Below, piece after piece: positions 1-64,000 of a DNA stretch of 64,000 nt. The notes below the pieces were generated by a model. It ran no database searches, had not been told where the DNA came from, and worked only from the letters and a program-made list of their open reading frames with translations. A program made the position numbers and the translations under genes. Each line of letters starts with the position of its first letter. Within the stretch, counting starts at the first letter, position 1. Location of the stretch: positions 35,983,994-36,047,993 of the forward strand of contig OZ025264.1 of assembly GCA_964019135.1 (NCBI GenBank), written 5' to 3'. The DNA is from Arenicola marina. Taxonomy: Eukaryota > Annelida > Polychaeta > Arenicolidae.

Positions 1-160
1 TCTCTCGTCATGCCATTATTGTCGCATCAGCAGTATCCGGTTTTCAAAGAAATAAACTCACCATGGATCAAGGTATATTAAAGGAATATTATATGAATGA
101 CATCCACGCACTTGAGATGACGTGTTTGAGGTAACATCCGTCAGATCATCATTTCCGTCC
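1..160. other. Unique left flank of the satellite array
   Basis: This is the only non-repetitive DNA in the window. It is AT-richer than the array, shows no 19-bp period, and stops where degenerate unit fragments begin (gtgagatgtgagagg, from about 161). Both strands have an open frame through part of it. On the + strand a frame is open from position 3 to a TAA at 132-134. On the - strand, frames entering from the array close at TCA triplets at 149, 141 and 58. Neither is long enough to exceed chance. I recognise no gene, RNA or transposon here. Confidence 0.9.
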
Positions 161-2306
161 GTGAGATGTGAGAGGACAAGGCGGGTGTGAGAGGCGGTGT
201 GAGAGGACAAGGCGGGTGTGAGAGGACAAGGCGGGTGTGAGAGGACAAGGCGGGTGTGAGAGGACAAGGCGGGTGTGAGAGGACAATGCGGGTGTGAGAG
301 GACAAGGCGGGTGTGAGAGGACAAGGCGGGTGTGAGAGGACAAGGCGGGTGTGAGAGGACAATGCGGGTGTGAGAGGACAGGGCGGGTGTGAGAGGACAA
401 GGCGGGTGTGAGAGGACAAGGCGGGTGTGAGAGGACAATGCGGGTGTGAGAGGACAAGGCGGGTGTGAGAGGACAAGGCGGTGTGAGAGGACAAGGCGGG
501 TGTGAGAGGACAAGGCGGGTGTGAGAGGACAATGCGGGTGTGAGAGGACAAGGCGGGTGTGAGAGGACAAGGCGGGTGTGAGAGGACAAGGCGGGTGTGA
601 GAGGACAAGGCCCGTGTGAGAGGACAAGGCGGGTGTGAGAGGACAATGCGGGTGTGAGAGGACAAGGCGGGTGTGAGAGGACAAGGCGGGTGTGAGAGGA
701 CAAGGCGGGTGTGAGAGGACAATGCGGGTGTGAGAGAACAAGCGGGTGTGGGAGGACAAGGCGGGTGCGAGCGGACAAGGCGGGTGTGAGAAGACAAGGC
801 GGGTGTGAGAGGACAAGGCGGGTGCGAGAGGACAAGGCGGGTGTGAGAGGACAAGCCCGGTGTGAGCGGACAAGGCGGGTGTGAGAGGACAAGGCGGGTG
901 TGAGAGGACAAGGCGGGTGTGAGAGGACAAGGCGGGTGTGAGAGGACAAGGCGGGTGTGAGAGGACAAGGCGGGTGTGAGAGGACAATGCGGGTGTGAGA
1001 GGACAAGGCGGGTGTGAGAGGACAAGGCGGGTGTGAGAGGACAAGGCGGGTGTGAGAGGACAAGGCGGGTGTGAGAGGACAAGGTGGGTGTGAGAGGACA
1101 AGGCGGGTGGGAGAGGACAAGGCCGGTGTGAGAGGACAAGGCGGGTGTGAGAGGACAAGGCGGGTGTGACAGGACAATGCGGGTGTGAGAGGACAAGGCG
1201 GGTGTGAGAGGACAAGGCGGGTGTGAGAGGACAAGGCGGGTGTGAGAGGACAAGGCGGGTGTGAGAGGACAATGCGGGAGTGAGAGGACAAGGCGGGTGT
1301 GAGAGGACAAGCCCGGTGTGAGCGGACAAGGCGGGTGTGAGAGGACAAGTCGGGTGTGAGAGGACAAGGCGGGTGTGAGAGGACAAGGCGGGTGTGAGAG
1401 GACAAGGCGGGTGTGAGAGGACAATGCGGGTGTGAGAGGACAAGGCGGGTGTGAGAAGACAAGCCCGGTGTGAGCGGACAAAGCGGGTGTGAGAGGACAA
1501 TGCGGGTGTGAGAGGACAAGGCGGGTGTGAGAGGACAAGGCGGGTGTGAGAGGACAAGGCGGGTGTGAGAGGACAAGGCGGGTGTGAGAGGATAAGGCGG
1601 GTGTGAGAGGACAAGGCGGGTGTGAGAGGACAAGGCGGGTGTGAGAAGACAAGGCGGGTGTGAGCGGACAAGGTGGGTGTGAGAGGACAAGGCGGGTGTG
1701 AGAGGACAAGGCGAGTGTGAGAGGACAATGCGGGTGTGAGAGGACAAGGCGGGTGTGAGAGGACAAGGCGGGTGTGAGAGGACAAGGCGGGTGTGAGAGG
1801 ACAATGCGGGTGTGAGAGGACAAGGCGGGTGTGAGAGGACAAGCCCGGTGTGGGCGGACAAGGCGGGTGTGAGAGGACAAGGCCCGTGTGAGAGGACAAG
1901 GCGGGTGTGAGAGGACAAGGCGGGTGTGAGAGGACAAGGCGGGTGCGAGAGGACAAGGCGGGTGTGAGAGGACAAGGTGGGTGTGAGAGGACAAAGCCCG
2001 TGTGAGAGGACAAGGCGGGTGTGAGAGGACAAGGCGGGTGTGAGAGGACAAGGCGGGTGTGAGAGGACAAGGCGGGTGTGGGAGGACAAGGCGGGTGTGA
2101 GAGGACAAGCCGGGTGTGAGAGGACAAGGCGGGTGTGAGAGGACAAGGCGGGTGTGAGAGGACAATGCGGGTGTGAGAGGACAAGGCGGGTGTGAGAGGA
2201 CAAGCCCGGTGTGAGCGGGTAAGGCGGGTGTGAGAGGACAAGGCCCGTGTGAGAGGACAAGGCGGGTGTGAGAGGACAAGGCGGGTGTGAGAGGACAAGG
2301 CGGGGG
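161..2306. repeat. Left edge of the array, irregular monomeric zone
   Basis: These first 2.1 kb carry the same 19-bp unit but none of the landmark variants (catag, aaaaggaccagg, gatgacgagacgg) that order the rest of the array. A 12-bp shortened unit lies close to the boundary (about 186-197), and another short unit near 479. The last part, about 2081-2306, already resembles the end of the 627-bp module (gtgggagg, aagccggg, aatgcgg, then aagcccggtgtgagcgggtaagg), so it may be an older or parental form of it. An edge that escapes homogenisation is usual for tandem arrays. Confidence 0.7.
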
Positions 2307-2995
2307 TCAGAGGACAAGGCGGGTGTGAGAGGACAAGGCCCGTGTGAGAGGACAATGCGGGTGTGAGAGGACAAGGTGGGTGTGAGAGGACAAGGTAGGT
2401 GTGAGAGGACAAGGCGGGTGTGAGAGGCGGGCGTGAGAGGACATAGCGGGTGTGAGAGGACAAGGCGGGTGTGAGAGGTGGGTGTGAGAGGACAAGGCGG
2501 TGCGAGAGGACAAGGCGGGTGTGAGAGGACAAGGCCGGTGTGAGAGGACAAGGTGGGTGTGAGAAGACAAGGCGGGTGTGAGAGGACAAGGCGGGTGTGG
2601 GAGGACAAGGCGGGTGTGAGAGGACAAGGCGGGTGTGAGAGGACAAGGCCTGTGCGAGAGGACAAGGTGGGTGTGAGAGGACAAGGCGGGTGTGATAGAA
2701 CAAGGCGGGTGTGAGAGGACAAGGCGGGTGTGATAGGACAAGGCCGGTGTGAGAGGACAAGGTGGGTGCGAGAGGACAAGGCGGGTGTGAGAGGACAAGG
2801 CGGGTGTGATAGGACAAGGCGGGTGTGAGAGGACAAGGCGGGTGTGAGAGGACAAGGCGGGTGTGAGAGGACAAGGCGGGTGTGAGAGGACAAGGTGGGT
2901 GTGAGAGGACAAGGCGGGTGTGAGAGGACAAGGCGGGTGTGAGAGGACAAGGCGGGTGTGAGAGGCGGGTGTGAGAGGACAAGTCGGGTGTGAGA
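2307..2995. repeat. Type I higher-order block, copy 1 (partial)
   Basis: First block with the gggggtcag anchor (TCA at 2307) and the catag variant 135 bp later (2442). It matches the block at 7020 at an offset of 4,713 bp, changing to 4,694 near 2957, a difference of exactly one unit. It leaves the shared order soon after the aagtcgg variant near 2990 and lacks the aaaaggaccagg variant found in full copies. Confidence 0.75.
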
Positions 2996-5900
2996 GGACA
3001 AGGCGCGTGTGAGAGGACAAGGCGGGTGTGAGAGGACAAGGCGGGTGCGAGAGGACAAGGCGGGTGTGAGAGGACAAGGCGGGTGTGAGAGGACAAGGCG
3101 GGTGTGGGAGGACAAGGCGGGTGCGAGAGGACAAGGCGGGTGTGAGAGGACAAGGCGGGTGTGAGAGGACAAGGCGGGTGTGAGAGGACAATGCGGTGCG
3201 AGAGGACAAGGCGGGTGTGAGAGGACAAGTCGGGTGTGGGAGGACAAGGCGGGTGTGAGAGGACAAGGCGGGTGTGAGAGGACAAGGCCGGTGTGAGAGG
3301 ACAAGGTGGGTGTGAGAGGACAAGGCGGGTGTGAGAGGACAAGGCGGGTGTGGGAGGACAAGGCGGGTGTGAGAGGACAAGGCGGGTGTGAGAGGACAAG
3401 ACCGGTGCGAGCGGACAAGGTGGGTGTGAGAGGACAAGGCGGGTGTGAGAGGACAAGGCGGGTGTGGGAGGACAAGGCGGGTGTGAGAGGACAAGGCGGG
3501 TGTGAGAGGACAAGACCGGTGCGAGCGGACAAGGTGGGTGTGAGAGGACAAGGCGGGTGTGAGAGGACAAGGTGGGTGTGAGAGGACAAGGCGGGTGTGA
3601 GAGGACAAGGCGGGTGTGAGAGGACAAGGCGGGTGTGAGAGGACAAGGCGGGTGTGAGAGGACAATGCGGGTGTGAGAGGACAAGGCGGGTGTGAGAGGA
3701 CAAGCCCGGTGTGAGCGGACAAGGCGGGTGTGAGAGGACAAGGCGGGTGTGACAGGACAAGCCCGGTGTGAGCGGACAAGGCGGGTGTGAGAGGACAAGG
3801 CGGGTGTGAGAGGACAAGGCGGGTGTGAGAGGACAAGGCGGGTGTGAGAGGACAAGGGGCGTGTGAGAGGACAAGGCGGGTGTGAGAGGACAAGGCGGGT
3901 GTGAGAGGACAAGGCGGGAGTGAGAGGACAATGCGGGTGTGAGAGGACAAGGCGGGTGTGAGTGGACAAGGTGGGTGTGAGAGGACAAGGCGGGTGTGAG
4001 AGGACAAGGCTGGTGTGAGTGGACAAGGTGGGTGTGAGAGGACAAGGAGGCTGGTGTGAGAGGACAAGGCGGGTGTGAGAGGACAAGGCGGGTGTGAGAG
4101 GCGGGTGTGAGAGGACAAGGCGGGTGTGAGAGGACAAGGCGGGTGTGAGAGGACAAGGCGGGTGTGAGAGGACAAGGCGGGTGTGAGAGGACACGGCGGG
4201 TGTGAGAGGACAAGGCGGGTGTGAGAGGACAATGCGGGTGTGAGAGGACAAGGCGGGTGTGAGAGGACAAGGCGGGTGTGAGAGGACAAGGCCTGTGCGA
4301 GAGGACAAGGTGGGTGTGAGAGGACAAGGCGGGTGTGATAGAACAAGGCGGGTGTGAGAGGACAAGGCGGGTGTGAGAGGACAAGCCCGGTGTGAGCGGA
4401 CAAGGCGGGTGTGAGAGGACAAGGCCCGTGTGAGAGGACAAGGCCGGTGTGAGAGGACAAGGTGGATGTGAGAGGACAAGGCGGGTGTGAGAGCCGGGTG
4501 TGAGAGGACATAGCGTGTGTGAGAGGACAAGGCGGGTGTGAGAGGCGGGTGTGAGAGGACAAGGCGGTGCCAGAGGACAAGGCGGGTGTGAGAGGACAAG
4601 TCGGGTGTGAGAGGACAAGGCGGGTGTGAGAGGACAAGGCGGGTGTGAGAGGACAAGGCGGGTGCGAGAGGACAAGGCGGGTGTGAGAGGACAAGGCGGT
4701 TGTGAGAGGACAAGGCCGGTGTGAGAGGACAAGGTGGGTGTGAGAGGACAAGGCGGGTGTGAGAGGCGGGTGTGAGAGGACATAGTGGGTGTGAGAGGAC
4801 AAGGCGGGTGTGAGAGTCGGGTGTGAGAGGACAAGGCGGTGCGAGAGGACAAGGCGGGTGTGAGAGGAGAAGTCGGGTGTGAGAGGACAAGGCGGGTGTG
4901 AGAGGACAAGGCGGGTGTGAGAGGACAAGGCGGGTGCGAGAGGACAAGGCGGGTGTGAGAGGACAAGGCGGGTGTGAGAGGACAAGGCGGGTGTGGGAGG
5001 ACAAGGCGGGTGTGAGAGGACAAGGCGGGTGTGAGAGGACAAGGCCGGTGTGAGAGGACAAGGTGGGTGTGAGAAGACAAGGCGGGTGTGAGAGGACAAG
5101 GCGGGTGTGGGAGGACAAGGCGGGTGTGAGAGGACAAGGCGGGTGTGAGAGGACAAGACCGGTGCGAGCGGACAAGGTGGGTGTGAGAGGACAAGGCGGG
5201 TGTGAGAGGACAAGGCGGGTGTGAGAGGAAAAGGCGGGTGTGATAGGACAAGGCCGGCGTGAGAGGACAAGGCGGGTGTGTGAGGACAATGCGGGTGTGA
5301 GAGGACAAGGCGGGTGTGAGAGGACAAGGCGGGTGTGAGAGGACAAGGCGGGTGTGAGAGGACAAGCCCGGTGTGAGCGGACAAGGCGGGTGTGAGAGGA
5401 CAAGGCGGGTGTGAGAGGACAAGGTGGGTGTGAGAGGACAAGGCGGGTGTGAGAGGACAAGGCGGGTGTGAGAGGACAAGGCGGGTGTGAGAGGACAAGG
5501 CGGGTGTGAGAGGACAATGCGGGTGTGAGAGGACAAGGCGGGTGTGAGAGGACAAGCCCGGTGTGAGCGGTCAAGGCGGGCGTGAGAGGACAAGGCGGGT
5601 GTGAGAGGACAAGGCGGGTGTGAGAGGACAAGGCGGGTGTGAGAGGACAAGGCGGGTGTGAGAGGACAATGCGGGTGTGAGAGGACAAGGCGGGTGTGAG
5701 AGGACAAGCCCAGTGTGAGCGGACAAGGCGGGTGTGAGAGGACAAGGCGGGTGTGAGAGGACAAGGCGGGTGTGAGAGGACAAGGCCGGTGTAAGGGGAC
5801 AAGGCGGGTGTGGCAGGACAAGGCGGGTGTGAGAGGACAATGCGGGTGTGAGAGGACAAGGCGGGTGTGAGAGGACAAGGCGGGTGTGAGAGGACAAGGC

Positions 5901-6407
5901 GGGTGTGAGAGGACACGGCGGGTGTGAGAGGACAAGGCGGGTGTGAGAGGACAATGCGGGTGTGAGAGGACAAGGCGGGTGTGACAGGACAAGCCCGGTG
6001 TGAGCGGACAAGGCGGGTGTGAGAGGACAAGGCGGGTGTGAGAGGACAAGGCGGGTGTGAGAGGACAAGGGGCGTGTGAGAGGACAAGGCGGGTGTGAGA
6101 GGACAAGGCGGGTGTGAGCGGACAAGCTGGGTGTGAGAGGACAAGGCGGGTGTGAGAGGACAATGCGGGTGTGAGAGGACAAGGCGGGTGTGAGAGGACA
6201 AGGCGGGTGTGAGAGGACAAGGCGGGTGTGAGAGGACAATGCGGGTGTGAGAGGACAAGGCGGGTGTGAGAGGACAAGCCCGGTGTGAGCGGGTAAGGCG
6301 GGTGTGAGAGGACAAGGCCCGTGTGAGAGGACAAGCTGGGTGTGAGAGGACAAGGCGGGTGTGAGAGGACAAGGCGGGTGTGAGAGGACAATGCGGGTGT
6401 GAGAGGA
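2996..6407. repeat. Mixed region of array with scattered block fragments
   Basis: Tandem 19-bp units without a complete block. It contains unusual local forms: a pair of nearly identical stretches around 3300-3540 with aagaccggtgcgagcgg units; the only 22-bp unit (4032-4053); catag variants followed by gtgtgtg (4509) or tggg (4781) rather than the usual cggg; and a unique gcggtcaagg variant (TCA at 5571). A short + strand frame (3306-3581) is open here only because several units have lost the usual TGA through gtgggag or gtgcgag changes. I see no gene. Confidence 0.65.
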
Positions 6408-7019
6408 CATAGCGGGTGTGAGAGGACAAGGCGGGTGTGAGAGGCGGGTGTGAGAGGACAAGGCGGTGCGAGAGGACAAGGCGGGTGTGGGAGGACAAGT
6501 CGGGTGTGAGAGGACAATGCGTGTGTGAGAGGACAAGGCGGGTGTGAGAGGACAAGGCCGGTGTGAGAGGACAAGGCGGGTGTGGGAGGACAAGGCGGGT
6601 GTGAGAGGACAATGCGGGTGTGAGAGGACAAGGCGGGTGTGAGAGGACAAGGCGGGTGTGAGAGGACAAGGCGGGTGTGAGAGGACACGGCGGGTGTGAG
6701 AGGACAAGGCGGGTGTGAGAGGACAAGGCGGGTGTGAGAGGACAAGGCGGGTGTGACAGGACAAGCCCGGTGTGAGCGGACAAGGCGGGTGTGAGAGGAC
6801 AAGGCGGGTGTGAGAGGACAAGGCGGGTGTAAGAGGACAAGGCGCGTGTGAGAGGACAAGGCGGGTGTGAGAGGACAAGGCGGGTGCGAGAGGACAAGGC
6901 GGGTGTGAGAGGACAAGCCCGGTGTGAGCGGGTAAGGCGGGTGTGAGAGGACAAGGCCCGTGTGAGAGGACAAGGCGGGTGTGAGAGGACAAGGCGGGTG
7001 TGAGAGGACAAGGCGGGGG

Positions 7020-8345
7020 TCAGAGGACAAGGCGGGTGTGAGAGGACAAGGCCCGTGTGAGAGGACAATGCGGGTGTGAGAGGACAAGGTGGGTGTGAGA
7101 GGACAAGGTAGGTGTGAGAGGACAAGGCGGGTGTGAGAGGCGGGCGTGAGAGGACATAGCGGGTGTGAGAGGACAAGGCGGGTGTGAGAGGTGGGTGTGA
7201 GAGGACAAGGCGGTGCGAGAGGACAAGGCGGGTGTGAGAGGACAAGGCCGGTGTGAGAGGACAAGGTGGGTGTGAGAAGACAAGGCGGGTGTGAGAGGAC
7301 AAGGCGGGTGTGGGAGGACAAGGCGGGTGTGAGAGGACAAGGCGGGTGTGAGAGGACAAGGCCTGTGCGAGAGGACAAGGTGGGTGTGAGAGGACAAGGC
7401 GGGTGTGATAGAACAAGGCGGGTGTGAGAGGACAAGGCGGGTGTGATAGGACAAGGCCGGTGTGAGAGGACAAGGTGGGTGCGAGAGGACAAGGCGGGTG
7501 TGAGAGGACAAGGCGGGTGTGATAGGACAAGGCGGGTGTGAGAGGACAAGGCGGGTGTGAGAGGACAAGGCGGGTGTGAGAGGACAAGGCGGGTGTGAGA
7601 GGACAAGGTGGGTGTGAGAGGACAAGGCGGGTGTGAGAGGACAAGGCGGGTGTGAGAGGCGGGTGTGAGAGGACAAGTCGGGTGTGAGAGGACAAGGCGG
7701 GTGTGAGAGGACAAGGCGGGTGTGAGAGGACAATGCGGGTGTGAGAGGACAAGGCGGGTGTAAAAGGACCAGGCGGGTGTGAGAAGACAATGCGGGTATG
7801 AGAGGACAAGGCGGGTGTGAGAGGACAAGGCGGGTGTGACAGGACAAGGCGGGTGTGAGAGGTCGGTGTGAGAGGACAAGGCGGGTGTGAGATGACGAGA
7901 CGGTGCGAGAGGACAAGGCGGGTGTGACAGGACAAGGCGGGTGTGAGAGGACAAGGCGGGTGTGAGAGGACAAGGCCGGTGTGAGAGGACAAGGCGGGTG
8001 TGGGAGGACAAGGCGGGTGTGAGAGGACAATGCGGGTGTGAGAGGACAAGGCGGGTGTGAGAGGACAAGGCGGGTGTGAGAGGACAAGGCGGGTGTGAGA
8101 GGACACGGCGGGTGTGAGAGGACAAGGCGGGTGTGAGAGGACAAGGCGGGTGTGAGAGGACAAGGCGGGTGTGACAGGACAAGCCCGGTGTGAGCGGACA
8201 AGGCGGGTGTGAGAGGACAAGGCGGGTGTGAGAGGACAAGGCGGGTGTGAGAGGACAAGGCGGGTGTGAGAGGACAAGGCGCGTGTGAGAGGACAAGGCG
8301 GGTGTGAGAGGACAAGGCGGGTGCGAGAGGACAAGGCGGGTGTGA
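7020..8345. repeat. Type I higher-order block, copy 2 (near full)
   Basis: Anchor TCA at 7020, catag at 7155, aaaaggaccagg at 7761 (anchor +741) and gcgcgtg at 8279 (anchor +1,259, one unit more than in the 46,250 copy). The landmark order equals that of the 1,418-bp block. It ends by passing into the first copy of the 2.9-kb tandem duplication, which overlaps its second half. Confidence 0.8.
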
Positions 8346-10520
8346 GAGGACAAGGCGGGTGTGAGAGGACAAGGCGGGTGTGGGAGGACAAGGCGGGTGC
8401 GAGAGGACAAGGCGGGTGTGAGAGGACAAGGCGGGTGTGAGAGGACAAGGCGGGTGTGAGAGGACAATGCGGTGCGAGAGGACAAGGCGGGTGTGAGAGG
8501 ACAAGTCGGGTGTGGGAGGACAAGGCGGGTGTGAGAGGACAAGGCGGGTGTGAGAGGACAAGGCCGGTGTGAGAGGACAAGGTGGGTGTGAGAGGACAAG
8601 GCGGGTGTGAGAGGACAAGGCGGGTGTGGGAGGACAACGCGGGTGTGAGAAGACAAGGCGGGTGTGAGAGGACAAGACCGGTGCGAGCGGACAAGGTGGG
8701 TGTGAGAGGACAAGGCGGGTGTGAGAGGACAAGGCGGGTGTGAGAGGAAAAAGCGGGTGTGATAGGACAAGGCCGGCGTGAGAGGACAAGGCGGGTGTGT
8801 GAGGACAATGCGGGTGTGAGAGGACAAGGCGGGTGTGAGAGGACAAGGCGGGTGTGAGAGGACAAGGCGGGTGTGAGAGGACAAGCACGGTGTGAGCGGA
8901 CAAGGCGGGTGTGAGAGGACAAGGCGGGTGTGAGAGGACAAGGTGGGTGTGAGAGGACAAGGCGGGTGTGAGAGGACAAGGCGGGTGTGAGAGGACAAGG
9001 CGGGTGTGAGAGGACAAGGCGGGTGTGAGAGGACAATGCGGGTGTGAGAGGACAAGGCGGGTGTGAGAGGACAAGCCCGGTGTGAGCGGACAAGGCGGGC
9101 GTGAGAGGACAAGGCGGGTGTGAGAGGACAAGGCGGGTGTGAGAGGACAAGGCGGGTGTGAGAGGACAAGGCGGGTGTGAGAGGACAATGCGGGTGTGAG
9201 AGGACAAGGCGGGTGTGAGAGGACAAGCCCAGTGTGAGCGGACAAGGCGGGTGTGAGAGGACAAGGCGGGTGTGAGAGGACAAGGCGGGTGTGAGAGGAC
9301 AAGGCCGGTGTAAGAGGACAAGGCGGGTGTGGCAGGACAAGGCGGGTGTGAGAGGACAATGCGGGTGTGAGAGGACAAGGCGGGTGTGAGAGGACAAGGC
9401 GGGTGTGAGAGGACAAGGCGGGTGTGAGAGGACACGGCGGGTGTGAGAGGACAAGGCGGGTGTGAGAGGACAATGCGGGTGTGAGAGGACAAGGCGGGTG
9501 TGACAGGACAAGCCCGGTGTGAGCGGACAAGGCGGGTGTGAGAGGACAAGGCGGGTGTGAGAGGACAAGGCGGGTGTGAGAGGACAAGGGGCGTGTGAGA
9601 GGACAAGGCGGGTGTGAGAGGACAAGGCGGGTGTGAGCGGACAAGCTGGGTGTGAGAGGACAAGGCGGGTGTGAGAGGACAATGCGGGTGTGAGAGGACA
9701 AGGCGGGTGTGAGAGCACAAGGCGGGTGTGAGAGGACAAGGCGGGTGTGAGAGGACAATGCGGGTGTGAGAGGACAAGTCGGGTGTGAGAGGACAAGCCC
9801 GGTGTGAGCGGGTAAGGCGGGTGTGAGAGGACAAGGCCCGTGTGAGAGGACAAGCTGGGTGTGAGAGGACAAGGCGGGTGTGAGAGGACAAGGCGGGTGT
9901 GAGAGGCGGGTGTGAGAGGACAAGGCGGTGCGAGAGGACAAGGCGGGTGTGAGAGGACAAGTCGGGTGTGAGAGGACAATGCGTGTGTGAGAGGACAAGG
10001 CGGGTGTGAGAGGACAAGGCCGGTGTGAGAGGACAAGGCGGGTGTGGGAGGACAAGGCGGGTGTGAGAGGACAATGCGGGTGTGAGAGGACAAGGCGGGT
10101 GTGAGAGGACAAGGCGGGTGTGAGAGGACAAGGCGGGTGTGAGAGGACACGGCGGGTGTGAGAGGACAAGGCGGGTGTGAGAGGACAAGGCGGGTGTGAG
10201 AGGACAAGGCGGGTGTGACAGGACAAGCCCGGTGTGAGCGGACAAGGCGGGTGTGAGAGGACAAGGCGGGTGTGAGAGGACAAGGCGGGTGTGAGAGGAC
10301 AAGGCGCGTGTGAGAGGACAAGGCGGGTGTGAGAGGACAAGGCGGGTGCGAGAGGACAAGGCGGGTGTGAGAGGACAAGGCGGGTGTGAGAGGACAAGGC
10401 GGGTGTGAGAGGACAAGGCGGGTGTGAGAGGACAAGGCGGGTGTGAGAGGACAAGGCCGGTGTGAGAGGACAAGGCGGGTGTGAGAGGACAATGCGGGTG
10501 TGAGAGGACAATGCGGGTGT
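7678..10520. repeat. 2.9-kb tandem duplication, first copy
   Basis: Landmarks here recur 2,892 bp downstream: aagtcgg (7678 and 10570), aaaaggaccagg (7761 and 10653) and a run of five A (8748 and 11640). After the loss of one unit near 9050/11941 the offset becomes 2,873 (ggggcg at 9588 and 12461; gcgcgtg at 10304 and 13177). The segment repeats directly, head to tail. Confidence 0.85.
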
Positions 10521-10569
10521 GAGAGGACAAGGCGGGTGTGAGAGGACAAGGTGGGTGTGAGAGGACAAG

Positions 10570-13393
10570 TCGGGTGTGAGAGGACAAGGCGGGTGTGAGA
10601 GGACAAGGCGGGTGTGAGAGGACAATGCGGGTGTGAGAGGACAAGGCGGGTGTAAAAGGACCAGGCGGGTGTGAGAAGACAATGCGGGTATGAGAGGACA
10701 AGGCGGGTGTGAGAGGACAAGGCGGGTGTGACAGGACAAGGCGGGTGTGAGAGGTCGGTGTGAGAGGACAAGGCGGGTGTGAGATGACGAGACGGTGCGA
10801 GAGGACAAGGCGGCTGTGACAGGACAAGGCGGGTGTGAGAGGACAAGGCGGGTGTGAGAGGACAAGGCCGGTGTGAGAGGACAAGGCGGGTGTGGGAGGA
10901 CAAGGCGGGTGTGAGAGGACAATGCGGGTGTGAGAGGACAAGGCGGGTGTGAGAGGACAAGGCGGGTGTGAGAGGACAAGGCGGGTGTGAGAGGACACGG
11001 CGGGTGTGAGAGGACAAGGCGGGTGTGAGAGGACAAGGCGGGTGTGAGAGGACAAGGCGGGTGTGACAGGACAAGCCCGGTGTGAGCGGACAAGGCGGGT
11101 GTGAGAGGACAAGGCGGGTGTGAGAGGACAAGGCGGGTGTGAGAGGACAAGGCGGGTGTGAGAGGACAAGGCGCGTGTGAGAGGACAAGGCGGGTGTGAG
11201 AGGACAAGGCGGGTGCGAGAGGACAAGGCGGGTGTGAGAGGACAAGGCGGGTGTGAGAGGACAAGGCGGGTGTGGGAGGACAAGGCGGGTGCGAGAGGAC
11301 AAGGCGGGTGTGAGAGGACAAGGCGGGTGTGAGAGGACAAGGCGGGTGTGAGAGGACAATGCGGTGCGAGAGGACAAGGCGGGTGTGAGAGGACAAGTCG
11401 GGTGTGGGAGGACAAGGCGGGTGTGAGAGGACAAGGCGGGTGTGAGAGGACAAGGCCGGTGTGAGAGGACAAGGTGGGTGTGAGAGGACAAGGCGGGTGT
11501 GAGAGGACAAGGCGGGTGTGGGAGGACAACGCGGGTGTGAGAGGACAAGGCGGGTGTGAGAGGACAAGACCGGTGCGAGCGGACAAGGTGGGTGTGAGAG
11601 GACAAGGCGGGTGTGAGAGGACAAGGCGGGTGTGAGAGGAAAAAGCGGGTGTGATAGGACAAGGCCGGCGTGAGAGGACAAGGCGGGTGTGTGAGGACAA
11701 TGCGGGTGTGAGAGGACAAGGCGGGTGTGAGAGGACAAGGCGGGTGTGAGAGGACAAGGCGGGTGTGAGAGGACAAGCACGGTGTGAGCGGACAAGGCGG
11801 GTGTGAGAGGACAAGGCGGGTGTGAGAGGACAAGGTGGGTGTGAGAGGACAAGGCGGGTGTGAGAGGACAAGGCGGGTGTGAGAGGACAAGGCGGGTGTG
11901 AGAGGACAAGGCGGGTGTGAGAGGACAATGCGGGTGTGAGAGGACAAGCCCGGTGTGAGCGGACAAGGCGGGCGTGAGAGGACAAGGCGGGTGTGAGAGG
12001 ACAAGGCGGGTGTGAGAGGACAAGGCGGGTGTGAGAGGACAAGGCGGGTGTGAGAGGACAATGCGGGTGTGAGAGGACAAGGCGGGTGTGAGAGGACAAG
12101 CCCAGTGTGAGCGGACAAGGCGGGTGTGAGAGGACAAGGCGGGTGTGAGAGGACAAGGCGGGTGTGAGAGGACAAGGCCGGTGTAAGAGGACAAGGCGGG
12201 TGTGGCAGGACAAGGCGGGTGTGAGAGGACAATGCGGGTGTGAGAGGACAAGGCGGGTGTGAGAGGACAAGGCGGGTGTGAGAGGACAAGGCGGGTGTGA
12301 GAGGACACGGCGGGTGTGAGAGGACAAGGCGGGTGTGAGAGGACAATGCGGGTGTGAGAGGACAAGGCGGGTGTGACAGGACAAGCCCGGTGTGAGCGGA
12401 CAAGGCGGGTGTGAGAGGACAAGGCGGGTGTGAGAGGACAAGGCGGGTGTGAGAGGACAAGGGGCGTGTGAGAGGACAAGGCGGGTGTGAGAGGACAAGG
12501 CGGGTGTGAGCGGACAAGCTGGGTGTGAGAGGACAAGGCGGGTGTGAGAGGACAATGCGGGTGTGAGAGGACAAGGCGGGTGTGAGAGCACAAGGCGGGT
12601 GTGAGAGGACAAGGCGGGTGTGAGAGGACAATGCGGGTGTGAGAGGACAAGTCGGGTGTGAGAGGACAAGCCCGGTGTGAGCGGGTAAGGCGGGTGTGAG
12701 AGGACAAGGCCCGTGTGAGAGGACAAGCTGGGTGTGAGAGGACAAGGCGGGTGTGAGAGGACAAGGCGGGTGTGAGAGGCGGGTGTGAGAGGACAAGGCG
12801 GTGCGAGAGGACAAGGCGGGTGTGAGAGGACAAGTCGGGTGTGAGAGGACAATGCGTGTGTGAGAGGACAAGGCGGGTGTGAGAGGACAAGGCCGGTGTG
12901 AGAGGACAAGGCGGGTGTGGGAGGACAAGGCGGGTGTGAGAGGACAATGCGGGTGTGAGAGGACAAGGCGGGTGTGAGAGGACAAGGCGGGTGTGAGAGG
13001 ACAAGGCGGGTGTGAGAGGACACGGCGGGTGTGAGAGGACAAGGCGGGTGTGAGAGGACAAGGCGGGTGTGAGAGGACAAGGCGGGTGTGACAGGACAAG
13101 CCCGGTGTGAGCGGACAAGGCGGGTGTGAGAGGACAAGGCGGGTGTGAGAGGACAAGGCGGGTGTGAGAGGACAAGGCGCGTGTGAGAGGACAAGGCGGG
13201 TGTGAGAGGACAAGGCGGGTGCGAGAGGACAAGGCGGGTGTGAGAGGACAAGGCGGGTGTGAGAGGACAAGGCGGGTGTGAGAGGACAAGGCGGGTGTGA
13301 GAGGACAAGGCGGGTGTGAGAGGACAAGGCCGGTGTGAGAGGACAAGGCGGGTGTGAGAGGACAATGCGGGTGTGAGAGGACAATGCGGGTGT
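10570..13393. repeat. 2.9-kb tandem duplication, second copy
   Basis: Second copy of the segment starting at 7678. Differences noticed are a single-unit loss near 11,941 and isolated base changes (for example ggctgtgac at about 10,812, where the first copy has gggtgtgac). The match ends after two successive aatgcgg units at about 13,393, where an aagcccgg unit follows instead. Confidence 0.85.
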
Positions 13394-14563
13394 GAGAGGA
13401 CAAGCCCGGTGTGAGCGGGTAAGGCGGGTGTGAGAGGACAAGGCCCGTGTGAGAGGATAAGGCGGGTGTGAGAGGACAAGGCGGGTGTGAGAGGACAATG
13501 CGGGTGTGAGAGGACAAGGCGGGTGTGACAGGACAAGCCCGGTGTGAGCGGACAAGGCGGGTGTGAGAGGACAAGGCGGGTGTGAGAGGACAAGGTAGGT
13601 GTGAGAGGACAAGGGGCGTGTGAGAGGACAAGGCGGGTGTGAGAGGACAAGGCGGGTGTGAGCGGACAAGCTGGGTGTGAGAGGACAAGGCGGGTGTGAG
13701 AGGACAATGCGGGTGTGAGAGGACAAGGCGGGTGTGAGAGGACAAGGCGGGTGTGAGAGGACAAGGCGGGTGTGAGAGGACAATGCGGGTGTGAGAGGAC
13801 AAGGCGGGTGTGAGAGGACAAGCCCGGTGTGAGCGGGTAAGGCGGGTGTGAGAGGACAAGGCCCGTGTGAGAGGACAAGCTGGGTGTGAGAGGACAAGGC
13901 GGGTGTGAGAGGACAAGGCGGGTGTGAGAGGACAATGCGGGTGTGAGAGGACATAGCGGGTGTGAGAGGACAAGGCGGGTGTGAGAGGCGGGTGTGAGAG
14001 GACAAGGCGGTGCGAGAGGACAAGGCGGGTGTGGGAGGACAAGTCGGGTGTGAGAGGACAATGCGTGTGTGAGAGGACAAGGCGGGTGTGAGAGGACAAG
14101 GCCGGTGTGAGAGGACAAGGCGGGTGTGGGAGGACAAGGCGGGTGTGAGAGGACAATGCGGGTGTGAGAGGACAAGGCGGGTGTGAGAGGACAAGGCGGG
14201 TGTGAGAGGACAAGGCGGGTGTGAGAGGACACGGCGGGTGTGAGAGGACAAGGCGGGTGTGAGAGGACAAGGCGGGTGTGAGAGGACAAGGCGGGTGTGA
14301 CAGGACAAGCCCGGTGTGAGCGGACAAGGCGGGTGTGAGAGGACAAGGCGGGTGTGAGAGGACAAGGCGGGTGTGAGAGGACAAGGCGCGTGTGAGAGGA
14401 CAAGGCGGGTGTGAGAGGACAAGGCGGGTGCGAGAGGACAAGGCGGGTGTGAGAGGACAAGCCCGGTGTGAGCGGGTAAGGCGGGTGTGAGAGGACAAGG
14501 CCCGTGTGAGAGGACAAGGCGGGTGTGAGAGGACAAGGCGGGTGTGAGAGGACAAGGCGGGAG
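13394..14563. repeat. Pre-anchor segment (type II) leading into the 14,564 anchor
   Basis: Contains gataagg, ggtagg followed by ggggcg, agctggg, the second kind of catag variant (13,952) and gcgcgtg. It matches 23,697-24,866 at an offset of 10,303 bp. The catag variant lies exactly 612 bp before the anchor at 14,564, as in nine other places. Confidence 0.75.
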
Positions 14564-15800
14564 TCAGAGGACAAGGCGGGTGTGAGAGGACAAGGCCCGT
14601 GTGAGAGGACAATGCGGGTGTGAGAGGACAAGGTGGGTGTGAGAGGACAAGGTAGGTGTGAGAGGACAAGGCGGGTGTGAGAGGCGGGCGTGAGAGGACA
14701 TAGCGGGTGTGAGAGGACAAGGCGGGTGTGAGAGGTGGGTGTGAGAGGACAAGGCGGTGCGAGAGGACAAGGCGGGTGTGAGAGGACAAGGCCGGTGTGA
14801 GAGGACAAGGTGGGTGTGAGAAGACAAGGCGGGTGTGAGAGGACAAGGCGGGTGTGGGAGGACAAGGCGGGTGTGAGAGGACAAGGCGGGTGTGAGAGGA
14901 CAAGGCCTGTGCGAGAGGACAAGGTGGGTGTGAGAGGACAAGGCGGGTGTGATAGAACAAGGCGGGTGTGAGAGGACAAGGCGGGTGTGATAGGACAAGG
15001 CCGGTGTGAGAGGACAAGGTGGGTGCGAGAGGACAAGGCGGGTGTGAGAGGACAAGGCGGGTGTGATAGGACAAGGCGGGTGTGAGAGGACAAGGCGGGT
15101 GTGAGAGGACAAGGCGGGTGTGAGAGGACAAGGCGGGTGTGAGAGGACAAGGTGGGTGTGAGAGGACAAGGCGGGTGTGAGAGGACAAGGCGGGTGTGAG
15201 AGGCGGGTGTGAGAGGACAAGTCGGGTGTGAGAGGACAAGGCGGGTGTGAGAGGACAAGGCGGGTGTGAGAGGACAATGCGGGTGTGAGAGGACAAGGCG
15301 GGTGTAAAAGGACCAGGCGGGTGTGAGAAGACAATGCGGGTATGAGAGGACAAGGCGGGTGTGAGAGGACAAGGCGGGTGTGACAGGACAAGGCGGGTGT
15401 GAGAGGTCGGTGTGAGAGGACAAGGCGGGTGTGAGATGACGAGACGGTGCGAGAGGACAAGGCGGGTGTGACAGGACAAGGCGGGTGTGAGAGGACAAGG
15501 CGGGTGTGAGAGGACAAGGCCGGTGTGAGAGGACAAGGCGGGTGTGGGACGACAAGGCGGGTGTGAGAGGACAATGCGGGTGTGAGAGGACAAGGCGGGT
15601 GTGAGAGGACAAGGCGGGTGTGAGAGGACAAGGCGGGTGTGAGAGGACACGGCGGGTGTGAGAGGACAAGGCGGGTGTGAGAGGACAAGGCGGGTGTGAG
15701 AGGACAAGGCGGGTGTGACAGGACAAGCCCGGTGTGAGCGGACAAGGCGGGTGTGAGAGGACAAGGCGGGTGTGAGAGGACAAGGCGGGTGTGAGAGGAC
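14564..15800. repeat. Type I higher-order block, copy 3
   Basis: Its anchor is the only one reading gggagtcag instead of gggggtcag. The catag variant is at 14,699 (+135) and aaaaggaccagg at 15,305 (+741). After about 15,800 the sequence passes into gccgg, aaggtggg, accggtgcgagcgg units, the same exit route as in the 47,668 copy, rather than the gcgcgtg ending. Confidence 0.8.
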
Positions 15801-16388
15801 AAGGCCGGTGTGAGAGGACAAGGTGGGTGTGAGAGGACAAGGCGGGTGTGAGAGGACAAGGCGGGTGTGGGAGGACAAGGCGGGTGTGAGAGGACAAGGC
15901 GGGTGTGAGAGGACAAGACCGGTGCGAGCGGACAAGGTGGGTGTGAGAGGACAAGGCGGGTGTGAGAGGACAAGGCGGGTGTGAGAGGAAAAAGCGGGTG
16001 TGATAGGACAAGGCCGGCGTGAGAGGACAAGGCGGGTGTGTGAGGACAATGCGGGTGTGAGAGGACAAGGCGGGTGTGAGAGGACAAGGCGGGTGTGAGA
16101 GGACAAGGCGGGTGTGAGAGGACAAGCCCGGTGTGAGCGGACAAGGCGGGTGTGAGAGGACAAGGCGGGTGTGAGAGGACAAGGTGGGTGTGAGAGGACA
16201 AGGCGGGTGTGAGAGGACAATGCGGGTGTGAGAGGACAAGGCGGGTGTGAGAGGACAAGCCCGGTGTGAGCGGGTAAGGCGGGTGTGAGAGGACAAGGCC
16301 CGTGTGAGAGGACAAGCTGGGTGTGAGAGGACAAGGCGGGTGTGAGAGGACAAGGCGGGTGTGAGAGGACAATGCGGGTGTGAGAGGA

Positions 16389-19300
16389 CATAGCGGGTGT
16401 GAGAGGACAAGGCGGGTGTGAGAGGCGGGTGTGAGAGGACAAGGCGGTGCGAGAGGACAAGGCGGGTGTGAGAGGACAAGTCGGGTGTGAGAGGACAATG
16501 CGTGTGTGAGAGGACAAGGCGGGTGTGAGAGGACAAGGCCGGTGTGAGAGGACAAGGCGGGTGTGGGAGGACAAGGCGGGTGTGAGAGGACAAGGCGGGT
16601 GTGAGAGGACAAGGCGGGTGTGAGAGGACAAGGCGGGTGTGAGAGGACAAGGCGGGTGTGAGAGGACAAGGCGGGTGTGAGAGGACAAGGCCGGTGTAAG
16701 AGGACAAGGCGGGTGTGGCAGGACAAGGCGGGTGTGAGAGGACAATGCGGGTGTGAGAGGACACGGCGGGTGTGAGAGGACAAGGCGGGTGTGAGAGGAC
16801 AATGCGGGTGTGAGAGGACAAGGCGGGTGTGAGAGGACAATGCGGGTGTGAGAGGACAAGGCGGGTGTGAGAGGACAAGCCCGGTGTGAGCGGGTAAGGC
16901 GGGTGTGAGAGGACAAGGCCCGTGTGAGAGGACAAGCTGGGTGTGAGAGGACAAGGCGGGTGTGAGAGGACAAGGCGGGTGTGAGAGGACAATGCGGGTG
17001 TGAGAGGACATAGCGGGTGTGAGAGGACAAGGCGGGTGTGAGAGGCGGGTGTGAGAGGACAAGGCGGTGCGAGAGGACAAGGCGGGTGTGAGAGGACAAG
17101 TCGGGTGTGAGAGGACAATGCGTGTGTGAGAGGACAAGGCGGGTGTGAGAGGACAAGGCCGGTGTGAGAGGACAAGGCGGGTGTGGGAGGACAAGGCGGG
17201 TGTGAGAGGACAAGGCGGGTGTGAGAGGACAAGGCGGGTGTGAGAGGACAAGGCGGGTGTGAGAGGACAAGGCGGGTGTGAGAGGACAAGGCGGGTGTGA
17301 GAGGACAAGGCCGGTGTAAGAGGACAAGGCGGGTGTGGCAGGACAAGGCGGGTGTGAGAGGACAATGCGGGTGTGAGAGGACACGGCGGGTGTGAGAGGA
17401 CAAGGCGGGTGTGAGAGGACAATGCGGGTGTGAGAGGACACGGCGGGTGTGACAGGACAAGGCGGGTGTGAGAGGACAATGCGGGTGTGAGAGGACAAGG
17501 CGGGTGTGACAGGACAAGCCCGGTGTGAGCGGACAAGGCGGGTGTGAGAGGACAAGGCGGGTGTGAGAGGACAAGGCGGGTGTGAGAGGACAAGGGGCGT
17601 GTGAGAGGACAAGGCGGGTGTGAGAGGACAAGGCGGGTGTGAGCGGACAAGCTGGGTGTGAGAGGACAAGGCGGGTGTGAGAGGACAATGCGGGTGTGAG
17701 AGGACAAGGCGGGTGTGAGAGCACAAGGCGGGTGTGAGAGGACAAGGCGGGTGTGAGAGGACAATGCGGGTGTGAGAGGACAAGGCGGGTGTGAGAGGAC
17801 AAGCCCGGTGTGAGCGGGTAAGGCGGGTGTGAGAGGACAAGGCCCGTGTGAGAGGACAAGCTGGGTGTGAGAGGACAAGGCGGGTGTGAGAGGACAAGGC
17901 GGGTGTGAGAGGACAATGCGGGTGTGAGAGGACATAGCGGGTGTGAGAGGACAAGGCGGGTGTGAGAGGCGGGTGTGAGAGGACAAGGCGGTGCGAGAGG
18001 ACAAGGCGGGTGTGAGAGGACAAGGCGGGTGTGGGAGGACAAGGCGGGTGTGAGAGGACAAGGCGGGTGTGAGAGGACAAGGCGGGTGTGAGAGGACAAG
18101 GCGGGTGTGAGAGGACAAGGCGGGTGTGAGAGGACAAGGCGGGTGTGAGAGGACAAGGCCGGTGTAAGAGGACAAGGCGGGTGTGGCAGGACAAGGCGGG
18201 TGTGAGAGGACAATGCGGGTGTGAGAGGACACGGCGGGTGTGAGAGGACAAGGCGGGTGTGAGAGGACAATGCGGGTGTGAGAGGACAAGGCGGGTGTGA
18301 GAGGACAATGCGGGTGTGAGAGGACAAGGCGGGTGTGAGAGGACAAGCCCGGTGTGAGCGGGTAAGGCGGGTGTGAGAGGACAAGGCCCGTGTGAGAGGA
18401 CAAGCTGGGTGTGAGAGGACAAGGCGGGTGTGAGAGGACAAGGCGGGTGTGAGAGGACAATGCGGGTGTGAGAGGACATAGCGGGTGTGAGAGGACAAGG
18501 CGGGTGTGAGAGGCGGGTGTGAGAGGACAAGGCGGTGCGAGAGGACAAGGCGGGTGTGAGAGGACAAGTCGGGTGTGAGAGGACAATGCGTGTGTGAGAG
18601 GACAAGGCGGGTGTGAGAGGACAAGGCCGGTGTGAGAGGACAAGGCGGGTGTGGGAGGACAAGGCGGGTGTGAGAGGACAAGGCGGGTGTGAGAGGACAA
18701 GGCGGGTGTGAGAGGACAAGGCGGGTGTGAGAGGACAAGGCGGGTGTGAGAGGACAAGGCGGGTGTGAGAGGACAAGGCCGGTGTAAGAGGACAAGGCGG
18801 GTGTGGCAGGACAAGGCGGGTGTGAGAGGACAATGCGGGTGTGAGAGGACACGGCGGGTGTGAGAGGACAAGGCGGGTGTGAGAGGACAATGCGGGTGTG
18901 AGAGGACACGGCGGGTGTGACAGGACAAGGCGGGTGTGAGAGGACAATGCGGGTGTGAGAGGACAAGGCGGGTGTGACAGGACAAGCCCGGTGTGAGCGG
19001 ACAAGGCGGGTGTGAGAGGACAAGGCGGGTGTGAGAGGACAAGGCGGGTGTGAGAGGACAAGGGGCGTGTGAGAGGACAAGGCGGGTGTGAGAGGACAAG
19101 GCGGGTGTGAGCGGACAAGCTGGGTGTGAGAGGACAAGGCGGGTGTGAGAGGACAATGCGGGTGTGAGAGGACAAGGCGGGTGTGAGAGCACAAGGCGGG
19201 TGTGAGAGGACAAGGCGGGTGTGAGAGGACAATGCGGGTGTGAGAGGACAAGGCGGGTGTGAGAGGACAAGCCCGGTGTGAGCGGGTAAGGCGGGTGTGA

Positions 19301-19401
19301 GAGGACAAGGCCCGTGTGAGAGGACAAGCTGGGTGTGAGAGGACAAGGCGGGTGTGAGAGGACAAGGCGGGTGTGAGAGGACAATGCGGGTGTGAGAGGA
19401 C
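16389..19401. repeat. Ladder of type II higher-order units (924-bp register with internal deletions)
   Basis: Catag variants lie at 16389, 17009, 17933, 18477 and 19401, giving spacings of 620, 924, 544 and 924 bp. The short spacings equal 924 minus 304 (16 units) and minus 380 (20 units), so this is a local tandem series of one block with whole-unit deletions in alternate members. The same 924-bp spacing recurs at 26882-27806, 35446-36370 and 51291-52215. Confidence 0.8.
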
Positions 19402-19839
19402 ATAGCGGGTGTGAGAGGACAAGGCGGGTGTGAGAGGCGGGTGTGAGAGGACAAGGCGGTGCGAGAGGACAAGGCGGGTGTGAGAGGACAAGTCGGGTGT
19501 GAGAGGACAATGCGTGTGTGAGAGGACAAGGCGGGTGAGAGAGGACAAGGCCGGTGTGAGAGGACAAGGCGGGTGTGGGAGGACAAGGCGGGTGTGAGAG
19601 GACAAGGCGGGTGTGAGAGGACAAGGCGGGTGTGAGAGGACAAGGCGGGTGTGAGAGGACAAGGCGGGTGTGAGAGGACAAGGCGGGTGTGACAGGACAA
19701 GCCCGGTGTGAGCGGACAAGGCGGGTGTGAGAGGACAAGGCGGGTGTGAGAGGACAAGGCGGGTGTGAGAGGACAAGGCGCGTGTGAGAGGACAAGGCGG
19801 GTGTGAGAGGACAAGGCGGGTGCGAGAGGACAAGGCGGG

Positions 19840-20107
19840 TGTGAGAGGACAAGGCGGGTGTAAGAGGACAAGGCGGGTGTGGGAGGACAAGGCGGGTGTG
19901 AGAGGACAAGCCGGGTGTGAGAGGACAAGGCGGGTGTGAGAGGACAAGGCGGGTGTGAGAGGACAATGCGGGTGTGAGAGGACAAGGCGGGTGTGAGAGG
20001 ACAAGCCCGGTGTGAGCGGGTAAGGCGGGTGTGAGAGCACAGGGCCCGTGTGAGAGGATAAGGCGGGTGTGAGAGGACAAGGCGGGTGTGAGAGGACAAG
20101 GCGGGGG
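19840..20107. repeat. Partial 627-bp module before the 20,108 anchor
   Basis: The order gtgggagg, aagccggg, aatgcgg, aagcccggtgtgagcgggtaagg, gggcccg, gataagg and then the anchor equals the last part of the 627-bp modules. It carries private changes such as gtgtaagagg just before the gtgggagg unit, gagcacaggg near 20,036 and a shared gataagg near 20,058. The first part of the module is missing. Confidence 0.6.
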
Positions 20108-21138
20108 TCAGAGGACAAGGCGGGTGTGAGAGGACAAGGCCCGTGTGAGAGGACAATGCGGGTGTGAGAGGACAAGGTAGGTGTGAGAGGACAAGGTAGG
20201 TGTGAGAGGACAAGGCGGGTGTGAGAGGCGGGCGTGAGAGGACATAGCGGGTGTGAGAGGACAAGGCGGGTGTGAGAGGTGGGTGTGAGAGGACAAGGCG
20301 GTGCGAGAGGACAAGGCGGGTGTGAGAGGACAAGGCCGGTGTGAGAGGACAAGGTGGGTGTGAGAAGACAAGGCGGGTGTGAGAGGACAAGGCGGGTGTG
20401 GGAGGACAAGGCGGGTGTGAGAGGACAAGGCGGGTGTGAGAGGACAAGGCCTGTGCGAGAGGACAAGGTGGGTGTGAGAGGACAAGGCGGGTGTGATAGA
20501 ACAAGGCGGGTGTGAGAGGACAAGGCGGGTGTGATAGGACAAGGCCGGTGTGAGAGGACAAGGTGGGTGCGAGAGGACAAGGCGGGTGTGAGAGGACAAG
20601 GCGGGTGTGATAGGACAAGGCGGGTGTGAGAGGACAAGGCGGGTGTGAGAGGACAAGGCGGGTGTGAGAGGACAAGGCGGGTGTGAGAGGACAAGGTGGG
20701 TGTGAGAGGACAAGGCGGGTGTGAGAGGACAAGGCGGGTGTGAGAGGACAAGTCGGGTGTGAGAGGACAAGGCGGGTGTGAGAGGACAAGGCGGGTGTGA
20801 GAGGACAATGCGGGTGTGAGAGGACAAGGCGGGTGTAAAAGGACCAGGCGGGTGTGAGAAGACAATGCGGGTATGAGAGGACAAGGCGGGTGTGAGAGGA
20901 CAAGGCGGGTGTGACAGGACAAGGCGGGTGTGAGAGGTCGGTGTGAGAGGACAAGGCGGGTGTGAGATGACGAGACGGTGCGAGAGGACAAGGCGGGTGT
21001 GACAGGACAAGGCGGGTGTGAGAGGACAAGGCGGGTGTGAGAGGACAAGGCCGGTGTGAGAGGACAAGGCGGGTGTGGGAGGACAAGGCGGGTGTGAGAG
21101 GACAATGCGGGTGTGAGAGGACAAGGCGGGTGTGAGAG
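20108..21138. repeat. Type I block, A-prime subtype, truncated
   Basis: Anchor TCA at 20,108 and catag at 20,243. It belongs to the subtype with two successive ggtaggtg units (most blocks have ggtgggtg then ggtaggtg). The aaaaggaccagg variant is at +728 rather than +741 because one 13-bp short unit is replaced by nothing. It is cut at about 21,139, where a second, anchorless block begins. Confidence 0.75.
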
Positions 21139-22233
21139 GCGGGCGTGAGAGGACATAGCGGGTGTGAGAGGACAAGGCGGGTGTGAGAGGTGGGTGTGAG
21201 AGGACAAGGCGGTGCGAGAGGACAAGGCGGGTGTGAGAGGACAAGGCCGGTGTGAGAGGACAAGGTGGGTGTGAGAAGACAAGGCGGGTGTGAGAGGACA
21301 AGGCGGGTGTGGGAGGACAAGGCGGGTGTGAGAGGACAAGGCGGGTGTGAGAGGACAAGGCCTGTGCGAGAGGACAAGGTGGGTGTGAGAGGACAAGGCG
21401 GGTGTGATAGAACAAGGCGGGTGTGAGAGGACAAGGCGGGTGTGATAGGACAAGGCCGGTGTGAGAGGACAAGGTGGGTGCGAGAGGACAAGGCGGGTGT
21501 GAGAGGACAAGGCGGGTGTGATAGGACAAGGCGGGTGTGAGAGGACAAGGCGGGTGTGAGAGGACAAGGCGGGTGTGAGAGGACAAGGCGGGTGTGAGAG
21601 GACAAGGTGGGTGTGAGAGGACAAGGCGGGTGTGAGAGGACAAGGCGGGTGTGAGAGGACAAGTCGGGTGTGAGAGGACAAGGCGGGTGTGAGAGGACAA
21701 GGCGGGTGTGAGAGGACAATGCGGGTGTGAGAGGACAAGGCGGGTGTAAAAGGACCAGGCGGGTGTGAGAAGACAATGCGGGTATGAGAGGACAAGGCGG
21801 GTGTGAGAGGACAAGGCGGGTGTGACAGGACAAGGCGGGTGTGAGAGGTCGGTGTGAGAGGACAAGGCGGGTGTGAGATGACGAGACGGTGCGAGAGGAC
21901 AAGGCGGGTGTGACAGGACAAGGCGGGTGTGAGAGGACAAGGCGGGTGTGAGAGGACAAGGCCGGTGTGAGAGGACAAGGCGGGTGTGGGAGGACAAGGC
22001 GGGTGTGAGAGGACAATGCGGGTGTGAGAGGACAAGGCGGGTGTGAGAGGACAAGGCGGGTGTGAGAGGACAAGGCGGGTGTGAGAGGACACGGCGGGTG
22101 TGAGAGGACAAGGCGGGTGTGAGAGGACAAGGCGGGTGTGAGAGGACAAGGCGGGTGTGACAGGACAAGCCCGGTGTGAGCGGACAAGGCGGGTGTGAGA
22201 GGACAAGGCGGGTGTGAGAGGACAAGGCGGGGG
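21139..22233. repeat. Type I block without its anchor
   Basis: Begins abruptly at the 13-bp short unit gtgtgagaggcgg before catag (21,154). The distance from catag to aaaaggaccagg (593 bp) equals that of the preceding block, so it is a local copy of 20,108-21,138 that lost its first ~120 bp. It ends directly at the next anchor without the gcgcgtg and gcccgtg units seen in full copies. Confidence 0.7.
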
Positions 22234-23560
22234 TCAGAGGACAAGGCGGGTGTGAGAGGACAAGGCCCGTGTGAGAGGACAATGCGGGTGTGAGAGGACA
22301 AGGTAGGTGTGAGAGGACAAGGTAGGTGTGAGAGGACAAGGCGGGTGTGAGAGGCGGGCGTGAGAGGACATAGCGGGTGTGAGAGGACAAGGCGGGTGTG
22401 AGAGGTGGGTGTGAGAGGACAAGGCGGTGCGAGAGGACAAGGCGGGTGTGAGAGGACAAGGCCGGTGTGAGAGGACAAGGTGGGTGTGAGAAGACAAGGC
22501 GGGTGTGAGAGGACAAGGCGGGTGTGGGAGGACAAGGCGGGTGTGAGAGGACAAGGCGGGTGTGAGAGGACAAGGCCTGTGCGAGAGGACAAGGTGGGTG
22601 TGAGAGGACAAGGCGGGTGTGATAGAACAAGGCGGGTGTGAGAGGACAAGGCGGGTGTGATAGGACAAGGCCGGTGTGAGAGGACAAGGTGGGTGCGAGA
22701 GGACAAGGCGGGTGTGAGAGGACAAGGCGGGTGTGATAGGACAAGGCGGGTGTGAGAGGACAAGGCGGGTGTGAGAGGACAAGGCGGGTGTGAGAGGACA
22801 AGGCGGGTGTGAGAGGACAAGGTGGGTGTGAGAGGACAAGGCGGGTGTGAGAGGACAAGGCGGGTGTGAGAGGACAAGTCGGGTGTGAGAGGACAAGGCG
22901 GGTGTGAGAGGACAAGGCGGGTGTGAGAGGACAATGCGGGTGTGAGAGGACAAGGCGGGTGTAAAAGGACCAGGCGGGTGTGAGAAGACAATGCGGGTAT
23001 GAGAGGACAAGGCGGGTGTGAGAGGACAAGCCCGGTGTGAGCGGGTAAGGCGGGTGTGAGAGGACAAGGCCCGTGTGAGAGGATAAGGCGGGTGTGAGAG
23101 GACAAGGCGGGTGTGAGAGGACGGTGTGAGAGGACAAGGCGGGTGTGAGATGACGAGACGGTGCGAGAGGACAAGGCGGGTGTGACAGGACAAGGCGGGT
23201 GTGAGAGGACAAGGCGGGTGTGAGAGGACAAGGCCGGTGTGAGAGGACAAGGCGGGTGTGGGAGGACAAGGCGGGTGTGAGAGGACAATGCGGGTGTGAG
23301 AGGACAAGGCGGGTGTGAGAGGACAAGGCGGGTGTGAGAGGACAAGACGGGTGTGAGAGGACACGGCGGGTGTGAGAGGACAAGGCGGGTGTGAGAGGAC
23401 AAGGCGGGTGTGAGAGGACAAGGCGGGTGTGACAGGACAAGCCCGGTGTGAGCGGACAAGGCGGGTGTGAGAGGACAAGGCGGGTGTGAGAGGACAAGGC
23501 GGGTGTGAGAGGACAAGGCGGGTGTGAGAGGACAAGGCGCGTGTGAGAGGACAAGGCGGG
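22234..23560. repeat. Type I block, A-prime subtype, with an internal patch
   Basis: Anchor TCA at 22,234, catag at 22,369, aaaaggaccagg at 22,962 (+728, as in the 20,108 copy). Between about 23,027 and 23,125 a stretch of aagcccggtgtgagcgggtaagg, gcccg and gataagg units replaces the usual gacagg units, then the block order resumes at gatgacgagacgg. This looks like a conversion-type patch from the end of another block. Confidence 0.7.
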
Positions 23561-24282
23561 TGTGAGAGGACAAGGCGGGTGTGAGAGGACAAGGCGGGTG
23601 TGAGAGGACAAGGCGGGTGTGAGAGGACAAGGCCGGTGTGAGAGGACAAGGCGGGTGTGAGAGGACAATGCGGGTGTGAGAGGACAATGCGGGTGTGAGA
23701 GGACAAGCCCGGTGTGAGCGGGTAAGGCGGGTGTGAGAGGACAAGGCCCGTGTGAGAGGATAAGGCGGGTGTGAGAGGACAAGGCGGGTGTGAGAGGACA
23801 ATGCGGGTGTGAGAGGACAAGGCGGGTGTGACAGGACAAGCCCGGTGTGAGCGGACAAGGCGGGTGTGAGAGGACAAGGCGGGTGTGAGAGGACAAGGTA
23901 GGTGTGAGAGGACAAGGGGCGTGTGAGAGGACAAGGCGGGTGTGAGAGGACAAGGCGGGTGTGAGCGGACAAGCTGGGTGTGAGAGGACAAGGCGGGTGT
24001 GAGAGGACAATGCGGGTGTGAGAGGACAAGGCGGGTGTGAGAGGACAAGGCGGGTGTGAGAGGACAAGGCGGGTGTGAGAGGACAATGCGGGTGTGAGAG
24101 GACAAGGCGGGTGTGAGAGGACAAGCCCGGTGTGAGCGGGTAAGGCGGGTGTGAGAGGACAAGGCCCGTGTGAGAGGACAAGCTGGGTGTGAGAGGACAA
24201 GGCGGGTGTGAGAGGACAAGGCGGGTGTGAGAGGACAATGCGGGTGTGAGAGGACATAGCGGGTGTGAGAGGACAAGGCGGG

Positions 24283-27200
24283 TGTGAGAGGCGGGTGTGA
24301 GAGGACAAGGCGGTGCGAGAGGACAAGGCGGGTGTGGGAGGACAAGTCGGGTGTGAGAGGACAATGCGTGTGTGAGAGGACAAGGCGGGTGTGAGAGGAC
24401 AAGGCCGGTGTGAGAGGACAAGGCGGGTGTGGGAGGACAAGGCGGGTGTGAGAGGACAATGCGGGTGTGAGAGGACAAGGCGGGTGTGAGAGGACAAGGC
24501 GGGTGTGAGAGGACAAGGCGGGTGTGAGAGGACACGGCGGGTGTGAGAGGACAAGGCGGGTGTGAGAGGACAAGGCGGGTGTGAGAGGACAAGGCGGGTG
24601 TGACAGGACAAGCCCGGTGTGAGCGGACAAGGCGGGTGTGAGAGGACAAGGCGGGTGTGAGAGGACAAGGCGGGTGTGAGAGGACAAGGCGCGTGTGAGA
24701 GGACAAGGCGGGTGTGAGAGGACAAGGCGGGTGCGAGAGGACAAGGCGGGTGTGAGAGGACAAGCCCGGTGTGAGCGGGTAAGGCGGGTGTGAGAGGACA
24801 AGGCCCGTGTGAGAGGACAAGGCGGGTGCGAGAGGACAAGGCGGGTGTGAGAGGACAAGGCGGGGGTCAGAGGACAAGGCGGGTGTGAGAGGACAAGGCC
24901 CGTGTGAGAGGACAATGCGGGTGTCAGAGGACAAGGTGGGTGTGAGAGGACAAGGTAGGTGTGAGAGGACAAGGCGGGTGTGAGAGGCGGGCGTGAGAGG
25001 ACATAGCGGGTGTGAGAGGACAAGGCGGGTGTGAGAGGTGGGTGTGAGAGGACAAGGCGGTGCGAGAGGACAAGGCGGGTGTGAGAGGACAAGGCCGGTG
25101 TGAGAGGACAAGGTGGGTGTGAGAAGACAAGGCGGGTGTGAGAGGACAAGGCGGGTGTGGGAGGACAAGGCGGGTGTGAGAGGACAAGGCGGGTGTGAGA
25201 GGACAAGGCCTGTGCGAGAGGACAAGGTGGGTGTGAGAGGACAAGGCGGGTGTGATAGAACAAGGCGGGTGTGAGAGGACAAGGCGGGTGTGATAGGACA
25301 AGGCCGGTGTGAGAGGACAAGGTGGGTGCGAGAGGACAAGGCGGGTGTGAGAGGACAAGGCGGGTGTGATAGGACAAGGCGGGTGTGAGAGGACAAGGCG
25401 GGTGTGAGAGGACAAGGCGGGTGTGAGAGGACAAGGCGGGTGTGAGAGGACAAGGTGGGTGTGAGAGGACAAGGCGGGTGTGAGAGGACAAGGCGGGTGT
25501 GAGAGGCGGGTGTGAGAGGACAAGTCGGGTGTGAGAGGACAAGGCGGGTGTGAGAGGACAAGGCGGGTGTGAGAGGACAATGCGGGTGTGAGAGGACAAG
25601 GCGGGTGTAAAAGGACCAGGCGGGTGTGAGAAGACAATGCGGGTATGAGAGGACAAGGCGGGTGTGAGAGGACAAGGCGGGTGTGACAGGACAAGGCGGG
25701 TGTGAGAGGTCGGTGTGAGAGGACAAGGCGGGTGTGAGATGACGAGACGGTGCGAGAGGACAAGGCGGGTGTGACAGGACAAGGCGGGTGTGAGAGGACA
25801 AGGCGGGTGTGAGAGGACAAGGCCGGTGTGAGAGGACAAGGCGGGTGTGGGAGGACAAGGCGGGTGTGAGAGGACAATGCGGGTGTGAGAGGACAAGGCG
25901 GGTGTGAGAGGACAAGGCGGGTGTGAGAGGACAAGGCGGGTGTGAGAGGACACGGCGGGTGTGAGAGGACAAGGCGGGTGTGAGAGGACAAGGCGGGTGT
26001 GAGAGGACAAGGCGGGTGTGACAGGACAAGCCCGGTGTGAGCGGACAAGGCGGGTGTGAGAGGACAAGGCGGGTGTGAGAGGACAAGGCGGGTGTGAGAG
26101 GACAAGGCCGGTGTGAGAGGACAAGGTGGGTGTGAGAGGACAAGGCGGGTGTGAGAGGACAAGGCGGGTGTGAGAGGACAAGGCGGGTGTGAGAGGACAA
26201 GGCCGGTGTAAGAGGACAAGGCGGGTGTGGCAGGACAAGGCGGGTGTGAGAGGACAATGCGGGTGTGAGAGGACAAGGCGGGTGTGAGAGGACAAGGCGG
26301 GTGTGAGAGGACAAGGCGGGTGTGAGAGGACACGGCGGGTGTGAGAGGACAAGGCGGGTGTGAGAGGACAATGCGGGTGTGAGAGGACACGGCGGGTGTG
26401 ACAGGACAAGGCGGGTGTGAGAGGACAATGCGGGTGTGAGAGGACAAGGCGGGTGTGACAGGACAAGCCCGGTGTGAGCGGACAAGGCGGGTGTGAGAGG
26501 ACAAGGCGGGTGTGAGAGGACAAGGCGGGTGTGAGAGGACAAGGGGCGTGTGAGAGGACAAGGCGGGTGTGAGAGGACAAGGCGGGTGTGAGCGGACAAG
26601 CTGGGTGTGAGAGGACAAGGCGGGTGTGAGAGGACAATGCGGGTGTGAGAGGACAAGGCGGGTGTGAGAGCACAAGGCGGGTGTGAGAGGACAAGGCGGG
26701 TGTGAGAGGACAATGCGGGTGTGAGAGGACAAGGCGGGTGTGAGAGGACAAGCCCGGTGTGAGCGGGTAAGGCGGGTGTGAGAGGACAAGGCCCGTGTGA
26801 GAGGACAAGCTGGGTGTGAGAGGACAAGGCGGGTGTGAGAGGACAAGGCGGGTGTGAGAGGACAATGCGGGTGTGAGAGGACATAGCGGGTGTGAGAGGA
26901 CAAGGCGGGTGTGAGAGGCGGGTGTGAGAGGACAAGGCGGTGCGAGAGGACAAGGCGGGTGTGAGAGGACAAGTCGGGTGTGAGAGGACAATGCGTGTGT
27001 GAGAGGACAAGGCGGGTGTGAGAGGACAAGGCCGGTGTGAGAGGACAAGGCGGGTGTGGGAGGACAAGGCGGGTGTGAGAGGACAAGGCGGGTGTGAGAG
27101 GACAAGGCGGGTGTGAGAGGACAAGGCGGGTGTGAGAGGACAAGGCGGGTGTGAGAGGACAAGGCGGGTGTGACAGGACAAGGCCGGTGTAAGAGGACAA

Positions 27201-29960
27201 GGCGGGTGTGGCAGGACAAGGCGGGTGTGAGAGGACAATGCGGGTGTGAGAGGACAAGGCGGGTGTGAGAGGACAAGGCGGGTGTGAGAGGACAAGGCGG
27301 GTGTGAGAGGACACGGCGGGTGTGAGAGGACAAGGCGGGTGTGAGAGGACAATGCGGGTGTGAGAGGACAAGGCGGGTGTGACAGGACAAGCCCGGTGTG
27401 AGCGGACAAGGCGGGTGTGAGAGGACAAGGCGGGTGTGAGAGGACAAGGCGGGTGTGAGAGGACAAGGGGCGTGTGAGAGGACAAGGCGGGTGTGAGAGG
27501 ACAAGGCGGGTGTGAGCGGACAAGCTGGGTGTGAGAGGACAAGGCGGGTGTGAGAGGACAATGCGGGTGTGAGAGGACAAGGCGGGTGTGAGAGCACAAG
27601 GCGGGTGTGAGAGGACAAGGCGGGTGTGAGAGGACAATGCGGGTGTGAGAGGACAAGTCGGGTGTGAGAGGACAAGCCCGGTGTGAGCGGGTAAGGCGGG
27701 TGTGAGAGGACAAGGCCCGTGTGAGAGGACAAGCTGGGTGTGAGAGGACAAGGCGGGTGTGAGAGGACAAGGCGGGTGTGAGAGGACAATGCGGGTGTGA
27801 GAGGACATAGCGGGTGTGAGAGGACAAGGCGGGTGTGAGAGGCGGGTGTGAGAGGACAAGGCGGTGCGAGAGGACAAGGCGGGTGTGAGAGGACAAGTCG
27901 GGTGTGAGAGGACAATGCGTGTGTGAGAGGACAAGGCGGGTGTGAGAGGACAAGGCCGGTGTGAGAGGACAAGGCGGGTGTGGGAGGACAAGGCGGGTGT
28001 GAGAGGACAATGCGGGTGTGAGAGGACAAGGCGGGTGTGAGAGGACAAGGCGGGTGTGAGAGGACAAGGCGGGTGTGAGAGGACACGGCGGGTGTGAGAG
28101 GACAAGGCGGGTGTGAGAGGACAAGGCGGGTGTGAGAGGACAAGGCGGGTGTGACAGGACAAGCCCGGTGTGAGCGGACAAGGCGGGTGTGAGAGGACAA
28201 GGCCCGTGTGAGAGGATAAGGCGGGTGTGAGAGGACAAGGCGGGTGTGAGAGGACAATGCGGGTGTGAGAGGACAAGCCCGGTGTGAGCGGGTAAGGCGG
28301 GTGTGAGAGGACAAGGCCCGTGTGAGAGGATAAGGCGGGTGTGAGAGGACAAGGCGGGTGTGAGAGGACAATGCGGGTGTGAGAGGACAAGGCGGGTGTG
28401 ACAGGACAAGCCCGGTGTGAGCGGACAAGGCGGGTGTGAGAGGACAAGGCGGGTGTGAGAGGACAAGGTAGGTGTGAGAGGACAAGGGGCGTGTGAGAGG
28501 ACAAGGCGGGTGTGAGAGGACAAGGCGGGTGTGAGCGGACAAGCTGGGTGTGAGAGGACAAGGCGGGTGTGAGAGGACAATGCGGGTGTGAGAGGACAAG
28601 GCGGGTGTGAGAGGACAAGGCGGGTGTGAGAGGACAAGGCGGGTGTGAGAGGACAATGCGGGTGTGAGAGGACAAGGCGGGTGTGAGAGGACAAGCCCGG
28701 TGTGAGCGGGTAAGGCGGGTGTGAGAGGACAAGGCCCGTGTGAGAGGACAAGCTGGGTGTGAGAGGACAAGGCGGGTGTGAGAGGACAAGGCGGGTGTGA
28801 GAGGACAATGCGGGTGTGAGAGGACATAGCGGGTGTGAGAGGACAAGGCGGGTGTGAGAGGCGGGTGTGAGAGGACAAGGCGGTGCGAGAGGACAAGGCG
28901 GGTGTGGGAGGACAAGTCGGGTGTGAGAGGACAATGCGTGTGTGAGAGGACAAGGCGGGTGTGAGAGGACAAGGCCGGTGTGAGAGGACAAGGCGGGTGT
29001 GGGAGGACAAGGCGGGTGTGAGAGGACAATGCGGGTGTGACAGGACAAGGCGGGTGTGAGAGGACAAGGCGGGTGTGAGAGGACAAGGCGGGTGTGAGAG
29101 GACACGGCGGGTGTGAGAGGACAAGGCGGGTGTGAGAGGACAAGGCGGGTGTGAGAGGACAAGGCGGGTGTGACAGGACAAGCCCGGTGTGAGCGGACAA
29201 GGCGGGTGTGAGAGGACAAGGCGGGTGTGAGAGGACAAGGCGGGTGTGAGAGGACAAGGCGCGTGTGAGAGGACAAGGCGGGTGTGAGAGGACAAGGCGG
29301 GTGCGAGAGGACAAGGCGGGTGTGAGAGGACAAGCCCGGTGTGAGCGGGTAAGGCGGGTGTGAGAGGACAAGGCCCGTGTGAGAGGACAAGGCGGGTGTG
29401 AGAGGACAAGGCGGGTGTGAGAGGACAAGGCGGGGGTCAGAGGACAAGGCGGGTGTGAGAGGACAAGGCCCGTGTGAGAGGATAAGGCGGGTGTGAGAGG
29501 ACAAGGCGGGTGTGAGAGGACAAGGCGGGTGTGAGAGGACAAGGCGGGTGTGAGAGGACAAGGCGGGTGTGGGAGGACAAGGCGGGTGTGAGAGGACAAG
29601 CCGGGTGTGAGAGGACAAGGCGGGTGTGAGAGGACAAGGCGGGTGTGAGAGGACAATGCGGGTGTGAGAGGACAAGGCGGGTGTGAGAGGACAAGCCCGG
29701 TGTGAGCGGGTAAGGCGGGTGTGAGAGGACAAGGCCCGTGTGAGAGGATAAGGCGGGTGTGAGAGGACAAGGCGGGTGCGAGAGGACAAGGCGGGTGTGA
29801 GAGGACAAGGCGGGTGTGAGAGGACAAGGCGGGTGTGGGAGGACAAGGCGGGTGTGAGAGGACAAGCCGGGTGTGAGAGGACAAGGCGGGTGTGAGAGGA
29901 CAAGGCGGGTGTGAGAGGACAATGCGGGTGTGAGAGGACAAGGCGGGTGTGAGAGGACAA
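24283..29960. repeat. 5.7-kb duplicated segment, first copy (offset 8,564 bp)
   Basis: Landmarks recur 8,564 bp later without a change in offset: 24867 and 33431, 24924 and 33488, 25608 and 34172, the gacagg unit at 27171 and 35735, 28201 and 36765, 29437 and 38001. It includes a full type I block, a 924-bp type II spacing, a 1,019-bp type II spacing and most of a 627-bp module. One difference seen is t at 24,715 against c at 33,279. Confidence 0.85.
24867..26105. repeat. Type I higher-order block, copy within the first 5.7-kb segment
   Basis: Anchor at 24,867, a second TCA 57 bp later (gtgtcagagg, 24,924), catag at 25,002, aaaaggaccagg at 25,608 (+741). The extra gtgtcag change three units after the anchor is found only here and at 33,488, which ties the two copies together. 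Confidence 0.8.
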
Positions 29961-30063
29961 GCCCGGTGTGAGCGGGTAAGGCGGGTGTGAGAGGACAAGG
30001 CCCGTGTGAGAGGATAAGGCGGGTGTGAGAGGACAAGGCGGGTGTGAGAGGACAAGGCGGGGG
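29437..30063. repeat. 627-bp module, copy 1
   Basis: Thirty-three full-length 19-bp units between two gggggtcag anchors, with no shortened unit. Inside it, a pattern of gtgggagg, aagccggg, aatgcgg and aagcccggtgtgagcgggtaagg occurs twice, 266 bp (14 units) apart, and gataagg marks three places. The antisense reading of the four complete modules is the same over 199 codons, so they are at least nearly identical in base sequence. Confidence 0.85.
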
Positions 30064-30470
30064 TCAGAGGACAAGGCGGGTGTGAGAGGACAAGGCCCGT
30101 GTGAGAGGACAATGCGGGTGTGAGAGGACAAGGTAGGTGTGAGAGGACAAGGTAGGTGTGAGAGGACAAGGCGGGTGTGAGAGGCGGGCGTGAGAGGACA
30201 TAGCGGGTGTGAGAGGACAAGGCGGGTGTGAGAGGTGGGTGTGAGAGGACAAGGCGGTGCGAGAGGACAAGGCGGGTGTGAGAGGACAAGGCCGGTGTGA
30301 GAGGACAAGGTGGGTGTGAGAAGACAAGGCGGGTGTGAGAGGACAAGGCGGGTGTGGGAGGACAAGGCGGGTGTGAGAGGACAAGGCGGGTGTGAGAGGA
30401 CAAGGCCTGTGCGAGAGGACAAGGTGGGTGTGAGAGGACAAGGCGGGTGTGATAGAACAAGGCGGGTGTG
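30064..30470. repeat. Type I block, A-prime subtype, short form (follows 627-bp module 1)
   Basis: Anchor, double ggtagg, catag at 30,199 and gatagaac at +387, after which the block order is left for type II material with cacgg and gacagg units. The same break point is used at 40,654; the copies at 44,332 and 54,663 break slightly later into different material. Confidence 0.75.
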
Positions 30471-33430
30471 AGAGGACAAGGCGGGTGTGAGAGGACAAGG
30501 CGGGTGTGAGAGGACAAGGCGGGTGTGAGAGGACAAGGCGGGTGTGAGAGGACAAGGCGGGTGTGAGAGGACACGGCGGGTGTGAGAGGACAAGGCGGGT
30601 GTGAGAGGACAATGCGGGTGTGAGAGGACACGGCGGGTGTGACAGGACAAGGCGGGTGTGAGAGGACAATGCGGGTGTGAGAGGACAAGGCGGGTGTGAC
30701 AGGACAAGCCCGGTGTGAGAGGACAAGGCGGGTGTGGGAGGACAAGGCGGGTGTGAGAGGACAAGGCGGGTGTGAGAGGACAAGGCGGGTGTGAGAGGAC
30801 AAGGCGGGTGTGAGAGGACAAGGCGGGTGTGAGAGGACAAGGCGGGTGTGAGAGGACAAGGCCGGTGTAAGAGGACAAGGCGGGTGTGGCAGGACAAGGC
30901 GGGTGTGAGAGGACAATGCGGGTGTGAGAGGACAAGGCGGGTGTGAGAGGACAAGGCGGGTGTGAGAGGACAAGGCGGGTGTGAGAGGACACGGCGGGTG
31001 TGAGAGGACAAGGCGGGTGTGAGAGGACAATGCGGGTGTGAGAGGACAAGGCGGGTGTGACAGGACAAGCCCGGTGTGAGCGGACAAGGCGGGTGTGAGA
31101 GGACAAGGCGGGTGTGAGAGGACAAGGCGGGTGTGAGAGGACAAGGGGCGTGTGAGAGGACAAGGCGGGTGTGAGAGGACAAGGCGGGTGTGAGCGGACA
31201 AGCTGGGTGTGAGAGGACAAGGCGGGTGTGAGAGGACAATGCGGGTGTGAGAGGACAAGGCGGGTGTGAGAGCACAAGGCGGGTGTGAGAGGACAAGGCG
31301 GGTGTGAGAGGACAATGCGGGTGTGAGAGGACAAGTCGGGTGTGAGAGGACAAGCCCGGTGTGAGCGGGTAAGGCGGGTGTGAGAGGACAAGGCCCGTGT
31401 GAGAGGACAAGCTGGGTGTGAGAGGACAAGGCGGGTGTGAGAGGACAAGGCGGGTGTGAGAGGACAATGCGGGTGTGAGAGGACATAGCGGGTGTGAGAG
31501 GACAAGGCGGGTGTGAGAGGCGGGTGTGAGAGGACAAGGCGGTGCGAGAGGACAAGGCGGGTGTGAGAGGACAAGTCGGGTGTGAGAGGACAATGCGTGT
31601 GTGAGAGGACAAGGCGGGTGTGAGAGGACAGGGCCGGTGTGAGAGGACAAGGCGGGTGTGGGAGGACAAGGCGGGTGTGAGAGGACAATGCGGGTGTGAG
31701 AGGACAAGGCGGGTGTGAGAGGACAAGGCGGGTGTGAGAGGACAAGGCGGGTGTGAGAGGACACGGCGGGTGTGAGAGGACAAGGCGGGTGTGAGAGGAC
31801 AAGGCGGGTGTGAGAGGACAAGGCGGGTGTGACAGGACAAGCCCGGTGTGAGCGGACAAGGCGGGTGTGAGAGGACAAGGCCCGTGTGAGAGGATAAGGC
31901 GGGTGTGAGAGGACAAGGCGGGTGTGAGAGGACAAGGCGGGTGTGAGAGGACAAGCCCGGTGTGAGCGGGTAAGGCGGGTGTGAGAGGACAAGGCCCGTG
32001 TGAGAGGATAAGGCGGGTGTGAGAGGACAAGGCGGGTGTGAGAGGACAATGCGGGTGTGAGAGGACAAGGCGGGTGTGACAGGACAAGCCCGGTGTGAGC
32101 GGACAAGGCGGGTGTGAGAGGACAAGGCGGGTGTGAGAGGACAAGGTAGGTGTGAGAGGACAAGGGGCGTGTGAGAGGACAAGGCGGGTGTGAGAGGACA
32201 AGGCGGGTGTGAGCGGACAAGCTGGGTGTGAGAGGACAAGGCGGGTGTGAGAGGACAATGCGGGTGTGAGAGGACAAGGCGGGTGTGAGAGGACAAGGCG
32301 GGTGTGAGAGGACAAGGCGGGTGTGAGAGGACAATGCGGGTGTGAGAGGACAAGGCGGGTGTGAGAGGACAAGCCCGGTGTGAGCGGGTAAGGCGGGTGT
32401 GAGAGGACAAGGCCCGTGTGAGAGGACAAGCTGGGTGTGAGAGGACAAGGCGGGTGTGAGAGGACAAGGCGGGTGTGAGAGGACAATGCGGGTGTGAGAG
32501 GACATAGCGGGTGTGAGAGGACAAGGCGGGTGTGAGAGGCGGGTGTGAGAGGACAAGGCGGTGCGAGAGGACAAGGCGGGTGTGGGAGGACAAGTCGGGT
32601 GTGAGAGGACAATGCGTGTGTGAGAGGACAAGGCGGGTGTGAGAGGACAAGGCCGGTGTGAGAGGACAAGGCGGGTGTGGGAGGACAAGGCGGGTGTGAG
32701 AGGACAATGCGGGTGTGACAGGACAAGGCGGGTGTGAGAGGACAAGGCGGGTGTGAGAGGACAAGGCGGGTGTGAGAGGACACGGCGGGTGTGAGAGGAC
32801 AAGGCGGGTGTGAGAGGACAAGGCGGGTGTGAGAGGACAAGGCGGGTGTGAGAGGCGGGTGTGAGAGGACAAGGCGGTGCGAGAGGACAAGGCGGGTGTG
32901 GGAGGACAAGTCGGGTGTGAGAGGACAATGCGTGTGTGAGAGGACAAGGCGGGTGTGAGAGGACAAGGCCGGTGTGAGAGGACAAGGCGGGTGTGGGAGG
33001 ACAAGGCGGGTGTGAGAGGACAATGCGGGTGTGAGAGGACAAGGCGGGTGTGAGAGGACAAGGCGGGTGTGAGAGGACAAGGCGGGTGTGAGAGGACACG
33101 GCGGGTGTGAGAGGACAAGGCGGGTGTGAGAGGACAAGGCGGGTGTGAGAGGACAAGGCGGGTGTGACAGGACAAGCCCGGTGTGAGCGGACAAGGCGGG
33201 TGTGAGAGGACAAGGCGGGTGTGAGAGGACAAGGCGGGTGTGAGAGGACAAGGCGCGTGTGAGAGGACAAGGCGGGTGCGAGAGGACAAGGCGGGTGCGA
33301 GAGGACAAGGCGGGTGTGAGAGGACAAGCCCGGTGTGAGCGGGTAAGGCGGGTGTGAGAGGACAAGGCCCGTGTGAGAGGACAAGGCGGGTGCGAGAGGA
33401 CAAGGCGGGTGTGAGAGGACAAGGCGGGGG

Positions 33431-34670
33431 TCAGAGGACAAGGCGGGTGTGAGAGGACAAGGCCCGTGTGAGAGGACAATGCGGGTGTCAGAGGACAAGG
33501 TGGGTGTGAGAGGACAAGGTAGGTGTGAGAGGACAAGGCGGGTGTGAGAGGCGGGCGTGAGAGGACATAGCGGGTGTGAGAGGACAAGGCGGGTGTGAGA
33601 GGTGGGTGTGAGAGGACAAGGCGGTGCGAGAGGACAAGGCGGGTGTGAGAGGACAAGGCCGGTGTGAGAGGACAAGGTGGGTGTGAGAAGACAAGGCGGG
33701 TGTGAGAGGACAAGGCGGGTGTGGGAGGACAAGGCGGGTGTGAGAGGACAAGGCGGGTGTGAGAGGACAAGGCCTGTGCGAGAGGACAAGGTGGGTGTGA
33801 GAGGACAAGGCGGGTGTGATAGAACAAGGCGGGTGTGAGAGGACAAGGCGGGTGTGATAGGACAAGGCCGGTGTGAGAGGACAAGGTGGGTGCGAGAGGA
33901 CAAGGCGGGTGTGAGAGGACAAGGCGGGTGTGATAGGACAAGGCGGGTGTGAGAGGACAAGGCGGGTGTGAGAGGACAAGGCGGGTGTGAGAGGACAAGG
34001 CGGGTGTGAGAGGACAAGGTGGGTGTGAGAGGACAAGGCGGGTGTGAGAGGACAAGGCGGGTGTGAGAGGCGGGTGTGAGAGGACAAGTCGGGTGTGAGA
34101 GGACAAGGCGGGTGTGAGAGGACAAGGCGGGTGTGAGAGGACAATGCGGGTGTGAGAGGACAAGGCGGGTGTAAAAGGACCAGGCGGGTGTGAGAAGACA
34201 ATGCGGGTATGAGAGGACAAGGCGGGTGTGAGAGGACAAGGCGGGTGTGACAGGACAAGGCGGGTGTGAGAGGTCGGTGTGAGAGGACAAGGCGGGTGTG
34301 AGATGACGAGACGGTGCGAGAGGACAAGGCGGGTGTGACAGGACAAGGCGGGTGTGAGAGGACAAGGCGGGTGTGAGAGGACAAGGCCGGTGTGAGAGGA
34401 CAAGGCGGGTGTGGGAGGACAAGGCGGGTGTGAGAGGACAATGCGGGTGTGAGAGGACAAGGCGGGTGTGAGAGGACAAGGCGGGTGTGAGAGGACAAGG
34501 CGGGTGTGAGAGGACACGGCGGGTGTGAGAGGACAAGGCGGGTGTGAGAGGACAAGGCGGGTGTGAGAGGACAAGGCGGGTGTGACAGGACAAGCCCGGT
34601 GTGAGCGGACAAGGCGGGTGTGAGAGGACAAGGCGGGTGTGAGAGGACAAGGCGGGTGTGAGAGGACAAG
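33431..34670. repeat. Type I higher-order block, copy within the second 5.7-kb segment
   Basis: Anchor at 33,431, second TCA at 33,488, catag at 33,566 and aaaaggaccagg at 34,172. It agrees with the 24,867 block at every landmark checked, including the exit into gccgg and aaggtggg units. Confidence 0.8.
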
Positions 34671-37600
34671 GCCGGTGTGAGAGGACAAGGTGGGTGTGAG
34701 AGGACAAGGCGGGTGTGAGAGGACAAGGCGGGTGTGAGAGGACAAGGCGGGTGTGAGAGGACAAGGCCGGTGTAAGAGGACAAGGCGGGTGTGGCAGGAC
34801 AAGGCGGGTGTGAGAGGACAATGCGGGTGTGAGAGGACAAGGCGGGTGTGAGAGGACAAGGCGGGTGTGAGAGGACAAGGCGGGTGTGAGAGGACACGGC
34901 GGGTGTGAGAGGACAAGGCGGGTGTGAGAGGACAATGCGGGTGTGAGAGGACACGGCGGGTGTGACAGGACAAGGCGGGTGTGAGAGGACAATGCGGGTG
35001 TGAGAGGACAAGGCGGGTGTGACAGGACAAGCCCGGTGTGAGCGGACAAGGCGGGTGTGAGAGGACAAGGCGGGTGTGAGAGGACAAGGCGGGTGTGAGA
35101 GGACAAGGGGCGTGTGAGAGGACAAGGCGGGTGTGAGAGGACAAGGCGGGTGTGAGCGGACAAGCTGGGTGTGAGAGGACAAGGCGGGTGTGAGAGGACA
35201 ATGCGGGTGTGAGAGGACAAGGCGGGTGTGAGAGCACAAGGCGGGTGTGAGAGGACAAGGCGGGTGTGAGAGGACAATGCGGGTGTGAGAGGACAAGGCG
35301 GGTGTGAGAGGACAAGCCCGGTGTGAGCGGGTAAGGCGGGTGTGAGAGGACAAGGCCCGTGTGAGAGGACAAGCTGGGTGTGAGAGGACAAGGCGGGTGT
35401 GAGAGGACAAGGCGGGTGTGAGAGGACAATGCGGGTGTGAGAGGACATAGCGGGTGTGAGAGGACAAGGCGGGTGTGAGAGGCGGGTGTGAGAGGACAAG
35501 GCGGTGCGAGAGGACAAGGCGGGTGTGAGAGGACAAGTCGGGTGTGAGAGGACAATGCGTGTGTGAGAGGACAAGGCGGGTGTGAGAGGACAAGGCCGGT
35601 GTGAGAGGACAAGGCGGGTGTGGGAGGACAAGGCGGGTGTGAGAGGACAAGGCGGGTGTGAGAGGACAAGGCGGGTGTGAGAGGACAAGGCGGGTGTGAG
35701 AGGACAAGGCGGGTGTGAGAGGACAAGGCGGGTGTGACAGGACAAGGCCGGTGTAAGAGGACAAGGCGGGTGTGGCAGGACAAGGCGGGTGTGAGAGGAC
35801 AATGCGGGTGTGAGAGGACAAGGCGGGTGTGAGAGGACAAGGCGGGTGTGAGAGGACAAGGCGGGTGTGAGAGGACACGGCGGGTGTGAGAGGACAAGGC
35901 GGGTGTGAGAGGACAATGCGGGTGTGAGAGGACAAGGCGGGTGTGACAGGACAAGCCCGGTGTGAGCGGACAAGGCGGGTGTGAGAGGACAAGGCGGGTG
36001 TGAGAGGACAAGGCGGGTGTGAGAGGACAAGGGGCGTGTGAGAGGACAAGGCGGGTGTGAGAGGACAAGGCGGGTGTGAGCGGACAAGCTGGGTGTGAGA
36101 GGACAAGGCGGGTGTGAGAGGACAATGCGGGTGTGAGAGGACAAGGCGGGTGTGAGAGCACAAGGCGGGTGTGAGAGGACAAGGCGGGTGTGAGAGGACA
36201 ATGCGGGTGTGAGAGGACAAGTCGGGTGTGAGAGGACAAGCCCGGTGTGAGCGGGTAAGGCGGGTGTGAGAGGACAAGGCCCGTGTGAGAGGACAAGCTG
36301 GGTGTGAGAGGACAAGGCGGGTGTGAGAGGACAAGGCGGGTGTGAGAGGACAATGCGGGTGTGAGAGGACATAGCGGGTGTGAGAGGACAAGGCGGGTGT
36401 GAGAGGCGGGTGTGAGAGGACAAGGCGGTGCGAGAGGACAAGGCGGGTGTGAGAGGACAAGTCGGGTGTGAGAGGACAATGCGTGTGTGAGAGGACAAGG
36501 CGGGTGTGAGAGGACAAGGCCGGTGTGAGAGGACAAGGCGGGTGTGGGAGGACAAGGCGGGTGTGAGAGGACAATGCGGGTGTGAGAGGACAAGGCGGGT
36601 GTGAGAGGACAAGGCGGGTGTGAGAGGACAAGGCGGGTGTGAGAGGACACGGCGGGTGTGAGAGGACAAGGCGGGTGTGAGAGGACAAGGCGGGTGTGAG
36701 AGGACAAGGCGGGTGTGACAGGACAAGCCCGGTGTGAGCGGACAAGGCGGGTGTGAGAGGACAAGGCCCGTGTGAGAGGATAAGGCGGGTGTGAGAGGAC
36801 AAGGCGGGTGTGAGAGGACAATGCGGGTGTGAGAGGACAAGCCCGGTGTGAGCGGGTAAGGCGGGTGTGAGAGGACAAGGCCCGTGTGAGAGGATAAGGC
36901 GGGTGTGAGAGGACAAGGCGGGTGTGAGAGGACAATGCGGGTGTGAGAGGACAAGGCGGGTGTGACAGGACAAGCCCGGTGTGAGCGGACAAGGCGGGTG
37001 TGAGAGGACAAGGCGGGTGTGAGAGGACAAGGTAGGTGTGAGAGGACAAGGGGCGTGTGAGAGGACAAGGCGGGTGTGAGAGGACAAGGCGGGTGTGAGC
37101 GGACAAGCTGGGTGTGAGAGGACAAGGCGGGTGTGAGAGGACAATGCGGGTGTGAGAGGACAAGGCGGGTGTGAGAGGACAAGGCGGGTGTGAGAGGACA
37201 AGGCGGGTGTGAGAGGACAATGCGGGTGTGAGAGGACAAGGCGGGTGTGAGAGGACAAGCCCGGTGTGAGCGGGTAAGGCGGGTGTGAGAGGACAAGGCC
37301 CGTGTGAGAGGACAAGCTGGGTGTGAGAGGACAAGGCGGGTGTGAGAGGACAAGGCGGGTGTGAGAGGACAATGCGGGTGTGAGAGGACATAGCGGGTGT
37401 GAGAGGACAAGGCGGGTGTGAGAGGCGGGTGTGAGAGGACAAGGCGGTGCGAGAGGACAAGGCGGGTGTGGGAGGACAAGTCGGGTGTGAGAGGACAATG
37501 CGTGTGTGAGAGGACAAGGCGGGTGTGAGAGGACAAGGCCGGTGTGAGAGGACAAGGCGGGTGTGGGAGGACAAGGCGGGTGTGAGAGGACAATGCGGGT

Positions 37601-38000
37601 GTGACAGGACAAGGCGGGTGTGAGAGGACAAGGCGGGTGTGAGAGGACAAGGCGGGTGTGAGAGGACACGGCGGGTGTGAGAGGACAAGGCGGGTGTGAG
37701 AGGACAAGGCGGGTGTGAGAGGACAAGGCGGGTGTGACAGGACAAGCCCGGTGTGAGCGGACAAGGCGGGTGTGAGAGGACAAGGCGGGTGTGAGAGGAC
37801 AAGGCGGGTGTGAGAGGACAAGGCGCGTGTGAGAGGACAAGGCGGGTGTGAGAGGACAAGGCGGGTGCGAGAGGACAAGGCGGGTGTGAGAGGACAAGCC
37901 CGGTGTGAGCGGGTAAGGCGGGTGTGAGAGGACAAGGCCCGTGTGAGAGGACAAGGCGGGTGTGAGAGGACAAGGCGGGTGTGAGAGGACAAGGCGGGGG

Positions 38001-38524
38001 TCAGAGGACAAGGCGGGTGTGAGAGGACAAGGCCCGTGTGAGAGGATAAGGCGGGTGTGAGAGGACAAGGCGGGTGTGAGAGGACAAGGCGGGTGTGAGA
38101 GGACAAGGCGGGTGTGAGAGGACAAGGCGGGTGTGGGAGGACAAGGCGGGTGTGAGAGGACAAGCCGGGTGTGAGAGGACAAGGCGGGTGTGAGAGGACA
38201 AGGCGGGTGTGAGAGGACAATGCGGGTGTGAGAGGACAAGGCGGGTGTGAGAGGACAAGCCCGGTGTGAGCGGGTAAGGCGGGTGTGAGAGGACAAGGCC
38301 CGTGTGAGAGGATAAGGCGGGTGTGAGAGGACAAGGCGGGTGCGAGAGGACAAGGCGGGTGTGAGAGGACAAGGCGGGTGTGAGAGGACAAGGCGGGTGT
38401 GGGAGGACAAGGCGGGTGTGAGAGGACAAGCCGGGTGTGAGAGGACAAGGCGGGTGTGAGAGGACAAGGCGGGTGTGAGAGGACAATGCGGGTGTGAGAG
38501 GACAAGGCGGGTGTGAGAGGACAA
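38001..38524. repeat. 627-bp module, truncated copy
   Basis: Begins with the anchor and gataagg units like the complete modules and follows them for about 525 bp. It then changes at about 38,525 to the gccgg, gtgggagg order normally found about 900 bp before an anchor. It therefore carries the junction of the two large duplications. Confidence 0.75.
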
Positions 38525-40026
38525 GGCGGGTGTGAGAGGACAAGGCCGGTGTGAGAGGACAAGGCGGGTGTGGGAGGACAAGGCGGGTGTGAGAGGACAA
38601 TGCGGGTGTGAGAGGACAAGGCGGGTGTGAGAGGACAAGGCGGGTGTGAGAGGACAAGGCGGGTGTGAGAGGACACGGCGGGTGTGAGAGGACAAGGCGG
38701 GTGTGAGAGGACAAGGCGGGTGTGAGAGGACAAGGCGGGTGTGACAGGACAAGCCCGGTGTGAGCGGACAAGGCGGGTGTGAGAGGACAAGGCCCGTGTG
38801 AGAGGATAAGGCGGGTGTGAGAGGACAAGGCGGGTGTGAGAGGACAATGCGGGTGTGAGAGGACAAGCCCGGTGTGAGCGGGTAAGGCGGGTGTGAGAGG
38901 ACAAGGCCCGTGTGAGAGGATAAGGCGGGTGTGAGAGGACAAGGCGGGTGTGAGAGGACAATGCGGGTGTGAGAGGACAAGGCGGGTGTGACAGGACAAG
39001 CCCGGTGTGAGCGGACAAGGCGGGTGTGAGAGGACAAGGCGGGTGTGAGAGGACAAGGTAGGTGTGAGAGGACAAGGGGCGTGTGAGAGGACAAGGCGGG
39101 TGTGAGAGGACAAGGCGGGTGTGAGCGGACAAGCTGGGTGTGAGAGGACAAGGCGGGTGTGAGAGGACAATGCGGGTGTGAGAGGACAAGGCGGGTGTGA
39201 GAGGACAAGGCGGGTGTGAGAGGACAAGGCGGGTGTGAGAGGACAATGCGGGTGTGAGAGGACAAGGCGGGTGTGAGAGGACAAGCCCGGTGTGAGCGGG
39301 TAAGGCGGGTGTGAGAGGACAAGGCCCGTGTGAGAGGACAAGCTGGGTGTGAGAGGACAAGGCGGGTGTGAGAGGACAAGGCGGGTGTGAGAGGACAATG
39401 CGGGTGTGAGAGGACATAGCGGGTGTGAGAGGACAAGGCGGGTGTGAGAGGCGGGTGTGAGAGGACAAGGCGGTGCGAGAGGACAAGGCGGGTGTGGGAG
39501 GACAAGTCGGGTGTGAGAGGACAATGCGTGTGTGAGAGGACAAGGCGGGTGTGAGAGGACAAGGCCGGTGTGAGAGGACAAGGCGGGTGTGGGAGGACAA
39601 GGCGGGTGTGAGAGGACAATGCGGGTGTGACAGGACAAGGCGGGTGTGAGAGGACAAGGCGGGTGTGAGAGGACAAGGCGGGTGTGAGAGGACACGGCGG
39701 GTGTGAGAGGACAAGGCGGGTGTGAGAGGACAAGGCGGGTGTGAGAGGACAAGGCGGGTGTGACAGGACAAGCCCGGTGTGAGCGGACAAGGCGGGTGTG
39801 AGAGGACAAGGCGGGTGTGAGAGGACAAGGCGGGTGTGAGAGGACAAGGCGCGTGTGAGAGGACAAGGCGGGTGTGAGAGGACAAGGCGGGTGCGAGAGG
39901 ACAAGGCGGGTGTGAGAGGACAAGCCCGGTGTGAGCGGGTAAGGCGGGTGTGAGAGGACAAGGCCCGTGTGAGAGGACAAGGCGGGTGTGAGAGGACAAG
40001 GCGGGTGTGAGAGGACAAGGCGGGGG

Positions 40027-40653
40027 TCAGAGGACAAGGCGGGTGTGAGAGGACAAGGCCCGTGTGAGAGGATAAGGCGGGTGTGAGAGGACAAGGCGGG
40101 TGTGAGAGGACAAGGCGGGTGTGAGAGGACAAGGCGGGTGTGAGAGGACAAGGCGGGTGTGGGAGGACAAGGCGGGTGTGAGAGGACAAGCCGGGTGTGA
40201 GAGGACAAGGCGGGTGTGAGAGGACAAGGCGGGTGTGAGAGGACAATGCGGGTGTGAGAGGACAAGGCGGGTGTGAGAGGACAAGCCCGGTGTGAGCGGG
40301 TAAGGCGGGTGTGAGAGGACAAGGCCCGTGTGAGAGGATAAGGCGGGTGTGAGAGGACAAGGCGGGTGCGAGAGGACAAGGCGGGTGTGAGAGGACAAGG
40401 CGGGTGTGAGAGGACAAGGCGGGTGTGGGAGGACAAGGCGGGTGTGAGAGGACAAGCCGGGTGTGAGAGGACAAGGCGGGTGTGAGAGGACAAGGCGGGT
40501 GTGAGAGGACAATGCGGGTGTGAGAGGACAAGGCGGGTGTGAGAGGACAAGCCCGGTGTGAGCGGGTAAGGCGGGTGTGAGAGGACAAGGCCCGTGTGAG
40601 AGGATAAGGCGGGTGTGAGAGGACAAGGCGGGTGTGAGAGGACAAGGCGGGGG
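40027..40653. repeat. 627-bp module, copy 2
   Basis: Complete 33-unit module between anchors at 40,027 and 40,654, lying 10,590 bp after copy 1 within the duplicated segment. Confidence 0.85.
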
Positions 40654-41060
40654 TCAGAGGACAAGGCGGGTGTGAGAGGACAAGGCCCGTGTGAGAGGAC
40701 AATGCGGGTGTGAGAGGACAAGGTAGGTGTGAGAGGACAAGGTAGGTGTGAGAGGACAAGGCGGGTGTGAGAGGCGGGCGTGAGAGGACATAGCGGGTGT
40801 GAGAGGACAAGGCGGGTGTGAGAGGTGGGTGTGAGAGGACAAGGCGGTGCGAGAGGACAAGGCGGGTGTGAGAGGACAAGGCCGGTGTGAGAGGACAAGG
40901 TGGGTGTGAGAAGACAAGGCGGGTGTGAGAGGACAAGGCGGGTGTGGGAGGACAAGGCGGGTGTGAGAGGACAAGGCGGGTGTGAGAGGACAAGGCCTGT
41001 GCGAGAGGACAAGGTGGGTGTGAGAGGACAAGGCGGGTGTGATAGAACAAGGCGGGTGTG
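40654..41060. repeat. Type I block, A-prime subtype, short form (follows 627-bp module 2)
   Basis: Catag at 40,789 and the same exit after gatagaac as in the block at 30,064, with the same following order of cacgg, aatgcgg and gacagg units. Confidence 0.75.
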
Positions 41061-43704
41061 AGAGGACAAGGCGGGTGTGAGAGGACAAGGCGGGTGTGAG
41101 AGGACAAGGCGGGTGTGAGAGGACAAGGCGGGTGTGAGAGGACAAGGCGGGTGTGAGAGGACACGGCGGGTGTGAGAGGACAAGGCGGGTGTGAGAGGAC
41201 AATGCGGGTGTGAGAGGACACGGCGGGTGTGACAGGACAAGGCGGGTGTGAGAGGACAATGCGGGTGTGAGAGGACAAGGCGGGTGTGACAGGACAAGCC
41301 CGGTGTGAGAGGACAAGGCGGGTGTGGGAGGACAAGGCGGGTGTGAGAGGACAAGGCGGGTGTGAGAGGACAAGGCGGGTGTGAGAGGACAAGGCGGGTG
41401 TGAGAGGACAAGGCGGGTGTGAGAGGACAAGGCGGGTGTGAGAGGACAAGGCCGGTGTAAGAGGACAAGGCGGGTGTGGCAGGACAAGGCGGGTGTGAGA
41501 GGACAATGCGGGTGTGAGAGGACAAGGCGGGTGTGAGAGGACAAGGCGGGTGTGAGAGGACAAGGCGGGTGTGAGAGGACACGGCGGGTGTGAGAGGACA
41601 AGGCGGGTGTGAGAGGACAATGCGGGTGTGAGAGGACAAGGCGGGTGTGACAGGACAAGCCCGGTGTGAGCGGACAAGGCGGGTGTGAGAGGACAAGGCG
41701 GGTGTGAGAGGACAAGGCGGGTGTGAGAGGACAAGGGGCGTGTGAGAGGACAAGGCGGGTGTGAGAGGACAAGGCGGGTGTGAGCGGACAAGCTGGGTGT
41801 GAGAGGACAAGGCGGGTGTGAGAGGACAATGCGGGTGTGAGAGGACAAGGCGGGTGTGAGAGCACAAGGCGGGTGTGAGAGGACAAGGCGGGTGTGAGAG
41901 GACAATGCGGGTGTGAGAGGACAAGTCGGGTGTGAGAGGACAAGCCCGGTGTGAGCGGGTAAGGCGGGTGTGAGAGGACAAGGCCCGTGTGAGAGGACAA
42001 GCTGGGTGTGAGAGGACAAGGCGGGTGTGAGAGGACAAGGCGGGTGTGAGAGGACAATGCGGGTGTGAGAGGACATAGCGGGTGTGAGAGGACAAGGCGG
42101 GTGTGAGAGGCGGGTGTGAGAGGACAAGGCGGTGCGAGAGGACAAGGCGGGTGTGAGAGGACAAGTCGGGTGTGAGAGGACAATGCGTGTGTGAGAGGAC
42201 AAGGCGGGTGTGAGAGGACAGGGCCGGTGTGAGAGGACAAGGCGGGTGTGGGAGGACAAGGCGGGTGTGAGAGGACAATGCGGGTGTGAGAGGACAAGGC
42301 GGGTGTGAGAGGACAAGGCGGGTGTGAGAGGACAAGGCGGGTGTGAGAGGACACGGCGGGTGTGAGAGGACAAGGCGGGTGTGAGAGGACAAGGCGGGTG
42401 TGAGAGGACAAGGCGGGTGTGACAGGACAAGCCCGGTGTGAGCGGACAAGGCGGGTGTGAGAGGACAAGGCCCGTGTGAGAGGATAAGGCGGGTGTGAGA
42501 GGACAAGGCGGGTGTGAGAGGACAAGGCGGGTGTGAGAGGACAAGCCCGGTGTGAGCGGGTAAGGCGGGTGTGAGAGGACAAGGCCCGTGTGAGAGGATA
42601 AGGCGGGTGTGAGAGGACAAGGCGGGTGTGAGAGGACAATGCGGGTGTGAGAGGACAAGGCGGGTGTGACAGGACAAGCCCGGTGTGAGCGGACAAGGCG
42701 GGTGTGAGAGGACAAGGCGGGTGTGAGAGGACAAGGTAGGTGTGAGAGGACAAGGGGCGTGTGAGAGGACAAGGCGGGTGTGAGAGGACAAGGCGGGTGT
42801 GAGCGGACAAGCTGGGTGTGAGAGGACAAGGCGGGTGTGAGAGGACAATGCGGGTGTGAGAGGACAAGGCGGGTGTGAGAGGACAAGGCGGGTGTGAGAG
42901 GACAAGGCGGGTGTGAGAGGACAATGCGGGTGTGAGAGGACAAGGCGGGTGTGAGAGGACAAGCCCGGTGTGAGCGGGTAAGGCGGGTGTGAGAGGACAA
43001 GGCCCGTGTGAGAGGACAAGCTGGGTGTGAGAGGACAAGGCGGGTGTGAGAGGACAAGGCGGGTGTGAGAGGACAATGCGGGTGTGAGAGGACATAGCGG
43101 GTGTGAGAGGACAAGGCGGGTGTGAGAGGCGGGTGTGAGAGGACAAGGCGGTGCGAGAGGACAAGGCGGGTGTGGGAGGACAAGTCGGGTGTGAGAGGAC
43201 AATGCGTGTGTGAGAGGACAAGGCGGGTGTGAGAGGACAAGGCCGGTGTGAGAGGACAAGGCGGGTGTGGGAGGACAAGGCGGGTGTGAGAGGACAATGC
43301 GGGTGTGACAGGACAAGGCGGGTGTGAGAGGACAAGGCGGGTGTGAGAGGACAAGGCGGGTGTGAGAGGACACGGCGGGTGTGAGAGGACAAGGCGGGTG
43401 TGAGAGGACAAGGCGGGTGTGAGAGGACAAGGCGGGTGTGACAGGACAAGCCCGGTGTGAGCGGACAAGGCGGGTGTGAGAGGACAAGGCGGGTGTGAGA
43501 GGACAAGGCGGGTGTGAGAGGACAAGGCGCGTGTGAGAGGACAAGGCGGGTGTGAGAGGACAAGGCGGGTGCGAGAGGACAAGGCGGGTGTGAGAGGACA
43601 AGCCCGGTGTGAGCGGGTAAGGCGGGTGTGAGAGGACAAGGCCCGTGTGAGAGGACAAGGCGGGTGTGAGAGGACAAGGCGGGTGTGAGAGGACAAGGCG
43701 GGGG

Positions 43705-44331
43705 TCAGAGGACAAGGCGGGTGTGAGAGGACAAGGCCCGTGTGAGAGGATAAGGCGGGTGTGAGAGGACAAGGCGGGTGTGAGAGGACAAGGCGGGTGT
43801 GAGAGGACAAGGCGGGTGTGAGAGGACAAGGCGGGTGTGGGAGGACAAGGCGGGTGTGAGAGGACAAGCCGGGTGTGAGAGGACAAGGCGGGTGTGAGAG
43901 GACAAGGCGGGTGTGAGAGGACAATGCGGGTGTGAGAGGACAAGGCGGGTGTGAGAGGACAAGCCCGGTGTGAGCGGGTAAGGCGGGTGTGAGAGGACAA
44001 GGCCCGTGTGAGAGGATAAGGCGGGTGTGAGAGGACAAGGCGGGTGCGAGAGGACAAGGCGGGTGTGAGAGGACAAGGCGGGTGTGAGAGGACAAGGCGG
44101 GTGTGGGAGGACAAGGCGGGTGTGAGAGGACAAGCCGGGTGTGAGAGGACAAGGCGGGTGTGAGAGGACAAGGCGGGTGTGAGAGGACAATGCGGGTGTG
44201 AGAGGACAAGGCGGGTGTGAGAGGACAAGCCCGGTGTGAGCGGGTAAGGCGGGTGTGAGAGGACAAGGCCCGTGTGAGAGGATAAGGCGGGTGTGAGAGG
44301 ACAAGGCGGGTGTGAGAGGACAAGGCGGGGG
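43705..44331. repeat. 627-bp module, copy 3
   Basis: Complete module between anchors at 43,705 and 44,332. It stands 3,678 bp after copy 2, so the two modules and the segment between them form a local large-scale repeat. Confidence 0.85.
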
Positions 44332-44740
44332 TCAGAGGACAAGGCGGGTGTGAGAGGACAAGGCCCGTGTGAGAGGACAATGCGGGTGTGAGAGGACAAG
44401 GTAGGTGTGAGAGGACAAGGTAGGTGTGAGAGGACAAGGCGGGTGTGAGAGGCGGGCGTGAGAGGACATAGCGGGTGTGAGAGGACAAGGCGGGTGTGAG
44501 AGGTGGGTGTGAGAGGACAAGGCGGTGCGAGAGGACAAGGCGGGTGTGAGAGGACAAGGCCGGTGTGAGAGAACAAGGTGGGTGTGAGAAGACAAGGCGG
44601 GTGTGAGAGGACAAGGCGGGTGTGGGAGGACAAGGCGGGTGTGAGAGGACAAGGCGGGTGTGAGAGGACAAGGCCTGTGCGAGAGGACAAGGTGGGTGTG
44701 AGAGGACAAGGCGGGTGTGATAGAACAAGGCGGGTGTGAG
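44332..44740. repeat. Type I block, A-prime subtype, short form (follows 627-bp module 3)
   Basis: Catag at 44,467. It follows the 40,654 copy to gatagaac and a little beyond, then passes at about 44,811 into gacagg and aagcccggtgtgagcgg units instead of cacgg units. Confidence 0.75.
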
Positions 44741-46249
44741 AGGACAAGGCGGGTGTGAGAGGACAAGGCGGGTGTGAGAGGACAAGGCGGGTGTGAGAGG
44801 ACAAGGCGGGTGTGACAGGACAAGCCCGGTGTGAGCGGACAAGGCGGGTGTGAGAGGACAAGGCGGGTGTGAGAGGACAAGGCGGGTGTGAGAGGACAAG
44901 GCGGGTGTGAGAGGACAAGGCGCGTGTGAGAGGACAAGGCGGGTGTGAGAGGACAAGGCGGGTGTGAGAGGACAAGGCGGGTGTGAGAGGACAAGGCGGG
45001 TGTGAGAGGACAAGGCCGGTGTGAGAGGACAAGGCGGGTGTGAGAGGACAATGCGGGTGTGAGAGGACAATGCGGGTGTGAGAGGACAAGCCCGGTGTGA
45101 GCGGGTAAGGCGGGTGTGAGAGGACAAGGCCCGTGTGAGAGGATAAGGCGGGTGTGAGAGGACAAGGCGGGTGTGAGAGGACAATGCGGGTGTGAGAGGA
45201 CAAGGCGGGTGTGACAGGACAAGCCCGGTGTGAGCGGACAAGGCGGGTGTGAGAGGACAAGGCGGGTGTGAGAGGACAAGGTAGGTGTGAGAGGACAAGG
45301 GGCGTGTGAGAGGACAAGGCGGGTGTGAGAGGACAAGGCGGGTGTGAGCGGACAAGCTGGGTGTGAGAGGACAAGGCGGGTGTGAGAGGACAATGCGGGT
45401 GTGAGAGGACAAGGCGGGTGTGAGAGGACAAGGCGGGTGTGAGAGGACAAGGCGGGTGTGAGAGGACAATGCGGGTGTGAGAGGACAAGGCGGGTGTGAG
45501 AGGACAAGCCCGGTGTGAGCGGGTAAGGCGGGTGTGAGAGGACAAGGCCCGTGTGAGAGGACAAGCTGGGTGTGAGAGGACAAGGCGGGTGTGAGAGGAC
45601 AAGGCGGGTGTGAGAGGACAATGCGGGTGTGAGAGGACATAGCGGGTGTGAGAGGACAAGGCGGGTGTGAGAGGCGGGTGTGAGAGGACAAGGCGGTGCG
45701 AGAGGACAAGGCGGGTGTGGGAGGACAAGTCGGGTGTGAGAGGACAATGCGTGTGTGAGAGGACAAGGCGGGTGTGAGAGGACAAGGCCGGTGTGAGAGG
45801 ACAAGGCGGGTGTGGGAGGACAAGGCGGGTGTGAGAGGACAATGCGGGTGTGAGAGGACAAGGCGGGTGTGAGAGGACAAGGCGGGTGTGAGAGGACAAG
45901 GCGGGTGTGAGAGGACACGGCGGGTGTGAGAGGACAAGGCGGGTGTGAGAGGACAAGGCGGGTGTGAGAGGACAAGGCGGGTGTGACAGGACAAGCCCGG
46001 TGTGAGCGGACAAGGCGGGTGTGAGAGGACAAGGCGGGTGTGAGAGGACAAGGCGGGTGTGAGAGGACAAGGCGCGTGTGAGAGGACAAGGCGGGTGTGA
46101 GAGGACAAGGCGGGTGCGAGAGGACAAGGCGGGTGTGAGAGGACAAGCCCGGTGTGAGCGGGTAAGGCGGGTGTGAGAGGACAAGGCCCGTGTGAGAGGA
46201 CAAGGCGGGTGTGAGAGGACAAGGCGGGTGTGAGAGGACAAGGCGGGGG

Positions 46250-47667
46250 TCAGAGGACAAGGCGGGTGTGAGAGGACAAGGCCCGTGTGAGAGGACAATG
46301 CGGGTGTGAGAGGACAAGGTGGGTGTGAGAGGACAAGGTAGGTGTGAGAGGACAAGGCGGGTGTGAGAGGCGGGCGTGAGAGGACATAGCGGGTGTGAGA
46401 GGACAAGGCGGGTGTGAGAGGTGGGTGTGAGAGGACAAGGCGGTGCGAGAGGACAAGGCGGGTGTGAGAGGACAAGGCCGGTGTGAGAGGACAAGGTGGG
46501 TGTGAGAAGACAAGGCGGGTGTGAGAGGACAAGGCGGGTGTGGGAGGACAAGGCGGGTGTGAGAGGACAAGGCGGGTGTGAGAGGACAAGGCCTGTGCGA
46601 GAGGACAAGGTGGGTGTGAGAGGACAAGGCGGGTGTGATAGAACAAGGCGGGTGTGAGAGGACAAGGCGGGTGTGATAGGACAAGGCCGGTGTGAGAGGA
46701 CAAGGTGGGTGCGAGAGGACAAGGCGGGTGTGAGAGGACAAGGCGGGTGTGATAGGACAAGGCGGGTGTGAGAGGACAAGGCGGGTGTGAGAGGACAAGG
46801 CGGGTGTGAGAGGACAAGGCGGGTGTGAGAGGACAAGGTGGGTGTGAGAGGACAAGGCGGGTGTGAGAGGACAAGGCGGGTGTGAGAGGCGGGTGTGAGA
46901 GGACAAGTCGGGTGTGAGAGGACAAGGCGGGTGTGAGAGGACAAGGCGGGTGTGAGAGGACAATGCGGGTGTGAGAGGACAAGGCGGGTGTAAAAGGACC
47001 AGGCGGGTGTGAGAAGACAATGCGGGTATGAGAGGACAAGGCGGGTGTGAGAGGACAAGGCGGGTGTGACAGGACAAGGCGGGTGTGAGAGGTCGGTGTG
47101 AGAGGACAAGGCGGGTGTGAGATGACGAGACGGTGCGAGAGGACAAGGCGGGTGTGACAGGACAAGGCGGGTGTGAGAGGACAAGGCGGGTGTGAGAGGA
47201 CAAGGCCGGTGTGAGAGGACAAGGCGGGTGTGGGAGGACAAGGCGGGTGTGAGAGGACAATGCGGGTGTGAGAGGACAAGGCGGGTGTGAGAGGACAAGG
47301 CGGGTGTGAGAGGACAAGGCGGGTGTGAGAGGACACGGCGGGTGTGAGAGGACAAGGCGGGTGTGAGAGGACAAGGCGGGTGTGAGAGGACAAGGCGGGT
47401 GTGACAGGACAAGCCCGGTGTGAGCGGACAAGGCGGGTGTGAGAGGACAAGGCGGGTGTGAGAGGACAAGGCGGGTGTGAGAGGACAAGGCGCGTGTGAG
47501 AGGACAAGGCGGGTGTGAGAGGACAAGGCGGGTGCGAGAGGACAAGGCGGGTGTGAGAGGACAAGCCCGGTGTGAGCGGGTAAGGCGGGTGTGAGAGGAC
47601 AAGGCCCGTGTGAGAGGACAAGGCGGGTGTGAGAGGACAAGGCGGGTGTGAGAGGACAAGGCGGGGG
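46250..47667. repeat. Type I higher-order block, reference full copy (1,418 bp)
   Basis: A complete block lying between two anchors. It holds 76 units: 70 of 19 bp, four of 13 bp and two of 18 bp, which accounts exactly for 1,418 bp. Landmarks from the anchor are ggtggg then ggtagg, catag (+135), gcctgtgcg, gatagaac (+387), aaaaggaccagg (+741), gatgacgagacgg, cacgg, gacagg, gcgcgtg (+1,240), gtgcgag and gcccgtg. I use it as the type copy because both ends are anchors. Confidence 0.85.
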
Positions 47668-49066
47668 TCAGAGGACAAGGCGGGTGTGAGAGGACAAGGC
47701 CCGTGTGAGAGGACAATGCGGGTGGGAGAGGACAAGGTGGGTGTGAGAGGACAAGGTAGGTGTGAGAGGACAAGGCGGGTGTGAGAGGCGGGCGTGAGAG
47801 GACATAGCGGGTGTGAGAGGACAAGGCGGGTGTGAGAGGTGGGTGTGAGAGGACAAGGCGGTGCGAGAGGACAAGGCGGGTGTGAGAGGACAAGGCCGGT
47901 GTGAGAGGACAAGGTGGGTGTGAGAAGACAAGGCGGGTGTGAGAGGACAAGGCGGGTGTGGGAGGACAAGGCGGGTGTGATAGAACAAGGCGGGTGTGAG
48001 AGGACAAGGCGGGTGTGATAGGACAAGGCCGGTGTGAGAGGACAAGGTGGGTGCGAGAGGACAAGGCGGGTGTGATAGAACAAGGCGGGTGTGAGAGGAC
48101 AAGGCGGGTGTGATAGGACAAGGCCGGTGTGAGAGGACAAGGTGGGTGCGAGAGGACAAGGCGGGTGTGAGAGGACAAGGCGGGTGTGATAGGACAAGGC
48201 GGGTGTGAGAGGACAAGGCGGGTGTGAGAGGACAAGGCGGGTGTGAGAGGACAAGGCGGGTGTGAGAGGACAAGGTGGGTGTGAGAGGACAAGGCGGGTG
48301 TGAGAGGACAAGGCGGGTGTGAGAGGCGGGTGTGAGAGGACAAGTCGGGTGTGAGAGGACAAGGCGGGTGTGAGAGGACAAGGCGGGTGTGAGAGGACAA
48401 TGCGGGTGTGAGAGGACAAGGCGGGTGTAAAAGGACCAGGCGGGTGTGAGAAGACAATGCGGGTATGAGAGGACAAGGCGGGTGTGAGAGGACAAGGCGG
48501 GTGTGACAGGACAAGGCGGGTGTGAGAGGTCGGTGTGAGAGGACAAGGCGGGTGTGAGATGACGAGACGGTGCGAGAGGACAAGGCGGGTGTGACAGGAC
48601 AAGGCGGGTGTGAGAGGACAAGGCGGGTGTGAGAGGACAAGGCCGGTGTGAGAGGACAAGGCGGGTGTGGGAGGACAAGGCGGGTGTGAGAGGACAATGC
48701 GGGTGTGAGAGGACAAGGCGGGTGTGAGAGGACAAGGCGGGTGTGAGAGGACAAGGCGGGTGTGAGAGGACACGGCGGGTGTGAGAGGACAAGGCGGGTG
48801 TGAGAGGACAAGGCGGGTGTGAGAGGACAAGGCGGGTGTGACAGGACAAGCCCGGTGTGAGCGGACAAGGCGGGTGTGAGAGGACAAGGCGGGTGTGAGA
48901 GGACAAGGCGGGTGTGAGAGGACAAGGCCGGTGTGAGAGGACAAGGTGGGTGTGAGAGGACAAGGCGGGTGTGAGAGGACAAGGCGGGTGTGGGAGGACA
49001 AGGCGGGTGTGAGAGGACAAGGCGGGTGTGAGAGGACAAGACCGGTGCGAGCGGACAAGGTGGGTG
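47668..49066. repeat. Type I higher-order block, variant copy
   Basis: Anchor at 47,668, catag at 47,803, aaaaggaccagg at 48,428 (+760, one unit more than usual). A stretch near 47,960-48,075 repeats gatagaac, gatagg, gccgg and gtgcgag in place of the gcctgtgcg units. The right part ends with aagaccggtgcgagcgg and a gtgtcagagg unit (TCA at 49,067) instead of a normal anchor. A private gtgggagagg change lies near 47,724. Confidence 0.8.
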
Positions 49067-50347
49067 TCAGAGGACAAGGCGGGTGTGAGAGGACAAGGCG
49101 GGTGTGAGAGGAAAAAGCGGGTGTGATAGGACAAGGCCGGCGTGAGAGGACAAGGCGGGTGTGTGAGGACAATGCGGGTGTGAGAGGACAAGGCGGGTGT
49201 GAGAGGACAAGGCGGGTGTGAGAGGACAAGGCGGGTGTGAGAGGACAAGCCCGGTGTGAGCGGACAAGGCGGGTGTGAGAGGACAAGGCGGGTGTGAGAG
49301 GACAAGGTGGGTGTGAGAGGACAAGGCGGGTGTGAGAGGACAAGGCGGGTGTGAGAGGACAAGGCGGGTGTGAGAGGACAAGGCGGGTGTGAGAGGACAA
49401 TGCGGGTGTGAGAGGACAAGGCGGGTGTGAGAGGACAAGCCCGGTGTGAGCGGACAAGGCGGGCGTGAGAGGACAAGGCGGGTGTGAGAGGACAAGGCGG
49501 GTGTGAGAGGACAAGGCGGGTGTGAGAGGACAAGGCGGGTGTGAGAGGACAATGCGGGTGTGAGAGGACAAGGCGGGTGTGAGAGGACAAGCCCAGTGTG
49601 AGCGGACAAGGCGGGTGTGAGAGGACAAGGCGGGTGTGAGAGGACAAGGCGGGTGTGAGAGGACAAGGCCGGTGTAAGAGGACAAGGCGGGTGTGGCAGG
49701 ACAAGGCGGGTGTGAGAGGACAATGCGGGTGTGAGAGGACAAGGCGGGTGTGAGAGGACAAGGCGGGTGTGAGAGGACAAGGCGGGTGTGAGAGGACACG
49801 GCGGGTGTGAGAGGACAAGGCGGGTGTGAGAGGACAATGCGGGTGTGAGAGGACACGGCGGGTGTGACAGGACAAGGCGGGTGTGAGAGGACAATGCGGG
49901 TGTGAGAGGACAAGGCGGGTGTGACAGGACAAGCCCGGTGTGAGCGGACAAGGCGGGTGTGAGAGGACAAGGCGGGTGTGAGAGGACAAGGCGGGTGTGA
50001 GAGGACAAGGGGCGTGTGAGAGGACAAGGCGGGTGTGAGAGGACAAGGCGGGTGTGAGCGGACAAGCTGGGTGTGAGAGGACAAGGCGGGTGTGAGAGGA
50101 CAATGCGGGTGTGAGAGGACAAGGCGGGTGTGAGAGCACAAGGCGGGTGTGAGAGGACAAGGCGGGTGTGAGAGGACAATGCGGGTGTGAGAGGACAAGG
50201 CGGGTGTGAGAGGACAAGCCCGGTGTGAGCGGGTAAGGCGGGTGTGAGAGGACAAGGCCCGTGTGAGAGGACAAGCTGGGTGTGAGAGGACAAGGCGGGT
50301 GTGAGAGGACAAGGCGGGTGTGAGAGGACAATGCGGGTGTGAGAGGA

Positions 50348-53300
50348 CATAGCGGGTGTGAGAGGACAAGGCGGGTGTGAGAGGCGGGTGTGAGAGGACA
50401 AGGCGGTGCGAGAGGACAAGGCGGGTGTGAGAGGACAAGTCGGGTGTGAGAGGACAATGCGTGTGTGAGAGGACAAGGCGGGTGTGAGAGGACAAGGCCG
50501 GTGTGAGAGGACAAGGCGGGTGTGGGAGGACAAGGCGGGTGTGAGAGGACAAGGCGGGTGTGAGAGGACAAGGCGGGTGTGAGAGGACAAGGCGGGTGTG
50601 AGAGGACAAGGCCGGTGTAAGAGGACAAGGCGGGTGTGGCAGGACAAGGCGGGTGTGAGAGGACAATGCGGGTGTGAGAGGACAAGGCGGGTGTGAGAGG
50701 ACAAGGCGGGTGTGAGAGGACAAGGCGGGTGTGAGAGGACACGGCGGGTGTGAGAGGACAAGGCGGGTGTGAGAGGACAATGCGGGTGTGAGAGGACACG
50801 GCGGGTGTGACAGGACAAGGCGGGTGTGAGAGGACAATGCGGGTGTGAGAGGACAAGGCGGGTGTGACAGGACAAGCCCGGTGTGAGCGGACAAGGCGGG
50901 TGTGAGAGGACAAGGCGGGTGTGAGAGGACAAGGCGGGTGTGAGAGGACAAGGGGCGTGTGAGAGGACAAGGCGGGTGTGAGAGGACAAGGCGGGTGTGA
51001 GCGGACAAGCTGGGTGTGAGAGGACAAGGCGGGTGTGAGAGGACAATGCGGGTGTGAGAGGACAAGGCGGGTGTGAGAGCACAAGGCGGGTGTGAGAGGA
51101 CAAGGCGGGTGTGAGAGGACAATGCGGGTGTGAGAGGACAAGGCGGGTGTGAGAGGACAAGCCCGGTGTGAGCGGGTAAGGCGGGTGTGAGAGGACAAGG
51201 CCCGTGTGAGAGGACAAGCTGGGTGTGAGAGGACAAGGCGGGTGTGAGAGGACAAGGCGGGTGTGAGAGGACAATGCGGGTGTGAGAGGACATAGCGGGT
51301 GTGAGAGGACAAGGCGGGTGTGAGAGGCGGGTGTGAGAGGACAAGGCGGTGCGAGAGGACAAGGCGGGTGTGAGAGGACAAGTCGGGTGTGAGAGGACAA
51401 TGCGTGTGTGAGAGGACAAGGCGGGTGTGAGAGGACAAGGCCGGTGTGAGAGGACAAGGCGGGTGTGGGAGGACAAGGCGGGTGTGAGAGGACAAGGCGG
51501 GTGTGAGAGGACAAGGCGGGTGTGAGAGGACAAGGCGGGTGTGAGAGGACAAGGCGGGTGTGAGAGGACAAGGCGGGTGTGAGAGGACAAGGCCGGTGTA
51601 AGAGGACAAGGCGGGTGTGGCAGGACAAGGCGGGTGTGAGAGGACAATGCGGGTGTGAGAGGACAAGGCGGGTGTGAGAGGACAAGGCGGGTGTGAGAGG
51701 ACAAGGCGGGTGTGAGAGGACACGGCGGGTGTGAGAGGACAAGGCGGGTGTGAGAGGACAATGCGGGTGTGAGAGGACAAGGCGGGTGTGACAGGACAAG
51801 CCCGGTGTGAGCGGACAAGGCGGGTGTGAGAGGACAAGGCGGGTGTGAGAGGACAAGGCGGGTGTGAGAGGACAAGGGGCGTGTGAGAGGACAAGGCGGG
51901 TGTGAGAGGACAAGGCGGGTGTGAGCGGACAAGCTGGGTGTGAGAGGACAAGGCGGGTGTGAGAGGACAATGCGGGTGTGAGAGGACAAGGCGGGTGTGA
52001 GAGCACAAGGCGGGTGTGAGAGGACAAGGCGGGTGTGAGAGGACAATGCGGGTGTGAGAGGACAAGTCGGGTGTGAGAGGACAAGCCCGGTGTGAGCGGG
52101 TAAGGCGGGTGTGAGAGGACAAGGCCCGTGTGAGAGGACAAGCTGGGTGTGAGAGGACAAGGCGGGTGTGAGAGGACAAGGCGGGTGTGAGAGGACAATG
52201 CGGGTGTGAGAGGACATAGCGGGTGTGAGAGGACAAGGCGGGTGTGAGAGGCGGGTGTGAGAGGACAAGGCGGTGCGAGAGGACAAGGCGGGTGTGAGAG
52301 GACAAGTCGGGTGTGAGAGGACAATGCGTGTGTGAGAGGACAAGGCGGGTGTGAGAGGACAAGGCCGGTGTGAGAGGACAAGGCGGGTGTGGGAGGACAA
52401 GGCGGGTGTGAGAGGACAATGCGGGTGTGAGAGGACAAGGCGGGTGTGAGAGGACAAGGCGGGTGTGAGAGGACAAGGCGGGTGTGAGAGGACACGGCGG
52501 GTGTGAGAGGACAAGGCGGGTGTGAGAGGACAAGGCGGGTGTGAGAGGACAAGGCGGGTGTGACAGGACAAGCCCGGTGTGAGCGGACAAGGCGGGTGTG
52601 AGAGGACAAGGCGGGTGTGAGAGGACAAGGCGGGTGTGAGAGGACAAGGCGCGTGTGAGAGGACAAGGCGGGTGTGAGAGGACAAGGCGGGTGCGAGAGG
52701 ACAAGGCGGGTGTGAGAGGACAAGGCGGGTGTGAGAGGACAAGGCGGGTGTGAGAGGACAAGGCGGGTGTGAGAGGACAAGGCGGGTGTGAGAGGACAAG
52801 GCCGGTGTGAGAGGACAAGGCGGGTGTGAGAGGACAATGCGGGTGTGAGAGGACAATGCGGGTGTGAGAGGACAAGCCCGGTGTGAGCGGGTAAGGCGGG
52901 TGTGAGAGGACAAGGCCCGTGTGAGAGGATAAGGCGGGTGTGAGAGGACAAGGCGGGTGTGAGAGGACAATGCGGGTGTGAGAGGACAAGGCGGGTGTGA
53001 CAGGACAAGCCCGGTGTGAGCGGACAAGGCGGGTGTGAGAGGACAAGGCGGGTGTGAGAGGACAAGGTAGGTGTGAGAGGACAAGGGGCGTGTGAGAGGA
53101 CAAGGCGGGTGTGAGAGGACAAGGCGGGTGTGAGCGGACAAGCTGGGTGTGAGAGGACAAGGCGGGTGTGAGAGGACAATGCGGGTGTGAGAGGACAAGG
53201 CGGGTGTGAGAGGACAAGGCGGGTGTGAGAGGACAAGGCGGGTGTGAGAGGACAATGCGGGTGTGAGAGGACAAGGCGGGTGTGAGAGGACAAGCCCGGT

Positions 53301-53424
53301 GTGAGCGGGTAAGGCGGGTGTGAGAGGACAAGGCCCGTGTGAGAGGACAAGCTGGGTGTGAGAGGACAAGGCGGGTGTGAGAGGACAAGGCGGGTGTGAG
53401 AGGACAATGCGGGTGTGAGAGGAC
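50348..53424. repeat. Type II higher-order units with 943, 924 and 1,209-bp spacing
   Basis: Catag variants at 50348, 51291, 52215 and 53424. In the related region near the right end they lie at 60660, 61565 and 62774, spacings 905 and 1,209. One 943-bp unit is thus missing from the second region, while the 905-bp unit equals the 943-bp unit less two 19-bp units. Confidence 0.75.
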
Positions 53425-54035
53425 ATAGCGGGTGTGAGAGGACAAGGCGGGTGTGAGAGGCGGGTGTGAGAGGACAAGGCGGTGCGAGAGGACAAGGCGG
53501 GTGTGGGAGGACAAGTCGGGTGTGAGAGGACAATGCGTGTGTGAGAGGACAAGGCGGGTGTGAGAGGACAAGGCCGGTGTGAGAGGACAAGGCGGGTGTG
53601 GGAGGACAAGGCGGGTGTGAGAGGACAATGCGGGTGTGACAGGACAAGGCGGGTGTGAGAGGACAAGGCGGGTGTGAGAGGACAAGGCGGGTGTGAGAGG
53701 ACACGGCGGGTGTGAGAGGACAAGGCGGGTGTGAGAGGACAAGGCGGGTGTGAGAGGACAAGGCGGGTGTGACAGGACAAGCCCGGTGTGAGCGGACAAG
53801 GCGGGTGTGAGAGGACAAGGCGGGTGTGAGAGGACAAGGCGGGTGTGAGAGGACAAGGCGCGTGTGAGAGGACAAGGCGGGTGTGAGAGGACAAGGCGGG
53901 TGCGAGAGGACAAGGCGGGTGTGAGAGGACAAGCCCGGTGTGAGCGGGTAAGGCGGGTGTGAGAGGACAAGGCCCGTGTGAGAGGACAAGGCGGGTGTGA
54001 GAGGACAAGGCGGGTGTGAGAGGACAAGGCGGGGG

Positions 54036-54662
54036 TCAGAGGACAAGGCGGGTGTGAGAGGACAAGGCCCGTGTGAGAGGATAAGGCGGGTGTGAGAGGA
54101 CAAGGCGGGTGTGAGAGGACAAGGCGGGTGTGAGAGGACAAGGCGGGTGTGAGAGGACAAGGCGGGTGTGGGAGGACAAGGCGGGTGTGAGAGGACAAGC
54201 CGGGTGTGAGAGGACAAGGCGGGTGTGAGAGGACAAGGCGGGTGTGAGAGGACAATGCGGGTGTGAGAGGACAAGGCGGGTGTGAGAGGACAAGCCCGGT
54301 GTGAGCGGGTAAGGCGGGTGTGAGAGGACAAGGCCCGTGTGAGAGGATAAGGCGGGTGTGAGAGGACAAGGCGGGTGCGAGAGGACAAGGCGGGTGTGAG
54401 AGGACAAGGCGGGTGTGAGAGGACAAGGCGGGTGTGGGAGGACAAGGCGGGTGTGAGAGGACAAGCCGGGTGTGAGAGGACAAGGCGGGTGTGAGAGGAC
54501 AAGGCGGGTGTGAGAGGACAATGCGGGTGTGAGAGGACAAGGCGGGTGTGAGAGGACAAGCCCGGTGTGAGCGGGTAAGGCGGGTGTGAGAGGACAAGGC
54601 CCGTGTGAGAGGATAAGGCGGGTGTGAGAGGACAAGGCGGGTGTGAGAGGACAAGGCGGGGG
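54036..54662. repeat. 627-bp module, copy 4
   Basis: Complete module between anchors at 54,036 and 54,663, the counterpart of copy 3 in the 8-kb duplication. Confidence 0.85.
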
Positions 54663-55071
54663 TCAGAGGACAAGGCGGGTGTGAGAGGACAAGGCCCGTG
54701 TGAGAGGACAATGCGGGTGTGAGAGGACAAGGTAGGTGTGAGAGGACAAGGTAGGTGTGAGAGGACAAGGCGGGTGTGAGAGGCGGGCGTGAGAGGACAT
54801 AGCGGGTGTGAGAGGACAAGGCGGGTGTGAGAGGTGGGTGTGAGAGGACAAGGCGGTGCGAGAGGACAAGGCGGGTGTGAGAGGACAAGGCCGGTGTGAG
54901 AGGACAAGGTGGGTGTGAGAAGACAAGGCGGGTGTGAGAGGACAAGGCGGGTGTGGGAGGACAAGGCGGGTGTGAGAGGACAAGGCGGGTGTGAGAGGAC
55001 AAGGCCTGTGCGAGAGGACAAGGTGGGTGTGAGAGGACAAGGCGGGTGTGATAGAACAAGGCGGGTGTGAG
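54663..55071. repeat. Type I block, A-prime subtype, short form (follows 627-bp module 4)
   Basis: Catag at 54,798. It leaves the block at the same place as the 44,332 copy (gacagg unit at about 55,142 against 44,811, offset 10,331). Confidence 0.75.
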
Positions 55072-56580
55072 AGGACAAGGCGGGTGTGAGAGGACAAGGC
55101 GGGTGTGAGAGGACAAGGCGGGTGTGAGAGGACAAGGCGGGTGTGACAGGACAAGCCCGGTGTGAGCGGACAAGGCGGGTGTGAGAGGACAAGGCGGGTG
55201 TGAGAGGACAAGGCGGGTGTGAGAGGACAAGGCGGGTGTGAGAGGACAAGGCGCGTGTGAGAGGACAAGGCGGGTGTGAGAGGACAAGGCGGGTGTGAGA
55301 GGACAAGGCGGGTGTGAGAGGACAAGGCGGGTGTGAGAGGACAAGGCCGGTGTGAGAGGACAAGGCGGGTGTGAGAGGACAATGCGGGTGTGAGAGGACA
55401 ATGCGGGTGTGAGAGGACAAGCCCGGTGTGAGCGGGTAAGGCGGGTGTGAGAGGACAAGGCCCGTGTGAGAGGATAAGGCGGGTGTGAGAGGACAAGGCG
55501 GGTGTGAGAGGACAATGCGGGTGTGAGAGGACAAGGCGGGTGTGACAGGACAAGCCCGGTGTGAGCGGACAAGGCGGGTGTGAGAGGACAAGGCGGGTGT
55601 GAGAGGACAAGGTAGGTGTGAGAGGACAAGGGGCGTGTGAGAGGACAAGGCGGGTGTGAGAGGACAAGGCGGGTGTGAGCGGACAAGCTGGGTGTGAGAG
55701 GACAAGGCGGGTGTGAGAGGACAATGCGGGTGTGAGAGGACAAGGCGGGTGTGAGAGGACAAGGCGGGTGTGAGAGGACAAGGCGGGTGTGAGAGGACAA
55801 TGCGGGTGTGAGAGGACAAGGCGGGTGTGAGAGGACAAGCCCGGTGTGAGCGGGTAAGGCGGGTGTGAGAGGACAAGGCCCGTGTGAGAGGACAAGCTGG
55901 GTGTGAGAGGACAAGGCGGGTGTGAGAGGACAAGGCGGGTGTGAGAGGACAATGCGGGTGTGAGAGGACATAGCGGGTGTGAGAGGACAAGGCGGGTGTG
56001 AGAGGCGGGTGTGAGAGGACAAGGCGGTGCGAGAGGACAAGGCGGGTGTGGGAGGACAAGTCGGGTGTGAGAGGACAATGCGTGTGTGAGAGGACAAGGC
56101 GGGTGTGAGAGGACAAGGCCGGTGTGAGAGGACAAGGCGGGTGTGGGAGGACAAGGCGGGTGTGAGAGGACAATGCGGGTGTGAGAGGACAAGGCGGGTG
56201 TGAGAGGACAAGGCGGGTGTGAGAGGACAAGGCGGGTGTGAGAGGACACGGCGGGTGTGAGAGGACAAGGCGGGTGTGAGAGGACAAGGCGGGTGTGAGA
56301 GGACAAGGCGGGTGTGACAGGACAAGCCCGGTGTGAGCGGACAAGGCGGGTGTGAGAGGACAAGGCGGGTGTGAGAGGACAAGGCGGGTGTGAGAGGACA
56401 AGGCGCGTGTGAGAGGACAAGGCGGGTGTGAGAGGACAAGGCGGGTGCGAGAGGACAAGGCGGGTGTGAGAGGACAAGCCCGGTGTGAGCGGGTAAGGCG
56501 GGTGTGAGAGGACAAGGCCCGTGTGAGAGGACAAGGCGGGTGTGAGAGGACAAGGCGGGTGTGAGAGGACAAGGCGGGGG

Positions 56581-57998
56581 TCAGAGGACAAGGCGGGTGT
56601 GAGAGGACAAGGCCCGTGTGAGAGGACAATGCGGGTGTGAGAGGACAAGGTGGGTGTGAGAGGACAAGGTAGGTGTGAGAGGACAAGGCGGGTGTGAGAG
56701 GCGGGCGTGAGAGGACATAGCGGGTGTGAGAGGACAAGGCGGGTGTGAGAGGTGGGTGTGAGAGGACAAGGCGGTGCGAGAGGACAAGGCGGGTGTGAGA
56801 GGACAAGGCCGGTGTGAGAGGACAAGGTGGGTGTGAGAAGACAAGGCGGGTGTGAGAGGACAAGGCGGGTGTGGGAGGACAAGGCGGGTGTGAGAGGACA
56901 AGGCGGGTGTGAGAGGACAAGGCCTGTGCGAGAGGACAAGGTGGGTGTGAGAGGACAAGGCGGGTGTGATAGAACAAGGCGGGTGTGAGAGGACAAGGCG
57001 GGTGTGATAGGACAAGGCCGGTGTGAGAGGACAAGGTGGGTGCGAGAGGACAAGGCGGGTGTGAGAGGACAAGGCGGGTGTGATAGGACAAGGCGGGTGT
57101 GAGAGGACAAGGCGGGTGTGAGAGGACAAGGCGGGTGTGAGAGGACAAGGCGGGTGTGAGAGGACAAGGTGGGTGTGAGAGGACAAGGCGGGTGTGAGAG
57201 GACAAGGCGGGTGTGAGAGGCGGGTGTGAGACGACAAGTCGGGTGTGAGAGGACAAGGCGGGTGTGAGAGGACAAGGCGGGTGTGAGAGGACAATGCGGG
57301 TGTGAGAGGACAAGGCGGGTGTAAAAGGACCAGGCGGGTGTGAGAAGACAATGCGGGTATGAGAGGACAAGGCGGGTGTGAGAGGACAAGGCGGGTGTGA
57401 CAGGACAAGGCGGGTGTGAGAGGTCGGTGTGAGAGGACAAGGCGGGTGTGAGATGACGAGACGGTGCGAGAGGACAAGGCGGGTGTGACAGGACAAGGCG
57501 GGTGTGAGAGGACAAGGCGGGTGTGAGAGGACAAGGCCGGTGTGAGAGGACAAGGCGGGTGTGGGAGGACAAGGCGGGTGTGAGAGGACAAGGCGGGTGT
57601 GAGAGGACAAGGCGGGTGTGAGAGGACAAGGCGGGTGTGAGAGGACAAGGCGGGTGTGAGAGGACACGGCGGGTGTGAGAGGACAAGGCGGGTGTGAGAG
57701 GACAAGGCGGGTGTGAGAGGACAAGGCGGGTGTGACAGGACAAGCCCGGTGTGAGCGGACAAGGCGGGTGTGAGAGGACAAGGCGGGTGTGAGAGGACAA
57801 GGCGGGTGTGAGAGGACAAGGCGCGTGTGAGAGGACAAGGCGGGTGTGAGAGGACAAGGCGGGTGCGAGAGGACAAGGCGGGTGTGAGAGGACAAGCCCG
57901 GTGTGAGCGGGTAAGGCGGGTGTGAGAGGACAAGGCCCGTGTGAGAGGACAAGGCGGGTGTGAGAGGACAAGGCGGGTGTGAGAGGACAAGGCGGGGG
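56581..57998. repeat. Type I higher-order block, full copy (1,418 bp)
   Basis: Same length and landmark positions as 46,250-47,667 (catag 56,716; aaaaggaccagg 57,322). Private differences seen are gagacgac near 57,230 and aaggcgg where the other copy has aatgcgg at about 57,592. Confidence 0.85.
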
Positions 57999-59378
57999 TC
58001 AGAGGACAAGGCGGGTGTGAGAGGACAAGGCCCGTGTGAGAGGACAATGCGGGTGTGAGAGGACAAGGTGGGTGTGAGAGGACAAGGTAGGTGTGAGAGG
58101 ACAAGGCGGGTGTGAGAGGCGGGCGTGAGAGGACATAGCGGGTGTGAGAGGACAAGGCGGGTGTGAGAGGTGGGTGTGAGAGGACAAGGCGGTGCGAGAG
58201 GACAAGGCGGGTGTGAGAGGACAAGGCCGGTGTGAGAGGACAAGGTGGGTGTGAGAAGACAAGGCGGGTGTGAGAGGACAAGGCGGGTGTGGGAGGACAA
58301 GGCGGGTGTGAGAGGACAAGGCGGGTGTGAGAGGACAAGGCCTGTGCGAGAGGACAAGGTGGGTGTGAGAGGACAAGGCGGGTGTGATAGAACAAGGCGG
58401 GTGTGAGAGGACAAGGCGGGTGTGATAGGACAAGGCCGGTGTGAGAGGACAAGGTGGGTGCGAGAGGACAAGGCGGGTGTGAGAGGACAAGGCGGGTGTG
58501 ATAGGACAAGGCGGGTGTGAGAGGACAAGGCGGGTGTGAGAGGACAAGGCGGGTGTGAGAGGACAAGGCGGGTGTGAGAGGACAAGGTGGGTGTGAGAGG
58601 ACAAGGCGGGTGTGAGAGGACAAGGCGGGTGTGAGAGGCGGGTGTGAGAGGACAAGTCGGGTGTGAGAGGACAAGGCGGGTGTGAGAGGACAAGGCGGGT
58701 GTGAGAGGACAATGCGGGTGTGAGAGGACAAGGCGGGTGTAAAAGGACCAGGCGGGTGTGAGAAGACAATGCGGGTATGAGAGGACAAGGCGGGTGTGAG
58801 AGGACAAGGCGGGTGTGACAGGACAAGGCGGGTGTGAGAGGTCGGTGTGAGAGGACAAGGCGGGTGTGAGATGACGAGACGGTGCGAGAGGACAAGGCGG
58901 GTGTGACAGGACAAGGCGGGTGTGAGAGGACAAGGCGGGTGTGAGAGGACAAGGCCGGTGTGAGAGGACAAGGCGGGTGTGGGAGGACAAGGCGGGTGTG
59001 AGAGGACAATGCGGGTGTGAGAGGACAAGGCGGGTGTGAGAGGACAAGGCGGGTGTGAGAGGACAAGGCGGGTGTGAGAGGACACGGCGGGTGTGAGAGG
59101 ACAAGGCGGGTGTGAGAGGACAAGGCGGGTGTGAGAGGACAAGGCGGGTGTGACAGGACAAGCCCGGTGTGAGCGGACAAGGCGGGTGTGAGAGGACAAG
59201 GCGGGTGTGAGAGGACAAGGCGGGTGTGAGAGGACAAGGCCGGTGTGAGAGGACAAGGTGGGTGTGAGAGGACAAGGCGGGTGTGAGAGGACAAGGCGGG
59301 TGTGGGAGGACAAGGCGGGTGTGAGAGGACAAGGCGGGTGTGAGAGGACAAGACCGGTGCGAGCGGACAAGGTGGGTG
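57999..59378. repeat. Type I higher-order block, variant copy
   Basis: Anchor at 57,999, catag at 58,134, aaaaggaccagg at 58,740 (+741). It ends in the gtgtcagagg unit (TCA at 59,379) like the 47,668 copy, but keeps the ordinary gcctgtgcg stretch. It is therefore one unit shorter and probably the less rearranged of the two. Confidence 0.8.
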
Positions 59379-62300
59379 TCAGAGGACAAGGCGGGTGTGA
59401 GAGGACAAGGCGGGTGTGAGAGGAAAAAGCGGGTGTGATAGGACAAGGCCGGCGTGAGAGGACAAGGCGGGTGTGTGAAGACAATGCGGGTGTGAGAGGA
59501 CAAGGCGGGTGTGAGAGGACAAGGCGGGTGTGAGAGGACAAGGCGGGTGTGAGAGGACAAGCCCGGTGTGAGCGGACAAGGCGGGTGTGAGAGGACAAGG
59601 CGGGTGTGAGAGGACAAGGTGGGTGTGAGAGGACAAGGCGGGTGTGAGAGGACAAGGCGGGTGTGAGAGGACAAGGCGGGTGTGAGAGGACAAGGCGGGT
59701 GTGAGAGGACAATGCGGGTGTGAGAGGACAAGGCGGGTGTGAGAGGACAAGCCCGGTGTGAGCGGACAAGGCGGGCGTGAGAGGACAAGGCGGGTGTGAG
59801 AGGACAAGGCGGGTGTGAGAGGACAAGGCGGGTGTGAGAGGACAAGGCGGGTGTGAGAGGACAATGCGGGTGTGAGAGGACAAGGCGGGTGTGAGAGGAC
59901 AAGCCCAGTGTGAGCGGACAAGGCGGGTGTGAGAGGACAAGGCGGGTGTGAGAGGACAAGGCGGGTGTGAGAGGACAAGGCCGGTGTAAGAGGACAAGGC
60001 GGGTGTGGCAGGACAAGGCGGGTGTGAGAGGACAATGCGGGTGTGAGAGGACAAGGCGGGTGTGAGAGGACAAGGCGGGTGTGAGAGGACAAGGCGGGTG
60101 TGAGAGGACACGGCGGGTGTGAGAGGACAAGGCGGGTGTGAGAGGACAATGCGGGTGTGAGAGGACACGGCGGGTGTGACAGGACAAGGCGGGTGTGAGA
60201 GGACAATGCGGGTGTGAGAGGACAAGGCGGGTGTGACAGGACAAGCCCGGTGTGAGCGGACAAGGCGGGTGTGAGAGGACAAGGCGGGTGTGAGAGGACA
60301 AGGCGGGTGTGAGAGGACAAGGGGCGTGTGAGAGGACAAGGCGGGTGTGAGAGGACAAGGCGGGTGTGAGCGGACAAGCTGGGTGTGAGAGGACAAGGCG
60401 GGTGTGAGAGGACAATGCGGGTGTGAGAGGACAAGGCGGGTGTGAGAGCACAAGGCGGGTGTGAGAGGACAAGGCGGGTGTGAGAGGACAATGCGGGTGT
60501 GAGAGGACAAGGCGGGTGTGAGAGGACAAGCCCGGTGTGAGCGGGTAAGGCGGGTGTGAGAGGACAAGGCCCGTGTGAGAGGACAAGCTGGGTGTGAGAG
60601 GACAAGGCGGGTGTGAGAGGACAAGGCGGGTGTGAGAGGACAATGCGGGTGTGAGAGGACATAGCGGGTGTGAGAGGACAAGGCGGGTGTGAGAGGCGGG
60701 TGTGAGAGGACAAGGCGGTGCGAGAGGACAAGGCGGGTGTGAGAGGACAAGTCGGGTGTGAGAGGACAATGCGTGTGTGAGAGGACAAGGCGGGTGTGAG
60801 AGGACAAGGCCGGTGTGAGAGGACAAGGCGGGTGTGGGAGGACAAGGCGGGTGTGAGAGGACAAGGCGGGTGTGAGAGGACAAGGCGGGTGTGAGAGGAC
60901 AAGGCGGGTGTGAGAGGACAAGGCGGGTGTGAGAGGACAAGGCGGGTGTGAGAGGACAAGGCCGGTGTAAGAGGACAAGGCGGGTGTGGCAGGACAAGGC
61001 GGGTGTGAGAGGACAATGCGGGTGTGAGAGGACAAGGCGGGTGTGAGAGGACAAGGCGGGTGTGAGAGGACAAGGCGGGTGTGAGAGGACACGGCGGGTG
61101 TGAGAGGACAAGGCGGGTGTGAGAGGACAATGCGGGTGTGAGAGGACAAGGCGGGTGTGACAGGACAAGCCCGGTGTGAGCGGACAAGGCGGGTGTGAGA
61201 GGACAAGGCGGGTGTGAGAGGACGAGGGGCGTGTGAGAGGACAAGGCGGGTGTGAGAGGACAAGGCGGGTGTGAGCGGACAAGCTGGGTGTGAGAGGACA
61301 AGGCGGGTGTGAGAGGACAATGCGGGTGTGAGAGGACAAGGCGGGTGTGAGAGCACAAGGCGGGTGTGAGAGGACAAGGCGGGTGTGAGAGGACAATGCG
61401 GGTGTGAGAGGACAAGTCGGGTGTGAGAGGACAAGCCCGGTGTGAGCGGGTAAGGCGGGTGTGAGAGGACAAGGCCCGTGTGAGAGGACAAGCTGGGTGT
61501 GAGAGGACAAGGCGGGTGTGAGAGGACAAGGCGGGTGTGAGAGGACAATGCGGGTGTGAGAGGACATAGCGGGTGTGAGAGGACAAGGCGGGTGTGAGAG
61601 GCGGGTGTGAGAGGACAAGGCGGTGCGAGAGGACAAGGCGGGTGTGAGAGGACAAGTCGGGTGTGAGAGGACAATGCGTGTGTGAGAGGACAAGGCGGGT
61701 GTGAGAGGACAAGGCCGGTGTGAGAGGACAAGGCGGGTGTGGGAGGACAAGGCGGGTGTGAGAGGACAATGCGGGTGTGAGAGGACAAGGCGGGTGTGAG
61801 AGGACAAGGCGGGTGTGAGAGGACAAGGCGGGTGTGAGAGGACACGGCGGGTGTGAGAGGACAAGGCGGGTGTGAGAGGACAAGGCGGGTGTGAGAGGAC
61901 AAGGCGGGTGTGACAGGACAAGCCCGGTGTGAGCGGACAAGGCGGGTGTGAGAGGACAAGGCGGGTGTGAGAGGACAAGGCGGGTGTGAGAGGACAAGGC
62001 GCGTGTGAGAGGACAAGGCGGGTGTGAGAGGACAAGGCGGGTGCGAGAGGACAAGGCGGGTGTGAGAGGACAAGGCGGGTGTGAGAGGACAAGGCGGGTG
62101 TGAGAGGACAAGGCGGGTGTGAGAGGACAAGGCGGGTGTGAGAGGACAAGGCCGGTGTGAGAGGACAAGGCGGGTGTGAGAGGACAATGCGGGTGTGAGA
62201 GGACAATGCGGGTGTGAGAGGACAAGCCCGGTGTGAGCGGGTAAGGCGGGTGTGAGAGGACAAGGCCCGTGTGAGAGGATAAGGCGGGTGTGAGAGGACA

Positions 62301-64000
62301 AGGCGGGTGTGAGAGGACAATGCGGGTGTGAGAGGACAAGGCGGGTGTGACAGGACAAGCCCGGTGTGAGCGGACAAGGCGGGTGTGAGAGGACAAGGCG
62401 GGTGTGAGAGGACAAGGTAGGTGTGAGAGGACAAGGGGCGTGTGAGAGGACAAGGCGGGTGTGAGAGGACAAGGCGGGTGTGAGCGGACAAGCTGGGTGT
62501 GAGAGGACAAGGCGGGTGTGAGAGGACAATGCGGGTGTGAGAGGACAAGGCGGGTGTGAGAGGACAAGGCGGGTGTGAGAGGACAAGGCGGGTGTGAGAG
62601 GACAATGCGGGTGTGAGAGGACAAGGCGGGTGTGAGAGGACAAGCCCGGTGTGAGCGGGTAAGGCGGGTGTGAGAGGACAAGGCCCGTGTGAGAGGACAA
62701 GCTGGGTGTGAGAGGACAAGGCGGGTGTGAGAGGACAAGGCGGGTGTGAGAGGACAATGCGGGTGTGAGAGGACATAGCGGGTGTGAGAGGACAAGGCGG
62801 GTGTGAGAGGCGGGTGTGAGAGGACAAGGCGGTGCGAGAGGACAAGGCGGGTGTGGGAGGACAAGGCGGGTGTGAGAGGACAAGGCGGGTGTGAGAGGAC
62901 AAGGCGGGTGTGAGAGGACAAGGCGGGTGTGAGAGGACAAGGCGGGTGTGAGAGGACAAGGCCGGTGTGAGAGGACAAGGCGGGTGTGAGAGGACAATGC
63001 GGGTGTGAGAGGACAATGCGGGTGTGAGAGGACAAGCCCGGTGTGAGCGGGTAAGGCGGGTGTGAGAGGACAAGGCCCGTGTGAGAGGATAAGGCGGGTG
63101 TGAGAGGACAAGGCGGGTGTGAGAGGACAATGCGGGTGTGAGAGGACAAGGCGGGTGTGACAGGACAAGCCCGGTGTGAGCGGACAAGGCGGGTGTGAGA
63201 GGACAAGGCGGGTGTGAGAGGACAAGGTAGGTGTGAGAGGACAAGGGGCGTGTGAGAGGACAAGGCGGGTGTGAGAGGACAAGGCGGGTGTGAGCGGACA
63301 AGCTGGGTGTGAGAGGACAAGGCGGGTGTGAGAGGACAATGCGGGTGTGAGAGGACAAGGCGGGTGTGAGAGGACAAGGCGGGTGTGAGAGGACAAGGCG
63401 GGTGTGAGAGGACAATGCGGGTGTGAGAGGACAAGGCGGGTGTGAGAGGACAAGCCCGGTGTGAGCGGGTAAGGCGGGTGTGAGAGGACAAGGCCCGTGT
63501 GAGAGGACAAGCTGGGTGTGAGAGGACAAGGCGGGTGTGAGAGGACAAGGCGGGTGTGAGAGGACAATGCGGGTGTGAGAGGACATAGCGGGTGTGAGAG
63601 GACAAGGCGGGTGTGAGAGGCGGGTGTGAGAGGACAAGGCGGTGCGAGAGGACAAGGCGGGTGTGGGAGGACAAGTCGGGTGTGAGAGGACAATGCGTGT
63701 GTGAGCGGACAAGCTGGGTGTGAGAGGACAAGGCGGGTGTGAGAGGACAATGCGGGTGTGAGAGGACAAGGCGGGTGTGAGAGGACAAGGCGGGTGTGAG
63801 AGGACAAGGCGGGTGTGAGAGGACAATGCGGGTGTGAGAGGACAAGGCGGGTGTGAGAGGACAAGCCCGGTGTGAGCGGGTAAGGCGGGTGTGAGAGGAC
63901 AAGGCCCGTGTGAGAGGACAAGCTGGGTGTGAGAGGACAAGGCGGGTGTGAGAGGACAAGGCGGGTGTGAGAGGACAATGCGGGTGTGAGAGGACATAGC
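59379..64000. repeat. Right part of the array in the window, type II material
   Basis: Tandem units in type II order with catag at 60660, 61565, 62774, 63584 and 63995. The last spacings (810 and about 411 bp) are shorter than the usual 924-1,209, so blocks are again truncated here: one cut lies near 62,870, where the expected aagtcgg and aatgcgtg units are missing, and another near 63,700, where aatgcgtg is followed directly by gagcggacaagctggg. The array runs off the window in mid-block. Confidence 0.75.

Follow-up and report, generated by a model that had tools for sequence, protein, structure and literature searches.

Extent and unit structure of the array

This locus raises the question of whether a 19-bp tandem repeat that fills almost all of a long stretch of annelid DNA is a true satellite, serving a structural function in the chromosome, or a minisatellite of large scale. 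The window, i.e. the whole stretch of DNA analysed (64,000 bp; C19:35983994-36047993), is taken from an assembly of 867 Mb in 762 contigs. The array within it is, with good confidence, a very large locus-specific minisatellite (VNTR) that has grown by tandem duplication of kilobase-sized blocks and gives no indication of having its own function.

The array (unit TGTGAGAGGACAAGGCGGG) runs unbroken and in one orientation from position 167 to the end of the window, and was returned by TRF as a single row (167-63996; period 19, 3,391.6 copies, 89% matches), the other 79 TRF rows being short 10-13 bp sub-matches within the array, listed as period 13. It overruns the window by 25,565 bp, to C19:36073558, giving a full length of 89,399 bp. 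Cutting the whole array by wraparound alignment yielded 4,756 units, every piece being 12-22 bp long apart from the last, a stub of 5 bp. As no piece exceeds 22 bp, the whole array contains no unrelated insertion or spacer, and no N is found inside it. The original prediction of an uninterrupted 19-bp array of more than 63.8 kb, free of transposons and spacers, is thus upheld. That prediction also had the array filling the window after base 160; it does continue to the window end, but its true start is at 167 and it carries on past the window.

Most units (4,496) are 19 bp long and the remainder are of 13 bp (139), 18 bp (105) or other lengths (16, including the terminal stub). As read from the units, the 13-bp form is the canonical unit minus 6 bp between two AGG triplets. 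The 4,756 units fall into 155 unit types, 64 of which occur once. Both head-to-tail units of ~10-100 bp and interspersed variant units are features by which a minisatellite or VNTR is recognised, and both are present here. Composition is flat across the window (GC 0.61-0.63), with a GC skew of ~+0.6 and an AT skew of ~+0.37.

Block duplications and growth of the array

Layered higher-order repetition had been noticed in the window, and it is extensive across the whole array. At run lengths of 10, 20, 40 and 80 units, recurring runs of the same unit types take in 90, 84, 73 and 41% of units, respectively, compared with 0% after a single shuffle for each length, and an LZ parse of the array gave 553 phrases vs 2,205-2,223 in five shuffles. 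Exact copying extends over 5,246 bp (lag 8,564 bp) and 4,931 bp (lag 10,590 bp) in the two longest cases, with a further copy of 2,328 bp.

A total of 68 near-identical block pairs was found, of which six, with a block length ≥0.8 times the lag, are tandem in shape (lags 2,755, 2,026, 1,703, 1,468, 1,418 and 1,221 bp) and 62 are not. Perfect tandem block duplications are seen at 16541-19476 (lag 1,468 bp, exact match 1,484 bp) and 36485-40536 (lag 2,026 bp, exact over 2,041 bp), the latter overlapping the second copy of a 302-unit block that starts at 24264 and again at 32828 (24264-38511; lag 8,564 bp, 99.7% of units identical, 5,246 bp mismatch-free). A 290-unit block starting at 42532 is found again at 52863 (42532-58306; lag 10,331 bp, 98.6% of units identical). 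Further tandem block duplications lie at 56180-59015 (lag 1,418 bp, 97.7% of units identical) and at 62478-64000 (lag 1,221 bp, exact over 1,228 bp), where the second copy runs beyond the window; all are on the plus strand. The 8.6-kb and 10.3-kb pairs fall short of their lags (ratios of 0.66 and 0.53), and presumably began as tandem duplications that were later broken by further changes. The lags take many irregular values (1,221 to >10,000 bp) rather than following the regular higher-order period expected of a satellite.

The same long copies bear on the possibility that the array is real but shorter, with near-identical blocks stacked or mis-joined during assembly. Many kilobase-long exact copies, up to 5,246 bp mismatch-free, are difficult to assemble, only 166 bp separate the array's left end from a run of 200 N, and the length of 89 kb is that of the assembly. 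However, the array contains no N, its two ends meet different non-array sequences, and many block pairs carry scattered unit differences and have irregular lags, unlike one piece plainly repeated. Some smaller nearby arrays also carry long repeated runs. An assembly artefact of this kind therefore appears unlikely.

Duplication of single units, by comparison, contributed little to the array. Identical variant units lie side by side 21 times, vs 56.4 ± 7.5 in shuffled arrays (0/500 shuffles lower), and after removal of repeated runs the de-duplicated part (975 units) has two such adjacencies vs 7.9 ± 2.7 (4/500 shuffles as low), with the proviso that these shuffle controls ignore the common ancestry of the blocks. 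Adjacent identity of any type in the de-duplicated part is as expected (180 vs 179). Eight flanking arrays gave a mixed picture: adjacent identical non-modal units number 0 vs 5.1, 3.2 and 3.7 expected in three and 6 vs 9.8 in one, while the other four have 2 vs 1.2, 2 vs 1.1, 7 vs 6.5 and 2 vs 1.3. The large array is thus clearly depleted of single-unit duplications, with suggestive depletion in only some of its neighbours. Long repeated runs (23-46 units) were identified in the neighbouring 44-bp, 31-bp, 30-bp and 25-bp arrays and are absent from the others.

Rare unit types (three or fewer occurrences) reach about five times their interior frequency in the outermost 400 units on each side (49/800 vs 49/3,956; Fisher p = 2e-14, a value made optimistic by block copies, which render units non-independent). 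Such an excess is expected if exchange homogenises the interior, but it is uneven, as units 3,600-4,200 also hold 21/600.

These patterns are consistent with growth of the minisatellite in two stages. A 19-bp word on one chromosome would first have multiplied into a short array, which would then have expanded mainly as blocks of tens or hundreds of units were duplicated in tandem. Such blocks are of 1.2-2.8 kb where they are clearest, and the largest are of ~8.6 and 10.3 kb. They would have arisen through unequal exchange, involving either sister chromatids or homologues, or through repair synthesis in which a stretch is copied again. The array probably differs in length between individuals and is probably selectively neutral, as judged from one assembly and one haplotype. 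With 89 kb of readable variant units, in which the order of variants shows block duplication, it provides a good record of how a tandem array grows.

Genomic distribution of the repeat

A genome search with a 32-mer based on the unit, allowing up to three mismatches (more diverged copies would escape), gave 4,260 forward and no reverse matches, in agreement with the single orientation and lack of inversions previously noted from the window. The joined 174-kb stretch around the locus also has 4,260 matches, all within the array and 3,063 of them in the window. As genome and local counts are equal, the unit is confined to one locus at the sensitivity used, as is typical of a minisatellite or VNTR. 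A classical satellite would occupy centromeres, chromosome ends or heterochromatin on several chromosomes, and the idea that the unit might be found at other loci received no support at this threshold, with all matches accounted for by the one locus on C19.

A first, looser search had identified ten further places matching the unit at 66-75% identity, which might indicate a dispersed family. Six were examined, and five of these lie inside other arrays with different unit lengths (21-60 bp) that have short stretches in common with the TGTGAGAGGACAAGGCGGG unit, on which basis a dispersed family was rejected; the sixth (L024) is outside the listed arrays. In a genome so rich in arrays, these looser overlaps may be due to chance. 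Arrays with 23-35 bp units on C19 (L020, 34.45 Mb), C3 (L021) and C14 (L022) contain pieces near the 19-bp unit, e.g. GGCGGGTGTGAGAG in L021, which may reflect chance or a common G-rich core.

Sequences flanking the array

Positions 1-166 of the window consist of non-array sequence whose sole match in the genome is its own copy. The 200 N immediately to the left of window base 1 most likely mark a scaffold gap, on the far side of which lies a 31-bp array, so that the left context of the array is certain over 166 bp only. The original prediction that the array meets unique DNA abruptly at the left end is thus correct in that these 166 bp match nowhere else, but the abruptness is partly due to the nearby N run. 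At the right edge, the array directly adjoins unrelated non-array sequence.

Tandem repeats make up 68% of the left flank (40 kb) and 74% of the right flank (34 kb). They are unrelated to the 19-bp array, with units of 6-116 bp and individual lengths of up to 9.3 kb, and form a row on both sides of the window on C19, mostly with 17-51 bp units. Two of these neighbours were checked for matches elsewhere and each is private to this region (left 31-bp array, 153/153 genome matches local; right 30-bp array, 276/276). The 174-kb stretch contains 64 stop-to-stop frames of at least 70 aa outside arrays, and a Pfam search of ten of the longer non-overlapping ones gave one match, a reverse transcriptase fragment (RVT_1; E 1.1e-25) in the left flank (C19:35956907-35957665, minus strand), the other nine having none. 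This fragment is probably a retroelement remnant between two arrays. An Rfam search of eight flank loci gave nothing at gathering score.

Twelve samples from C19 place these flanks in a wider context. Tandem repeats account for 100% of the sample at 35.0 Mb, 62% of that at 36.6 Mb and 98% of that at 37.4 Mb, for 0-50% of the seven sites between 3 and 33 Mb, and for 43 and 18% of the outermost 1.5-kb pieces of the scaffold. Among the TRF matches listed, a TTAGGG array is present at the start of C2 but in neither of the terminal 1.5-kb pieces of C19, whose true chromosome ends may therefore be missing from the assembly. The 19-bp array ends 2.1 Mb inside the end of the 38.19-Mb C19 scaffold.

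The original prediction favoured a true satellite (centromeric, knob-like or subtelomeric), which would here be a structural element confined to C19. The size and homogeneity of the array and its higher-order blocks would suit such an element, as would the high repeat content (62-100%) of all three sites sampled nearest to it. Against this, the genome search, at its sensitivity, placed the unit at a single locus, and unrelated arrays and a reverse transcriptase fragment lie beside the array, which is one member of a row of unrelated minisatellites. The distance of 2.1 Mb to the scaffold end also argues against a subtelomeric position, yet carries less weight if the true ends of C19 are unassembled. 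A structural satellite is accordingly very improbable, and the locus is better described as a giant minisatellite.

Coding potential and strand asymmetry

All three minus-strand frames of the array are open for thousands of codons and would encode a cyclic repeat of 19 residues, raising the possibility of a coding repeat. The window has 22 stop-to-stop frames that reach 300 aa or more, all on the minus strand, the longest (58-22233) comprising 7,391 codons and owing its openness to composition: the canonical unit lacks minus-strand stops in every frame, from which the open frames follow. Selection against stops and frameshifts, as expected of an exon encoding a repeat protein, is not apparent. 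Stop-making single substitutions of the unit are found as often as others (3/4 vs 33/53, p = 1), and the 105 units of 18 bp introduce frameshifts. A coding repeat was rejected on these grounds and has almost no probability left.

The strong strand asymmetry (see skews above) might instead point to a functional non-coding array, such as a recombination hot spot or an R-loop region dependent on a purine-/G-rich strand. No sign of selection was found among stop-making changes, the class considered, and the eight flanking arrays range in skew from -0.43 to +0.83. When four ideal units were folded, neither strand folded better than its shuffles, a result that also led to rejection of hairpin-driven expansion. 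A non-coding function is therefore highly improbable, and a minisatellite with no sign of its own function remains the best description of the array.

Comparison with known tandem repeats

Classical satellites, e.g. alpha satellite, form long homogeneous arrays with higher-order copies and rarer variants at their edges, and the 19-bp array resembles them in all of these respects. It differs from them in being at one locus, with a short unit and irregular block lengths, and lacks the two defining satellite features tested, namely occurrence at multiple chromosomal sites and a fixed higher-order period.

Closer parallels are found among human single-locus VNTRs, as described by Warburton et al. 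2008 (PMC2588610). There, single-locus VNTR arrays of at least 10 kb have units from 20 bp, and several have higher-order repeats; a 61-bp pseudoautosomal VNTR, for instance, has irregular repeats of 1.6 and 2.5 kb, and unequal crossing over is invoked for megasatellites. Human VNTRs of this type and the annelid array have in common a single locus and irregular higher-order copies. Classical human VNTRs extend to ~50 kb and a 125-bp array, DYZ19, to as much as 246 kb according to the same text (PMC2588610), whereas the annelid array, at 89.4 kb, exceeds the classical VNTRs, has a slightly shorter (19-bp) unit and lies among many other arrays. No such array was encountered in the literature on large annelid minisatellites, as represented by titles and the openings of abstracts. 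The array thus appears ordinary in kind and large in scale, and the repeat-rich genome around it may be of more interest.

Tandem repeats in the genome at large

Eighteen random 2-kb samples from six scaffolds (L043-L060; 36 kb in total) contain a mean of 26% repeats with 10-99 bp units (TRF 2 7 7; bootstrap 12-44%, median 8%) and 29% tandem repeats of all kinds (14-47%, median 14%), both being means of a small sample dominated by a few windows (4/18 at ≥60%). This 36 kb of random sequence suggests that the genome as a whole may be rich in minisatellites. In the earthworm Amynthas aspergillum, also an annelid and analysed with the same TRF settings, the corresponding class (10-99 bp units) is given as 2.65% (PMC12130307), a figure for the whole genome set here against a mean of 18 samples.

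If about one quarter of the genome is truly made up of private minisatellites, this would be ~ten times the earthworm share. Tentatively, a process acting throughout the genome might keep making and enlarging such single-locus arrays, by block duplication in place of single-unit slippage, with the 89-kb array at the large end of their range. This proposal is less likely to be right than wrong. If the high share is real, the genome would offer a natural system in which to study how features of replication or repair allow tandem arrays to form and enlarge.

In the mitochondrial contig, cox1 was located by Pfam profile and read with the invertebrate mitochondrial code, and ARAGORN (bacterial code) identified no tRNA in the mitochondrial piece. 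With genes and anticodons assigned by eye, the contig reads trnK-nad3-trnS1-nad2-cox1-trnN-cox2-trnD-atp8-trnY-trnG-cox3, which we take to be the common annelid order.
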